Source: Nesterenkonia pannonica (lineage in GTDB: Bacteria; Actinomycetota; Actinomycetes; Actinomycetales; Micrococcaceae). From it: a DNA stretch of 64,000 nucleotides. Both the position numbers and the translations under genes were made by a program. The stretch is taken from positions 1,612,001 through 1,676,000 of the forward strand of contig NZ_CP080575.1 of NCBI RefSeq assembly GCF_019575955.1, given 5' to 3'. This document shows positions 1 through 64,000 of the stretch, piece after piece; the stretch's first letter is position 1; every line of letters begins with the position of its first letter. The notes beneath the pieces are model-generated. The model did no database searches. It worked only from the letters and a program-made list of their open reading frames with translations, and had not been told where the DNA came from.

Positions 1-556
1 TCTTCTGCGTTGGAGACCGTGGCCGAAAGCGCAGCCACCTGAACCGACTCCGGCAGGTGGATGATCACCTCTTCCCACACGGCGCCGCGGAAGCGGTCAG
101 CCAGGTAGTGCACCTCGTCCATGACGACGTACCGAAGCTGCTCGAGGGTCGATGAGTCCTGGTACAGCATGTTCCTCAGGACTTCGGTGGTCATCACGAC
201 CACGTCCGCTTCGGAGTTCACCGAGGTGTCGCCGGTGAGAAGCCCCACACGCGCGGCGCCGTAGTCCTCAACGAGCTCCTGATACTTCTGGTTGCTCAGC
301 GCTTTGATGGGAGTGGTGTAGAAGGCCTTCTTGCCCTGGGCCAGGGCAAGGTGAACCGCGAACTCCCCGACGATCGTCTTGCTTACTCCCGTGGGCGCGG
401 CGACCAGCACCGCCTTCCGGCTTCCAGTTCACGGCATGCCTGCACCTGAAATTCGTCCAGGTCGAAGGCCTGCGCCGCCCTGAAGGCACCCAACTGTGTC
501 TTGGCCTCCGCGGCGCGACGGCGAGAGGCTGCATAGCGTTCGGCCGGTGAGCTCAT
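1..556 (-). CDS. DEAD/DEAH-box RNA helicase, HelY/Mtr4-like, N-terminal part
   Basis: ATP-dependent superfamily 2 helicase. Only the N-terminal ~185 residues are here because the gene runs off the left edge. Visible in order are an N-terminus SPAERYAASRR, a Q-like segment (LDEFQVQAC), Walker A, TTPIKALSNQKY (motif Ia), TGDTS, MTTEVLRNM, DEVHYL (motif II) and SATVSN (motif III), all typical of the HelY family. Two sequence faults occur. A missing A near 417 shifts the frame just before Walker A. Walker A itself reads PTGVSKT instead of PTGAGKT because 381-386 is GCTTAC where GCCGGC is expected. Start chosen at ATG 554-556, which gives the family's usual N-terminus. The HelY-type assignment is firm; the exact RNA role is not visible. 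Confidence 0.85.
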
Positions 557-595
557 GGCTCACACCCTATCGGCCGGAACTGACCATCCCCTTGT

Positions 596-984
596 CTAGC
601 CCGACTGGACGGGCGCCAAGCTCTCGCTCTCCTCCTCAGTGAAGAGACGGGACCTCACGAGGAAGCGGTGACCGGTGGGACCCTCAATGCTGAACCCTGC
701 TCCCCTGCCCTGCGTGACGTCGATGGTGATGTGGGTGTGGGACCAGTACTCGTACTGCGCTTTGGAGATCCAGACCGGGACGGGCTCGCCCGTTCCCGCA
801 TCCAGCTCCCCAGAAGAACGTCCGCCGGACCCGTGGCGAAGGTTCCCTGGGTGTAGCACATCGGGGCCGAGCCGTCGCAGCAGCCTCCGGACTGATGAAA
901 CATCAGAGGTTGGCCATGGTCCTCGCGCAGCTGCCGCAGGAGCGCAGCAGCCTCTTCGGTGATCGCGACACGTTCGGCACTCAT
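596..984 (-). CDS. DUF779 family protein
   Basis: Small cysteine-rich DUF779 protein, about 129 residues once repaired. The N-terminal frame (MSAERVAITEEAAALLRQL) contains HQSGGCCDGSAPMCY, the conserved cysteine cluster of the family. The C-terminal frame continues VPVWISKAQYEYWSHTHITIDV and GRGAGFSIEGPTGHRFL. One G is missing near 805, in a run that should be five G on the coding strand. The gene lies directly downstream of the aldehyde dehydrogenase, which is the family's usual partner, so the two are probably one operon. Biochemical function is unknown; the cysteines suggest metal or redox chemistry, which is inference. Confidence 0.8.
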
Positions 985-1075
985 AGGGGCCTCCTTCAGA
1001 CTTTGGGACGTCGCTCACTCGGCGGGATGGCCGGTGCGCACCAGCTGCGATGCGCACCGGCCCCTGCCGTCTGGA

Positions 1076-2596
1076 TCAGAAGAAGCCGAGCTTGTCCTCT
1101 GAGTAGCTCACCAGCATGTTCTTCGTCTGCTGATAGTGCGCCAGCATCATGAGGTGGTTCTCACGGCCGATGCCCGACTGCTTGTATCCGCCGAATGCCG
1201 CATGCGCCGGGTACTGGTGGTAGCAGTTCGTCCAGACCCTGCCTGCCTGAATGTCTCTTCCTGCACGATACGAAATATTGGCATCGCGGGACCACACACC
1301 GGCGCCGAGTCCGTAGAGCGTGTCGTTGGCGGTGGAGATGGCATCGCGGTAGTCGGAGAACCCCGTCACCGACACGACAGGACCGAAGATCTCCTCTTGG
1401 AAGACGCGCATTCTGTTGGTGCCGCGGAAGATCGTCGGCTCCACGTAGTAGCCTCCGGCCAGGTCTCCGTCCAGCTCGGCCCGAGCACCTCCAGTCAGCA
1501 CCTCGGCACCCTCCTTCTGGCCGATGTCGAGGTAGCTCAGGATCTTCTCCAGCTGGTCGTTGCTGGCTTGGGCTCCGACCTGGGTGTCGGTGTCCAGAGG
1601 GTTGCCCTGAACGACGGCCTTCGTCCTTCCACCGCTGCTTCGAGGAAGCTGTCGATGATGCTGTCCTGGATGAGCGCTCGTGAAGGACAGGTGCACACCT
1701 CGCCTTGGTTGAGCGCGAACATCGTGAAGCCTTCAAGTGCTTTGTCGTAGAAGGCGTCATCGGCCCGGCTGACATCCTCGAAGAAGATGTTCGGACTCTT
1801 CCCGCCGAGCTCCAGCGTGACCGGAATGAGGTTCTGGGATGCGTTCTGCATGATGAGCCGACCCGTGGTGGTCTCACCGGTGAAGGCAATCTTACGGATC
1901 CTCGAGCTGGATGCCAGCGGAGCGCCTACTCGGCTCCGAAGCCGTTGACCACATTGAGCACGCCATCAGGGAGCAGGTCTGCGATGAGCTCCATCAGCAG
2001 CAGGATGCTGCTGGGAGTCTGCTCCGCGGGCTTCAGGACGACCGCGTTGCCTGCCGCCAGCGCGGGCGCAAGCTTCCATGTGGCCATCAGAATGGGGAAG
2101 TTCCACGGGATGATCTGCCCGACGACGCCCAGCGGCTCGTGGAAATGGTAGGCGACGGTGTCGTTGTCTATCTCACTGATGCCACCTTCTTGGGCTCGAA
2201 TTGCACCGGCGAAGTAGCGGAAATGATCGACAGCGAGCGGGAGATCCGCAGCAAGGGTCTCTCTGATCGGCTTGCCGTTCTCCCAGGTCTCGGCCACAGC
2301 AAGCATCTCGAGGTTCTCCTCGATCCTGTCCGCGATTCGAGTGAGAATGAGCGCGCGCTCTGCCACCGATGTCTTGCCCCACGCCGGGGCGGCCTTGTGA
2401 GCTGCATCGAGGGCCAGTTCGATGTCTTCGGCGGTGGACCTGGGGACTTCCGTGAATGTTCGTCCGTTCACGGGCGAGGGATTTTCGAAGTACTGTCCTT
2501 TGACGGGAGCGACCCAGCCCCTCCGATGAAGTTCTCGTATCGGGGCTTGAAGCTCACGACACTGCCTTCAGTGCCCGGCTGCGAGTATGTGCCCAT
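1076..2596 (-). CDS. NAD-dependent acetaldehyde-type aldehyde dehydrogenase (ExaC/AldB-like)
   Basis: Oxidises short aldehydes to acids with NAD(P)+. About 506 residues after repair, the normal length for this group. The start [11 protein letters not shown] fits the ExaC-like N-terminus. Recognisable are [28 protein letters not shown] (cofactor binding), [14 protein letters not shown] (general-base Glu), [16 protein letters not shown] (catalytic Cys), [13 protein letters not shown] and [15 protein letters not shown]. Frameshifts fall near 2497, 1900 and 1630. It forms an operon with the DUF779 gene downstream and is divergent from a GAF-domain regulator, a classic arrangement for aldehyde or alcohol induced genes. 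A CRP-type palindrome lies in the shared promoter region. Confidence 0.9.
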
Positions 2597-2623
2597 GGTG
2601 GCCTCCTTCGATGGCTCGACTGG

Positions 2624-2639
2624 TGTGAGTTAGCTCACA
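2624..2639. promoter_or_regulatory. CRP/GlxR-type operator
   Basis: TGTGAGTTAGCTCACA matches the cAMP-receptor consensus TGTGA-N6-TCACA perfectly. It lies inside a slightly longer inverted repeat at 2623-2640. It is 27 bp upstream of the aldehyde dehydrogenase start and about 100 bp upstream of the divergent regulator, so it could control both. In actinobacteria such sites are bound by GlxR/Crp proteins. Binding is inferred, not shown. Confidence 0.7.
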
Positions 2640-2742
2640 CTCACGAGGCTAGGGTGCCTGAGGTTGCATATGCGTTGCATAGCCCCACGCGCACCGCTCC
2701 GTTAGAATGTGATGTACCACACACCCTCGAGGCGGAAGGGCA

Positions 2743-3945
2743 ATGATGAGGGCAGTTCCTGATCAGCCTGATACATGGAACACCCTTGCGCCCGGGCTGC
2801 GTGCATCGTGGCGACGGTCGGCTGAGTACCTGAGCGACCCCGCGGCAGCCCTTGCGCCTGTGGACACCTCCGATGACGACCTCGAAAGGCTGCGGGCATC
2901 CAGCCCCCTTCAGGGCGTACTGCCGGTCCTCGACCAGCTGCTCATCCGCCCCGCATCCGAAGCTGGCCTCATCGTCGCGATAGGCGACGCCCAGGGTCGC
3001 CTTCTGTGGGTCAACGGGGATCGCCAGGCTCTGAGGCGCGCGGAGGCCTCCGCGTTTCGGCCCGGGGCCCGGTGGTCCGAACGCGCCATCGGCACCTCCG
3101 CCCCGGGCGTAGCGCTGGCGACGGGACGAGGCGCCCAAGTCCACCAGGGCGAGCACTTCGCGTTCTCCGCGCATCAGTTCTCCTGCTCAGCCGCACCGAT
3201 TCGCAATCCGCACACCGGCGCGGTTCTCGGCGTCGTGGATCTCACGGGCGGACCCGAAGCGGTGGCCGTCCATTCGCTCCCCTCATCTATGCCGCGATCT
3301 CCGCCGCAGAGGCAGAGCTGAAAGTGCTCACCAGCGATACTGGGCTGGCCCAGCTCATCACCTTGGGCACAGCAGTTCCGCTGCTGAGCACCGGCAGCCT
3401 TCGAGTGCGTCTCAGCCTGCGGCACGCCGAGATCCTGACACTGCTTGCCTGGCACGGGGATGCTGACCGGGGCAGGGGCCTCAGCTCCGGGGAGCTTGCC
3501 GAGATGCTTTTCGGCGAACGCGGCCACGAGGTGGCGCTCCGCGCTGAAATGGTGCGACTGCGCCGGGCGCTCGCGAAGGTCTCGGAGGGTGCAGGCGTCG
3601 ATCTGCTCTCCAAGCCCTACCGGCTCACGTCGCCCTGCGAACTCGATGCCCTCACCGTGCGCCGGGCTCTGGCGTCGGGCGCCCGCAGCCTCGCTCTAGA
3701 CATATACGGGGCCAGCTCCTCCCCGGCTCCGAGGCCCCGGAATCCTCATGCTGCGCCGAGCTTTGGAGGCTGAGATGCGGGAGACGATGCTTGCTGACGG
3801 CAGTGCGGAGGATCTCTGGAGGTACCTCCAGCTTCCTGAGACAACGGGAGACCTGCAGGCCCTCTATACCGCCCTTAAGCTCCTCCCGACGGACTCTCCG
3901 CAGCGCGCGGCCCTGGTTGCACGGGCCGGGCACGCACGGCTCTGA
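2743..3945 (+). CDS. GAF-domain transcriptional regulator divergent to aldehyde dehydrogenase
   Basis: Probable activator of the neighbouring aldehyde dehydrogenase operon. The N-terminal ~190 residues resemble the sensory part of AcoR-like regulators: LRASWRRSAEYLSDP, then a GAF segment with DAQGRLLWVNGD, WSERAIGTSAPGVALATG, HQFSCSAAPIRNPHTGAVLGVVDLTG. The C-terminal part lacks an AAA+ sigma-54 domain. It has LSLRHAEILTLLAWHGD and GLSSGELAEMLFGERGHEVALRAEMVRLRRAL, a winged-helix type DNA-binding region. Frameshifts near 3277 and 3740 split the reading frame; the last part (LRRALEAEMRETML) ends at 3945. The inducer is unknown, plausibly an aldehyde or alcohol. Confidence 0.75.
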
Positions 3946-3998
3946 ACCTGGTGTCTGCGCGCCTCCTCATCCTATGGTGAGGCGAACGAGAGCTGGAT

Positions 3999-4942
3999 TC
4001 AGCCCATCAGAGGATTGCCGATGAAGGGATCAATCCACAGGCCGACGAAGAGGAGGGTGAGATAGAGGATGGACAGGTGGAAGACCTTCATGGCTTCCTT
4101 CTGCTTCAGGCTTCCGAGCTGGGCCTTGCGGTGCAGCACGTGGCACTCCCACACAAACCATGCTCCGGAGATGGCTGCCACCGCCGTGTACGTGATCCCA
4201 GCCCATCCCAGCGGCACGAGCAGGAGCGAGCAGACGACGGTGGCCCAGGCGTACAGCACGACCTGAACCGACACGGTATCTTCCGTGGCGACCGCACCGA
4301 GCATGGGCACGTCGGCCTTCTGATAGTCGGTCCGGTACTTCATGGACAGCGGCCAGTAGTGCGGCGGGGTCCACAGGAAGATGATCACGAAGAGCACCAG
4401 GGCTTACCAGTCCAAGGTTTCGCGCACAGCAGCCCAAGCGATCACCACGGGGAAGCATCCTGCGATGCCGCCCCAGATGATGTTCTGCTCAGTTCTGCGC
4501 TTGAGGACCATGGTGTAGACCACCACGTAGAAGAAGATGGCCGTCGCTCCGAGGAGCGTCGCCAAGGGGTTCGTGCCCACCCAGAGCACAGCCAGTGCGA
4601 GCAGGCCCAGCACCGAAGCGAAGACGAGGGCCTCACGCGGGCTCACCTCTCCGGTGACCAGCGGCCTCTTCTTGGTCCGGTTCATCAGCCGGTCCATGTC
4701 CCGATCCAGATAGCAGTTGAAGGCGCCACTGAGCCTGCCGCCATCGCACCGCCGATCATTGTGGCCACCGCGACCCAAAAGTCGGGGATCCCGCGCTGGG
4801 CGAAGAACATAGTGGGCAGAGTGGTGACGAGCAGAAGCTCGATCACACGAGGCTTCGTCAGTGACCAGTACGCTGCAGCCTTGCGCTTGAGCCCGGTCGA
4901 AGCGGGTGCGTCAGCTGCGGTGCGGGCGGGGGAAGTGGTCAC
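3999..4942 (-). CDS. ctaB: protoheme IX farnesyltransferase
   Basis: Membrane prenyltransferase that converts protoheme to heme O for cytochrome oxidase. The start [21 protein letters not shown] leads into [22 protein letters not shown]. The first aspartate motif is [20 protein letters not shown]. The C-terminal half has [27 protein letters not shown], the second conserved region. Several hydrophobic membrane segments follow. A deletion near 4730 shifts frame. A false TAA stop at 4402-4407 arises where the conserved LDWPALVLF should read TGGCCGGCC but reads TGGTAAGCC. This is one of the clearest GCCGGC-to-GTAAGC changes. It probably encodes one complete ~310-residue protein. Confidence 0.92.
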
Positions 4943-5007
4943 CGGGACAGTCTAGCTGTTCTACGCCCTGTAGAAAACGTTCTGTGACAATGCGCACGAT
5001 GGGCGCC

Positions 5008-7065
5008 TCAGGCGTCGATCCTATCCTTGTCGAGCGCACGCGACCCTTCGATGATGAAGTCCTTGCGCGGAGCGACGACGCTGCCCATCAGCAGGTCGAA
5101 TGCCTTCTCCGCGGCATCGGCATCTTCGACCCGAATGCGTCGCAGGGACCGCCTCTGCGGGTCCATGGTGGTCTCCGCGAGCTGATCGGCGTCCATCTCT
5201 CCGAGTCCCTTGTACCGCTGGATCGGCTCCTTGTAGCGCAGGCCTGACGTTTCCAGCTCGGCCAGCAGCGCGATCAGCTCGGACTCCGAGTATGTGTAGC
5301 GAACATCGTTGGGCCTGCTGCCCGGCTGCACAACCTCCACCCGGTGCAGGGGCGGCACTGCGGCGAAGACCCGGCCTTCTTCGATCATGGGACGCATATA
5401 GCGGAAGAAGAGCGTCAGAAGCAGGGTTCTGATGTGGGCGCCGTCAACGTCAGCGTCGGTCATCAGCACGACTTTGCCGTACCGAACCGCACTGACGTCG
5501 AAGCTGCGCCCCGTGCCGGCGCCGATGACCTGGATCAGCGCCGCGCACTCCTGGTTCGACAGCATGTCGGAGACGGAGGCCTTCTGAACATTGAGAATCT
5601 TGCCGCGGATGGGAAGGAGAGCCTGGTAGTCCGAGGATCGCGCCAGCTTCGCGGTGCCGAGCGCCGAATCGCCCTCGACGATGAAGAGCTCCGAGGACTC
5701 GACCTCCTTGGCCCGGCATTCGACGAGCTTGGTAAGCATGGATGAGTTCTCCAGGGCGTTCTTCCGCCGCTGGGTCTCCTTCAGCTGCCGCGCGGAGATT
5801 CTGGACTTCATCTCAGAGACGATCTTCTCGAGCAGCACAGAGGTCTGCTGCTTGTCAGCCTTCTTCGCGGAGGCCAGCTTCTTCTCGAGCTCACCGGCCA
5901 CAACCTTGGACACGATCTGGCGCGCCGCGGGCGTGCCGAGAATCTCCTTGGTCTGCCCCTCGAACTGCGGCTCAGCGATGCGAACTGTGATCACGGCTGT
6001 CAGGCCTGCGAGCACATCGTCCTTCTCCAGCTTGTCGCTGCCTGCCTTGAGCTTTCGCGCATTTGCCTCGACCGCCTTGCGGAATACTCGAAGCATGGCC
6101 TGCTCGAAGCCGCTGAGATGCGTGCCGCCCTTGGGCGTGGCGATGATGTTGACGAAGCTGCGAACCGTGATGTCGTAGCCGGTCCCCACTGCAGGGCTAT
6201 ATCCACCTCGCAGTCGCGCTGAACCTCCTGCATCTGCCCGTCGACCGGGACAGTTTCGGCAAAGGTGCCGTGCCCCTGTATGCGCCAGGTATCCGTGACC
6301 GGCGCGTCCGGCGTCAGATGCTCGACGAATTCGCTGATGCCTCCGTCGTACTGGAAGACCTGCTCCGCTCGCTCAGCACCGCGGAGGTCCTTGACGACGA
6401 TCTTCAGGCCAGGCACCAGGAACGCCGTCTGCCTGGCGCGAGCGAAGAGCTCCTCGTCATTGAAGGCGGCGTCGGGTGTGAAGATCTGCCGGTCGGCCCA
6501 GTAGCGAACGGTGGTTCCGGTCATGCCGCGCTTGGCCCTGCCGGAGACCTGCAGCGGCGATCCGGCCTGAGCCGCTTCGAAGTGGTCAGTGGGCTTCGAA
6601 CCGTCGAAGGTGCCCGGCTCGCCGCGGCGGAAGGACAGGGCATGAACCTTGCCGCCACGGGTGACGGTGGCGTCGAGACGGGCCGAGAGCGCGTTGACGA
6701 CCGAGGCGCCCACGCCGTGAAGGCCCCTGACTGCGTTGTAGCTTCCGCCTCCGAACTTGCCCCCGGCGTGCAGCTTGGTGAAGACGACCTCGAGTCCCGA
6801 CAGGCCGGTGCGAGGTTCGATGTCGACGGGGATTCCGCGTCCGTCGTCGCTCACCTCCACCGAATCATCCGCATGCAGGGTGACGGTGATGGCCGAGGCG
6901 TAGCTTACCAGCGCCTCGTCGACTGAGTTGTCGATGATCTCCCACAGGCAGTGCATCAGCCCCGGGAGTCGGTCGATCCGACGTACATCCCGGGCGCTTC
7001 CGCACAGCTTCCAGACCCTCGAGAACAGAGAGGTGCCGGGCGCTGTAGTCGTCGCGGGATGCCAT
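5008..7065 (-). CDS. parE: type IIA DNA topoisomerase subunit B (ParE-like)
   Basis: ATPase subunit of topoisomerase IV or a second gyrase. The start MASRDDYSARHLSVLEGLEAVRKRPG and the following MYVGSTDSRGL are standard. Then come EIIDNSVDEAL, DDGRGIPVD, GGGSYNAVRGLHGVGASVVNAL (ATP lid), SSELFIVEGDSALGTAK and LMTDADVDGAHIRTLLLTLFFRYM (TOPRIM), and RYKGLGEMDADQLAETTMDP near the end. Frameshifts fall near 6190 and 6960. Two GCCGGC replacements are visible: ALAGYAS reads ALVSYAS at 6903, and SMPAKLVEC reads SMLTKLVEC at 5732. The order parE, DUF7455, sigA is the usual one in actinobacteria (as around hrdB in Streptomyces), which supports ParE over GyrB. Confidence 0.9.
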
Positions 7066-7193
7066 GGTGCTCAGGGTAGTCGCCGGGGTACGCGGTGAGC
7101 GAAAGGCGCGCCCCTCCCCTGTGTTGGGGACTTTTCTCGAGGTCGACATGGTTGGATGGTCTGACATCGCTTGACGCAACGCTAGGAGGCGAC

Positions 7194-7400
7194 ATGACAA
7201 GCACCACCGGCACGCTCGAGGGTCAGACTCAGCTGACCGCCCTGGACCGCTGCGACCGCTGCGGCGCACAGGCGTACGTGCGCGCAGAGCTCGCTTCCGG
7301 AGGAGCACTCCTGTTCTGCAACCACCACGGACGCGCCGTCGAAGGGACCCTGCGCCCGAAGACGCTCAACTGGATCGACGAGTCTGACCGCATCAGCTGA
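7194..7400 (+). CDS. DUF7455 small zinc-ribbon-like protein
   Basis: A 68-residue protein starting MTSTTGTLEGQTQLTALDRCDRCGAQAYV, with RBS AGGAGG at about 7185. It contains CDRCGAQ and a later CNHHG, which could form a zinc site. This small family sits between parE and the principal sigma factor in many actinobacteria. Function unknown. The longer open frame from 7095 is less likely, because the RBS and the family start both point to 7194. The gene is followed immediately by a strong terminator. Confidence 0.85.
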   Translation: MTSTTGTLEGQTQLTALDRCDRCGAQAYVRAELASGGALLFCNHHGRAVEGTLRPKTLNWIDESDRIS

Positions 7401-7412
7401 CAGCGCCAAGCT

Positions 7413-7453
7413 ACACGTGGGGCCCCGACCGATCAGGTCGGGGCCCCACGTGT
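7413..7453. terminator. bidirectional hairpin terminator
   Basis: A perfect 18-bp inverted repeat (7413-7430 and 7436-7453) with a 5-nt loop GATCA. It lies between the convergent ends of the DUF7455 gene and sigA, so it can serve both strands. There is no clear U-tract, as is common in high-GC actinobacteria. Confidence 0.85.
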
Positions 7454-7463
7454 CTGAGAATCC

Positions 7464-8880
7464 TCAGTCGAGATAGTCGCGAAGAACCTGGCTGCGGCTC
7501 GGGTGCCGCAGCTTGGACATTGTCTTGGACTCTATCTGCCTTATACGCTCCCGGGTGACCCCGTAGACCTTGCCGATCTCATCCAGCGTCTTCGGCTGCC
7601 CATCGGTGAGCCCGAAGCGCATTGCGACGACGCCTGCCTCGCGCTCGGCGAGCGTATCCAGGACGGAGTGCAGCTGCTCCTGAAGGAGCGTGAAGCTCAC
7701 CGCATCGGAGGGACGACAGCTTCGGAGTCTTCGATCAGGTCGCCGAACTCTGAGTCGCCGTCCTCGCCGAGAGGAGTGTGCAGAGAGATCGGCTCACGCC
7801 CATACTTCTGGACTTCGACGACCTTCTCAGGCGTCATGTCCAGCTCCGCTGCCAGCTCTTCGGGGCGGGCTCGCGTCCGAGGTCCTGCAGCATCTGCCGC
7901 TGGACACGCGCAAGCTTGTTGATGACCTCGACCATGTGGACCGGAATGCGAATGGTGCGTGCCTGGTCGGCCATTGCACGGGTGATGGCCTGGCGAATCC
8001 ACCACGTGGCGTAGGTCGAGAACTTGAAGCCCTTGGTGTAGTCGAACTTCTCCACAGCACGGATCAGCCCCAGGTTGCCTTCCTGAATCAGATCCAGGAA
8101 GAGCATGCCGCGGCCCGTGTAGCGCTTGGCCAGGGAGACGACGAGACGCAGGTTCGCCTCGAGAAGGTGGTTCTTCGCCTTTCTGCCGTCTGCAACGATG
8201 AGCTGCAGGTCGCGCCGCAGCTTGCGGTCCGTGATGTCGTCGTTGGCCAGCTTGTGGTCGGCGAAGAGGCCAGCCTCGATCCTAAGAGCCAGGTCCACCT
8301 CCTGCTCGGCGTTCAGCAGCGCGACTTTGCCGATCTGCTTGAGGTAGTCCTTCACCGGATCGGCGGTGGCACCTGCCGAGACGACCTGTACGGCGGGCGC
8401 ATCGTCATCATCCGCATTTGAGATGACGAAGCCGCGGCCGGAGGTCGACTCGTCCTCTTTGGGCTCCGCTGTGTCAGTGTCGACCAGCTTCTCGGCGTCT
8501 TCGCCCTCCTCCTCGGCCTTCGCCACAGCATTGGCGAGCGCCTGGGTGGGAGAATCCTCCTCACTGTCCACTTCAGCGAGGATCTCGTCGACAGCGTCAG
8601 TGGCTTTGCGCCGACCGCCCCCGGCCTTCTTGGCGGCAGGGGCCTTCTTGGCAGCTCCAGCCTTGGTCGAGGCGGTCTTTTTGGTCGCGGTCGACTTCTT
8701 GGCCGCAGAACCGGCCTTGGTCGAGGACTTGGAGGCTGTCGACTTGCTCGCCGCGCTGGTACGGGCAGCTGTCTTCTGCTCGCCGACTGCGGCAGTCTCT
8801 TCCTCGGTCTTGCTAGTGGGCACGTTGACCTTCCGACTCGACACGTTCGCTTTCCCGAGCTTCGCAGCACGGACAGGCAC
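7464..8880 (-). CDS. sigA: principal RNA polymerase sigma factor (HrdB/SigA)
   Basis: Primary sigma-70 factor. The N-terminus is a long Ala/Lys/Ser-rich low-complexity region with repeated AAKK/ATKK blocks, then an acidic stretch, both normal for actinobacterial SigA. Region 1.2 has [32 protein letters not shown]. Region 2 has [65 protein letters not shown]. Region 3 follows, and region 4 ends with [34 protein letters not shown]. Frameshifts fall near 7860 and 7697. GTG start at 8880 ([17 protein letters not shown]). It is convergent with the DUF7455 gene across a strong hairpin. Confidence 0.95.
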
Positions 8881-9084
8881 TGCCAGGCCCCTCTTGAGCC
8901 CAACACGCCTATGACCCTGTCAAGCCCGGCTGACGGGCACGCTCATCACGTTCGCCGCCAAAACGCCGGATCTGCAGGGTCTTAGGTGTCCTAACGATAC
9001 GCAGTCAGCGCTCATTCCCGAAATGCGAAGCAGTTTTCGGCGAGGCGCCGCGGTCCGACTTCCACCAGCTGTAGCTCTGGACCT

Positions 9085-10325
9085 TCACGCGGGCCCATGG
9101 GGAAACGCCGAAAACCCCGAGAATCTGTCGACCAGCTCCGCCATGGTGCAGTCGGAGCTGTCCCCGAATTCCCTGCGGATCAGGTCCACAGCTTCGCTCG
9201 ATACGGAGCTTCTGCCCTTCACCCACTCAATCCATGCTTTCAGAGTCAAGGCGGCCTCACGCTCTTCGGCCTCCGCATAGGGCAGCAGCTCTTTCAGCAG
9301 AGCCTCAAGAACTTCGATTCCCCTCCAGTCGGGACGGGATCCCGTTGCGCCGAGCCAGCAGTTTGCGTAGTCCTGCAGAAGGCGGTCCAACGCCTGCGCG
9401 TCCAACCCCTGGGGCAGTCTCGGGGCGAGTCTGCCCCAGAGTTCACCGTCTTCGAGACGCGCGGCCCCCGGGTCCCTGCGCAGCTCCTCGTGAAAGAGCG
9501 TTCCTGCAACGGCCGCCGGGTACCCCACAGAGGCCAGCGGAACGAGAGCATCTCGGACTCTCTTTCGGGCCAGCGTGCGCAGCATCGACGCGGCTGCCTC
9601 CTCCGCTGTGTGCAGCCACATCGAGGGCTCAGAGCCTCGGCCGCGTGAGAGAGCCTCGCCCCACAGCGTGAGCTCGTCCTCCACGCTCTCGGACGCGGCA
9701 GCGGTCTTCACCATCCTGCGCACCACACGCTGCGACGCCTCCGATGGAGCATGCACAGGGGTTAGGAACTCGTCCAGCAGGTCCGCCGGACCGGCCGCAG
9801 CACCTGCCCGGACGGTCAGCTGGGGAAGACGCTCGAGCGAGGAATCGAGCTCCGCGGAGATGCTGAAGCCCGGATACGGACAGCACGTCTCGTCGCGGCA
9901 GGTGTAGTTCCGCACAGCGTCGCCTCCGGCATGCCACACGTGAAGAAGCTCGACGCCGTACTCGGAGTCGAGGCAGCCCGCCAGCGTGTGGACGAGACCG
10001 TCATACAGCTGGCTGTGGAGCGGCGACGGCGCATGCTGTGTGAAGAGGAGAGCTATGGCCGTCTCGGGCGAAGGCTGCGAGTGTGGTAAGCGAGCCATTC
10101 GGCGCACTGACGGGCCATTGCATAGGGATCCGCCGCACCTCCGGCGAGGTCTACGCGGAGGTGCCCGCCGCTCGAGCCTCCCGCGAGTCCGATCAGGACC
10201 AACGACTCCTGCGGCATGTACCCGAAGGTGTGCTGCACGAGGGCCAGGGCGTCGCCCGGACGGTCGAGATGAGCGGAAGGCAACTTCTCCTGGGGCTGGG
10301 AGCGCGGGGCGTTCTCTGCTGTCAT
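9085..10325 (-). CDS. DUF4192 domain-containing protein
   Basis: Actinobacterial DUF4192 protein, about 413 residues. The N-terminus MTAENAPRSQPQEKLPSAHLDRPGDALALVQHTFGYMPQESLVLIGL is the family signature, followed by GHLRVDL and CAEWLA. Frame is lost near 10080, where WLAGHTRS reads WLAYHTRS through GTAAGC at 10086. The remainder (ETAIALLFTQHAPSPLHSQLYDGLVHTL, YCRDETCCPYPG-like cysteines, then an alpha-helical C-terminal half) is continuous to 9085. Function unknown. The gene lies between sigA and the PAC2 gene on the same strand, a frequent neighbourhood in Micrococcales. Confidence 0.8.
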
Positions 10326-10437
10326 GGAGCAAGCGTGTCGTCGATCGCGGACAGGCGTCTGCGCCCCGGGCCGGGCTGAAGGAGTAAGCGCGGCTCTAGG
10401 CGCCTTCCTGCCCCGTGGAAAGTCGTCGCAGCGACAG

Positions 10438-11574
10438 TCAGTCGCGAGGGCCCTCGTCTTCGTCTGAGCCGTGCTGGGAGTCATTGCCCAAGGTTTCGTC
10501 GATGTCGCCCTCTGGCCCCTGAAGATACTGTCGCCCGGCTGAGAGCGCAGGTACTGCTCAACGGCAGCCCCAGCTCCTCGGCATCCGGCACCGCATCGTC
10601 ACTGTGCACCAGCAGAGAGCGCTGCTGCTTGGTCGCGTACTGGTCGAAGTTCTGCTCGAGCTGCTCCACCACCTGCGCAACCTGAGGATTCTGCTGGACC
10701 TGGCGCGTAATGTCCGATTCGACCGCGCGAGCAGCCTCACGCAGATCATCAGTCGGAAGCATCAGCGCGCTCGCGGCGCCGACGTACTCCAGCGCGGCCA
10801 CTGCCACTTGGGGTACTTGCCCGACGCCAAATAGTGGGGCACGTGAACGGTGTACCCGACCACGTCATGGTAAGCGGCATCGAACCGGTGCTCCAGCATC
10901 TGAGAAAGGCCCGCCTCGACTTGGGCATTGGGCGACCACGTCGAGATGCCGCTCACCAGGTCCTCGCGATTGCCGTGGGCCGTCACTCCCAATGGACGAG
11001 TGTGCGGAGCAGGCAGCCCCAGCGCATCGGCGAAGACTGTCAGGCTCACCCCGAGATGGTTCGCCAGCTCGAGCAGCGTCTCCGCCACCTTCTCCCAGTG
11101 AAAGTCAGGCTCATCCCCGGTCAGAAGCAGGAAGTTTCGCCCCAGGGCGTCCTGCAGCTCGTACAGATCCAGCCGCGGCCCCTGGAATTCTGAGAAGCGG
11201 CTGTCGGTGAAGAGCATCCGCGGTCGACGGGACCGATAGTCGAACAGGGCGTCCACATCAAAGCTGGCCATCTGCCGGTGCGGCAGCGCAGACAGCAGCG
11301 AGTCGGCCATCTGCTCGGAGAGCTGGTAAGCGTCGGTGTGTCCCGCCACAGACACCAGCATGCTCAGGCCTTCGGCACTGCTGGGACCGTCCTGCCCGGG
11401 CTCGTTGGAGCGCATGACGAGTTCTCCCGCCTGACCGCCGTCCTCATCGGGGTGCGCCTCGTCCTGAGGCTCGGCGTGCAGGTGCAGGAGGCTGAAGCGG
11501 TCTCCATCGACACCTGACTGGCCGGGATCGAACTGATCGTTGGGGCCCACACTGCTCCTTCGCCGGGTAGCCAT
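10438..11574 (-). CDS. PAC2 family protein (proteasome assembly chaperone-like)
   Basis: Member of the bacterial PAC2 family, related in fold to archaeal/eukaryotic proteasome assembly chaperones. Repaired length about 378 residues. After an acidic N-terminus come LVSVAGHTDAYQLSEQMADSLL (family form GHVDAGQL), VDALFDYRSRRPRMLFTD, LLLTGDEPDFHWE, AETLLELANHLGVSLTVFADALGLPAPHTRPLGVTAHG and DVVGYTVHVPHYLASGKYP. The AG pairs at 11326 and 10870 read AY through GCTTAC on the coding strand. Frameshifts near 10800, 10575 and 10520 break the C-terminal part. With these repaired, an acidic tail ends DEDEGPRD at 10438. A proteasome role in this organism is inference. Confidence 0.75.
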
Positions 11575-11698
11575 TCTGTTCCTTGGGATGTGTGAGGAAC
11601 AGTCTGCCCACGTCCGTCATTCCCTGCGCCGCGCCACGCCCGGTCTGCGCCGAAGAGCGCCGGTTGTGCCGACGGCGCCGACGAGTAGGATCGGGCAC

Positions 11699-13249
11699 GT
11701 GATCAACGACTTCAAACCTTCACTGTCCGCTGTCTCCTCCGCCGTCGAGAAGGTCGACGCAGACGCGTTGGTGCTCGGAGGGCAAAGGGGCCGAAAGGCC
11801 CCGTGCTCCTGCCCAACCCGTTGGCTGACAATGCCGCGCGAAGCGTCGCCGACTCGCTGCAGGCTCTCGGCGCCTCAGGCTCCGAGGACCAGATTCTGCG
11901 CCTCCCCGGCGTCGACGGCTTCAAGTCCGAGACGCTCGTTCTGGTGGGAGTGGGAACTCTGACGGGCGAAGTCGACGGCGGCGTTTCGACGGAGGCCCTG
12001 CGGCGCGCGGCGGGATCCGCGGTCCGGCAGCTCTCGGGAGCCGACTCCATCGCTCTTGCACTTCCCTCGGCCACTGTCGAACAGGTCTCCGCTGTAGCAG
12101 AGGGCGCTGCGATCGGCGCGTACAGCTTCAACCACTTCAAAGGCAGCGAAGATGCTCGCCGCAAGGGACCTGCCTCAGAGGTCGTGGTGCTGACTCCGCT
12201 GAAGGAGAAGCACACCAAGGCAGCCATGGCCAGGGCCGGAGTGGTCGGCCATGCGGTTCGGGCCACTCGGGACCTCGTCAACACTCCCCCAAGCCACCTG
12301 TACCCGGAGTCCTTTGCGCAGATTGCGGAGAAGGCGGCGAAGGACTCGAAGACCAAGGTGAAGGTCTGGGCCCCCAAGGATCTGGAGAAGGAGGGCTTTG
12401 GGGTCTGCTCGGAGTGGGCAATGGGTCCTCCTGGGGACCCCGGATGGTCCGCATCGAGCACGCACCCTCGCGGCCCGCCGCGCACATCGCCCTGGTCGGC
12501 AAAGGCATCACGTTCGATTCGGGGGTCTCTCCCTCAAGTAAGCCAATGCAATGACTACCATGAAGCTCGACATGGCCGGGGCCGCGACGGTCCTCTCCAT
12601 CGTGCTCGCCGCAGCCGAGCTCAACCTGCCGATCAGAGTGACGGGATGGCTCTGCCTTGCGGAGAACATGCCCTCCTCGACGGCGCAGCGACCGGAAGAC
12701 GTGATCAGCATCTACGGGGGCAAGACGGTGGAGGTGCTGAACACCGATGCCGAAGGGCGTCTGGTCCTGGCCGACGGCATCGTTGCTGCCTCTGAGGAGC
12801 AGCCGGACGCCATCGTCGACGTGGCCACGCTCACCGGCGCTCAGATGATCGCCCTGGGCAACCGCACCTTCGGCGTCATGGGCCACGAGAGTCTCCGCGA
12901 CAGCCTCGTAGAGGCGGCCGACGTGGCCGGGGAGTCCGCATGGGGCATGCCGATTCCTGAGGAGGCGCTCGCAGGGTTCCGCTCTGATGTGGCGGACCTG
13001 ACGAACACTGGCGCACGCGAGGGAGGCATGCTCAACGCCGCAGCCTTCCTCCGAGAGTTCGTCGGCGACCGGACAGACGCGGATGAGGATGCGCTGGACC
13101 CGGAGACACGGCGGATCCCATGGGCCCATGTCGATATCGCTGGCCCCTCCTTCAACGACAAAGGCCCCTACGGTTACATTCCCAAGGGAGGCACAGGAGT
13201 GACTGTACGGACGCTGATTTCGTATCTCGAAGGCCTGGCCCGAGCCTGA
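11699..13249 (+). CDS. pepA: leucyl aminopeptidase (M17)
   Basis: Dizinc/dimanganese cytosolic aminopeptidase. GTG start at 11699 ([14 protein letters not shown]). The N-terminal domain is followed by [20 protein letters not shown]. The catalytic domain has [32 protein letters not shown] and the hallmark [14 protein letters not shown]. The C-terminus [22 protein letters not shown] is complete. Frameshifts near 11775, 12400 (a G run) and 12525 (another G run) are single-base losses. A false TAA at 12538-12543 replaces SLKPANAMTTM, where CTCAAGCCGGCCAAT reads CTCAAGTAAGCCAAT. I read this as one intact gene. Confidence 0.93.
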
Positions 13250-13345
13250 TCGCCGAGCCTATCGGCGCGGATTCGCACTGATAGGCTGACTTCCAGCGAA
13301 GAGGGCGATCCAGCCCTTCAACGTCTCACTCAAGGAGCACATATC

Positions 13346-14736
13346 GTGGCCGAAGAATTCGACGTCCTCGTTCTCGGCGGAGGGAGCGCTACTATGCCGC
13401 CGCCCTTCGCGCAGTGCAGCACGGCTTCAGCGTCGGACTGATCGAGAAGTCAAAGCTCGGCGGGACATGCCTGCACACCGGGTGCATACCCACCAAGGCA
13501 TACCTGCACGCCGCTGAGATCGCCGACGAGGCGCGGTCCTCAGAGAAGTACGGCGTCAGAACCACCTTCGAGGGCGTCGACCTTGCGAAGGTGAAGGAGT
13601 ACAAGGACGGAATCGTCGCTAAGCAAGCACAAAGGCCTCACCGGTCTGCTGAAGATGCGGAAGATTCAGGTGATCGAGGGGAAGGCAAGCTCGTGTCCCC
13701 GCAGAGATCGACGTGGACGGCACCAGCTACAGCGCTCAGAACATCGTCCTGGCGACCGGTTCGACGGCGAAGACGTTCGGCCTGCCGCTGAGCGACAAAG
13801 TCATCACATCCACCGAGGCGCTCGAGATGGAGGAGCTCCCAAGTCAGCGATCGTTCTGGGCGGCGGAGTGATCGGCTCCGAATTTGCCTCAGTATGGAAG
13901 TCCTATGGGGTCGACGTCACCATCATCGAAGGGGCGCCCAGCCTGGTCCCCAACGAGGACCCTGACATCATCAAGCAGCTCGAGAAGACGTTCAAGGCTC
14001 GCGGCATCTCCTTCAGCACCGGAACCTTCTTCAAAGATGTGGAGGAGACCGCCGACGGGGTGAAGGTCACGCTGGAAGACGGCACGACGTTCGAGGCAGA
14101 CCTGTGCTTGGTCGCGGTGGGCCGAGGACCGGTCACCGATGGCCTGGGGCTCGAGGACCAGGGCATCACCCTGGATCGAGGCTTTGTCATGACGGACGAC
14201 CGCCTTCACACCGGCGTTGGAAACATCTACGCAGTGGGCGACATCGTCCCCGGCCTTCAGCTCGCGCACCGGGGCTATCAGCACGGCATCTTCGTTGCTG
14301 AGGAGATCGCTAACAACAGCCCTATGACTGTGCTGGACATCAACATCCCCAAGGTGACGTACTGCGAGCCCGAGATCATGTCCATCGGCTACACGCAGCC
14401 GATGGCGGAAGAGACCTACGGCAAGGACCAGATCGAGGTCACCAAGTACAACTTGGTAAGCAACGGAAGTCGTCCATCCTCGGGACCGGCGGAATCATCA
14501 AGATGATCGCTGTCAAGGGCGGCCCGATCGTGGGAGTCCACGGCATCGGCACCCGCATCGGTGAGCAGATCGGCGAAGCGCAGCTGATCGTCAACTGGGA
14601 GGCATACCCCGAAGACGTAGCCAGCCTCCTCCACGCACACCCCACCCAGAACGAAGCAATGGGTGAAGCGGCGATGGCGCTCTTCGGCCACCCCTGCACG
14701 GATAACGACCACTCGTCGACCACTCATATCGATTAG
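13346..14736 (+). CDS. lpdA: dihydrolipoamide dehydrogenase (E3)
   Basis: FAD enzyme that reoxidises lipoyl groups of 2-oxoacid dehydrogenase complexes. GTG start at 13346 (VAEEFDVLVLGGG). The redox-active motif is GGTCLHTGCIPTKAYLHAAE. Then come an NAD-binding GGGVIGSEFASVWKSYGVDVTIIE, the second FAD segment NIYAVGDIVPGLQLAHRG, and the C-terminal HAHPTQNEAMGEAAMALFG with the active-site His-Glu pair. Damage is heavy. GGGSAGYYAA has lost 4 bases near 13391. VAGKHKGL carries GCTAAGC at 13618-13624. YNLAGNGKS carries GTAAGC at 14456. Other frameshifts fall near 13700 and 13840. It stands 12 bp before the E2 gene and is probably cotranscribed with it. Confidence 0.93.
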
Positions 14737-14748
14737 GAGCCGGACATC

Positions 14749-16564
14749 ATGTCTGAGACTGTGAACCTTCCCGCCCTTGGTGAGTCCGTCACCGAGGGCA
14801 CCGTGACCCGCTGGCTCGTCGAGGTCGGAGAGGAGGTCGAGGTCGACCAGCCCATTGTGGAGGTGTCCACGGACAAGGTCGACACCGAGGTCCCCTCACC
14901 TATGGTAAGCACCATCGAGGAGAAGCTCGTCGACGAGGACGACACCGTGGAGGTCGGCGCCCCGCTCGTCAAGATCGGCGACGGCTCGGGCGGCGAGTCC
15001 GACGGGTCAGAGGGCGCTGAGCAGGACGACAGCGCCGATGAGTCCAACCAGCAGACGAAGGAGGAGCCTGAGGAGACTGCCGACTCGGCCGAGGAGGGGA
15101 CCGCCGAAAGCGGCGCCGCAGACACCTCTCCTGCCGCGGAGTCAGGCTCCGGAGGTGGAGGCGATGGTGAAGAGGTCACCCTCCCCGCCCTGGGCGAGTC
15201 CGTGACAGAAGGCACTGTCACGCGTTGGCTGGTTGCCGTGGGCGACGAGGTCGAGGTCGATCAGCCGCTGCTCGAAGTCTCCACCGACAAGGTCGACACT
15301 GAGGTTCCCTCCCCGTCGCAGGAACAGTCCAGGAGCTCAAGGTCTCTGAGGATGAGACCGTCGAGGTGGGAGCGGTTCTCGCTCTCATAGGATCCGGATC
15401 TGCAGGCGGCGGTTCCGCGCCCAGCGCCGAGCCCGAGCCCGAGCCGGAATCTGAGCCTGAGACTCAGCCGGAAGGTGAGCCCGAGCCGGAATCGCGGAAG
15501 GACACCGCCCCGCAGGAGGAAGAAGCAGCTGAGGCCGCATCCTCTGAGCAGGCGTCCGCAGACGACGCGGTGGAGTCGAGCAGTCATGAAGACCCCTCCC
15601 CGTGGAGAAGGAATCTGCTGCGGCCTCCGATGCTTCCGGCGAAGCATCCGGAGAGAGCTATGTGACTCCCTCGTCCGGAAGCTTGCGAAGAAGGAGGGCA
15701 TCGACCTCTCCGAGATCCAAGGCACCGGAGTCGGAGGGCGCATCCGCAAACAGGATGTGCTCGACGCGGCAGAGTCCAAGAAGTCGGAGCTACCAGGGCG
15801 AAGCAGCTTCGCAGCCCGCTCCGGTGCAGCCCGACACCTCACAGCGCGGCAAGACCGAGAAGGCACCGCGCATCCGTCAGGTCATCGCCCAGCGCATGAC
15901 CGAGTCGCTGCAGGTCTCGGCTCAGCTGACTCAGGTCCATGAGGTCGACATGACTCGCATAGTCAACCTCCGGTCCAAGGCCAAGGCGTCCTTCCAGGAA
16001 GCCAACGGAGTGAAGCTGACCTACCTTCCCTTCATCGCTCAGGCCGTGACGGAGGCCCTCAAGCAGCACGCAGTCCTCAACGCTCAGTACGACGCGGACA
16101 CCAAGGAGATCACGTACCACGACGCTGAGCACCTTGCGCTTGCTGTCGACACTGACAAGGGTCTCTTCGTCCCCGTGGTCAAGGACGCCGGAGAGCTGAA
16201 CCTCGGCGGCCTCGCCAAGAAGATCTCCGACGTCGCGCAGCGGACCCGTCAGGGCAGCATCTCTCCCGAGGAGCTCAGCGGCGGAACCTTCACGATCACC
16301 AACCTGGGCTCGTTCGGGGCACTCTTCGACACCCCGATCATCAATCAGCCGCAGGCTGCGATCCTGGGCACCGGAACGATCGAAAAGCGGCCTGCCGTAG
16401 TGGCCGACGCCGATGGCAACGAGAGCATCGGCATCCGCCACCTGATGTACCTCTCGCTGACGTATGACCACCGCCTCGTCGACGGTGCAGACGCTTACCG
16501 GTTCCTTCAGACGCTCAAGGCGAGGCTCGAAGAGGCTCGCTTCGAAGGAGAGCTCGGCCTCTAG
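14749..16564 (+). CDS. sucB: dihydrolipoamide acyltransferase (E2) with two lipoyl domains
   Basis: Core subunit of a 2-oxoacid dehydrogenase complex. Two N-terminal lipoyl domains each begin [18 protein letters not shown] and carry the lipoylated Lys in [10 protein letters not shown]. They are joined by Glu/Ala/Ser-rich linkers. A peripheral subunit-binding segment follows ([27 protein letters not shown]). The catalytic domain has [13 protein letters not shown] and [15 protein letters not shown] (His-Asp active site). The first lipoyl domain has MVSTIEE where VAG is usual, through GTAAGC at 14905. Frameshifts fall near 15315, 15640 and 15665-15800. Actinobacterial E2 of this type is often annotated sucB but may serve pyruvate dehydrogenase. 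lpd, lipB and lipA close by fit either role. Confidence 0.9.
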
Positions 16565-17583
16565 CACGAGGCGACCCCCTTCGGCCTGCGCGCAGCAGGC
16601 GACTGAGGCCGCTTACGAGTGATTCTCGCTTACGGCCTTTCCTCTTCCCCTGCGGACCAGAGGGAAGCATCGTCGGCAGCTCTGCCAGGACTTCCTCATC
16701 AGTCTGAGCGCGAAGGTTCAGCGGCTCGGGATCAGCCGAAGCATAGACCTCTGCGGCAAACTCCCAGGCACCAGGCATATCGCCGTCCCCTGCTTCCAGA
16801 CACTCCTCGAGGAGGTCAGCAAGCCCCTCGCTCACCTGGGGACAGATCACTCGCAGCGGCGTGCGGCGACGACCCCGGCCCGGCGCCTCGCCTACCAAGC
16901 ACAGCCAGGCGACCTCGCCAGCGCCCTGACATCCTGTTCGCCGCTCACCGCATCATTGCCCATGCCCAGCAGATACGCGTCTCCCAAATCGGCAAGCACG
17001 GGTTTCCCCTCAGGCGTCAGGAGAATGTTCGCGGCCGTGACATCGCCATGGGAGGCACCCTGGGTGTGAAGATGGGCACATGCCTCCGCGATAGGGCTCA
17101 GCGCGGTCACCATCCGCGAGGGCGAGAGCACACCGCCATGGGTCAGCAGACCCGCCAGGGAACCCGCAGCAGCGACGTCGAGAAGCAGTCCGCGGTCGCC
17201 GTCCCCAGTATCCAGAGCGATGCCCCAGGCCCGCACCAGATGCGGATGCGCCAGCGGGACCATGGCGTCGAGCTCCGCTCGAAGGCTGTGCGACGACGGC
17301 GCGCTCCGAGGAGACTCCAGAGGCACCTTCAGCGCCAAGACCTCCGGAACAGCATCCCCAACGAGATCCACATGCACCCTGATGCCTCCGTCTCAAGACG
17401 CCGAACCTGCCATACCGCGCAGCGGCCGCCGATGCCCAGCAGACGTTCGCTCCTCAGACCAGCCACCTGCGGGCGGTGGGGAATCGACACTCTGCCGAAG
17501 TCGGAGGGCTCCAAAGTCATAGGATCAGCATTCAGCAGATCGCTGAACCCTGCAGAGCCTTTCCACAGATCGCGCCAGTCCAT
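16515..17583 (-). CDS. serine/threonine protein kinase-like protein
   Basis: Kinase-fold protein, around 350 residues. After a short N-terminus there is a glycine-rich segment ([13 protein letters not shown]), then ALKVPLES (the Lys pair position), [41 protein letters not shown] (catalytic loop HxDxxxxN-like and DLG instead of DFG) and a helical C-lobe. Frameshifts near 17375 and 16900 split it. The 3' end is uncertain: two GTAAGC elements at 16611 and 16628 and the overlap with the convergent E2 gene obscure the stop. I chose ATG at 17583 because the ATG at 17604 would overlap the lipB start. Activity is not certain, since DLG replaces the usual DFG and the Lys/Glu context is only partly clear. 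Confidence 0.6.
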
Positions 17584-17602
17584 AGGGCGTAGAGTGGGCG
17601 GC

Positions 17603-18324
17603 ATGGCTCTTGAATACCGGCGCCTGGGCTTCGACCCGCACCTGGTTGATTATGCAGACGCGTTCGCGCTTCAGAAACAGCTCCACGTTGACGCAATGGC
17701 GGACCCCTCACGCTCCACAGTCCTCCTCCTGGAGCATGCTGACGTCTACACGGCCGGTAAGCGCACCGAGGACCACGAGAAGCCCCGCGACGGCACACCA
17801 GTGGTGGAGGTCGATCGCGGGGAAAGATCACCTGGCACGGACGAGGGCAGCTCATCGGCTACCCTATTCTCCACCTCAAGCACCGGACTGTCGTGAAGAA
17901 ATATGTCTGGGCCCTCGAGGACACCATTATGAAGGTGCTTCGAGAGAGCTACGGAATCATCTCCACCCGGGTGGAGGGGCGCGTCGGAGTCTGGATCGTG
18001 GGCGACTCGGCATCCGGAACGCCCGACCGGAAGATCGCAGCGATCGGCGTGCGCAATCACCGCGGAGTCACCACTCACGGCTTTGCGCTGAACTGTTCGA
18101 ATGCGCAGTCTCCGTTCGAGAACATTGTTCCCTGCGGCATCGATGACGCTGAGACAACGTCCATCACCCGGGAGATCGGGCGCGTGGTCACGCCCGCGGA
18201 CGTCGTCGATCAGATAGAGCAGGAATTGCGTGCGGTCCTTCCACGTTTCGTCAAGGAGAGCGCAGACCAGGAAAGCAGCGGCTATGCCGACCCGGCGGCC
18301 AGCTCCGAGCGGGCCGCCCTCTAA
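17603..18324 (+). CDS. lipB: lipoyl(octanoyl) transferase
   Basis: Moves octanoyl from acyl carrier protein to lipoyl domains, the first step of lipoate assembly. The start MALEYRRLGFDPHLVDYADAFALQ is followed by VLLLEHADVYTAGKRTEDHE. Then, with a missing G near 17820, GGKITWHGRGQLIGYPI. The C-terminal half has the conserved Lys in DRKIAAIGVR, THGFALNCSN and the catalytic Cys in NIVPCGI. Length about 240 residues is normal. The next gene is lipA, 30 bp downstream, so the pair forms a lipoylation operon beside lpd and E2. Confidence 0.93.
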
Positions 18325-18354
18325 CACCTCGACCTTGAAGGAAGGTTCCATCAC

Positions 18355-19393
18355 GTGAGCGGATGCGCACCGACAAACTCAGCCTCCACCTCCATCGCAC
18401 CAGAGGGCCGACGCATGCTTCGCGTCGAGGCCAAGAACGCCGCGGTTCCGGTGGAGCGCAAACCGGAGTGGATGCGGACCAAGGTCAAGATGGGCCCGGA
18501 GTTCGCCGCCATGAAGAAGCGCGTCGGCGGGTCCGGGCTGCACACCGTGTGCGAAGAAGCAGGGTGTCCCAATATCTTCGAGTGCTGGGAGGATCGTGAA
18601 GCGACCTTCCTCATCGGAGGATCAGCCTGCACACGACGCTGCGACTTCTGCGAGATCGACACCGGTCACCCGCGGCGCTCGATGAGATGGAGCCGCTCCA
18701 GGTGGCACGATCGGTCGCCGAAATGCAGCTCCGGTACGCGACGGTGACGGGGTGGCCCGGGACGACCTCGCCGACGAGGGAGTCTGGCTCTACGCCGAAA
18801 CGATCCGCAAGATACACGAGCTCAACCCCGGCACCGGCGTGGAGATCCTCATCCCTGACTTCTCCGGCAAGGAGGAGAACATCGCAGGCATCTGCGAGGC
18901 CAAGCCAGAGGTCTTCGCGCACAACGTCGAAACTGTTCCGCGCATCTTCCGGCGCATCCGTCCGGCGTTCCGCTACGAGAGGTCTCTCGACGTCCTCACC
19001 CAGGGCCAGCGCCACGGCATGATCACCAAGTCCAACCTCATACTCGGCATGGGTGAAACGCGAGAAGAGATATCCGAGGCGCTGCGCGATCTGCACGACG
19101 CGGGCTGCGACCTGCTGACCATCACCCAGTACCTGCGCCCGACGCCCCGCCACCTTCCCGTGGACCGGTGGGTCAAGCCCCAAGAGTTCATGGAGATCTC
19201 CCAGGAGGCCGAAGAGATCGGCTTCCTCGGCGTGATGTCCGGCCCCCTTGTCCGTTCGTCCTACCGCGCCTACTCGCTCTGGGCGAAGGCGATGCAGAGA
19301 AAGGGCTTCGACATTCCTGCGGAGCTTGCTCACATTGAGCCCTCCGGCCAGACCAAGCAGGAAGCCTCCACACTCGTCGCCGCAGGCTTCTGA
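18355..19393 (+). CDS. lipA: lipoyl synthase (radical SAM)
   Basis: Inserts two sulfurs into octanoyl groups. The first cysteine motif is [12 protein letters not shown] (auxiliary cluster), the second is [11 protein letters not shown] (radical SAM CX3CX2C). Then come [65 protein letters not shown] and [25 protein letters not shown], with [10 protein letters not shown] near the end. A GTG start at 18355 ([11 protein letters not shown]) is used because the family's [12 protein letters not shown] motif lies about 20 residues in. Frameshifts near 18668 and 18750 split the frame. Sulfur supply and electron donors are not encoded nearby. Confidence 0.93.
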
Positions 19394-19442
19394 CCGATCC
19401 GCAGACGCACAGGCACTGCGATCCGGTACCCTGGAACGCATC

Positions 19443-20247
19443 ATGGCAAAGTCCGAATCCTCCCCACGCTCACCAAAGAGCAGGCCAAGGCCGAGCTGAA
19501 GCAGCTCCGCGCGCAGAACAAGCGGCAGAAGGCCGAGAAGAAGTCGCAGAAGAAGGCCAATAGGGAAAGAAGAGCGGCCAGGACGGCTTCTTCTCCCGCA
19601 TCAAGCAGGTCTTCAGCATGACGCGCACCTACGACCCGAACATCGGGTGGTGGATGGCGCTCGCGGCCCTCCTGGCTTTCGCCGTCACATTCGTGGTCGC
19701 CACGCTGCTGCTCAACTGGATCACAGGCCTCCTGGTCGGCCTCCCCAGCGCCTTGCTGGGCGCCCTCATTGTGATGAACCGACGCGCGGAGAAGGCCGCC
19801 TTCGCCCGCATCGAAGGAAGACCAGGCGCTGCTGCAGCAGCCCTGGGCACTCTCCGGCGAGGGTGGATCGTCGAGGAGGAGCCCATCCAGATGGACCCCA
19901 AGACACAGGATGCTGTGTTCCGGGTCATCGGCAAGCCAGGCGTCGTTCTCGTTACCGAAGGTCCGGCGGGCCGCGCCCAGAAACTGGGCGAGAAGACTCG
20001 CAAACGTCTCAAACCCGTGCTCCGCAACGAGGTGCCGGTCCATGTCGTGCAGACTGGACGCGGGGACAAGCAGGTTCCGCTGTCCAAGCTGACCAAGCAC
20101 ATCAAGAAGCTGGACAAGAAGCTCACCAAGCACGAAGTGCACGAGGTCGACCGGCGCATGTCCGCTCTCCCCTCGGCTCGGCCGCCGATTCCCAAAGGTG
20201 TGGATCCCTACAGAGCGCGACCGGACCGCAAAGCCCTCCGCGGCTAG
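19443..20247 (+). CDS. DUF4191 domain-containing membrane protein
   Basis: Actinobacterial DUF4191 protein, about 268 residues. It starts MAKSES and soon has a Lys/Gln-rich coiled segment (TKEQAKAELKQLRAQNKRQKAEKK). SRIKQVFSMTRTYDPNIGWWMALAALLAFAVTFVVATLLLNWITGLLVGLPSALLGALIVMNRRAEKAAF follows, giving two membrane spans. The cytosolic C-terminal domain is rich in Lys (KLTKHIKKLDKKLTKHEVHEV). Frameshifts fall near 19460 and 19565. It commonly sits just after lipA in Micrococcales, but a role in lipoylation is not established. Confidence 0.85.
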
Positions 20248-20362
20248 GTGGTAGAGTAGGCGGCTGTCTGGCAGGCGCGGGCTCAGCCTGTTGTCGTAGT
20301 CACCGAGCAATCGGCAGCTCGAGCTCTCCTTCAGGTCGTGAACCTGTTCCGGAGGCCAGGTA

Positions 20363-20387
20363 CCGCGCACATCACTGCTGTGCGCGG
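20363..20387 (+). promoter_or_regulatory. hairpin in the rpsD leader
   Basis: A 9-bp perfect stem (20363-20371 with 20379-20387) and 7-nt loop lies 48 bp upstream of rpsD, within a 188-bp gap after the DUF4191 gene. Ribosomal protein S4 autoregulates its own mRNA in several bacteria, so this could be a leader structure. A weak terminator for the upstream gene is equally possible. Confidence 0.35.
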
Positions 20388-20435
20388 CGCAATAAACACG
20401 ATGCCGTCGCCATTGAGCAGAAAGTTGCATGATCT

Positions 20436-21068
20436 ATGCCTAAGACCCCATTGCGCGCCCGACGGACGGTGAAGGCCTCCCGCGCCCTCGGCGTTGCGCT
20501 GACTCCCAAGGCCCAGAAGTACCTCGACCGTCGCCCCTACGGTCCCGGTCAGCACGGCCGTACGCGTCGTCGCACCGACTCGGACTACGCAGTGCGTCTG
20601 CGCGAAAAGCAGAAGCTCCGCGCCCAGTACGGCATCCGTGAGTCCCAGATGCTCCGCTACTACGAAGAGGCGAAGCGCCAGTCGGAGGGCCTGACGGGTG
20701 AGAACCTGATCGAGCTCCTCGAATCTCGCCTTGACGCTCTCGTGCTCCGCTCGGGCTTCGCTCGCACCATCGCCCAGGCGCGGCAGTTCGTGACCCACCG
20801 TCACATCACCGTGAACGGCAAGCGCGTGGACCGGCCCTCATACCGCGTCAAGCCCGGTCAGATCGTGCAGGTCCACGAGCGCTCTGAGAAGTTTGAGCCC
20901 TTCCAGGTTGCCGCTGCTTACGCGCACCAGGAGGTCCTCCCGTCCGTTCCCGGCTACCTGAGCGTGGATATCGAGAAGCTTCAGGCCACCTTGGTCCGCA
21001 AGCCTGCACGCGCGGAAGTTCCCGTGACGTGCGAAGAGCAGCTGGTCGTCGAGTACTACGCCCGCTGA
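20436..21068 (+). CDS. rpsD: 30S ribosomal protein S4
   Basis: Primary rRNA-binding protein of the small subunit body, 210 residues, one of the few undamaged frames here. MPKTPLRARRTVKASRALGVALTPKAQKYL, YGPGQHGRTRRR and the S4 RNA-binding domain (LDALVLRSGFARTIAQARQFVTHRHITVNGKRVDRPSYRVKPGQIVQV) are all present. The end EVPVTCEEQLVVEYYAR is invariant in actinobacteria. The only oddity is AAAYAH where AAAGAH is usual, from GCTTAC at 20926-20931. This stands alone rather than in the rpoA operon, as is usual in Micrococcales. Confidence 0.97.
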   Translation: MPKTPLRARRTVKASRALGVALTPKAQKYLDRRPYGPGQHGRTRRRTDSDYAVRLREKQKLRAQYGIRESQMLRYYEEAKRQSEGLTGENLIELLESRLDALVLRSGFARTIAQARQFVTHRHITVNGKRVDRPSYRVKPGQIVQVHERSEKFEPFQVAAAYAHQEVLPSVPGYLSVDIEKLQATLVRKPARAEVPVTCEEQLVVEYYAR

Positions 21069-21082
21069 GTCCTTTTCATGGC

Positions 21083-21125
21083 TGAGAGAGCCCGCCGCTG
21101 CCTCCGGGCACGGCGGGCTCTCTCA
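21083..21125 (+). terminator. rpsD hairpin terminator
   Basis: A perfect 15-bp inverted repeat (21083-21097 with 21111-21125) and 13-nt loop starts 15 bp after the rpsD stop. The stem is GC-rich at the loop end and purine/pyrimidine at the base. Confidence 0.85.
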
Positions 21126-21173
21126 TTCCCGCTAAACTTGCACGGCACCGCATTCGAATGAGTTGGAGGACCA

Positions 21174-23868
21174 GTGAAGTCTGAGGAGATCGCCCGCACC
21201 TGGTACGACTACTTCGGTGCCCGGGGCACGAAAGGGTTCCCTCGGCGTCGTTGGTCTCTCCTGACCCCTCGCTGCTGTTTACGGTGGTAAGCATGGTGCC
21301 CTTCATTCCCTACTTCCTCGGTGCGGAGACGCCTCCCTACAGCCGTGCTGTCTCGGTGCAGAAGTGCATCCGCACAGCCGACATCGAAGAGGTGGGCAAG
21401 ACTGCGCGGCACGGAACCTTCTTCCAGATGTGCGGCAACTTCAGCTTCGGCGACTATTTCAAGGAGAAGGCCATCCCCATGGCCTGGGAGCTGCTGACCG
21501 GCTCTCGGGACACGGACGGATCGAGTCCGAGAGGATTCGGCCTCGACCCCGACCGCCTCTGGGTCACCGTCTACCAGGACGATGACGAGGCCTACAGCAT
21601 CTGGCGGGACGACGTCGGCGTTCCCGAGAACCGGATCCAGAGGTTCGGTCCCGAGGACAACTACTGGAACACCGGGCAGCCGGGTCCAGGCGGGCCATGC
21701 TCGGAGGTTTACTACGACCGCGGGCCTGCCTACGGGATCGAAGGCGGCCCCGCAGCGGACGAGACACGCTACGTCGAAATCTGGAACCTCGTCTTCATGC
21801 AGGATCGACTCTCGGCAGTGCATTCCAAGTCGGAGTTCGAAGTGGCCGGTCCTCTTCAGAGCAAGAGCATCGACACCGGCCTCGGCCTCGAGCGCCTCGC
21901 CATGGTCCTCCAGGGCGTGGAGAACATGTACGAGACGGACCAGGTCCGACCAGTCCTGACCGTGCCGCCGAGCTGGCTTAAGCATCACCTATACCTCGAC
22001 AGAAGACCCTGAGGATCCCAACCACAGCAACGACGTGCGGCTCCGCATGATTGCCGATCACGTCCGGTCCGCTCTGATGCTGATCAGCGACGGGGTCCGG
22101 CCCTCCAATGAAGGAGGAGGCTTCATTCTTCGCCGCCTCATCCGACGGGTGATCCTGGCGATGCGCCTCCTCGGGGCAGAAGACTCCACGTTCGGCAGCC
22201 TGATCAGCGTGTCCCGCGATGCGATGAAGGGCGTCTACCCTGAGGTCGAGCGGCGCTTCGACACCATCCTTCGCGTCGCCGAGAAGGAGGAGCAGGCCTT
22301 TCTCCGTACGCTCTCAGCGGGCACTGCACGCCTGGACTCGGCAGTCGGAAGCGCGAAGGCACAGGGCGGACGCCTCTCTGGCGAGGACGCGTTCGCGCTG
22401 CACGACACCTACGGCTTCCCGATCGATCTGACCCTTGAGATGGCCGAAGAAGCTTGCGTTGATGTCGACCAGGACACTTTCCGCGAACTGATGGCGGAGC
22501 AGCGACAGCGCGCGCGGGCAGACGCGAAGGGCAAAAAGTCCGGGCACGCGAACACCGAGGTCTACCGAGAGCTGCTCCGGGACGTGCCGACCCACTTCAC
22601 GGGGTACACCGAGCACACCACCGAATCGCGCATCCGCGGCCTCGTCGTCGACGGGGCCGAGGCCTCCTCGGCGGGCGCAGGCCAGGAGATCGAGATCGTC
22701 CTCGACGCGACGCCCTTCTACGCCGAGGCGGGCGGTCAGGCACCCGACACTGGGCGCATCACCGGCGACGGCTTCATCCTCGAAGTCAGTGACGTCCAGT
22801 CCCCTATCAAGGGGCTGTCGGTGCATCGGGCCAGAGTCCTCGAGGGCGAGGTTCCAGCCGGGGCAGAGGCGCTCGGCACCATCGACGTCCGGCGACGCCT
22901 TGATGCGCAGAAGGCGCACTCGGCGACCCACCTGATCCACGCGGCACTCCACGATGTTCTCGGACCCGACGCCGTGCAGGCTTACTCGTTCAACAAGGAG
23001 GGCTTCCTCAGGTTCGACTTCACCCACGACGAGGCCCTCTCCCCGGAGCCCGCCAGGAGCTGGAGGAGATCACGAACTTGGCCGTTCGGGACAACTTCGC
23101 CGTGGAGACGAAGACGATGGCGCTGGATGAGGCTGAGGCGATAGGCGCCATGATGCTGTTCGGAGAGAAGTACGGCGACCAGGTGCGGGTGGTCGAGATG
23201 AACGGTCCATGGTCGCGAGAGCTCTGCGGGGAACCCACGTCTCCTCCACCGCTGAGATCGGGACCGTTGCGCTGATGTCGGAAGCGTCCGTGGGATCGGG
23301 CAACCGTCGCGTCGAAGCTTTGGTGGGCCTGGATGCCTTCAAGCACTTCGCAGCCGAGCGTACGCTCGTGAGCCAGCTCACCGAGATGCTCAAGGTCCCC
23401 GCGGATCAGGTGCCTGACCGCATCGCCTCGACGCTCTCGAAGCTCCGGGAGGCCGAACGTGAGCTTGAACGGCTTCGGGGCGAGCAGCTGCGCGCCGCAG
23501 CAGGCCAGCTTGCCGACCAGGCCGTCGATGCTGACGGCGTCTCCGTCGTTGCGCACCATGCCGGGAGCGCCACTGGCGACGACCTCCGCCAACTCGTCAT
23601 GGACCTGCGTCAGCGCTTCGGATCGCGAGCGGCCGTTGCGGCTGCAGCCGGGGAGTCCAAAGGACGTCCCGTCGTCGTCATCGGGACGACAGAGGCAGCC
23701 AGGGAAGAGGGCCTGAGCGCAGGCGATCTGGTCAAGGTAGCCTGCGGTGTGCTGGGCGGCGGAGGCGGCGGCAAGCCCGACCTCGCACAGGGCGGCGGCC
23801 AGGACGCCTCCGCCATTCCGGCAGCTCTGGACGCCGTGGTCGCCGCCGTTCGTGCACGCAGCGCATGA
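21174..23868 (+). CDS. alaS: alanyl-tRNA synthetase
   Basis: Class II synthetase charging tRNA-Ala, about 898 residues. It starts with GTG 21174 ([18 protein letters not shown]). Motifs include [48 protein letters not shown]-like regions, and the editing domain ([18 protein letters not shown] and the HxxxH/CxxxH region). The C-terminal DHHA1 domain ends [28 protein letters not shown]. Three GCCGGC replacements are diagnostic: VAGMVPF reads VVSMVPF at 21287; AELAGITYT carries GCTTAAGC at 21976-21983, shifting frame; and VQAGSFN reads VQAYSFN at 22980. Other frameshifts fall near 21235, 23055 and 23220. Stop and the next start overlap as ATGA. Confidence 0.95.
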
Positions 23869-24322
23869 GCAGTCCGCCTCGCCCCGGCGTCCGTCTCGCA
23901 GTCGACGTGGGCGACGCGCGTGTGGGGCTCGCTGCCTCCGATCCTGATGCACTGGTCGCCACGCCCGTGATGACCCTCCGCAGAGACGCGCGGAGAGGCT
24001 CTGACCTGCGCATGCTCGTGAAGATCGCGCAGGAGCGTCGCGCCCGCGTCATCTATGTCGGGCTGCCCCTCTCCCTCTCAGGCCAGGAGACCCCTCGACG
24101 CAGAAGGCGCGCGAGTATGCCGCAGAATTGACCCAGCGCCTCGAAGAGGCCAGTGTCGGCGCGGAGGTGACTCTTGTCGATGAGAGGCTCTCCACGGTGA
24201 GCGCGCAGAGCAAGATGCGCGCGGCCGGGGTCGAGGCACGTGACCAGCGGGACAGCATCGACCAAGCAGCGGCGGTCGAGATCCTCACGCATGCCCTGGA
24301 GGTTTTCCACAGGCAGCCGTGA
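23865..24322 (+). CDS. ruvX: Holliday junction resolvase-like protein YqgF/RuvX
   Basis: RNase H-fold protein implicated in rRNA maturation or junction resolution, about 152 residues. LAVDVGDARVGLAASDPDALVATPV carries the first acidic residue. VIYVGLPLSLSGQE follows, then (after a missing base near 24092) REYAAELTQRL, LVDERLSTVSAQSKMRAAG and DSIDQAAAVEILTHALE with the last acidic residues. It overlaps alaS by 4 bp and is translationally coupled. In related genomes mltG follows; here an unrelated gene does. Confidence 0.9.
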
Positions 24323-24362
24323 GTCCGTTGCTCTCGCAGCCAGGTCGGGAGATGCTGACGCT

Positions 24363-25102
24363 ATGGACGCTGCGCAGAGCCGGACGGATCACTTCTATCG
24401 CCCCGGCTCGCCCTTCACGTCAGCCGAGCTTCAGACCCTCGCCTCCGAGGGCGCACTGAGACCGGTTCTCGCCGACGTGTTCGTACGCGCGGCGGTGAGA
24501 GGCTCCCGCAGCGTCAGAGCCCAAGCGGCGCACGCGCTGCTCGGACCGAAGATTCGACCACGAGCCACACTCTGCGGCGAAACTGCCGCTTGGGCTCATC
24601 TCAGCGGGAGCGCACCGCAGCGCATCAATATCATCGCCCCGGCGCCACGCCGCGGCCGAACCTGAGAGAACCGATACTCTGGCAGGTCCACAGTGTGCCC
24701 CTGGAGGAGGAGGAGCAGATGCGACTGGGCGGGGCAGCCTTGACCACACCTGAGCGCACCGCAGAGGACATCTTCCTCGGGATCGGGACGGTGGGCACGC
24801 GCAAGCCCGCTGACCGACTCATCACCGTCAACGGATGGCTGCGGGAGGACCTGTGCTTCTGGCCGCAGCGTCCTGGCAAGGACGAGCACGTCTACACGCC
24901 CGGAGACGACGAGCAGAATACTCTGAGCCGCTTACTCGACCTGATCGGCCAGCTTCTCCAAGGCGTCGACGACCTGGAGGCCATGGCTGAGAGGATCGTT
25001 GAACGGACCAAACGCTCAGCGAACGGCGAAAAGGGACGCGCCGCACGCATCGCAGAGCTCCTCGATCAGTGTATTTCTCGACGCTTTCCGACAGTTCGGT
25101 AG
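24363..25102 (+). CDS. AbiEi-like antitoxin-fold protein, unpaired
   Basis: Protein of about 246 residues. Its pattern ([66 protein letters not shown], then a [20 protein letters not shown] segment) resembles AbiEi-type proteins common in Micrococcales. In those, an N-terminal winged helix precedes a nuclease-like fold. No AbiEii-like nucleotidyltransferase partner is adjacent, so an active toxin-antitoxin pair is not supported. A frameshift near 24645 joins the two halves. The 3' end runs into the convergent end of rel by about 37 bp, which may be an artefact of sequence errors. Assignment rests on overall pattern, not on a search. Confidence 0.5.
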
Positions 25103-27361
25103 ACGTCGTACACGCCGTCGATCCTTCGCACCGAGTTCAGCACGTGGTTGAGGTACCGCGGATCTCCCATCTCAAAGCTGAAGCGGGACACCGCCACGCG
25201 GTCCTTCGACGTCTGCACAGTGGCCGAGAGAATATTCACGTGCGACTCCGCGAGTATCCGTGTGACATCGGAGAGGAGCGACTTGCGGTCCAGCGCCTCC
25301 ACCTGAATCTCGACCAGGAAGACCGACGACTTGGTCGGGGCCCACTCGACATCGACGAGCCGCCCGGGCTGTTCGCGAAGCTGGCTGACGTTGCGGCAGT
25401 CTGCCCGGTGCACCGAAACTCCCTGACCACGGGTCACGAACCCTTCGATCTCGTCCGGCGGAACGGGTGTGCAGCAGCGGGCCAGCTTGGCCAGCACATT
25501 GCCTGCACCCTTGATGACCACTCCGGCATCCGAGTACTCCGTGGGCCGCGGCGCCGCGACGTGATGGGGGTGGTGTCATGCTCCTCGTCCTCGGCATCCT
25601 CTGGGTCGAAGAGGCTGTTGAGGTGCTCGATGACGTTCTGCGTCGACACGTGCTCTTCGCCAACCCCGGCATAGAAGCCCGAAATGTCCGAATAGTGGAG
25701 CTCCCCAGCGACTGCTGAGAGGACCTCAGGGTTCATCACCTTCTGCAGGGGCAGGTTCGATTTCCGGATCGCCTTGGTGAGCATCTCCTTGCCGCGCTCG
25801 ATGGACTCTTCACGGCGCTCCTTGGAGAACCAGTGACGAATCTTGTTCCGCGCGCGAGGCGACTTCACAAACATCAGCCAGTCGTACGAGGGTCCGGCCC
25901 CTCCGCCTTCGAGGTGAAGATCTCAACCCAGTCGCCGTGCTGCAGCTCCGAGTTCAGCGGTACGAGCTTTCCGTTGACTCGAGCGCCGATGGTCTTGTGG
26001 CCCACATCCGTGTGAATGCTGTAGGCGAAGTCCACGGGCGTCGCTCCCGCAGGCAGTGAGATGACCTCGCCCTTGGGCGTATAGACGAAGACCTCTTTGG
26101 CGTTGATCTCGTAGCGCAGCGAATCCAGGAACTCGTCCGGGTCCTTGGTCTCGGACTGCCAGTCGACCAATGAGCGCAGCCACCCGATGTCAGCTGTGGC
26201 CTGCGACTGCTGACGGGCCTCATTGGGGCTGTCTCCGGGGCTGACCGCCGTCCCGCCGTCAGCGCTCAGCGATGCGGGCGCTGCGGTTCCGTCCTCTTTG
26301 TACTTCCAGTGCGCCGCCACACCGTACTCGGCGCGCCGGTGCATCTCGTAGGTTCTGATCTGAACCTCAACCGGCTTGCCGGAGGGACCCAGCACTGTCG
26401 TATGCAGCGACTGGTACATGTTGAACTTGGGCATCGCGATGTAGTCCTTGAAACGCCCTGGAAGGGGATTCCAACGCGCATGAAGGGCACCCAAGGCCGC
26501 GTAGCAGTCACGGACAGAGTCCACCAGAACACGGACGCCCATCAGGTCATGGATGTCGTCGAACTCTTTGCCGCGCACGATCATCTTCTGGTAGATCGAG
26601 TAGTAGTGCTTCGGCCGTCCTGTGATGGTGGCAGCGATGCTGGCCTCATTGAGGTCATCGGCAATGGTCGCGCGGACCTCGGCGAGGAACTTCTCTCTGC
26701 GGGGTCCGATCCCCACCAGACGAACGATCTCCTCATACACCTTGGGGTAGAGGGCAGCGAAGGAGAGATCCTCGAGCTCCCACTTGATGGTGTTGACTCC
26801 GAGGCGGTGAGCCAGCGGCGAGAAGATCTCCAGCGTCTCCTTCGCCTTGCGCGCGCTGGACTCCGCGGGCACGTAGCGCCATGTGCGGGCGTTGTGGAGT
26901 CGGTCGGCCAGCTTGATCATCAGGACACGTATGTCCTTGGCCATAGCCAGGACCATCTTGCGCACCGTCTCAGCCTGTGCAGCATCCCCGAACTTCAGCT
27001 TGTCGAGCTTCGTCACGCCGTCGACGAGCAGCGAAATCTCTTCGCCGAAATCTTTGGTCAGCTGCTCCAGGGAGTACTTGGTGTCTTCCACGGTGTCGTG
27101 CAGCAGCGCAGCCGCCAGGGTGGGCCCGTCCAGGCCCAGCTCGGCCAGGATGGTCGCCACCGCCACCGGATGGGTGATGTAAGGATCGCCCGACTTGCGC
27201 TTCTGACCCTCGTGATGGTGGTGGGCCACGTCAAAGGCCCGCCGAATGAGGGCAAGATCAGCCTCAGCACTGTTCGCCTTGACCGCGCGCACCAGAGGCT
27301 CCAGCAGCGGCGAGTCGTCTGAGTGGGCCAGGGTGCCCACTGACCGGGTAGGTCGCGTCAT
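25066..27361 (-). CDS. rel: bifunctional (p)ppGpp synthetase/hydrolase
   Basis: Rel/SpoT homolog that makes and degrades (p)ppGpp. Order of domains is HD hydrolase ([19 protein letters not shown] near residue 47, HDTVEDT near 88, [12 protein letters not shown]), synthetase ([58 protein letters not shown]), TGS ([27 protein letters not shown]), a helical region, and C-terminal ACT ([30 protein letters not shown]). Frameshifts near 25900 and 25550 break the C-terminal third. An intact HD motif suggests hydrolase activity is kept, as in other actinobacterial Rel proteins. The neighbouring secF-secD-yajC genes are on the same strand upstream. Confidence 0.95.
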
Positions 27362-27373
27362 GATTCGCTTATT

Positions 27374-28573
27374 CTAAGCGCTTTCATGGCTCTCGACGCT
27401 CCCCACCTTGACGTCCGCCTTCAACGTCCCGGGCGTCGGCGGCGAACAGCGACTCCCAGTCGGGCACTTCGGCCTCTTCCACGTCGGGGCCTGCCGTCTC
27501 TGTCTCGGTCTCGGGCAGAGGCGGGAAGGAAACCGGCTGCCCGTCGTCTCCCAGCGGAGTGCCTGATGCTGTGATGGTGCGGATGCCCCCTGCGCCATTC
27601 GCTCATCGCGCATCGACAGGACCATCTGGGTATGCTCGCGAATGCTCGCGTCTCCCCGGCGGATGCGGGCGTACAGCGGAGCCTGGACGAAGATCGTCGC
27701 GACGGTGCCCACGATGATGCCGGTGAAGAGCGCCAGCGCGATGTCCTGAAGGGTTCCCGCCCCAGCAGCCATGCTCCGATGAAGAGAATCGACCCCACGG
27801 GCAGCAGCCCGACGACTGAGGTGTTCACAGATCGGACCAGGGTCTGATTGATGGCCAGATTCGTCCGCTCGGTGAACGTCTGGTCCTTCTGATCATGCAG
27901 CGGGGTCAGGTTCTCTCTGATCTTGTCGAACACAACCATCGTGTCGTACAGGGCGTAGGAGAGGATCGTCAGAAACCCGATGACTGCGCTCGGGGTGACC
28001 TCGAAGCCGGTCGCCGAGTAGATGCCGACCGTCGTGACGACGACGAAGCCCAGCCCCGTGAGGGCTGCCACAGACATCGTCCAGGTTCGGAAGTAGGCCG
28101 CCATATAGAGCGCGACCAGCACCAGAAAGACGACCAGTCCGATCATCATCTGCTGAGAGACGTGCTCGCCCCACACTGGACCGACGAATGTCGACGAGAC
28201 CTGGTCGGCACTGACGCCGTAGCCGTCCTGCAGCGCATCGGCTACCTGGATCGTCTCTGCGTCGTCCAGCTCGTCGGTCTGCACCCGCATGGTGCCCGGT
28301 GCAATGTTCGTGACCGTCGCGTCCTGGCCGGTGGTATCAGCCACGGCCTCCTCACCGATCCCGGGCTCTGTCTGCTCCGTCTGGGAGATGGTGAACTCGC
28401 TGCCCCCGTGAACTCGATGCCGAGATTGAAGCCGCCGCGGAGAAAGGGGATCGCGATGGAGATAAGGACCAAGGCAGCCGCAATCGCGAACCAGATGTTG
28501 GAACGCTGAATGAAGGGGTAGGCCTTCTCCCCGTATAGAGCTGGTTGCTTACCTTGGCAAAACCTGCTGCCAT
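27374..28573 (-). CDS. secF: protein translocase subunit SecF
   Basis: Membrane partner of SecD in the Sec translocase. It begins MAAGFAKVSNQLYTG (AKAGNQLYTG expected; GCTTAC at 28547). After frame breaks near 28490 and 28400, the periplasmic part has TMRVQTDELDDAETIQVADALQ. The membrane part follows, with WGEHVSQQMMIGLVVFLVLVALYMAAYFRTW, SVAALTGLGFVVVTTVGIYSATGFEVTPSAVIGFLTILSYALYDTMVVFDKIRENL and NQTLVRSVNTSVVGLLPVGSILFIGAWLLG. The tail beyond the last membrane span is acidic and split by further deletions, so its exact stop is approximate. SecD stop and SecF start overlap as TGATG. Confidence 0.92.
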
Positions 28574-30348
28574 CAGTCGTCCCTCCTTTCCTCGGAGGAC
28601 GGAGAGGCCGAGGCGCTCAGCACCTGTCCGTCCTCTGTCTCGGCCCGCTCTCGGCGGCGGGCCGCACGCTCACGGGCACGACGACGCTCGGCGATCGTCA
28701 TCTCGGCCCATTCCTCCTCGCTGTGCTCAGGAACCTCTTGGGCACGATCTGCCGCAGCGGACTCCTGCTCGGGGTCTGCGCCAAGCACCCCTGCTGCCTG
28801 GGGATCCGAATACACGACCTGGCTGCGCGAGAAGCGGCCCGCTCCTTTATAGAGCACGTCGACGCCCAGCTCCCGCGCCGAGAGGCCGGAGAAGCGCTTC
28901 CCGAGGCGAAGAAGCGTCGTCGCGCAAGAAGCTGCATCAGGGGTGGGTGAACAGGAAGACGAGGATCACGTCGATGAGGGCCGTGAGACCCAGAGTGAAC
29001 GCGAAGCCTCGCACATTGCCCACTGCGACGAGGTAGAGAACCACAGCAGCGATGATGTTCACCGCTTTGGACGCGAGAATCGTTCTGCGGGCCCTCTGCC
29101 ATCCGGATTCGACCGCGCCCGCCAGAGAACGGCCTTCACGGAGCTCATCCTTCACCCGTTCGAAATAGACGACGAAGGAGTCGGCGGTCAGGCCGATGGA
29201 GAGAATGAGCCCGGCGATGCCCGCCAAAGAAAGCCGGTATCCGTCCGACCAGCCGAGCAGGGAGATGGCCCACCAGGTCAGCGCGCCGACCACGATCAGT
29301 GACGGCATGGTCACGGCGAGGGCAAGCGCCCTGTACTGGTACACGGCATATCCCGCCGTCAGCAGAAGACCGATCAGGCCTGCGAGGAGGCCCATCCGCA
29401 GCTGGTCGGCTCCGAGCGTCGCAGAGATCTGCTGCTCCGACTCGATCTGGAAGCTCATGGGCAAGGAGCCGTAGCGCAGCTGCTCTGCCAGCCCCCGCGC
29501 TTCCTCCTCGGTGAATTCCCCGCTGATCTGCGCGTTGCCGTCGTAGATGGGCGCGTTCATGGAGGGCGCGATGATCACGTGGCCGTCAGAACAATGCCGA
29601 AAGGAAGGTCGCGCCGGTGTCGGGATTGCAGGTGATGATGGGCTCGTCATCGGACCAGTCAGCGCGCTCATCGAGGGAGATGTCGTCGCTGCACCGGTAG
29701 TTCTCGAACTCGGCGGCGAGCTCGGGCGTGACCCAGTTCGGGTCGGACGCATCCGTCGGCTCACCGGTCGGCTCGTCGAAGTCCTCCGGCTGAGCCTGGG
29801 CCTCCTCAGCTTCGGCGGCCTCCTCCTCGGCCTGCTGCGTCTGCTGGTCCAACTGCTCCTGGAGAGCGTCGAACTCGTCGTCGCTCATGTCCTCTTCAGC
29901 GGCATCGAGTGTGTCCTGGCGCATCTGCTCCTGCTGCTGCAGTGAGTAGATGGGGTCATTCCCTGCTGCAGCACCGGACGGAACTCCATGTCGGCACTGG
30001 CCTGGATCAGCTCCCGTGTGGCCTCGTCGGGAGTTCCGGGGAGATTCACGACGATGTTCTCCGAACCCTGAACTGCGATCTCGGCCTCGGCGACGCCCGT
30101 GCCGTCCACTCGCTGACGAATGATCTCGACGGCCTGCTCAAGCTGCTCGTCGTCGACCTCCTCGCCCGTCTCCACCTGCGGGAAAGCACCATCTGCGTGC
30201 CGCCCTCGAGATCGAGCGCGAGCAGCGGCGCCCATTGGGCCCGCCCGTCCTGCACTCCGTAGAGGAGCAGACCGCCCATTGTGACGAGGATGATCAGCAG
30301 CGCAGTCAGCGCCGCGAGCGCCCGACGCACGGGCTTGGGTGCAGACAT
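28573..30348 (-). CDS. secD: protein translocase subunit SecD
   Basis: Uses the proton motive force to aid late steps of export. It begins MSAPKPVRRALAALTALLIILVTMGGLLLYG, followed by LDLEGGTQMVL. The P1 head has a Glu/Gln-rich insertion (EEAEEAQAQPEDFDEPTGEPTDAS). The membrane part has LAEQLRYGSLPMSFQIESEQQISATLGADQL, GIAGLILSIGLTADSFVVYFERVKDELREGRSLAGAVESGWQRARRTILASKAVNIIAAVVLY and LGLTALIDVILVFLFTHP. A charged C-terminal tail ends SSEERRDD. Frameshifts fall near 30190, 29960, 29590 and 28925. It is coupled to yajC and secF by TGATG overlaps. Confidence 0.93.
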
Positions 30349-30726
30349 CAGTCGCGGGGCCGGGACGTGTCGTCGTCTGTGGAGTCGCCTGACTCGGTCG
30401 GCGCCTAGCTCGGTGATCTGTTGGACGGCCCCGAGGAGGAAGTCTGCGCGGTTGCCGGAGGAGAACTCAAGAGTGAGCCTCTGGCGCTCCTCATCGCGGT
30501 GTACGACAGTGCCGACGAGACCACCGGCGGTGACCACCTCGGCGCCCACTGTGGCCTGCGCGTGCGCCTGCTGCTGCTTATCGCGCATCTTCTTGCCGCG
30601 ACGGAAGGTGAAGACCATGAACAGGACCAGAAGGCCCAGCATGATCCAGATGAACGGGTCGTAAGCCGCGTTGCCCGCGGGGTCGCCGTTGCCTGCCAAG
30701 AGCGTGAGAAGAGGAAGATGATTCAC
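30348..30726 (-). CDS. yajC: preprotein translocase subunit YajC
   Basis: Small single-span accessory protein of SecDF. It starts MNHLPLLTLLAGNGDPAGNAAYDPFIWIMLGLLVLFMVFTFRRGKKMRDKQQQ, then GAEVVTAGGLVGTVVHRDEERQRLTLEFSSG and AVQQITELG. The NAAGD to NAAYD change is from GTAAGC at 30661. In the uncorrected frame it reads through into secD. With a one-base repair near 30400 it ends in an acidic tail STDDDTSRPRD, whose stop overlaps the secD ATG. That is the more likely natural structure. Confidence 0.88.
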
Positions 30727-30745
30727 AACGCGCCAGATTATCAGG

Positions 30746-31842
30746 TCAGACCCGAAGCGCGCCCTGCACCGTGAGGTTCACGACATGGTGCCGGGCAGCA
30801 GGTCCTGCGGAGGCGCGCTCTGCGCCCGGCGGCGTCAGTCCCAGATGCCTCCAGGCGGCCTCTGTCGCGACACGGCCTCTTGGGGTTCTGGCGAGCAGAC
30901 CCTCCCGAACAAGATATGGCTCCGCGACCGTCTCCACCGTTTCCGTCTCCTCGCCCACGATGACTGCCAGTGTCGAAAGCCCCACGGGACCGCCGCGGAA
31001 GGTGCGGCACAGGGCATGGAGCACCGCCCGGTCGAGACGGTCCAGCCCCAGCTCATCGACCTCATAGGTGTTCAGCGCCTCCGATGCCGCCCCAGATCCA
31101 CGAGCGGCACCTGTTTCACCAGCGCCCAATCTCGGACTCGTCGCAGCAGCCTGTTCGTGATGCGGGGTGCCCCTGGACCGGGAGGCAATCTCGGAGAACG
31201 CCTCATCCGTCACGCTGATGTCGAGCATTGCGGCCGAGCGCCGGAGAACCTTCTCGAGGTCGTCGGCGGAGTAGTACTCCAAGTGAGCTGTGAAGCCGAA
31301 GCGATCACGGAGCGGACCCGGCAGAAGCCCCGCGCGCGTCGTGGCCCCGACGAGGGTGAATCAGGGCAGCTCCAGAGGAATGGAGGTGGCTCCGGCTCCC
31401 TTGCCCACGATGATGTCGACGCGAAAGTCCTCCATCGCCAGGTAGAGCATCTCTTCCGCCGGTCGGGACATGCGGTGTATCTCATCGATGAAGAGCACCT
31501 CGCCCTCGGTGAGCGACGAGAGGATGGCTGCGAGGTCGCCGGCGTGCTGGATGGCTGGGCCGGAGCTGATCCGCAGCGGCGCGGCCATCTCCGCAGCAAT
31601 GATCATCGACAGGGTGGTTTTGCCCAAGCCGGGAGGGCCGGAGAGCAGGACATGATCAGCAGCGGTGTCCCGCATGCGTGAAGACTCCAGCACTAGGGAC
31701 AGCTGATTGCGCACCGTCGGCTGCCCGACGAAGTCGTCAAGGTTCTGGGGCGCAGTGCCGCTTCGAGCTGCTTCTCCTCCGCCCCGGGGGCAGGACTCAC
31801 CAGAGGTGAGCCTCCCGCGTCGGAGCGCTCAGCGTCGGACAT
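30746..31842 (-). CDS. ruvB: Holliday junction branch migration helicase RuvB
   Basis: AAA+ motor of the RuvAB complex. The start [14 protein letters not shown] precedes EAALRP and [17 protein letters not shown]. Walker A is [20 protein letters not shown], Walker [33 protein letters not shown], followed by [15 protein letters not shown]. After a deletion near 31360 come [17 protein letters not shown] and [13 protein letters not shown]. The C-terminal winged helix has [35 protein letters not shown] and [20 protein letters not shown]. Frameshifts also near 31770 and 31160. Overlaps the end of ruvA. Confidence 0.95.
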
Positions 31843-32469
31843 CTGATGCTCCCGCGCCGCTCAGGCCGCGCAGCGCCGCACGCAGCAGCGTTGAGGTGTC
31901 CGCCTCGGAGAGTGCTTAAGCTCGGCGTGGAGCGCCGCACCCAATGCCTTCTCGGCATCCTTCTCGCTCCAACCCAGAGAGACCAGCGCAGCAGTCACTT
32001 CGGCGGATGCCCCACTCGGCGCAGACCCCTCTGATTGCGGGGCCCCGGAGCCGCACTTTCGACCTCATCGAGAACAAGCTTGTTACCAGCTCGAGAAGGA
32101 TCCTCTGCGCCGTCTTCTTGCCTATGCCCGGCACGCGGGTGAAGGCGGCGGTGTCCGAGTCGCGAATTGCGCGACGGACATCCTGCGGAGAATGCACGGA
32201 AAGCACGGCGAGAGCAAGCCTGGGACCCACGCCGGAGATCGACAGCATCGACGTGAAGATCTCTCGCTCCCCGTCTCGGCGAAGCCGAAGAGCAGAGGGG
32301 CCTCGTCCTGGCGGGGCACGTAGCTGGTCCTCAGCATGACCTGCTCGCCGACGCGCAGCTGGGACAGGGTCTGTGCCGTCGCGCTGACATGCAGGCCAAA
32401 GCCGGAGACGTCGATGACGGCGTGGTCCAGCCCAGTGTGGAGGACCTCACCCCTAATGCTTGAGATCAC
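31829..32469 (-). CDS. ruvA: Holliday junction DNA helicase subunit RuvA
   Basis: Junction-binding subunit. The N-terminal OB domain is MISSIRGEVLHTGLDHAVIDVSGFGLHVSATAQTLSQL. VMLRTSYVPRQDEAPLLFGFAE follows. The middle HhH region is ISGVGPRLALAVLSVHSPQDVRRAI, then FTRVPGIGKKTAQRILLEL. The C-terminal domain III ends ALHAEPALSEADTSTLLRAALRGL when GCTTAAGC at 31914-31921 is read back as GCCGGC. As given, the extra two bases shift frame. Other deletions fall near 32275 and 32050. The ruvC-ruvA-ruvB order is standard. Confidence 0.93.
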
Positions 32470-32531
32470 GCCGTCGTCTCCTTCGCTGCTGAGTCCCCTA
32501 TTAGAACAAACCTTCGAGTACTCTAGCGGCC

Positions 32532-33217
32532 TCAGCGGCCCTGAGCTCGCTTCTCAGCGGCGCGCCACGCCTTCTGGGCAGGGGTTTCGGCTCCGCCGCG
32601 CGCCTCTGCGGCCTTCTGCAGCGTGGTCTTCGCTCCCTGATGAGTCCGGGTGCCCGCCGACATGCTGTACGCGGCCCCACCCCTGAGCGCCACGCATGGC
32701 AGATGGCCACCGCATACGCATCGGTCGCGTCGACCGGTGTGGGCAGCGTCGGCAGGCGCAGTATGCGCTGAACCATCCGTGCCACAGCAGCCTTGCCCGC
32801 GGTGCCGTCGTCGGTCACCGCCGCCTTCACCTCTGAGGGCGTGTGCCAGGCCACCGGAATGTCCCGCGCGGCAGCCGCGGCAATGATGACCCCCACCGCC
32901 TGCGCTGTGGCCATGGCCGTCGGAGCGTTGCTGCTCGCAAAGACCCGCTCGACGGCAACCACGTCAGGGGCGAACGAGTCGAGAAGCTTCTCCGCGGCCC
33001 TCTGGATGCTCAGAATGCGCCGGGCCAGATCCTCGTCGGGCTTGGTGCTCGTCACCTGCACATGGACCGAGGAGCCGCTTCGGTTGGGCGCCATCTCGAT
33101 GACGGCGAACCCGCATCGTGTCAGCCCCGGGTCCACGCCGAGAATCCGCTGGAGCGTACGCGACCTGCCCGCCGTCCCCGACAGGCCACCTGACTGCTGG
33201 GAAGCGCGGACGCTCAC
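32532..33217 (-). CDS. ruvC: Holliday junction endonuclease RuvC
   Basis: Resolves four-way junctions. GTG start at 33217, giving VSVRASQQSGG. RILGVDPGLTRCGFAVIE has the first catalytic Asp, VVAVERVFASSNAPTAMATAQAVGVII the Glu, and TLPTPVDATDAYAVAICHAW the last Asp cluster. A missing G near 32685 shifts the frame. Repaired, a basic Ala-rich tail ends AEKRAQGR at 32532. The start lies 4 bp from the yebC stop. Confidence 0.93.
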
Positions 33218-33221
33218 ACGC

Positions 33222-33982
33222 TCAGCCTTCGGCGTCCAGGGCCGCGAGCGTCTCCTCGCTGAGATCTGCGTTGGTGTGGATGCTCTGAACATCGTCGAGA
33301 TCGTCCAGGGCGTCGTGCAGCCTGAGGAACTTCTTGGCGTCCTTGAGATCAAGATCGACCTTGATGTCGGAGAGGAAGGCCACCTCGTCGCCGTCATAGG
33401 ATATTCCTGCCTCATCCAGACTCTTCGTCACCGCCTGAAGGTCGCCGGGCTCAGCGCGCACCTCGAAGCGATCGTCCTGGTCGTACACCTCCTCGACGCC
33501 CGCGTCGAGGACAGCCGCGAGCACATCGTCCTCTGAGACTCCATCCCGCTGAGGCACAGATACGACGCCTTTGCGCTGAAACATAAAGGCGACCGAGCCC
33601 GGATCCGCCAGAGTGCCCCCAGACTTCGACACTGCCGTCCGCACATCCGCAGCGGCACGGTTGCGGTTGTCCGTCAGGCATTCCACCAGCAGCGCCGAAC
33701 CGGCAGGACCGCGCACCTCGTAGGTGACTTCTTCGTAGTCCACGGCGTCGCCGGAGAGTAAGCGCCCCGCTTGATGGCACGGTCGATGTTGTCATTGGGC
33801 ACCGACTCCTTCTTGGCCTTCGACACTGCAAGCTCCAGCGCCGGGTTTCCCGCAGCGTCCGGGCCGCCGTTGCGGGCCGCAACTTCGATCTGCTTGGTAT
33901 AGCGCGCGTTGATCTTCGCCCGCTTCGCGTCGACCGCAGCCTTGCGATGCTTCGTGTTGGCCCATTTGGAGTGTCCGGCCAT
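33222..33982 (-). CDS. YebC/PmpR family regulator
   Basis: YebC-family protein of about 253 residues; members act as DNA-binding regulators or translation factors relieving stalling. [24 protein letters not shown] is invariant. Then [40 protein letters not shown] (here AY through GTAAGC at 33768), a one-base loss, and [55 protein letters not shown] follows. The gene is immediately upstream of ruvC, its usual place in actinobacteria. Confidence 0.93.
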
Positions 33983-34058
33983 TATTCTCCTCGTAGTCGG
34001 CGGGATGATCGTTTCAGCTTCCGACCAGGCTAACGGAGAGGGCTCCCTCCGTCCTCCA

Positions 34059-34673
34059 TCAGTAAGCGCGGGGCTCGTTCGCCTGCTGTGCAACAGTCGT
34101 GATCCTCTGCGCCACGGTGATGCCCGACGCTATGGCGAGAAGCACAAGCACCACGTGCAGGACCCCCTCATGGAGCCCCAGGCCCACGAGTCCGGCAGTC
34201 ACCAGAGTGGAAACCATGCGTTCCGGGCGCTCCGCAATTCCGACGTTCGCGTCGAAGCCCATCGACTCTGCGCGTGCACGGATGTATGACACCAACAGTC
34301 CCAAGACCATGCAGATGGCTGCGGCCGACCCGATCATGGCGTTCTCACCGGTGGTGTAGAACCACATCATCAGTCCCAGAAAGACCGCACTGTCCTGCAC
34401 TCGGTCCAGAACCGAGTCGAGGAAGCCGCCGAGGACGCTGCTCTGCCCGCCCAGCCGAGCCATGAGGCCGTCGACCAGATCGCTGAACACGAACAGGGTG
34501 ATGACGACGGTCCCCCAGAACAGCTCACCCAAGGGATACAGGATCAGAGCGCCGCCGCTGACACCGAGGGTGCCTATCACGGTCACCGCATTGGGGGTCA
34601 GACCTACGCGGAGCAGAAGGCGTGCCACAGGCGTGAAGAGGCGAGAGAAGAACGAGCGTGCGTGCTTGAGCAT
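34059..34673 (-). CDS. pgsA: CDP-alcohol phosphatidyltransferase (phosphatidylinositol phosphate synthase type)
   Basis: Membrane enzyme joining CDP-diacylglycerol to an alcohol head group. The full signature D-x2-DG-x2-AR-x8-G-x3-D-x3-D is present in [26 protein letters not shown]. Hydrophobic spans fill the rest. In Micrococcales the enzyme in this yebC-HIT-thrS context is the phosphatidylinositol phosphate synthase, so inositol phosphate is the likely acceptor (inference). 204 codons. The C-terminus reads PRAY through GTAAGC at 34072, perhaps PRAG originally. Start overlaps the HIT stop as TGATG. Confidence 0.85.
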
Positions 34674-35238
34674 CAGTCGGAGCCTTCGGCGACGTCGGGG
34701 TCCACGTCGTGGCAATGAGCTCACGAGTCTGTCCCAGCGTGGCGGAGAGATTCTTCGTCTGCGCGATGATCGGCATGAAGTTCGCGTCTCCCTGCCACCG
34801 CGGGACCACGTGCTGATGCAGATGCGGCGCGATCCCTGCACCTCCGGCCTGCCCCTGGTTGATGCCCAGATTGAAGCCCATAGGCCGCGCCGCGGCTGTG
34901 AGGACGCGCATGCTCGACTGAGCCAGCGAGGTGAATTCGCGGGACTCTTCAGCGGTGAGGTCGGTGAGGTCCGGGACATGCCGGTAGGGGCACACGAGCA
35001 GGTGGCCCGGATTGTAGGGATACAGATTCAGCAGAACGAAGCACGTCTTACCGCGGTGGACGATGAGCGACTCCTCGTCGGTGCGCTCGGGACCCTGGCA
35101 GAAGGGGCAGTCGCCCTCACCTGTGACCTGGTTCTGTCCGCGGCTCTGATACGCCGCCCGATGCGGGTTCCACAGGCGTTGGAAGCCGTCGGGCGCGCCC
35201 GCCAGCTCAAACTCGTCGAAGACCTCTGAATCATCCAT
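34673..35238 (-). CDS. HIT family nucleotide phosphorylase/hydrolase (Ap4A-type)
   Basis: Histidine-triad protein of about 188 residues. CPFCQGPERTDEESLIVHRGKTCFVLLNLYPYNPGHLLVCPYRHVPDL precedes the triad GIAPHLHQHVVPRWQGDANFMP. This matches the actinobacterial HIT/Ap4A phosphorylase-like group found between pgsA and thrS. One base is lost near 34705. With that repaired the tail ends AEGSD and the TGA overlaps the pgsA ATG. The true substrate is not evident. Confidence 0.88.
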
Positions 35239-35244
35239 GGCTGC

Positions 35245-37245
35245 TCAGGCTTCGTGGTCCTCTATGGCCCGCACGATCTTTACCACAGCGTCGTCGATCG
35301 GCACCTGATTCTCCTGGGTGCCGTCGCGGTAGCGGAAGGACACGGCCTGCGCCTCCTGGTCCTCTCCCCGGCAATCAGCACGAACGGAATCTTGTCCTTC
35401 GAGGCCGTGCGGATCTTCTTGGGAACCGGTCCGACCCGTCGTCCAGCTCAGCACGGACGCCGAGCGCCTGGAGCCGCCGGATCACCTCCCCGAGGTGATC
35501 GTTGAACGGCTCAGCCACCGGAATCCCCGGACCTGAACGGGTGCCAGCCATGCGGGAACGCACCGGCGTAGTGCTCGAGCAGAATGGCGAAGAAACGCTC
35601 GATCGACCCGAAGAGGGCTCGGTGGATCATGATGGGCCGCTGCCGTGAGCCGTCCTCGGCCGTGTACTCCAGCTCGAAGCGCTCGGGCAGGTTCGGGTCG
35701 ACCTGAACGGTGGAGAGCTGCCACCTGCGCCCGATCGCATCCGTGACCTTCAGGTCGATCTTCGGTCCGTAGAAGGCCGCCTCGCCGGGGATCTCCGTCA
35801 TTTTGAGCCCAGAGCCGACCGCTACGTTGCGCAGGGCCTGAGTCGCCGATTCCCAGTACTCCTCGGAGCCCACCCATTTGCCGCTGTCGTCATCCTTCAT
35901 GGATAGCTCAAGCTCGAACTGCTCGAGCCCGAAGTCCCGCAGAAGGTCGACGACGAACTCGACGACTTTGGTGACCTCTGCCTCGAGCTGGTCCGGCCGC
36001 ACGAAGAGGTGAGCGTCATCCTGAGTGAACCCGCGCACACGCGTGAGGCCGTGGAGGGCGCCCGAACGTTCGTTGCGGTACACCGTGCCGTTCTCCGCGA
36101 ACCGCAGGGGAAGGTCGCGGTAGCTTCGCCCGCGCTCCTTGTAGATGAGGATGTGCATGGGGCAGTTCATGGGCTTGAGGTAATAGTCCTGCCCCTGCTT
36201 CGTGACGTTCCCGTCCTCGTCCGTCTCCTCGTCCATCGAGATCGCAGGCCACATGTCGTCTTTGTAGTTGGCAAGGTGGCCGGAGGCGGCGAACAGGTCT
36301 GCTTTGGAGATGTGCGGCGTGTAGACGTAGGTGTAGCCGCCCTGCAGGTGCTTCGTGCGGGCATGCTGCTCCATGATTCCCCGCACGAGACCGCCTTTGG
36401 GGTGCCAGACGGACAGACCCGAGCCGATCTCCTCTGGGAAGCTGAAGAGATCGAGCTCGCGCCCCAGTCGACGGTGATCCCTGCGCTCGGCCTCCGCGAG
36501 CCTCTCCTTGTACGCCTTGAGGTCATCCTTGGTGGGCCAGGCAGTTCCGTAGAGGCGCTGAAGCTGAGGGTTGCCCTCCTTGCCGCGCCAGTAGGCGCCG
36601 GCGGCCCGCATCACGGAGAACGCGTTGGCTATCAGCTTTGTGCTGGGCACGTGCGGGCCGCGGCAGAGATCGGACCAGACTCGCTCCCCGCTGCGGTCCA
36701 CGTTGTGGTAAATGGTGATTTCGGGGCCGCCCACTTCAACGCCGGCACCTTCGGCAGCCGTCTCAGCGTCGTCGCCCTCGCCGAGCAGCTCCAGCTTGTA
36801 GGGCTCGTCCGCCATCTGGCGCTTCGCCTCATCCAGGGTCACGACCTCGCGTTCGAAGCGCTGCCCCTGGTTGATGATCTTCTGCATGGTCTTTTCGATG
36901 CTCTTCAAGTCATCTGGGGTGAACGGCCTCTGGGCATCGAAGTCGAAGTAGAACCCATCTCGTATGTAGGGGCCGATGCCGAGCTTGGTCCCTTCGAAGA
37001 GCTGCTGGACCGCCTGGGCCATGACATGCGCCGCCGAGTGGCGCAGCACATCGAGACCGTCCGGCTCAGAGACGTCGACTCTCTGCACGTCAGCGCGCGG
37101 GCACTTCGCGGGCAAGGTCCCACAGTTCGCCGTCGACCCGCATCACCGCAGTGGACTTATCATCGGCGAACAGATCCGTTCCGGTGGTGCCCTGTGCGAC
37201 CGTCGTGGGTGCGCCGCTGACTGTGATGCTGATCTGCTCGGACAC
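35245..37245 (-). CDS. thrS: threonyl-tRNA synthetase
   Basis: Class II synthetase, about 667 residues. A GTG start at 37245 gives an N-terminal TGS domain ([23 protein letters not shown]). A missing base near 37110 precedes [36 protein letters not shown] (editing domain), then [14 protein letters not shown]. The catalytic core has [49 protein letters not shown] and [29 protein letters not shown]. The C-terminal anticodon domain is broken near 35520 and 35400 but ends [10 protein letters not shown]. The TGA lies 6 bp before the HIT start. Confidence 0.95.
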
Positions 37246-37293
37246 GGGGCTTCGGATCTCCTGCGGGTTGATGCGTCGGCTGACCCGGCGATT

Positions 37294-38176
37294 CTACGGG
37301 ACGACCTGGCACCCGGGGCACCAGTACAGGCGTCTGCCCTGCAGCTCTTCAGCACGTATGCGCGCCGCGCATCGCAGACAGGCTGTGCCCTCGTGCTTGT
37401 AGACCCAGTGGGGCGCGGACCGGCGGCCGCGCTTAACGCCCGGCCTGAGAGTCCGGATCGCACCCTCAGCCACGCCGTCCCGCATCTGCCGGGTGAGCCT
37501 CGTCCAGAGGTCGCGCACGCGCTGCTCAGGAATCTCGGCCGCACCCGCGTGCGGGCTCATCCGTTCCAGGAACAGGGATTCGGCGCGGTAGATGTTTCCG
37601 ACCCCGCGATGACCGCCTGGTCCATGAGAGCCGCCCCGATGCTCACGCGCCGCCTGGCAAGACGCCGAAGGAAGAGCTCGAACGGAGCCTCTTCAACCCC
37701 AAGGCCCGCTTGTCGCAGCGGATCCGGCCCCAATCGCTCCAGCACCGAGAGGTGCTCGTCATACGTGATCACTCGGCACACCGCGGGTCCCCGAAGGTCA
37801 GCCCAGCCGTCGCGCCCCGTACGCGAGCTCGGACGACACCCTGGGAGCTTCGGGAACGATCCATCCCTCATCGTCGCGCTCACCGCCTCCTCCCGCGCGA
37901 GCGGCGCGGGGCTCCCACTGCGCCTACGCCGGCGAACTGCTCATCGCCGCGGAAGCTGAAGGCGCCATAGAGGCCGAGGTGGATCTGCCACACCGCATCG
38001 TCGACGTGGACGAAGAGCTGCTTGCCGTGAGCTTGGGCCCGCTCGGGAACGCGCTCGGTGAGCATAGCCGCACCCTCGGCGAACCGGCCCTGAGGTGAGC
38101 TCACCTGCCAGCTCCGGCCCGCGAAGAGCTGGCTGATCACCTCGGCGAGACGATGAAGGGTGTGGCCCTCAGGCAC
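37294..38176 (-). CDS. Fpg/Nei family DNA glycosylase
   Basis: Base-excision glycosylase/AP lyase. PEGHTLHRLAEVI places the catalytic Pro2-Glu3 at the N-terminus; the Nei-type GHTLHR distinguishes it from classical MutM (PELPEVE). Then GRSWQVSSPQGRFAEGA, HGKQLFVHVDDAVWQIHLGLYGAF, an H2TH region, and a C-terminal zinc finger CLRCAARI...WCPGCQ. Frameshifts near 37900 and 37580 split it. The 5' end overlaps rpiB by 8 bp. Confidence 0.85.
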
Positions 38177-38642
38177 CGATGGCGCCGGTGCTCTCGTACT
38201 GGGAGATCTTTCCGATCCGGCGGGCGTGACGCTCCGCCTCGGACCACTGAGCAGTCAGGAACGCTTCGGTGATGGCCGTGGCCTCAGGCAGTCCGTGCTG
38301 GCGTCCTCCCAGGCCGAGGACATTGGCATCGTTGTGCTCACGGGCCAGCTGGGCTGTTTCGCGGTTCCACGCGAGCGCCGCACGGATGCCGCGGACCTTA
38401 TTCGCCGCGATCTGCTCACCGTTGCCCGAGCCTCCGAGAACGATGCCCAGCGAATCCTGCCCCTCAGCCCGTTCGGCAGCCACGGCCTCGGCGGCGGGCA
38501 GGACGAAGTCCGGGTAGTCGTCCTCAGCGTCGTAGTCGGTCGGCCCATGGTCGATGACCTCATAGCCGAGCTCGGTCAGATGCTTGACCAGATGGGCGGA
38601 AAGCTCCATACCGGCGTGGTCGGTGGCGATGTGAACGCGCAT
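38169..38642 (-). CDS. rpiB: ribose-5-phosphate isomerase B
   Basis: Interconverts ribose-5-phosphate and ribulose-5-phosphate. MRVHIATDHAGMELSAHLVKHLTELGYEVIDHG carries the N-terminal substrate motif. DDYPDFVLPAAEAV, LGIVLGGSGNGEQIAANKVRGIRAALAWN (the group typical of RpiB with Ser rather than Cys) and ARREHNDANVL-type segments follow. 157 residues, complete and unbroken. It is coupled to the Fpg/Nei gene downstream. Confidence 0.93.
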   Translation of the reverse strand: MRVHIATDHAGMELSAHLVKHLTELGYEVIDHGPTDYDAEDDYPDFVLPAAEAVAAERAEGQDSLGIVLGGSGNGEQIAANKVRGIRAALAWNRETAQLAREHNDANVLGLGGRQHGLPEATAITEAFLTAQWSEAERHARRIGKISQYESTGAIGA

Positions 38643-38699
38643 AGGGATCCTTAGGTGAGGTTCCGGAACAAACACCGGACATTCTATGCTGTGCAGACT

Positions 38700-39349
38700 A
38701 TGTCCGATGAGCAGCAGCCCTCCCGTTTGCCTCAGTTCTCCCAGCGTCTGGGCGCACCCATCGCTACAGTCCGCCCCGCCGGAAGGCCGCCCTCCCGCGT
38801 GACCGGCCTCCCTTCCCAGGAGGATGAGGCCCAGAGCCAGGAGCCGTCCGGGGAGAGCGACGCCGCTTCGGCTCCGACGAACGCAGAAGGAGCACCCACC
38901 CCGCCGAGGCCCACGGACCTCGGAGTCCTCCCCGGCCCGGACGGTCAGCCCGTCGAGGGAGACGGCGCGGAGGACGTCGATCCGAACAGCTTCTACGCCC
39001 AAGTCGGCGGCCGGAGGACGTTCCAGAGGATCGTCGATTCGTTCTACGCGCAGGTCGCCGAGGACGAGGATTTTCGAGCCATGTACCCCGAGGAGGACCT
39101 TGAGTAAGCCAAGCACCGGCTCCTGACGTTCCTCGAGCAGTATTGGGGCGGTCCGCGCACCTACCAGGCAGAGCGTGGCCACCCTCGACTGCGCATGCGC
39201 CACATGCCCTTCACCGTCGACAGCCGGGCGCGCGACAAATGGCTGACGTTCATGGGCAACGCGGTGAAGTCAGCGGAGCTCTCCCCATGCATGAAGAGGT
39301 CCTGTGGGACTACCTCGAGCGCGCAGCCCACTCGATGGTCAACGCCTAG
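38700..39349 (+). CDS. truncated hemoglobin (GlbO-like) with disordered N-terminal extension
   Basis: Group II truncated hemoglobin. The globin part runs from about residue 98: [40 protein letters not shown], then [28 protein letters not shown] (proximal His region) and [11 protein letters not shown]. In front is an unusual Pro/Ser/Glu-rich extension of about 95 residues with no clear domain. A false TAA at 39114-39119 interrupts DLEPAKHRLL, where GAGCCGGCC reads GAGTAAGCC. A further base is lost near 39290. It probably binds oxygen or detoxifies NO or peroxide, by family. Confidence 0.87.
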
Positions 39350-40013
39350 TTCAGCTGAGTGCCTGAGGAGCGGGCGAGGATGTAGCCGCCCTTCGAGGTG
39401 AGCCGGGTCCATCGCCCCAGGGTGTGGACACTGGTGACTGCGTCGTCGGACCCTAAGAATCCTAGAGAGAGGGCGCCGAACGCAGCGCCTGCAGGGATCG
39501 GCGGCGTCTGGGTCACAGGCTCGCCCCAGACGCGCTCCCTCACCTGCTCGACGGCAGCGGCACCGGCGGAGCTCGGCACCGCGTCGGCAATCTGGGTGAT
39601 GCCGCGCTCTGCGGTCTCTCGGAGCAGCGCGTCGGTGACAGTTCCCCGGGGCTCCCAGCCTGAGCGGGGCGGGGTCACGGCGGCCCAGGGGCATTGACCT
39701 GTGACGGAGGCAACGCAAGCTCAAGGTCAGAGCTGGTCAGGCGCGCCAGACGCTCCGTGATGGAGCCCAGTTCAACCGTCACGTCGGCTGAGGAGCTCTC
39801 GCCCAGCGCCATGGTGCGCAGTCCGAGAACGGCGGGCAGCCGCCCATCAGGGAGCTGGGAGTCATCACGGGGACCCAGGCAGCCACGACGCTGCCCGCGG
39901 CTTGGAGCCGGATGCCCTGCTGCTCGATCCTCTTAGCCCGCGCGACGTAGGTCGACAGGTCCTGCAGGGCGGCTGCCTCAGCGAATTTCAGAGTCTGCGT
40001 CATCTCCTTCATT
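39346..40013 (-). CDS. conserved hypothetical protein (actinobacterial)
   Basis: Protein of about 222 residues that I do not recognise as a named family. The N-terminal half is [49 protein letters not shown]. After frame breaks near 39850 and 39690 comes [25 protein letters not shown], then [27 protein letters not shown] and [16 protein letters not shown]. No membrane segments or catalytic motifs are evident. It overlaps the globin gene's stop by 4 bp on the opposite strand. Confidence 0.65.
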
Positions 40014-40097
40014 GTCGCAGGCACACAGCCAGGAGGGCGCCTCAAAGGGTATTGTGGCGACGAATTACCCGACGGTAGGCACAGCAGAGGGAGAGCG

Positions 40098-41006
40098 ATG
40101 GTAAGCAGCGTCAATGACGAAGAGATGGAGAGCGCGCAGCCTGCGCCGGACGAGACGATGAGGCAGTTCACGTCCATGTTCGAACTCGAGGCGCTCGAGC
40201 AGGTGGACAGATTTCGCGCTCCGACATATGCGCAGGCATTCTGGCGGGTCTTCGGCGGCCAGGTTCTTGCACAGTCGGCTGCCGCGGCCATGCACACTGT
40301 TCAGCCCGAGCGGGCCATTCACTCCGTCCACGGCTACTTCCTCCGGCCAGGGGACGCAAAGAAGCCCATCGAGATCAGTGTTGAGAGGCTCCGCGACGGT
40401 GGGTCGTTCTCGGCACGAAGGGCGCAGGCCTACCAGGACGACCAGCCGATCCTGTCGATGATCGCGAGCTTCCAGGTCAGCGCACACAGTCCCGCGCATC
40501 AGATGCAGATGCCGACGAATCTGCCCGCGCCCGAGGAGCTCCCAGAACCGGCTGAGCTGCTGGCCCACGTGAAGCATCCCGTGGTTCAGGAATGGGGCGT
40601 GGGCCGCCCGTTCGACATACGGCATATCGACCGCCCGGTGTATTTGGAAGCAGACCGGGATCGCCGCCCCACATCGGCGGTGTGGCTGCGCACGAAGGGG
40701 ACGCTCCCCGATGATCCGAACATACATCGGGCCGCCATCCTCTACGCCTCGGACTACTTGCCCTTCGAACCGATGATGCGCCAGCACGGGCTGTACTGGG
40801 CAAAGCCGGGGCTGAAGATGGCCTCCCTGGACCATGCGATGTGGTGGCACCGACCAGCGCGGGCGGACGAGTGGCTGCTCTTCGTGATGGATTCGCCTTC
40901 GGCGCAGGGCGCACGCGGGCTCGCCACCGGGTGGATCTTCAATCGGAACGGAGATCTGGTGGCCTCGGTGGCTCAGGAAGGGATGATCCGGGCGCCGCAG
41001 GGCTGA
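40098..41006 (+). CDS. tesB: acyl-CoA thioesterase II
   Basis: Double hotdog thioesterase hydrolysing acyl-CoA. 302 residues, complete. FGGQVLAQSAAAAMHTVQPERAIHSVHGYFLRPGDAKKPIEISVERLRDGGSFSARRAQAYQ is the first hotdog. The second has LRTKGTLPDDPNIHRAAILYASDYLPFEPMM, LDHAMWWHRPARADEWLLFVMDSPSAQGARGLATGWIFNRNGDLVASVAQEGMIR. The Asp, Thr/Ser and Gln triad regions are all there. The second codon pair reads VS through GTAAGC at 40101, probably AG originally. Confidence 0.92.
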   Translation: MVSSVNDEEMESAQPAPDETMRQFTSMFELEALEQVDRFRAPTYAQAFWRVFGGQVLAQSAAAAMHTVQPERAIHSVHGYFLRPGDAKKPIEISVERLRDGGSFSARRAQAYQDDQPILSMIASFQVSAHSPAHQMQMPTNLPAPEELPEPAELLAHVKHPVVQEWGVGRPFDIRHIDRPVYLEADRDRRPTSAVWLRTKGTLPDDPNIHRAAILYASDYLPFEPMMRQHGLYWAKPGLKMASLDHAMWWHRPARADEWLLFVMDSPSAQGARGLATGWIFNRNGDLVASVAQEGMIRAPQG

Positions 41007-41115
41007 AGCCGTGGATCCAGGAGACGGTGCAGCGCACCGCGGCGCGCACTCGAAGGAGGCGCATGCGAAATACTCCGAGACCTGGCGCTCCCGCTATCTC
41101 GGGCGGTGAGTGAGC

Positions 41116-42317
41116 TCACCCGCAGAGTGCAAGCACTGCTGCGCAGTATGCCCTGAGGGCGGCCTCCGCCGTGTCGGACCACGAATGCCCCGACGCCTGC
41201 GAGGCGGCCGTCTCGGAGTAGCGGGCCCACGCCCTGCGGTGGATCACCAGCCAGTTCATCTGCTCAGCCCAGCTGTGGGGCTCAGATCACTCACCAGCCG
41301 ACCTGTGCGACGGTGTGTGACGAGTTCGCTCAGTCCCCCACGTCGTGCGCCAGCACCGGTGTGCCGCAGGCCAGAGCTTCGAGAGCGACAAGGCCGAATG
41401 ATTCGGATCGGCTCGGGACGAGCACCGCATCGGAGCGGCGAAACAGCTCGGCGAGGTCTGGGTGAGGCAGGGGTCCACGAAGCGCACGCGATGCGCGATG
41501 CCCTCTCGGTCGGCCAGCTGCCGAACATCGAGAGCGTCGGGACCGGACTGCCGCCCTGCCACGGTGAGCTCCACCGGCTGCTGCGGATGCATGCGGCCCA
41601 GCTCTGCGACAGCCGAGACTGCGACGTGGGGTCCCTTGTGCTCCTGGAGTCGCCCTGCGAATGTCAGTCTCAGAGGTCGACCGTCCAAGGGACCGATGCG
41701 GGGTCCGCACCCTTGGGGGATGGAATATGTCGACGTCCACACCTGGGCGGACCTCGACCACCCGCTCCTGGGGCACGCCGAAGACTCGCACCAGGTCGGC
41801 GGCATCGCCTGACGTGTTGGCAGTCAGTGCGGCAGCCGCCTCGGCGATCTTGGTCTCCGCTGCGTGTCTGCGCGGGTCCTCCCACAGTCGAGCGTCGAGC
41901 TCCTGCTTGACCTGTCCGATGGTGTGCATCGTGTGCACGAGCTCGGCATTCAACTCCTCCGCCATCTGCAGGCCCGCCAGTCCCGAGATCCAGTAGTGGG
42001 AATGGAGGACATCGACACGGCCGGTGCCGGTGCTTTCGAGACTGAGTACGGCGCGGCGAGCCAGGTCGTCGAGACATTCGAGCAGCCGGTTCTTATCCTG
42101 CTGACACGTGTGAGCGACCGGGAGCACGTGGATCCTGCGCCCATCCTCGAGCTCAGTGACCCGGTCAGCCCGGTCAGGCCCGTCCAGGTCGGTGGTGACC
42201 AGGTCAACTTCGACGCCTTGGGCGGCCAGGGCTGCGGACAAGGCATTGACATACACGTTGAGACCCCGGCGTCGCCGATCCTGCCTGCGCCAGCGGAGAC
42301 GTATGAAGACTGAGCAT
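41116..42317 (-). CDS. mshA: D-inositol-3-phosphate glycosyltransferase
   Basis: GT-B family 4 enzyme for the first step of mycothiol synthesis. The start MLSLHTSPLAQAG followed, after repair of two lost G's near 42270, by GDAGGLNVYVNAL is the MshA signature. Then DVLHSHYWISGLAG, HTMHTIGQVKQELDARL, ERVVEVRPGVDVDIFHP and RLTFAGRLQEHKGPHVAV. The C-terminal E-x7-E region is SRSESFGLVALEALACGTPVLA. The last segment (WAEQMNWLVIHRRAWARYSETAASQASGHSW) ends at 41116. Several frameshifts occur (near 41330, 41460, 41680). Presence of mshA is strong support for an actinobacterium using mycothiol. Confidence 0.82.
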
Positions 42318-42521
42318 CGCGACGCGGCCCGGTCTTCCGGCGATTCCGGCCTGGTGTGTGTCCAATATGTGTGTCCTCCAGCCTGAGTTCTGCGCTCGAG
42401 GCCGGATCTCAGTAAGCGCTCCAAGTCCGCCTCAGGGTATCGGACAAGACAGCCGCCTAGGCCAGCGGGGCCCTGGACGGGTGCGCACGTCACCTCCGAC
42501 AGTCGTGTCTGGTCCTGAGAC

Positions 42522-43924
42522 TCACCATGCCTCCTGCATCACTCCAAGATCTTCTGCCACATCGACTTCCATTCCCGTCAGCTCAAGAATCTCCTCAGCG
42601 GTGAAGCTAGCGGCAACCTCTTCAAGCACGAACCGCCCGTGCTCGCTGCGCCGCAGGAGCGCCAGATCCGTCACCACGACGCTGGTGCACTCAGACGCGG
42701 TAATGGGGTAGTCGCACTCCTGCACCAGCTTGGGACGTCCTTTGGAGTCCACATGCTCCATGGTGACAATCACCGACTTGGCGCCGACCGCGAGATCCAT
42801 GGCTCCCCGATGCCTCCGCCTGGACGTCCTGGGTGCATCCAGTTCGCCAGATCACCGTTGCTGCCGACCTGATAGGCCCCGAGGATGACGGCGTCCAGCC
42901 TCTTTCCGCGTGCAATTTCGAATGACGTGACCGAGTCGAAGAAGCTCACGCCGGGCAGAACATCGATGAAGTTCCCTCCGGCATCGTGAAAATCCGGGTC
43001 CGCCCTCTCGATATCGGCGAATCCCCGTAATTGAGCATCCCATTCTCTGCATGCAGGACAACGTCGCGCCCGTTCAAATAGTTCACGACCTGATTCGGCA
43101 GACCCGCCCCAAGGTTGATGATGCTCCTATCCTCGAGGAGAGCCGCGGCCCGACGTCCGATCTCAGCGCGCGACAAGGCGGGCTTGCCGCCGTACTCACG
43201 GTGAGAGTCCGCCGAGCGGGCTGAGCGCTGAGGCAGGGAGGCGACATCGACCGTCGTGGTGGTCTTGACCACACGGCTGATGAAAACCCCGGGAGGTGGA
43301 TCTCTTCGGGCTTCAGCTCCCCACATCGAGGATCTCCTCCACTTCGATGATCGCTGTCCGCGCCGCCTTGGCAAAACTGTCGTTGAAGTTCCGGCTGCCG
43401 CCGCGGAACTGGACATTGCCGAACCGGTCGGCCCGGTATCCGCGGAGTATGGCGAAGTCGGTGGTGATGCCGTGCTCCAGGATGTGGGGTCGCCCACCGA
43501 AATGGCGAACCTCTTTGCCCTCTGCCACTTTGGTTCCGGCACCGACTTCTGTGTAGAACGCGGGAATACCAGCACCATTACGCGCATACGCTCCACAAGG
43601 ATTCCCTGCGGAACCACCTCAAACTCCAACGTGCTTAAGCAGAATCTGCTCCTCGGCCAAGGTGGGCGGCCCGGGACGGGAGGAGAAGCTGGCGACGAGC
43701 ATGGAGATCTGTTCGTTCTCGGCCAGCAGCTGCGCGGTCGGCGCCCCCTGGCTCCCCAATCCGTTGCAGTAGACGGTCAGGTCACGTGCGCCCTGGTCCT
43801 GAAGGGCTTCCAACAGGGTGGAGGAAGCGGTGGGAGATGCCGAATCCGGCGACCGCCACTGAGGCTCCGTCTGGGATGTCCGCCACGGCTTCGGCAGCGG
43901 TTGAGACGACTTTGTCTTCCATGA
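42522..43924 (-). CDS. acyl-CoA:acetate/3-ketoacid CoA-transferase, A and B parts apparently fused
   Basis: Transfers CoA between carboxylic acids. The A part starts MEDKVVSTAAEAVADIPDGASVAVAGFG. Then QGARDLTVYCNGLGSQGAPTAQLL, VVPQGILVERM, EVRHFGGRPHILEHGITTDFAILRGYRADRFGNV and ARTAIIEVEEILDVG. After LPGVFISRVVKTTTTVDV the frame continues without a stop into the B part. There, LSRAEIGRRAAALLEDRSIINLGAGLPNQVVNYL, HAENGMLNYG (catalytic Glu), a GAYQVGSNGDLANWMHP segment, GGAMDLAVGAKSVIVTMEH and CTSVVVTDLALLRR. The B part could instead begin at GTG 43272. GCTTAAGC at 43633-43640 and frameshifts near 43820, 43550, 43310, 43025 and 42815 make the junction uncertain. First arm of the island. Confidence 0.8.
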
Positions 43925-44026
43925 AGGGTCTCCAAATGGTGTCGAGGAATGTCACGTAGCCGAATAGACAGGAAGCAGGCCCGAGTCCAGGGCTGACCTG
44001 GGGTGCTGCGCCGCATCACTGCTTCT

Positions 44027-44864
44027 TCACCGTGTCGGCCCCGGCTGCGCCGGTGCTGCGCATCGCGAATCCCCACCGTCGACCGAAAGAACCTGCCCGG
44101 ATATCCACCGAGCCTGGTCTGTTGAGAGGAAAAGGGCAGCCGAGGCGATGTCCCATGGGTTTCCCTCAGTCTGAAGAGCAACATTCTTCCGACGAACCTC
44201 CCGCAGCTCTTCGTCCATGCCGCGGGCCGCGAATGCACCCCAAATCATGCCTACGCGAATGCAGTTGACTCTGATGCCTCTCGGGGCCAAAGTGGCCGCG
44301 GCTCCTGTCGTGAGCTTCTCCACGCCCGCTTTCGCCACGCTGTAGGGCATCGCTGGACCGCGCCCCTCCGCGGCCCCCGACGAGACAGTGACGATGGAGC
44401 CTCCTGCCGTCATATGGGGCTCGGAAGCGACCATGAGCCTCCAGGCAGATTTCAGGTTCAGGTCGAATGCTCGGTCCCAGTCCTCCTCCGAAAGGCCGAA
44501 GACGCTTGTTGCGCCTCCTCCGCCGATGGAGGTCGCAACCACGTCAAGCTTCCGAACTCCTCGGCAGCAGCAGCGACCGCTGCGGACGTAGAAGCTTGTG
44601 AGAGGACATCCGTCTCGAACGCCTTGGCAGTACCACCATCTTGTTCGATGGCTGCGACCGTCCGTTCGGCGGCCACGAGATCCAGGTCGAGCACAGCGAC
44701 CTTCGCTCCGGCTCTGTGGTAGAGCCACGCCAGGGCAAAGCCCACGTTGCCCAAGGGGCCGGAGAGCCCGCCCCGGCGACCGCCGCTGTCCTTCCGGCCA
44801 ACCACTGAGCATCGGATGAGGCCAGCGGGTCACTGAGAGGGACGGGAAACTCTTGGTTCGACAT
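44027..44864 (-). CDS. short-chain dehydrogenase/reductase
   Basis: NAD(P)-dependent SDR, about 278 residues. The Rossmann start GRTAAVAGAGG and GPLGNVGFALAWLYHRAGAKVAVLDLDL are followed by DVVATSIGGGGATSVFGLSEEDWDRAFDLNLKS (the NAG-like position). The catalytic Ser is in GGSIVTVSSGAAEGRG and the YxxxK motif in MPYSVAKAGVEKL. NCIRVGMIWG and WISGQVLSVDGGDSR end the domain. Frameshifts near 44770 and 44550. It sits between the CoA-transferase and the DGLPV protein. It lacks the extended insert expected of mycofactocin-coupled SDRs as far as I can judge, so NAD(P) use is assumed. Confidence 0.85.
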
Positions 44865-44899
44865 TGAACACTCCTTGATCATGTGAAAGGGACGAAGCG

Positions 44900-45952
44900 C
44901 TATGCTCCAGAGTTCTCGACCGGGAAGGATGCCGCTGACCAGTCGGAGAAGACTCGCACCACCATAGAGATCGCAGCGTTCGGGGATCCTGCGACCACGA
45001 TGGGGAGAGCCTTGGGGCTGTTCTCGGCGAACACGCGGTGAAAATGCTCGTCATCAAAGGGACCGTCCGGCTGCTTCGCGCCGAGCCCCTTCCCCACCGA
45101 CTTCAGCTGCTGCTCGGTCTTCCCGCAGTGCTCCACCAACCATTCGCGCACATCCTGCTTGGAGTAGCCTGCCGTCGCCAGCACACGGGCATGGTCCGGG
45201 TTCATCACGATGCCCACGGAGGAGTGTCTGAAGATCCAGGGGCCTGACCGGGAAATGGTGTCCGCGAAGTCCCGCAGGATCTCAACAGGTTCGTGGAAGT
45301 GCCGGTTGTCAAGGAACTCACAGGTGCGGACGAGCATTGTGCTCACTCGGCTCTCGCCAGCGGCGGCGCCCAGCTCCACCGAGAGCGGCTCCCATGGGGA
45401 GTGCTCCTCATCCTCGCCGATGAGCTGACTCCAGCGACCCGGAACACCCTGGGTTGCCTGTTCGAGCTCATGGGGCAGCAGCCCGAAGCTGTTGCGGACC
45501 GTCAGGCCGACCGCTCGTGGGATGGTCATGTTGGGACGAAAGCCGGGACCGTACACGCCCCCGGTGCTGTTGATGCCCAGCTGCTCGCGAATCGGTCCAT
45601 TGACAATGACCCAGGGTGCGGGGCCGGAGGTGGACTGCCATCCGCCGCCCAAGGCCGCACGTTCGTTCGTCAGCGCATCCCAGGTGGCCAGCACGACAGG
45701 GAAGTAATCCGGCCGACAGCCCGCCATGACGGCATGCACGGCGACCTCGCGCACCGTGGCTGTTCTCTTGAGCTGCGGCAGCTTAGCGATGACCTCATCA
45801 TGGGATCGCGACGTCTGAGCGAGAAATTCGTCGACGTGCGCTTCCGTGGCAGGCAGAACGGGCAATCCGTCTGACCAGCCGTGTTCGTAGAGGTAGTCGC
45901 TTACTCGGTGCGCATTCTGAGGATCGAGCTCTACCGCCTGTTGAGCGTTCAC
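44900..45952 (-). CDS. protein of unknown function with DGLPVLPAT motif
   Basis: About 350 residues. GTG start at 45952, with GGGAG-type RBS before it (VNAQQAVELDPQNAHR). YLYEHGWSDGLPVLPATEAHVDEFLAQ is distinctive. Then REVAVHAVMAGCRPDYFPVVLATWDALTNER, GGWQSTSGPAPWVIVNGPIREQLGINSTGGVYGPGFRPNMTIPRAVGLTVRN and FGVLPHELEQATQG-like text, and SSVGIVMNPDHARVLATAGYSKQDVREWLVEH. I recognise this as a conserved family often found beside UGSC proteins, but I know no assigned reaction. HRAGDYL reads HRVSDYL at 45899. A UGSC gene lies 4.5 kb away on the other strand. Function not assigned. Confidence 0.6.
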   Translation of the reverse strand: MNAQQAVELDPQNAHRVSDYLYEHGWSDGLPVLPATEAHVDEFLAQTSRSHDEVIAKLPQLKRTATVREVAVHAVMAGCRPDYFPVVLATWDALTNERAALGGGWQSTSGPAPWVIVNGPIREQLGINSTGGVYGPGFRPNMTIPRAVGLTVRNSFGLLPHELEQATQGVPGRWSQLIGEDEEHSPWEPLSVELGAAAGESRVSTMLVRTCEFLDNRHFHEPVEILRDFADTISRSGPWIFRHSSVGIVMNPDHARVLATAGYSKQDVREWLVEHCGKTEQQLKSVGKGLGAKQPDGPFDDEHFHRVFAENSPKALPIVVAGSPNAAISMVVRVFSDWSAASFPVENSGA

Positions 45953-46092
45953 TAGGCTCCCTTTCAACCGTGTCGTGCGAGCAGATCGAGTCTGGGTCCG
46001 CTCAGCCCATGTGGCACGTATCACTATCCATGGAGGCCGGGAGAGGTGTCATGGACACTTCCGTGCCATGGAATGGCGTCAGGGGCGGCCGC

Positions 46093-46350
46093 TCAGTGTT
46101 CGTTGGGCAGGACGACACGGTCCAGGGTGTAAGGCGTGCCAGAGAGCGCCTCGCCCATGATTGCCTCCATCACCGGCGTGGGAGACAGGCAGTCGGCGCA
46201 GGCCTCGGGCCCTGCCTCGATCTCCACCGTCACCTTCTCCTCCTCGTTGAGGGACCATTTCAGGTGGTAGTCGTCCTTCTCCATGGTCTCGCGGAAGTTG
46301 GCAAGCGCCTGATCGACCGACGAGGAGTAAGCAGCGTTCTGGTCGTTCAT
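46093..46350 (-). CDS. small CxxC protein of unknown function
   Basis: An 85-residue acidic protein, first gene of the minus arm. MNDQNAAYSSSVDQALANFRETM is followed by KWSLNEEEKVTVEIEAGPEACADCLSPTPVMEAIMGEAL. The CADC pair in an otherwise cysteine-free protein suggests a metal or redox site. NAAGSS is likely behind NAAYSS, through GTAAGC at 46327. Frame is intact. I do not recognise the family. Confidence 0.55.
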   Translation of the reverse strand: MNDQNAAYSSSVDQALANFRETMEKDDYHLKWSLNEEEKVTVEIEAGPEACADCLSPTPVMEAIMGEALSGTPYTLDRVVLPNEH

Positions 46351-46631
46351 AGTGGTGCTCCGATTCTGAGTTCCGCGGTGACGTTCACCGCGCGCCGCGC
46401 ACGAGCGGCACTTCGAATATGGCCCTCCACGTGACGGATGGGAAAGGACTTCCCGTGTGCTGGAAGGGGACTTTTCCGATCGAGCCAGGCGCTCACCGGA
46501 GCCCGGGTCGTTTCACCCTTCCACCCTGAGGAAGTGACGTGCACCACATTTCGACTTGTGAGCATCATGGACTACCAGGACATCTCCTCACCGGGGCTGC
46601 CCAGAGCGAAAATGATGACCGAAGGGGGCTC
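46351..46631. promoter_or_regulatory. divergent promoter region of the catabolic island
   Basis: A 281-bp gap separates the minus arm (small CxxC protein first) and the plus arm (alcohol dehydrogenase first), so both promoters should lie here. I see no perfect CRP-type palindrome and no confident -35/-10 pair. A GAAGGGGG ribosome site precedes the plus start at 46632. No regulator gene sits next to it. Confidence 0.5.
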
Positions 46632-47787
46632 ATGAGCACCACCGTTGATGCGCCGGGACTTGCCGAGCAGGCGCTGGAAACCATTCGAACAAAGGCTGTC
46701 GTCTGCTACGAGGGCGGACAGCCGTGGGAGCTGACCGAGTTGGAACTCGATCCCCCAAAGGCCAACGAAGTCAGGGTCAAGTGGTACGCCGCTGGCCTCT
46801 GCCACTCCGATGACCACATCCAGAAGGGCGATGCCCCGATGCGCATGCCGGTCGTCGGCGGGCACGAGGGAGCTGGCGTAGTGGACGCGGTCGGACCCGG
46901 TGTAACCAGGGTGGAATTGGGGACCACGTTGTGGCGTCCTTCATCCCGGCGTGCGGCAACTGCCGCTACTGCTCCTCCGGTAAGCAGAATCTGTGCGACG
47001 ACGGCAAGAACGCCGGGATCGGCATTCTCAAGGACGACACCTTCCGTTTTCACAAAGACGGAGTGGACTACGGCGGGCTGTGTGTGCTCGGCACCTTCAC
47101 TCAGTTCTCGGTGGTCTCTGAGGCCTCTGTGATCAAGATCCCCAAGGACATTCCGTGGGAAGTGGCCTCACTGTGCGGCTGCGCCGTTCCCACCGGCTGG
47201 GGCACCGCGGTGCGGGCGGCTGGAGTGCAGGCGGGTCAGACGGTCGTCATCTACGGCGCCAGCGGCGTCGGCGCCAATGCGGTGCAGGGGCTGCCATGGC
47301 TGGTGCCGAGCGCGTCATCGTGGTGGATCCGGTGGAGTTCAAGCGGGACATGGCGAAGGTCTTCGGCGCCACGCACACCTTCGAGACAGCGGAGGAAGCC
47401 TTGGAGTTCGTTCGAGGCATCACGTGGGGCGAACTTGCGGATCATGCGCTCATCACTGTCGGACAGCTGCACGACAAGGTCATCGCCGACGCGCTGAACA
47501 TCATCGGCAAGAGCGGACAGGTCACCATCACCGCGGTGGGTCCGGGCAAGATCAGGGCCAATCCTGGCCAGTTCATCGGCTACCAGCGGCGCATCAAGGG
47601 TCACGTCTACGGCGCCTGCAATCCGCTGGTCGACGTTCCCGCCTGCTGAGCATGTATCAGGTAAGCAAGCTCAAGCTCCATGAATTGGTGACCCGCACCT
47701 ACAGCCTCGAAGAGGTCAATCAGGGTATCAGGACATGCTCGACGGCAAGAACATCCGCGGGTCGTCCTCATCGACCACGACGACTGA
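46632..47787 (+). CDS. NDMA-dependent alcohol dehydrogenase (mycofactocin-associated type), copy 1
   Basis: Zinc-dependent MDR dehydrogenase of about 384 residues. TKAVVCYEGGQPWELTELELDPPKANEVRVKWYAAGLCHSDDHI has the catalytic Cys. PVVGGHEGAGVV has the His/Glu pair and CGNCRYCSSGKQNLC the structural zinc cysteines. YGGLCVLGTFTQFSVVSE and CGCAVPTGWGTAVRAAGVQAGQTVVIYGASGVGANAVQG (cofactor site) follow. The FRFHKDG and PVEFKRDMAKVFGATHTF segments are typical of the NDMA-dependent family whose occurrence tracks with mycofactocin. It probably holds tightly bound NAD that is reoxidised by mycofactocin (inference). Frameshifts near 46920, 47290, 47650 and 47735; GTAAGC at 46980 and 47661. Confidence 0.85.
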
Positions 47788-47831
47788 TCAGCACCTCTCC
47801 TCATGAACAGAATTGACGAAGGACACGCATT

Positions 47832-49296
47832 ATGACTGCCACAGCAGAAGCACCTCTGGACCTCGACCCTGAACTCCTCATCAGCGGAGCCCAGCTGATC
47901 GGCGGCGAATGGGTCCCCGCCTCCAGCGGGGAGACCATCGAGGTCATCAACCCCGCCAACGGCAACGTGATCGCCACCATCCCACGCTCCGATGCAGCAG
48001 ATGTGGACCTTGCGGTCCAGGCCGCAGAGAAGGCCCTCCCGCCTGGCGCGATCTCAGCGCCACGCGCCGAGCCGATCTCATCTTCGCGTGGGCGGACCTC
48101 GTGGAGCAGAAGGTCCAAGAGCTGGACCAGCTCGAGTCCCAAGAAGTCGGTCGACCCGCGAGGGGCATGGTTCCCATGGCGAGCCAGCTTCGCTTCATCG
48201 CCGGGCAGGCGGACAAGGTCCAGGGCGTGTCCTTCCCACCCACTCCCTGACACCCTTGGATTCACGCTGCGGGAACCCTTCGGCGTCGTAGGCGCCATCA
48301 TTCCGTGGAACGCCCCGGGCCCATGTTCGCTGTCGAGGTGGGCGCCGCCATTGCGGCAGGGAACACCATCATCATCAAGCCTGCCGAAGACGCCCCGCTG
48401 GCAGCCCTTGCGCTGGCCAAGCTTGGCGTTCAGGTAGCATACCGGCTTACGTCATCAACGTGGTCACCGGCTACGGGGCCGAAGCTGGAGCCCCCATTCC
48501 GGCCCACCCAAAGGTCACGCGCATGGGGTTCGTCGGCTCGCCGCAGACTGGACGCGCAATTATGGAGTCCTGCGCCAAGAATCTCACTCCGCTGCACTTG
48601 GAGCTGGGCGGCAAGTCACCGCAGGTGGTCTTCGACGACGCCGACCTGGACCGGGCCATCTCCGGCATGGCATTCGCCATCACCATCAACACCGGTCAGG
48701 TCTGCGCGGCCGGGTCGCGCGTGGTGGTTCAGCGCAGCATCCATCAGGAAGTGGTGGAACGCCTGGCAGCGGAACTGCAGAAGACCACGATCGGCCCCTG
48801 GTACGAGAACGTGAGCATGGGGCCGGTGGTGAACCAGAAGCAGTATGAGCGCGTGCTGGGGTACATGGATGTCGGCCGACAGGAGGGCGCCGACCTCGTG
48901 ATCGGCGGCGGCAAGCCATCCGGTGACAAGTACGCGAACGGGTTCTTCGTCGAGCCGACGATCTTCGACAAAGTGGATCCCGACAGCCGCCTGGCACAGG
49001 AGGAGATCTTCGGTCCTGTTCTCTCGGTGATTCCGGTCGACGACGATGACGAGGCCCTCCAAGTCGCGAACAACACCGAGTACGGACTCGTGTCTTCGGT
49101 GTGGACAAGCGACACCGGACGCGCCGTGAAGTTCGCCCGCGGACTGCAGGCCTACCAGGTCGGCATCAACAGCCCTATCGGCGCTTGCGTCATCGGCGGG
49201 CCTTTCGGAGGCTACAAGAACTCCGGCTTCGGCCGAACAATGGGAGCCGACTCCGTCCTGGAGTGGACCCAGGTCAAGACCGTTTCAATCCGCTGA
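47832..49296 (+). CDS. aldehyde dehydrogenase
   Basis: NAD(P)-dependent aldehyde dehydrogenase, about 489 residues. LISGAQLIGGEWVPASSGETIEVINPANGNVIATIPRSDAADVDLAV opens it. The cofactor part is PFGVVGAIIPWNAP and IIIKPAEDAPLAALALAKL. Then [33 protein letters not shown] (Glu), NTGQVCAAGSRVVVQ (catalytic Cys), EEIFGPVLSVI and the end FGGYKNSGFGRTMGADSVLEWTQVKTVSI. IPAGVINVV reads IPAYVINVV in frame, through GCTTAC at 48455. Frameshifts near 48045, 48240, 48320 and 48435. It lies between two alcohol dehydrogenases, so it likely takes their aldehyde product. Confidence 0.9.
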
Positions 49297-49316
49297 AGTG
49301 AGGCTGCGTACAACTC

Positions 49317-50435
49317 ATGACTGACACCATTACTACTCGCGCCGCCGTGACCCATCAGGCGCACACCGGCTGGGAGATCACCGAGCTGGAGCTCGACGCA
49401 CCCAAGGCCTTTGAGGTGCGCATCAAGTTCTACGCCTCGGGGCTCTGCCACTCCGATCATCACATCACCGAAGGCGATGCTCCGGTGCGTATGCCAGTGG
49501 TGGGAGGACACGAAGGCGCTGGGATCGTCGAATCCGTCGGCGAGCACGTCAGGCGCGTCAAGCCGGGGACCGAGTGGTGTGCTCGTACATTCCTGCCTGC
49601 GGCACCTGCCGACCATGCTCGGAGGGCCATCAGAGCATGTGCGTCAAGGGTCTCAATGTTAAGCACCGGCATGTTCCTCGACGGCACATTCCGATTCCAC
49701 AAGGACGGCGAGGACTACGGGGATTCTGCTCACTGGGGACGTTCTCCCAGTACGCGGTGGTGTCCGAGTACGCCGTCATCCCGCTCTTCGACGACATTCC
49801 CTTCGACCTGGCGTCGATCTCCGGGTGCGGAGTGCCCACCGGTTGGGGCTCAGCGGTGTACGCCGCGGAGTCCGTGCCGGGCAGACTGTCGTCGTCTTCG
49901 GCGCCATGGTGTGGGCTCCAACGCGGTTCAGGGAGCACGCTACGCAGGCGCTCGAGACGTCATCGTGGTGGATCCCGTGGAGTTCAAGCGCGAAAACTCC
50001 AAGACATTGGGCGCCACTCATGCCTTCGCCGACGCTGCGGAAGCACACGATTTCGTCGTCGCCCATACCTGGGGCCAGCTGGCTGACCATGTCATCCTCA
50101 CCCCGCACATCGTGACCGAGGAGATGGTCAACGCGGCAGTCCAGATGACCGGAAAGGGCGGCAAGGTCACCATCACCGGCATAGGCCGCGGAGAGGCCGT
50201 CACGCTGCCCGGCGGCTTCCTGATCGGGTACCAGAGAGAGATACGCGGGGCCCTCTTCGGCGACTGCAATCCCACCTACGACATTCCGCGCCTCCTCCGG
50301 ATGTACATGGAGGGCGACCTCAAGCTCGACGAACTCATCACCCGCCGATACACCCTCGACCAGGTCAACGATGCTTATCAGGACCTCATTGACGGCAAGA
50401 ACATCCGCGGTGTGATCATCCACGAAGAAGAATAG
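49317..50435 (+). CDS. NDMA-dependent alcohol dehydrogenase (mycofactocin-associated type), copy 2
   Basis: Second zinc MDR dehydrogenase, about 373 residues and clearly paralogous to the first. TRAAVTHQAHTGWEITELELDAPKAFEVRIKFYASGLCHSDHHI, PVVGGHEGAGIVESVG, CGTCRPCSEGHQSMC (zinc cysteines), FRFHKDGEDYG, CGVPTGWGSAVYAAESV, VDPVEFKRENSKTLGATHAF and the end DGKNIRGVIIHEEE align with it. It lacks the ~13-residue N-terminal extension of copy 1. GTTAAGC at 49658-49664 stands where GCCGGC is expected (LNAGTGMFLDG). Other frameshifts fall near 49575, 49725 and 49890. Start and RBS are close behind the aldehyde dehydrogenase stop. Confidence 0.85.
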   Translation: MTDTITTRAAVTHQAHTGWEITELELDAPKAFEVRIKFYASGLCHSDHHITEGDAPVRMPVVGGHEGAGIVESVGEHVRRVKPGTEWCARTFLPAAPADHARRAIRACASRVSMLSTGMFLDGTFRFHKDGEDYGDSAHWGRSPSTRWCPSTPSSRSSTTFPSTWRRSPGAECPPVGAQRCTPRSPCRADCRRLRRHGVGSNAVQGARYAGARDVIVVDPVEFKRENSKTLGATHAFADAAEAHDFVVAHTWGQLADHVILTPHIVTEEMVNAAVQMTGKGGKVTITGIGRGEAVTLPGGFLIGYQREIRGALFGDCNPTYDIPRLLRMYMEGDLKLDELITRRYTLDQVNDAYQDLIDGKNIRGVIIHEEE

Positions 50436-50445
50436 GAACACAGCC

Positions 50446-50988
50446 GTGACACCGAATGGAATCCTGAACCCCACCCAGGTCTCAGCCGGGGCCGATGAGT
50501 CGGCGAAAGCCTACGCACAGAGGACCTCCGAGCTCAAAGGGCTCCGTGTTGGCCTGCTGGACAACACCAAGCACAACGCCCTCCTCTTCCTCCAGGAGGT
50601 GGGAAGCCTCCTCACCGAAGAATACGGCGCCAAGGAGGTGAGCATCGTAGAGACCAAGCAGAACTTCTCGGTGCCGGTCGATGGAGACATCATCGACCGT
50701 TTCAAAGAGTCTTCTGACGTTGTCGTGATCGGCATAGGCGACTGCGGTTCGTGCAGTGCCGCAGCAGTAGCCGACGGCATTCAATTCGAAGGAGGCGGCC
50801 TGCCCGCAGCGGTGGTCATCACTGATGCATTCGATACGACGGGCAGGTCTATGGCCAAGATTCAGGGGGACGCCGAGTATCAGTGGATCACCACGGAGCA
50901 TCCTGTCGCGCCGCTGAGCGAGGACGAGGTCAAGGAGCGCGCACGTCAGCTGACGCCCTCCATCGTTGAGACCCTGACCTCCGCCTGA
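50446..50988 (+). CDS. UGSC-family protein, cysteine form
   Basis: A 180-residue intact protein of the UGSC (Urea-GlySerCys-like) family. GTG start, then ILNPTQVSAG, LKGLRVGLLDNTKHNALLFLQEVG and the hallmark VVVIGIGDCGSCSAAAVADGI. In selenoprotein members the first Cys of this motif is selenocysteine; here the codon is TGC, an ordinary Cys. GGLPAAVVITDAFDTTGRSMAKIQG and TTEHPVAPLSEDEV follow. The biochemical role of the family is not established; the motif suggests thiol/redox chemistry. It is 10 bp behind the second alcohol dehydrogenase and surely in the same operon. Confidence 0.85.
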   Translation: MTPNGILNPTQVSAGADESAKAYAQRTSELKGLRVGLLDNTKHNALLFLQEVGSLLTEEYGAKEVSIVETKQNFSVPVDGDIIDRFKESSDVVVIGIGDCGSCSAAAVADGIQFEGGGLPAAVVITDAFDTTGRSMAKIQGDAEYQWITTEHPVAPLSEDEVKERARQLTPSIVETLTSA

Positions 50989-51017
50989 CCACACTCACAC
51001 ATCACGAGGGAGCAGAC

Positions 51018-52120
51018 ATGGCTGAAATGGTGCGCGCCGCTGTCCAGACCGAACCACGAACGATCGAGATCCGCGAATACCCACGTCCCACCATCGGGCG
51101 CGACGATGGACTGATTCGCGTGGAGGCCAACGGAATCTGCGGGTCCGATGTCGAGATATTCAGCGGTGAGCTGGGCGGCGCCCGTGGCCCGTTCATCCCT
51201 GGTCATGAACCGATGGGAATCATCGAAGAGCTGGGCGAGCTCGCCTCCGAGCGGTGGGGCGTCGAGGTCGGAGACCGCGTGGGCCTGGAAGTCATTGTGC
51301 CGTGCCGCCAATGCAGGGACTGCCTGATCGGCCGATACCAGGCATGCCGCTTCCGGCAAGGCGGACACGGTGTGACGCCGGTCGCGGTGGAGCCCATTCT
51401 GTGGGGCGGCTTCGCGGAGTACATGTACCTCTCCCCACCTCGGTGATGCACAAGATCGACAAGAGTCTGCCTGAGGAGATCGCTGCCATGTATAACCCCA
51501 TCGGCGCAGCGTCCGATGGGCGGTCGATCTGGGAGGGGTGGGCCTGGGCGACACGGTGGTCATTCTGGGAGCGGGCCAGCGCGGCCTCGGAGCCGTCATC
51601 GCCGCCAAATCTGTAGGGGCGTCGAAGGTCATCATCACCGGCCTGGAGAAGGACCAGCACAAACTGGCTTTGGCCCAGGAGCTCGGGGCCGACCACGCCG
51701 TCGTGGTCGACGGCCCAGATGCCGTGGACATTGTTGAGTTCGTCGGGGATGTCACCCACGGCGCAATGGCTGACGTGGCCGTCGAACTGACTCCCATGGC
51801 GGCGGGTCCGGTGAACGATGCTCTCAGATCCGTCCGGCACGGAGGAACGGTGGTCTTGGCGGGGCTGAAAGGGGGCGGGAGATCCCCATGGTGACGGACA
51901 CCATCATCCAGCGCGGACTGACCTTCAAGGGCGCGTTCGGAGTGGACGCTCCCGCGCAGCGCAAAGCCATCGAGATCATCGAATCGGGGCGCTTCCTCTG
52001 GAGAAGCTTCACACCCACACCTTTGGGCTGGAAGAGGTGGGCGAGGCCATCGACGCTCTGTCAGGCAGGGCAGGCAGCGGCGATGCCGTCCACGTCTCCG
52101 TTCATCCTCACAAGAACTGA
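51018..52120 (+). CDS. zinc-binding MDR alcohol/threonine dehydrogenase-like protein
   Basis: Third zinc dehydrogenase of the island, about 367 residues, only distantly like the other two. VRAAVQTEPRTIEIREYPRPTIGRDDGLIRVEANGICGSDVEIF has the catalytic Cys, FIPGHEPMGIIEELG the His/Glu. CRQCRDCLIGRYQAC is the structural zinc loop. VVILGAGQRGLGAVIAAKSVGASKVIITGLEKDQHKL is an NAD(P)-binding site, which differs from the tightly bound cofactor type. HTHTFGLEEVGEAIDAL is the family C-terminus. Frameshifts near 51440, 51530, 51885 and 52000. Confidence 0.85.
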
Positions 52121-52134
52121 TCGGGAGAGCACTG

Positions 52135-53132
52135 ATGATCGTTGACGCACATGCCCACTATCTGCCCAAGGACTACCCGGCAGACGCACCCGCCTGCTTT
52201 CCCGCCATGGAAGCCGTGCCCGACAGCACTGATCGGCAGCTGATCTTCGGACAGATGAGGTTCCGGGCGAAGGACGTCTTCTTCGAAGCAGAGAAGCGCC
52301 TGGAGGCTCAGGACGCTTCCGGGGTGGACGTCGAGGTGATCAGCCCCATGCCTCCCCTGCTGCGCTATGACCTTCCGTCACCGGACGGACTGGCGCTTGC
52401 CCGTCACACCAATGAGTTCACCGTCGAGCTGACCTCGCATTCGCCGCAGCGACTCATCGGTCTCGGCATGGTCCCCATGCAGGATCCAGAGGCAGCCACG
52501 ACGGAGCTGAAGCACATCAAGGAGATGGGCCTCGCCGGGGTGGAGATCGCCTCCAATGTGCTGGGCAGCTCCATCGGCGACGAAAAGTTCCTGGAGTTCT
52601 TCAAGGAGCTGGAGCGCTTGGATCTGGCCCTCTTCGTCCACGCTATGCCCTCCCCAATGACCGACTCCCGATGTCTGCCATGGGCACCTACGTAGTCGGC
52701 ATCGAGGGCATGTATGCGGCCGCGTCGCTGATCCTCGGCGGCACAGCAGCTGCCTGTCCGAACCTGCGCGTCTCCTTCAGCCACGCCGCCGCATGGCTTC
52801 CCCATGATGCTTCCCGCGCCAACTATTTCTGGGGCGGCTCATGGAATGAGGAGCCGAAGAACCTGGAGCGTGCGGTAATGCCGGATGATGGACCTTCGCC
52901 TCTGGAATACGCCAGGCGCTTCTACTACGACTCGATGGTCTTCGACCGCCGGACCATCCGGTACCTCATCGACCTCCTCGGCTCGGACCGTCTCATGGTC
53001 GGCTCAGACTTCCCGGCCATGCTGCGCGAGGAGCTTACCGCGAAGACGCTGAAGTCCATGGATCTGCCTGCCGCCGAGTGGGAGAACATCAGCCATCACA
53101 ATGCCTACCGATGGCTGGGCCTGTCAGCCTGA
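52135..53132 (+). CDS. amidohydrolase-2 family metal-dependent hydrolase/decarboxylase
   Basis: TIM-barrel amidohydrolase, about 333 residues. MIVDAHAHYLPKDYP has the HxH metal motif. EKRLEAQDASGVDVEVISPMPPLLRY, LARHTNEFTVELTSHSPQRLIGLGMVPMQDPEAATTEL, MGLAGVEIASNVLG and ALFVHAMP (metal His) follow. After a lost base near 52668 come VSFSHAAAWLP, FDRRTIRYLIDLLGSDRLMVGSDFPAM (Asp) and ISHHNAYRWLGL. The pattern matches the ACMSD-like group, whose members decarboxylate or hydrolyse ring-derived acids. Substrate unknown. Last gene before a terminator. Confidence 0.85.
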
Positions 53133-53143
53133 CGCCGATCGTC

Positions 53144-53179
53144 GACCCGTGCCCGCAGAAAGCTCTGCAGGCACGGGTC
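53144..53179 (+). terminator. hairpin terminator after amidohydrolase
   Basis: 16-nt arms (53144-53159 and 53164-53179) pair with one mismatch around a 4-nt loop, 12 bp after the amidohydrolase stop. It separates the dehydrogenase operon from the ABC importer. Confidence 0.75.
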
Positions 53180-53239
53180 ATGTGCGTTCGTGGGCGTCCT
53201 CCCGGACTCCCGTATTGCACTTCCTCCCGACGGAAGGAA

Positions 53240-53255
53240 TGTGATTCGGCTCACA
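53240..53255. promoter_or_regulatory. CRP/GlxR-type operator upstream of ABC importer
   Basis: TGTGATTCGGCTCACA is a perfect TGTGA-N6-TCACA site, 89 bp before the start of the solute-binding protein gene. Its half-sites equal those at 2624-2639, but the spacer differs. Catabolite-type control of the importer is the natural inference. Confidence 0.7.
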
Positions 53256-53344
53256 CACATCCGTCAGGCTTTGAAGACCGGAGGAACATACTCCGGTGGA
53301 TGCTCGGGAAGTACTCCGCACTATCGTTCTAAGGGGAACTTGTC

Positions 53345-55154
53345 ATGAGGGACACAGACTCGTCAGCACGTCAGCCCGCCTACCTGCGGCTCCTCACGGT
53401 CGCCGCAGTGGGAGCCCTAGCGCTCGTCTCGTGCGGCGACGACGGGGGCGGCGCCGCTGGCGGGGACGGCAACGGCGACGGCAGCGCCAACGGCAATGGA
53501 GAAGAAGCTTACGAACCGCAGCAGGGCGGGGAGCTCACCGCGATTCTGGACGCAGCCTTCGCCGGAGACTGGTCCACGGGCCTCGACCCCGCCAGGAGCA
53601 ACAGTGTAGGCGCCAACCTGGGCCAGAACGCGGCAATCTTCGGCGGGCTCTTCCTTCTGGAGCCCGAAGAGAACGGGGAGGGCGCAGAGCTTGTGCCGAA
53701 CCAGGCCGAAAGCGCGGAGTGGTCGGAGGACGAGCTCACACTGTCTGTCACCCTCCGCGAGGGGATTGAGTTCTCGGACGGCACGCCGATGGACGCCGAC
53801 GCCGTCGTGTGGAACTGGATTCGAGCGATCAGCTGGGGCAGCACTGCCACCGTGAACGTGGACTTCGACTTGGAGCGGGAAGCACCCGAACTGGACGACG
53901 AATGGTTGGACAGCCTCTTCGACGCCCTTCCCGATGACGTGGACGAAGATCTCATCATGTCTCGGCTGGGCGCCATTCAGGCGGTCGATGACAGGACTGT
54001 GGAGATTCACCTGTCGAACCCCAACGCCGCGCTGCTCAATGGCTTCCCAGGAACGAACCTGAACTATGTCGGCTCACCCACAGCCTACGCAGAATCGGGC
54101 GGGGAAGAGTTCAGCAGGTCACCCGTGGGGGCAGGCCCCTTCATCGTCACGAGCAACCAGCAGAATGAGCGGCTGGAGATGGAGCGCAACGACAACTACT
54201 ACCAGGACGATCTCCCTACCTTGACGCGCTGAACTTCCAGTCCGTCGGCGGTGACCAGGTCGCGTACCAAACGATCCAAGCTGGTCAGGGAGACGTTGTT
54301 GAAGGTCTGAGCGACGTGAACCTCATCGACGAAGCTGAACAGAACCCAGATCTGAGCGTCCACCTTGGTGCTCCCACCTCCCCGTATGTGGTTCAGCTGA
54401 ACACCCGCACCGAGCCCTTCGACGATGAACGCGCTCGCGAGGCCATCTACTACGCCACCGACTTTGAGGCCATCAATGAGGGGCTCTTCAACGGCGAGGG
54501 TGACATGAGCGAGTCCTTCACCGCCTCCGGCGGGCTGTTCCACCACGCAGAAGTGCCCGGCTACCGCGAACACGACGTCGAGCGGGCCGCCGAGCTGGTG
54601 GAGGAGATCGGCGGCCTGGAAGTGGAGCTGAGCACCACCGATCTCTCCACAGCACGGCAGGTCACCACAGCGCTGCAGACACAGTGGCAGGAAGCAGGCA
54701 TCGATGTGACCATCAACTCCGCTGGTTTGGGGGACATCATCACCAACTTCGTCGGCGGGGAGTGGGAATCCGTCCTCCAAACCGCCGCGCGTGGGACCCT
54801 GCCGCCGGCATCGGCGTGAACGTCCGCTTCGGCTCGACCTCCCCATACAGCGGCACGCCGCTGCCTGAGGGCGCTGAGACCATGGAAGAAGCACAGGCGG
54901 AAGGCTTGGAGACCGAGCTTGATGAGCTGCTCAATGAGGCGGCCTCCACGACTGACGAAGATGAGCGTCAGGAGCTCTATGAGGAGATCTCCGAGTACAT
55001 CTCAGAAGAGGCCTACGCACCCTTCGGCCCCGCCTTCAGCCCCGCCCAGGTAGTTCGCGATGGCGTCTATGGTCCGGGGCTGACTGAACCCATCCCCGCC
55101 CTCGCGGTGAACCAGCAGGTCCTCTACGACCGCGTCTGGATAGAGCAAGAATGA
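53345..55154 (+). CDS. ABC transporter substrate-binding lipoprotein (peptide/opine/nickel class)
   Basis: Extracytoplasmic solute receptor of about 603 residues. The signal peptide ends in the lipobox LALVSC near residue 34. A Gly/Asn/Asp-rich linker follows. The mature part has GGELTAILDAAFAGDWSTGLDPARSN, GGLFLLEPEENGEGAELVPNQAESAEWSEDELTLSVTLREGIEFSDGTPMDADAVVWNWIRA, AIQAVDDRTVEIHLSNPNAALL and PVGAGPFIV, the SBP_bac_5 pattern. An acidic C-terminus ends AVNQQVLYDRVWIEQE. Frameshifts near 54222 and 54790. GTP-start region has RBS AAGGGGA. The ligand cannot be read from sequence; the operon context suggests the same compound the dehydrogenases consume. Confidence 0.88.
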
Positions 55155-56186
55155 CCTCGAAAGCCGACACGCAGGTCACCAGCCCTCGGTCCAAGAAGCA
55201 CAGCAGCTTCTTGGGCCGGGCGGCTTACTCCCCGCTCCTGAGGCTCATCGGCCGCAGGGTCCTGCTGGCCGTACCGCTTCTCCTGGCAGTGAGCATTCTC
55301 GTCTTCATCCTGCTCGAAGCCATGCCGGGGATCCCGCCCGGAATGAGGCCTGCATGGACGCCACGGAGGAGCAGGTCCAGGCGGTGCGCGAGCGCATGGG
55401 GCTCGACTGTCCGGCTCCCGAACGCTACATCACCTGGCTGTTCGGGTTTCTCCGAGGTGACCTCGGCGTCTCATCCGTGAACGGCCGACCGGTCGCCGAG
55501 CTGCTCTCCGAGCGACTTCCCGTGACGCTTGAACTGGTCGGGCTGGCGTTCGTGCTCTCGGTGGCGCTGGCTCTGCCGGTCGCTCTTCTTGCGGCACGTA
55601 AGCCCGGAGGAATCGTCGACCGGCTCATCATGGTGCTCTCCATGACTCTCCTCGCCATACCCAACTTCGTGATGGCTCTGCTTCTTGTTCTGGTCTTCGC
55701 AGTGACCCTGCAGATGCTGCTTACCATCGGCTATGTTCCTGTCCAGGTCAGCCTGATCGACAATCTGCGCTCCGTCACCCTGCCGGTGCTGGCTCTCGCC
55801 ATCCCGATGGCATGCTTCTACGCTCGCTTCCTTCGAGGTGATCTGGGCGAGCAGCTGCTCGGAGCCACTACATCGATACAGCTCGCGCCAAAGGCGCAGG
55901 CATCTGGCGGATTCTCTGGCTCCATGCATTCAGGAACTCCAGCTTCGGGCTGCTCACACTCGTGGGACTGAACATCGGAGCACTCATCGGCGGAACGGTC
56001 ATCATTGAGCAGATCTTCGCCATGCCCGGCATGGGAATGCTGATGCTGCAAGGCGTGATCAGCCTGGATCTTGCGGTCGTGCAGAGCTGCGTGTTCATCT
56101 TCGCGGCCGTCGCAATATTCGCCAACCTCTTCGTCGACATCATGTATGCCGTTCTCGACCCTAGGATTCGATATGGCAGTCACTAG
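55151..56186 (+). CDS. ABC transporter permease (DppB type)
   Basis: Integral membrane subunit. LRLIGRRVLLAVPLLLAVSILVFILLEAMPG is the first span. RMGLDCPAPERYITWLFGFLRGDLGVS, PVTLELVGLAFVLSVALALPVALLAARKPGG, PNFVMALLLVLVFAV and GYVPVQ are followed by the EAA-like region and GGTVIIEQIFAMPGMGMLMLQGVISLDLAVVQ. LPAIGYVP reads LLTIGYVP through GCTTAC at 55729. Frameshifts near 55343, 55865 and 55950. It overlaps the binding-protein gene by 4 bp (ATGA). Confidence 0.9.
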
Positions 56187-57065
56187 TGCACCAACCAGGC
56201 CCGAACTCGGAGCCGCCGCCCCTGCTCCGACCTCACCGCGAGCTAGGCTGTTCGCTGGTCCACGTTCAGGCGCCGCATGATCACTTGATTTCGGGCAGCA
56301 CCGTCGTACTGCTGATCCTGCTCTGCTTCGTGGGGCCGTACGTCCTGCCGCTGCACTCCCGGTCGGGGGCAGCGTGCTGGACAGCGCACTGCCCCCGGGT
56401 CCCCGGCCACCCTCTGGGCACCGACGTCAACGGCAACGATGTCCTGTCGCGGCTCATCCACGGCGGCCAGGCCTCTCTCACCGTCGGCATCGGCGTCAAC
56501 GTCATAGGCTTGGTGGTCGGCGGATCGGTCGGAGCGATCTCGGGCTATCTCGGAGGAAAATCCGACACCGCGATCATGAGAGTCCTGGATGTTCTTATCG
56601 CGTTCCCTCACTGGTCCTCGTGATCGTGTTGGCCCAGGTCTTGGGGCCGAGCCTGCCGAACACCATCATTGCCCTGACAGCATTCAGCATTCCCGCCGTG
56701 GCGCGCATCGCACGCTCATCGACGATGAAAGTCATGAGCATGCCGTATCTGCAAGCGGCTCAATTGGCAGGCAGCCCGTGGTGGCGCATTCTCTTCCGCC
56801 ACATCGTTCCCAATATTGTGCCGCAACTGACGAATTTCCTGATGCTTGGCATGGCGATAGTGATCGTCACGGAGGGTGCACTGTCCTTCTTAGGCCTGGG
56901 CATCCCGCACCCAACCCCAGTTGGGGAAACATGGTCTATGAGGCCCAACAGTCAATGTCCGCCACCCCGCAGCTTGTGCTGTGGCCTGCCCTGGCACTCT
57001 TGGTGACCGTGCTGTCGTTCAACCTCTTGGGCGAGAGCATTCGAGATGAGGTGAACACACGATGA
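56173..57065 (+). CDS. ABC transporter permease (DppC type)
   Basis: Second membrane subunit, about 297 residues. After a short N-terminus and a break near 56280 come TLISGSTVVLLILLCFVGPYVLPLHS, HPLGTDVNGNDVLSRLIHGGQASLTVGIGVNVIGLVVGGSVGAISGYLGG and VLDVLIAFP. The EAA loop is AVARIARSSTMKVMSMPYLQAAQLAGSPWWRILFRHIVPNIVP. SFLGLGIPHPTPSWGNM and LLGESIRDEVNTR follow. Frameshifts near 56350, 56610 and 56920. Overlaps both neighbours. Confidence 0.9.
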
Positions 57066-58214
57066 GCTCACTGCAGGCAGAGAGGAGCCACGTGGATCAG
57101 AACGAGCCAGGACCAGATATCGCGCCAGTGCTGACGGTTGAGAACCTCCGAGTGGTGTTCGCCAAACACGGTCGCGAGGTCCAAGCAGTCAATGGCCTGA
57201 ACTATCAGCTGTCCCCGGCCGGACTTTGGCCATCATCGGCGAATCCGGCTCCGGCAAGTCGGTCGGAGTGCGGGCCCTGATGGGGCTCCTGCCGCCGAGT
57301 GCGAAAGTGACCGGATCGGTCCGGCTCAACGGGCGGGAGCTCGTCGGTCTCAGCGAGAAGGCTCTGATGAGCGTCCGCGGCAGAGAGATCGCCATGATCT
57401 TCCAAGACCCGGCGGCATCCTCAACCCGACGATGAATGTGGGAAGCCAGATTATGGAGGCAATACGGCTCCATAGCCCGATGAAGAAGCACGCCGCCGAA
57501 GCGAAGGCCATCGAGCTTCTCAAGCTGGTGCGTCTGCCCTCGCCGGAAACGCGGATCAGTCAGTATCCCCACCAGCTCTCCGGGGCATGCGGCAGCGCAT
57601 CGTCATCGCGATAGCGTTGGCCTCGGACCCCAAAGTTCTCATCGCCGACGAAGCCACGACAGCATTGGACGTCACCACCCAGGCTCAGATCATGGAGCTG
57701 CTCGTGGACATTCAGGAGCGGCTGGGAACTGCGGTCATCATGATCAGCCACGACATCGGCCTGGCTGCGAACTATGCGCACGATGTGATGGTGATGTACG
57801 CAGGCAAGGTCGTCGAGCACGCGAACACCAAATCCCTGTTCAGCAACGTGCAGATGCCCTACACCAAGGCACTCCTGGGGGCCGTTCCGCAGCTCACCAC
57901 AGTCCCGCATTCCAAACTCACGGTCATCGGAGGACACCCCGGACCTGAGCAGCCTGCCGCAGGGGTGCCCCTTTGCTCCACGCTGCCCCCGCGCCACGGA
58001 CGTGTGCACGGAGGAGGAACCGCCATTGGCGCAGCAGAACGACCAGCACAGCTACGCGTGCTGGCATCCCGTCGGCGGTCAGCGGCTGGAGACTGCGGGA
58101 ACCGCAGAGCTTCTCACGGCAGATGCGCAGGAAGGCGCCCGTCCAGAGGACCCAGCATCGACAGAAGGACGCGATGGATTCGCGTCATCACTAGATGAAA
58201 GAGCCAAACGATGA
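57062..58214 (+). CDS. ABC transporter ATPase (DppD type)
   Basis: First nucleotide-binding subunit, about 384 residues. LTVENLRVVFAKHGREVQAVNGLNYQL leads to Walker A IIGESGSGKSVGVRALMGLLP. MIFQDPA is the Q-loop. After a break near 57585, GMRQRIVIAIALASDPKVLIADEATTALDVTTQAQIMELL covers signature and Walker B, and VIMISHDIGLAANYAHDVMVMYAGKVVE the H-loop. The C-terminus has the oligopeptide-type cysteine cluster (CPFAPRCPRATDVCTEE). Frameshifts near 57215, 57415 and 57945. Ends overlapping the next gene as ATGA. Confidence 0.9.
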
Positions 58215-59313
58215 CCGGCAGATCAGCGAACATCGGCACTGTGCCCTCCGCATCCACGCGGGAAGTGCCAGATTCCGCCGCGCACAGTGGGGCGGCTTCG
58301 GAGCAGGAGCCGCTGCTCGTGGTCAAAGATTTGGTCCAGGAATACGCCACCCGCGGGCCGGGAGGCGTGAAGACCGGAACAGTGCATGCGCTATCCGGCG
58401 TCTCGTTCGAGCTGTACCCGGGCGAAGCTCTGGGCATCGTCGGTGAGACGGGCTCCGGAAAATCGACATTGGCCCGCGCCGTGATCAACGTGGAGGAGCC
58501 AGTTTCGGGGACCGTCGAGTTTCGCGGCAGACGCATGAGCGGCATGTCCCGAAAGGACCTTCGGGCCGTGCGCGCCGAAATGCAGATGGTGTATCAGGAC
58601 CCCTTCGGCTCGCTGAACCCCGCTGGCGCGTGTCTGATGTCATCTCCGAACCCATGCTGGGGCATACCAATATGTCCAAGCAGCAGCGTCGGGAGCGCGT
58701 CGAGAAGCTCCTGGAGATCGTCGGCCTCGACCCCAGCATCTACTGCAATCGCCGACCCATAGAGCTTTCCGGCGGGCAGGCCCAGCGCGTAGCCATCGCC
58801 CGCGCTGTCGCGCTCGAGCTAAGCTCTCATCATCTGCGATGAGGCCATCTCCTCCTTGGACGTGCTCATTCAAGCCCAAGTGCTCAACCTCTTCGAGGAG
58901 CTGCGCCAGGACATTGGCCTGGCCTACCTCTTCATCGCTCACGACCTGGCCACGGTCAAGCAGATCAGTGATTCAGTTGCAGTGATGCACCTCGGCCAAC
59001 TGGCAGAGATCGGACCGGCCGAGACCATCTATGACGCTCCCCGGCACCCCTACACCCGCGCCCTGCTGGATTCGATTCCGATACTGAACGTCGAGACCGG
59101 AGAGGCCAAACGGCCCGTCCCGCTGAAGGGCGATCCGCCGTCCCCGCTGGACCCCCGTCCGGCTGTCGCTTCCGCACGCGCTGCCCTTTGGCGCAGGATA
59201 TCTGCGCCGAGGTTGAACCGATCCCCAGCGACGTGGACGACGGCAGCCGCAGACCGCACAAAGTCGCGTGCCACTTCCCGCTGGAGCCTGGCCAGATGCT
59301 GCCGAACCGGTAA
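58211..59313 (+). CDS. ABC transporter ATPase (DppF type)
   Basis: Second nucleotide-binding subunit, about 367 residues. [35 protein letters not shown] has Walker [15 protein letters not shown] the Q-loop. After a lost base near 58625, [20 protein letters not shown] precedes [25 protein letters not shown] and [37 protein letters not shown] at 58818-58824 has replaced GCCGGC in ALEPALIICDE, adding one base. The C-terminal cysteine cluster is broken near 59155; the repaired end is EPGQMLPNR. Confidence 0.9.
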
Positions 59314-59353
59314 CCCGGTAAGCGGCGGCCGCGGCATCGGTGTAGCCGCCCCG

Positions 59354-59407
59354 CAGACGCAGAGGAGGGGCTGGAGATGATCATCTCCAGCCCCTCCTCT
59401 GCGTCTG
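59354..59407. terminator. 54-bp perfect palindrome, bidirectional terminator
   Basis: Two 27-bp arms (59354-59380 and 59381-59407) are perfect reverse complements with no intervening base. It lies between the convergent ends of the ABC ATPase gene and mftB. As RNA it would form a very strong hairpin from either strand. A cloning or duplication artefact is possible but unnecessary. Confidence 0.8.
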
Positions 59408-59412
59408 TTCGT

Positions 59413-59689
59413 CTAGGCTTCTTGGGCGACCACCATGTTCGAGTCCACCAAAGAGCTCACGGCCCTGATGTAGACGTCCTGAGACGGTTCCGCTACGCCG
59501 CATGGCGACGATTGCCGCACGAGCACTGGGCTGGTCGCGCAGGGACTCGACGATCTGCACCAAGGTGCGGTCCTTGAGAAAGGACAGCTTGCGGGTTCCA
59601 AAGTGGTACAGCAGGGCGCCGAACGGCTCAGGCCGCACCGACACCTGTGAACTCAGCTTCCACGCCGATTCTGGGTCAAACACTGTCAC
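59413..59689 (-). CDS. mftB: mycofactocin biosynthesis chaperone MftB
   Basis: RiPP recognition element (PqqD-like) that binds the MftA leader and presents it to the radical SAM enzyme MftC. GTG start 6 bp after the mftA stop. TVFDPESAWKLSSQVSVRPEPFGALLYHFGTRKLSFLKDRTLVQIVESL is the strongly conserved MftB signature. After a lost base near 59495 the C-terminus DVYIRAVSSLVDSNMVVAQEA completes a protein of about 92 residues, normal for MftB. The usual next gene mftC does not follow; a terminator does. Confidence 0.9.
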
Positions 59690-59695
59690 GGAGAC

Positions 59696-59809
59696 TCAGT
59701 ACACGCCGCACATGCCGTCGATGGAGACTTCCTCGATCAACGAATCCGCCTCCACTGTGCTCTCTGTGTCCTCTGCGTCCGTTCGGTCGGGCTCGATGTG
59801 GTCGTTCAT
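59696..59809 (-). CDS. mftA: mycofactocin precursor peptide MftA
   Basis: A 37-residue precursor peptide. It starts ATG at 59809 behind an AAAGGA ribosome site. The leader is acidic (MNDHIEPDRTDAEDTES). The C-terminus is IDGMCGVY, the canonical mycofactocin core; the terminal Val-Tyr pair is decarboxylated and cyclised by MftC and released by MftE to become the redox cofactor. The frame is undamaged. mftB follows with a 6-bp gap. Very short frames like this are easily missed by automatic calling. Confidence 0.96.
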   Translation of the reverse strand: MNDHIEPDRTDAEDTESTVEADSLIEEVSIDGMCGVY

Positions 59810-59986
59810 GGGACAGTCCTTTCGATTGAGCCGTCAGGAAATTCGAGACAGCGGATTCAGAACGTGATATGCATCATAGTATTGGCACAGAGTGTCGATG
59901 AGAAGAGATGGAGGGAAAACCCCCTCCGACTACTGTCAGGCGGAAGAGTGATGTGGAACTTGAGCGAGTCGTGCTGAGGTGAAGGT
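59810..59986. promoter_or_regulatory. divergent mftA/mftR promoter region
   Basis: 177 bp between divergent mftA and mftR. On the minus strand a TATGAT hexamer (59874-59879) is a good -10 for mftA. TGATATGCATCA at 59868-59879 overlaps it and has short dyad symmetry, so it may be part of an MftR operator. A small hairpin, GGAGGG/CCCTCC, lies around 59909-59926. MftR would be expected to repress from here; binding is not shown by sequence. Confidence 0.45.
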
Positions 59987-60604
59987 GTGATGCAGGCTGT
60001 TGCAGCAGCGCCAGGCAAGAGCCCTCCCAGGCGGGTGGGCAGAGCGCGACTGACCACTGCTGACAGCCTGGGCCGCACTGGTCTGGATCTCTTCATCAAG
60101 TATGGATTCGACCATGTCACGGTCGAAGACATCGCGGAAGCCGAAGGCATTGGCCGTCGCACCTTTTTCCGATACTTCTCTTCTAAGAATGACTTGCCAT
60201 GGGGCGATTTCGACGGTCTCCTGCTCCGGATGCGTTCCCGGCTGGCTCAAGCACCCGCAGAGACCCCGCTCTTCGACGCACTGCGGGAATCGGTCGTCGA
60301 CTTCAACCGCTTTCCGCACGATGAAGTCCCTTTTCTGCGTCAACGCATGACGGTCCTCCTGACCACCCCGACCCTGGTGGCCCATTCTGCCCTCCGGTAC
60401 CAGGCCTGGAGGAGGGTGGTGGCAGAGTTCGTGGCAGAGCGTCTCGGCGTGGCGCGGGACTCCCATATGGCGATCACCCTGGGCCAGGTCTGTCTGGGCA
60501 TCAGCCTGTCGGCCTACGAGGAGTGGCTGGTCGATGATTCACTCGTGCTGGCTGACTTGATCAGCGGCGGTTTTCACGACGTCCGCGCAGTGTTCGCTTA
60601 CTGA
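59987..60604 (+). CDS. mftR: mycofactocin system TetR-family regulator MftR
   Basis: TetR repressor of 205 residues. LTTADSLGRTGLDLFIKYGFDHVTVEDIAEAEGIGRRTFFRYFSSKNDLPWGDFDGLLLRMRSRLA is the DNA-binding domain, and the FFRYFxSKNDLPWGDFD string is diagnostic for MftR. The ligand domain follows (YQAWRRVVAEFVAERLGV, GQVCLGISLSAYEEWL). Divergent from mftA and 4 bp before mftG. The last codons read VFAY, probably VFAG before GCTTAC at 60596. In mycobacteria MftR responds to acyl-CoA; the same here is inference. Confidence 0.92.
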   Translation: MMQAVAAAPGKSPPRRVGRARLTTADSLGRTGLDLFIKYGFDHVTVEDIAEAEGIGRRTFFRYFSSKNDLPWGDFDGLLLRMRSRLAQAPAETPLFDALRESVVDFNRFPHDEVPFLRQRMTVLLTTPTLVAHSALRYQAWRRVVAEFVAERLGVARDSHMAITLGQVCLGISLSAYEEWLVDDSLVLADLISGGFHDVRAVFAY

Positions 60605-60608
60605 CGAC

Positions 60609-62246
60609 ATGACCAAGCACTACGACGTCGTGGTGGTAGGCGGCGGAGCCTCCGGCTGCGCCCTTGCGGCCCGACTCAGCGAGAACCCAGACATGTCTGT
60701 TCTGCTCATCGAAGCTGGGCCAGTCCCCGGAGCGGGCGAGACGCACACCGGAGACTCGCAGCTTACGAGCTCCCTGCAGTCAGTTTACTCAGGCCACGAC
60801 CTGAACTGGGACTACCCCAGTTCCCTGTTCGAGGGGCGGAGTGGAAGGTGGCCCGCGGCAGGGCCTTGGGCGGGTCGATGGCCATCAATGGGGTACTTCG
60901 TAAGGGCCCACCCGGGAGACTTCGCCGAATGGGCGGCCGCCTCCGGAGACGACCCGCGCCACTCGTCATGGTCGTACCCCAACGCCCTCCCGATTCTCCG
61001 AGCACTCGAGACGGACCTGGACTATCCGGATTCGACGCTGCATGGCAGAACGGGGCCCATGAAGATTGCTCGCGTGTGGACACAGTCTCCGCGCGAGGGT
61101 GCATCAGGACCATTGGACGACTCTTTTCTCGCCGCAGCGCTCAGCGGCGGTGCCGTGTGGGAAGCAGACAAGAACGCCGGTGGCATACCCGGTATAGGTC
61201 CTGTGCCGATGAACTCGATCGGCGGTGTCCGACTGCATCCCGGGATGCAGTACGCGGCACCGGCTAGGAGCGGCCCAACCTGGAGGTCCGGGGAGCTCTC
61301 GCGCGCTCAGACTGCGCTTTCATGGACGGCGAGTCGTCGGAGTTGACGTCAGTGCTGCTGCCCATGGAGGCATTGCCGCTTAGCGTGGAGAGCATCGACT
61401 GCGGAGAAGTGGTGCTCACCGCAGGGGCTATCGCAACACCGCAGCTGCTCCTTCTGTCCGGGATCGGGTAGGCCGAACAGCTGCACCGTCACGGAGTGAG
61501 CGTGCGTGCAGAGCTCCCCGGCGTGGGCCAGGGAGTGAGCGAGCATCCGGACGTCGGCCTGCCCCTGGTGGTGCGCCCGGGGTTGAGCAGACCGACGCCG
61601 CAACCGCCTTCACGCTCTCCTGGAACTTTTCAGCCGGAACTCGGCCAGACGGTGCGCCGGGGGCGGACCGCGGCAGACCTCTGAGCCCCGATCAGCAGAA
61701 CGAGGTGATATCGAGCTGCTCCTGACGTCGGTGCCCCACAGCCGCCTCTTCGGAATTGAAACTGACCTCGCACGGCGAACCTACTCGCTGCTGGTCGGCC
61801 TCCAGCGCCCCGAATCCCGAGGTCTGATTTCGCTCCGTTCGAACAGTCCGTTCAGTCCGCCGAACATCGACTACCGCTTCCTGACTGCCGGGGAGGACCT
61901 GAGAGGCTCCGCGTCGGCATGCGGACCGCGGTGGATGTGCTGGACGCGGAACCTGTGCGCGCACTTCTTGCGGATTCAGCCGGAGAGCGCCTGGGGCGGT
62001 GATGGACGACAAGGCGACGTGGCAGAGGCGGCTGCGCGCACATATCGGTCTCCGCTTCCACACGTGCGGCAGCGCGAGGATGGGACCGGCGTCCCGCGCC
62101 GACTCTGTGACGGACTCCGCAGGAGTGGTGCACGGCGTGGAAGGTCTGCGAGTGGCGGACCTGTCTCTGCTGCCCTCAGCTCCTCGCGGGGACCGGCGAA
62201 CACTGCAGTGTTCATCGGAGAGATGATCGCGCGCGCCATGGCGTAG
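60609..62246 (+). CDS. mftG: mycofactocin system GMC-family oxidoreductase MftG
   Basis: FAD-dependent GMC oxidoreductase, about 545 residues. YDVVVVGGGASGCALAARLSENPDMSVLLIEAG is the FAD motif. RGRALGGS precedes the GMC signature, and PGDFAEWAAASGDD follows. VVLTAGAIATPQLLLLSGIG is the second signature. It is interrupted by TAG at 61468-61473, where GGGCCGGCC would give GIGPAEQL. The C-terminal catalytic region is HTCGSARMG and VVHGVEGLRVADLSLLP, then NTAVFIGEMIARAMA. In the mft locus this enzyme reoxidises mycofactocinol and passes electrons toward the respiratory chain (family knowledge). Many frameshifts (near 60840, 61265, 61360, 61700, 62185). Confidence 0.85.
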
Positions 62247-62259
62247 CCGTCCGGCTTCG

Positions 62260-63247
62260 TCACCCCGCGGTCTGCAGAGCCGCGTCGTCGGCCGCGTCGG
62301 ACTCCGCCGCATCAGCCAGCCAGTGCTCCACGTCGATCGCAGCGGTGCAGCCTGAGCCTGCCGCCGTGATGGCCTGGCGATACGTGGGGTCCAGAACGTC
62401 CCCGGCAGCGAAGACGCCGGGGAGGGAGGTCCTGGAGCTTCGACCGTCGACCCAGGCAGTGCCCGCGTCAGTGAGCCTCAGCTGGTCTCGGAACAGGGCC
62501 GTGCGGGGTCGTGACCGATCGCGACGAACACTCCTGTGACGTCGAGCACGGACGCATCTCCGGTCACGGTGTCCCGGAGAATCAGGCGACTGACCTTGTC
62601 TTCGCCCTGAACCTCGGTCACCTCCGCGTTCCAGAGGAAGCTGATCTTCTCATTGGCCTTCGCCCGATCCTCCATAATTTTGGAGGCTCGAAGCTCCTCA
62701 CGGCGGTGCACGACCGTCACACGGGAGGCAAACTTGGTCAGGAAGAGGGCTTCCTCCATGGCGGAGTCGCCGCCGCCGACCACGGCGATGTGCTGCTCAC
62801 GGAAGAAGAAGCCGTCGCAGGTGGCGCACCAGCTCACTCCGTGCCCCGAGAACTCCTTCTCCCCGGGGACGCCCAGCTCACGGTAGGCCGACCCGGTGGC
62901 GAGAATGACGGCCCTCGAGTGCAGCACGGCTCCGGCGCCGGTGGTGACCTCCTTGATGGGGCGGTCCAGGATCAGTGCCGCGGCGTCCTCGTGACGGATG
63001 TCGGTGCCGAAGCGACGCGCCTGCTGCTCCATCTTCATCATGAGGTCGGGCCCCATGATTCCTTCGGGGAAGCCTGGGTAGTTCTCCACATCGGTGGTGT
63101 TCATCAGCTCACCGCCTGCGGTCACCGATCCGGCCAGCAGTATGGGCTTCAGGTTGGCTCGGGCGGCATAGACGGCAGCGGTGTACCCGCAGGGCCGGAG
63201 CCGACGATGATGAGGTCATGGACCAGGTCTGGGGTCTGTTCTGTCAC
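62260..63247 (-). CDS. trxB: thioredoxin-disulfide reductase-like flavoprotein
   Basis: FAD/NAD(P) pyridine nucleotide-disulfide oxidoreductase, about 329 residues. GTG start at 63247 gives [48 protein letters not shown], the redox pair [14 protein letters not shown], the NADPH motif [28 protein letters not shown] and [12 protein letters not shown] follow. After a break near 62485 it ends with [28 protein letters not shown]. These are all classical TrxB motifs. No thioredoxin gene is beside it. It sits between mftG and mftF, convergent to mftG by 13 bp, so a role in mycofactocin or UGSC redox chemistry is possible but unproven. Confidence 0.9.
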
Positions 63248-63281
63248 GATGGGTCCTTCATGCTAGAGAGTGCTGCGTCAC

Positions 63282-64000
63282 TCACTCATGGTCACCGGCT
63301 TCGCGTCCTCGAACAGAGTTCGTTCCATCACATGGAACGTGGAGGAGGCGGCGACGGCCCTGTGCGGCCGTTGCGCAGCAGCTAACCCGGGACCGCTTGG
63401 GTCGCGTCGGCAGCAGCGCTCGGACTGAACGCGCACGCCACGCCCCGATCCACACACCCAGGCCGTAGGCGCAGTCGTCCAGCCGACGGGCCAGGGCGAA
63501 GCGGAAGGGGTCCATCCGGGGTTTCAGCCGCCCGTACTCCCATCCTGCATCTGCAAGTGCGGCCATCAGCACAAGACGGCGAGCGCGCGGAGAGATGCTC
63601 GCCGCAGCTGCGGCTGCAGGCCACCAGTGGCGAAGCGTCAGTGCCAGACCCTGGGCTGCCGCGGAGGTCAGTCCGAAGGTCGACAGCCGGAGGGCCAGCA
63701 CCGTGCGTGCGCCCAGCTCTGGCGTCGTCCTGCGCAGCCGATGGAGATTGACCGCCGTGGCGATCAGGGTGGCGGCGGATGCCGCAGGCACTGACCAGGC
63801 CCTCTGGGCTGCGAGCGCGCCCAGAACGATGCCCGCCCATGGAGACATCACAGCAGGGGCGACGAGTGCTCCGTGCCGCTGTGCCAGCAGCGCCGCTCCG
63901 GTGCCGTAGATGAACTTGCGGCCGAGCCAGGCTTCCACGCTGGAACGGTGCTGGTGCTCGACGACGGACTGCGGCTCGTAGCGGACTCGCCACCCGTCAT
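63282..64000 (-). CDS. mftF: mycofactocin glycosyltransferase MftF-like, C-terminal part
   Basis: C-terminal ~240 residues of a family 2 glycosyltransferase; the 5' part lies beyond the right edge. GWRVRYEPQSVVEHQHR is the end of the GT2 domain, followed by VEAWLGRKFIYGTGAALLAQRHGALVAPAVMSPWAGIV. A hydrophobic helical region comes next, then DPFRFALARRLDDCAYGLGVWIGAWRARSVRALLP. This order (GT2 end, FYGTSAAPLA-like string, membrane helices, DDxAYGxGVWxG) is that of MftF, which adds glucose units to mycofactocin. The charged tail after LLPTRP may be a frameshift product. Assignment is supported by mftA, mftB, mftR and mftG nearby. Confidence 0.75.
   Translation of the reverse strand, partial: DGWRVRYEPQSVVEHQHRSSVEAWLGRKFIYGTGAALLAQRHGALVAPAVMSPWAGIVLGALAAQRAWSVPAASAATLIATAVNLHRLRRTTPELGARTVLALRLSTFGLTSAAAQGLALTLRHWWPAAAAAASISPRARRLVLMAALADAGWEYGRLKPRMDPFRFALARRLDDCAYGLGVWIGAWRARSVRALLPTRPKRSRVSCCATAAQGRRRLLHVPCDGTNSVRGREAGDHE

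What the first reader, a model, noticed from the sequence alone, without database searches (positions are those of the whole stretch)
381..61473. GCCGGC is systematically replaced by GTAAGC/GCTTAC across the window
About 45 sites carry GTAAGC or GCTTAC (or a near variant), against 5 intact GCCGGC sites I could find. Some GTAAGC hexamers are expected by chance, but in many conserved genes the restored codons give the family residues: helicase Walker A GAGKT (381), CtaB DWPAL (4402), ParE SMPAKL (5732) and LAGYA (6903), PAC2 DAGQL (11326), PepA LKPANAM (12538), Lpd NLAGNG (14456), E2 PVAGT (14905), S4 AAGAH (20926), AlaRS VAGMVPF (21287) and QAGS (22980), YebC RGAG (33768), globin LEPAKH (39114), alcohol dehydrogenase QAGKL (47661). 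Mutation cannot explain identical changes in essential motifs and false stops. The simplest explanation is a base-modified GCCGGC motif miscalled in reads from native DNA, so the artefact would reveal a methyltransferase or another DNA modification in this organism.
Basis: partly seen in the sequence, partly recalled or inferred. Interest (0 to 1): 0.88.

Follow-up and report, generated by a model that had tools for sequence, protein, structure and literature searches.

The report
Methylated GCCGGC miscalled as GTAAGC
In this long-read bacterial genome the DNA word GCCGGC has very often been written down wrongly as GTAAGC, almost certainly because the bacterium methylates that word, so a sequencing error betrays the target of its own restriction-modification system.

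Summary
The window has 6 GCCGGC (expected 42-70), 21 GTAAGC and 18 GCTTAC. Of 18 such sites alignable to Nesterenkonia relatives, 16 have GCCGGC in at least one relative; one has GTAAGC. In a 464-kb sample of the genome GCCGGC is the most significantly depleted hexamer and GTAAGC/GCTTAC the most significantly enriched. A strand rule marks read-level error: intact GCCGGC falls from 0.32 to 0.09 to 0.007 of expectation as zero, one or two strands carry a 5' purine, and scars lie on the purine strand, 120 to 25. Compressed G/C runs and broken frames suggest an unpolished nanopore-type assembly. The predicted enzyme exists 1.44 Mb away: a NaeI endonuclease homologue, an m5C methyltransferase and a Vsr. 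The methyltransferase's kin stand beside NaeI homologues and NgoMIV-family enzymes, both families cutting GCCGGC. The sequence change is an artefact; the methylation behind it is inferred, not measured. The kind of effect is known; this motif and scar were not found in the papers searched.

The parts
   Evidence: GCCGGC in 1 of 2 aligned relatives; frame
4402..4407 (-). scar GCTTAC
   Evidence: GCCGGC in 5 of 7
6903..6908 (-). scar GCTTAC, LAGYA
   Evidence: GCCGGC in 6 of 7
10870..10875 (+). scar GTAAGC
   Evidence: GCCGGC in 3 of 13
11326..11331 (+). scar GTAAGC, DAGQL
   Evidence: GCCGGC in 3 of 12
   Evidence: GCCGGC in 6 of 21
13618..13624 (+). insertion-type scar GCTAAGC
   Evidence: aligned to GCCGGC in 10 of 21
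   Evidence: GCCGGC in 11 of 21
14905..14910 (+). scar GTAAGC
16493..16498 (-). scar GCTTAC
   Evidence: GCCGGC in 10 of 22
17757..17762 (+). GTAAGC, probably genuine, not a scar
   Evidence: 0 of 22 GCCGGC, 1 of 22 GTAAGC
   Evidence: GCCGGC in 10 of 23
21976..21983 (.). possible insertion-type scar GCTTAAGC
   Evidence: aligned to GCCGG-type sequence two bases shorter; GCCGGC in 2 of 23
   Evidence: GCCGGC in 10 of 23
28547..28552 (-). scar GCTTAC
   Evidence: GCCGGC in 2 of 19
   Evidence: GCCGGC in 1 of 7, gapped alignment
34062..34067 (+). GTAAGC, status unclear, perhaps genuine
   Evidence: 0 of 2 GCCGGC
   Evidence: GCCGGC in 3 of 7
10086..10389 (+). GTAAGC at 10086 and 10384, no alignment
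   Evidence: not among the aligned sites
16611..16633 (-). GCTTAC at 16611 and 16628, no alignment
   Evidence: not among the aligned sites
24930..24935 (-). GCTTAC, no alignment
30661..30666 (+). GTAAGC, no alignment
40101..42417 (+). GTAAGC at 40101 and 42412, no alignment
45899..48450 (.). GTAAGC at 46327, 46980, 47661 and GCTTAC at 45899, 48445, no alignment
53033..60766 (.). GTAAGC at 55598, 59318 and GCTTAC at 53033, 53507, 55223, 55719, 60596, 60761, no alignment
5515..5520 (.). intact GCCGGC; others at 31538, 36597, 36741, 37928, 54804

Best explanation
The organism (a Nesterenkonia) carries a NaeI-type restriction-modification system whose m5C methyltransferase methylates GCCGGC on both strands. 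The assembly was made from native long reads, most likely nanopore, with no correction by unmodified or short-read data. The basecaller reads the methylated word, on whichever strand passes the pore and above all after a 5' purine, as GTAAGC; the consensus keeps one strand's wrong call, giving GTAAGC or its complement GCTTAC, and sometimes an insertion form (GCTAAGC, perhaps GCTTAAGC). The real chromosome has GCCGGC at most of the scar places. Shown: GCCGGC at the same places in relatives, genome-wide depletion and excess, the strand and context rule, compressed runs, and the presence of the system. Inferred: that the methyltransferase is active, that it marks GCCGGC, and the platform.
For: Orthologues: GCCGGC in at least one relative at 16 of 18 alignable sites; at 15 positions where GCCGGC is the relatives' commonest form, 5 are scars and none is intact. 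Among 288 window positions where at least one relative has GCCGGC, this genome has 4 intact plus 16 scars, 6.9% together, within the range of five control palindromes (3.7-10.4% intact); without the scars only 1.4%. Strand rule: intact GCCGGC 64, 29 and 1 against 202, 311 and 150 expected for zero, one or two purine-led strands; in mixed contexts scars on the purine strand 120, on the pyrimidine strand 25 (baselines 9.4 and 7.7). Word orientation varies by region (chi2 47.8, 20 df, p 0.0004, some cells small; relatives p 0.53). Runs of six G or C 0.6 against 14.7 per 100 kb, and open frames of 400 codons or more cover 19% against 65%. System: PF00145 at G000:C1:174687-175564, PF09126 in four pieces at 175748-176548, Vsr next to it; NaeI crystal sequence 1EV7/1IAW E 1.7e-19 and 3.8e-12; methyltransferase kin of 50% identity or more in 10 of 16 other NaeI loci; about 60% identical kin on plasmids (4765 records match at any level, 10 listed, 3 opened), and both opened records that bear annotation have an NgoMIV-family enzyme next to it. 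No PF01555 methyltransferase was found in this genome.
Against: No raw reads: methylation, modified base and platform are not measured. Methyltransferase and endonuclease are both frame-broken in the assembly, which I read as further sequencing error; real inactivation is not excluded by sequence alone. Recognised scars (about 189 GTAAGC, 33 GCTAAGC and, with weak support, 30 GCTTAAGC above baseline) make up about 220-250 of roughly 570 GCCGGC missing from the 464-kb sample, so over half of the deficit is other miscalls, real avoidance or drift. In the alignment-based scan of 1365 hexamer classes GCCGGC ranks first for loss, but only narrowly (score -3.06, next -2.91). A second m5C methyltransferase lies in a prophage-like stretch, specificity unknown. 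The 14 other NaeI carriers looked at show no comparable depletion; how they were sequenced is not known to me. That NaeI cuts GCCGGC is recalled; the one passage that I saw prints another string for it, apparently a misprint.
Confidence: 0.9

Rival explanations
1. Real avoidance: the NaeI system has selected GCCGGC away over evolutionary time and GTAAGC is ordinary sequence.
For: The system is present; 9 of 14 other NaeI carriers have a GCCGGC/CGGCCG ratio of 0.68-0.84, so mild avoidance may exist and may explain part of the deficit.
Against: Own ratio 0.25 lies far below all 14 carriers (0.68-1.50) and below the 14 same-order genomes (0.50-1.42), which also shows that low ratios are not peculiar to carriers. 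Avoidance should give single, mostly synonymous changes, not the same three-base change, with in-frame stops at 12538 and 39104, nor scars placed by the 5' base of one strand.
Confidence: 0.03
2. Miscalled modified GCCGGC, but written by another enzyme (the prophage m5C methyltransferase, or a modification system not searched for) and not by the NaeI-linked one.
For: A second PF00145 gene lies at about G000:C1:1,760,700-1,761,700 in prophage-like DNA. Only PF00145 and PF01555 were searched in the whole genome; phosphorothioation and other methyltransferase families were not, and frame breaks could hide a gene.
Against: The NaeI-linked enzyme is the one whose neighbours and kin point to this exact word.
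Confidence: 0.05
3. A motif-specific basecaller fault on unmodified DNA.
For: The assembly is generally poor.
Against: GCCGGC is by far the most significantly depleted hexamer (score -28, 0.15 of expectation; the next by score, CACCGG, -14 and 0.53; TCCCCC, 0.2, is a compressed run), and a matching system is present. A fault on unmodified GCCGGC would hit every high-GC genome read the same way; I could not test that.
Confidence: 0.02

Closest known systems
Modification-mediated errors in nanopore genomes (Chiou et al. 2023, PMC10687267, passages seen)
   Same: Motif-centred systematic errors in native-DNA assemblies, linked to lineage-specific modification; removed there by whole-genome amplification.
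   Different: There GCAGC and GCTGG in Listeria; here GCCGGC with a three-base GTAAGC scar, a strand and context rule, and a NaeI-type system in the genome.
NaeI restriction-modification system (PF09126 endonuclease, PDB 1EV7/1IAW)
   Same: Endonuclease homologue and adjacent m5C methyltransferase.
   Different: Both genes are frame-broken in this assembly; a Vsr gene stands beside them, and a Vsr homologue also lies in 5 of 16 other NaeI loci.
NgoMIV-type restriction-modification systems (G|CCGGC, PMC4081073 passage)
   Same: Their methyltransferase is about 60% identical to this one.
   Different: Different endonuclease family.
m5C-GCCGGC methylome of Aeromonas hydrophila NEB724 (PMC8565308, passage seen)
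   Same: Same methylated word.
   Different: Measured there by RIMS-seq; here inferred from assembly errors.

Membership tests
NaeI-type restriction-modification system | NaeI-family endonuclease | tested here: met
   PF09126 E 2e-27 and 7e-21, four pieces, 1EV7 E 1.7e-19 and 3.8e-12
NaeI-type restriction-modification system | adjacent m5C methyltransferase of the kind found with NaeI elsewhere | tested here: met
   PF00145 E 1e-53; kin at 50% identity or more in 10 of 16 other NaeI loci
NaeI-type restriction-modification system | intact reading frames | tested here: not met
   methyltransferase in two pieces, endonuclease in four with two TGA; the whole assembly is frame-broken, so I file it as a homologous locus with activity inferred
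NaeI-type restriction-modification system | methylates and cuts GCCGGC | not testable with these tools
   needs digestion or signal data
Modification-mediated nanopore error | errors concentrated on one methylation motif | tested here: met
   only narrowly first in the alignment scan
Modification-mediated nanopore error | strand- and context-dependence of the error | tested here: met
Modification-mediated nanopore error | nanopore platform | tested here: inconclusive
   homopolymer compression and frame breaks fit; no record of the method
Modification-mediated nanopore error | error vanishes in amplified DNA | not testable with these tools
   no reads
Restriction-site avoidance as the whole cause | depletion to this degree in other carriers | tested here: not met
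   14 carriers 0.68-1.50 against 0.25

The most novel reading that the evidence does not exclude
Archived unpolished long-read assemblies hold a readable record of methylation: multi-base scars of one motif, with a strand and 5'-base rule, let the target of a restriction-modification system be read from finished sequence alone, without signal. The severity of this scar further suggests a mark that the basecaller was not trained on, for instance the outer, non-CpG cytosine of GCCGGC or a modification other than plain CpG 5mC.
Probability: 0.35. Interest if true: 0.5.

Novelty: new member of a known kind. Interest (0 to 1): 0.4.

Why it matters
Genes of this public genome carry false stops, false residues and frame breaks, so its protein predictions and its 62% completeness should be used with care. 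It also shows that a hexamer count against relatives can expose a likely methylation target and lead straight to a candidate enzyme, which could be tried on other archived assemblies.

Tried and rejected
A wider scar set with GTAGGC/GCCTAC was dropped: it is enriched 1.7-fold, but at the three window copies with alignment relatives carry the same or nearly the same word and none has GCCGGC. GCTTAAGC as a scar has weak support: 32 against 3 in the samples, but of three window copies one aligns over a shorter GCCGG-type word, one does not and one has no alignment. A second modified motif (CACCG words, ACCGGT, depleted to 0.4-0.5) was considered; the aligned words in this genome are scattered ordinary changes, so I read it as lineage codon usage. 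A survey of AGTAAGCG in 396 genomes of the order, own included: own 160 in 2.70 Mb, the highest ratio to its reversed control (2.6), but two 1.5-Mb genomes are as dense or denser (G410 114, G310 92; sizes rounded). Pieces of G410 (5.6 kb) and of the similar G291 (20 kb) have 54% and 50% GC, so I read that density as composition; G310 and G270 could not be judged. No second scarred genome was identified. The run test of scar orientation in the window alone was not significant (p 0.17); only the 21-locus test was. The weak NaeI match of G317 (below cut-off) was left out of the carrier ratios. Literature: no paper with all of nanopore, methylation, basecalling error and GCCGGC; related searches searches were seen as listings; six papers were seen as passages, none in full.
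Full report
WHAT WAS CLAIMED.

THE COUNTS. The window (64.3% GC) has 6 GCCGGC, 21 GTAAGC and 18 GCTTAC. It lies at 1,612,001-1,676,000 of a single 2.70-Mb contig with an estimated completeness of 62%. Over the contig there are 686 GCCGGC against 2715 of the mirror word CGGCCG; in 23 same-genus genomes the ratio is 1.10-1.46, in 14 same-order genomes 0.50-1.42, here 0.25. GTAAGC occurs 506 times forward and 732 times reverse, the highest of the 38 genomes both in number and in ratio to its control (1.19; next 1.05; same genus at most 0.60). In a sample of the genome (window plus 20 stretches, 464 kb) GCCGGC is the hexamer most significantly depleted against Nesterenkonia loci (0.15 of expectation), and GTAAGC/GCTTAC the one most significantly enriched (6.1-fold, where CTTAAG has a higher ratio on small counts; 6.5-fold on the larger set). 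AGTAAGCG occurs 37 times against none in 843 kb of relatives.

THE ORTHOLOGUES. The nearest named genomes are Nesterenkonia. After fetching flanking stretches of seven of these genomes, 18 of the 39 window sites could be aligned: 16 of 18 have GCCGGC in at least one relative, 12 of 18 as the commonest form, and one of 18 has GTAAGC in a relative. In reverse, 288 window positions have GCCGGC in at least one relative; here 4 are intact and 16 are scars. The sum, 6.9%, lies within what five control palindromes show as intact (10 of 269, 13 of 195, 14 of 147, 24 of 230, 9 of 96), so at conserved places the scars account for about what is missing. At 15 positions where GCCGGC is the relatives' commonest form, 5 are scars and none is intact. 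A scan of 1365 hexamer classes by alignment puts GCCGGC first for loss, but only narrowly (-3.06 against -2.91). At 16 sites read in the frame of a relative's longest ORF, two become TAA (12538, 39104); a few of those ORFs are probably shadow frames.

THE STRAND RULE. GCCGGC is palindromic, so each strand has its own 5' neighbour. Intact sites are 64 of 202 expected where neither strand has a 5' purine, 29 of 311 where one has and 1 of 150 where both have. Where only one strand has the purine, the scar reads GTAAGC on that strand 120 times and on the other 25 times (baselines 9.4 and 7.7). Four control palindromes show no such fall towards zero (ratios 0.45-1.86; CGGCCG runs the other way; same call). 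Orientation also varies by region (chi2 47.8, 20 degrees of freedom, p 0.0004, some cells small), while the few such words in relatives do not (p 0.53); within the window alone the run test is not significant (p 0.17). This is how errors in single-strand reads would pass into a consensus; selection or mutation would not be expected to do it.

THE ASSEMBLY. Runs of six G or C are 0.6 per 100 kb against 14.7 in relatives, and open frames of 400 codons or more cover 19% against 65%: an uncorrected long-read assembly, most likely nanopore. The platform is inferred.

THE ENZYME. At about G000:C1:174,672-177,083 (locus L093 9672-12083) stand an m5C methyltransferase (PF00145, E 1e-53), a NaeI endonuclease homologue on the other strand (PF09126, E 2e-27 and 7e-21; the solved NaeI 1EV7/1IAW, E 1.7e-19 and 3.8e-12) and a Vsr mismatch endonuclease (TIGR00632, E 1e-35). 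NaeI homologues are uncommon: 16 of 396 genomes of the order (15 over the cut-off) and 2 of 30 of the genus, own included in both; the other Nesterenkonia has a broken remnant (G001). A methyltransferase of 50% identity or more lies in 10 of 16 other NaeI loci; in the rest it is more distant, absent or beyond the piece held. Of its plasmid relatives (4765 records at any level; the ten listed are about 60% identical) I opened three: one bore no annotation, and in the other two an NgoMIV-family endonuclease is the next gene. NgoMIV cuts G|CCGGC (PMC4081073, passage); that NaeI cuts GCC|GGC is recalled. Two endonuclease families with the same target thus share this methyltransferase family. No PF01555 methyltransferase was found; phosphorothioation and other families were not searched. 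A second m5C methyltransferase of unknown target lies in a prophage-like stretch.

MECHANISM. Shown: scars replace GCCGGC, with strand and context rules, in an assembly with long-read defects and a genome with a GCCGGC-type system. Inferred: the methyltransferase is active, and the methyl group shifts the signal so that the caller writes GTAAGC. That the error covers positions 2 to 4 and is this severe may mean that the mark is on a cytosine outside the CpG; this is a guess.

WHAT REMAINS. Recognised scars make up about 220-250 of about 570 GCCGGC missing from the sample. The rest may be other miscalls, drift, or real avoidance; 9 of 14 other NaeI carriers have ratios of 0.68-0.84, but so low or lower ratios also occur in genomes where no NaeI was listed (G031 0.80, G036 0.71, G037 0.50).

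VERDICT. Observation confirmed; interpretation supported. Modification-caused errors are known (PMC10687267, passages), and so are methylated GCCGGC (PMC8565308, passage) and NaeI-type systems. What is new is this member, its scar and its strand rule; one search found no paper holding all four of its terms, within an open-access library only.

Noticed in passing
G000:C1:1751001-1771000 (L094 about 6300-13800): Prophage-like stretch with an m5C methyltransferase piece (L094 9674-10591, reverse) beside what look like single-strand binding and recombination genes (named from the translations by recall); one TAA inside the methyltransferase match.
   Followed up: partly
L133, L134 (G001:C7 about 29,600-30,200): Another Nesterenkonia keeps a broken remnant of the same NaeI, Vsr and methyltransferase cluster, with no GCCGGC depletion (ratio 1.41).
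   Followed up: partly
window and the 464-kb sample: Runs of five or more G or C are shortened (six: 0.6 against 14.7 per 100 kb) and long reading frames are rare.
   Followed up: yes
464-kb sample against relatives: CACCG-containing words and ACCGGT are depleted to 0.4-0.5; read as codon usage, but a second weak motif effect is not excluded.
   Followed up: partly
L080 (WNZI01000002.1): A record titled Vibrio cholerae strain 35D encodes an S4 protein 75% identical to the Nesterenkonia one, like the Arthrobacter records around it in the list: probably a mislabelled or mixed record.
   Followed up: no
L155 (NZ_CP119142.1): A 2.17-Mb record titled plasmid of Neisseria gonorrhoeae in the plasmid collection has the size of a chromosome.
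   Followed up: no
whole contig G000:C1: Scar words are unevenly oriented: 506 GTAAGC against 732 GCTTAC, with stretches almost all of one kind (L107 0 to 11, L109 0 to 9, L096 8 to 1), perhaps following the strand of the reads that formed the draft.
   Followed up: partly
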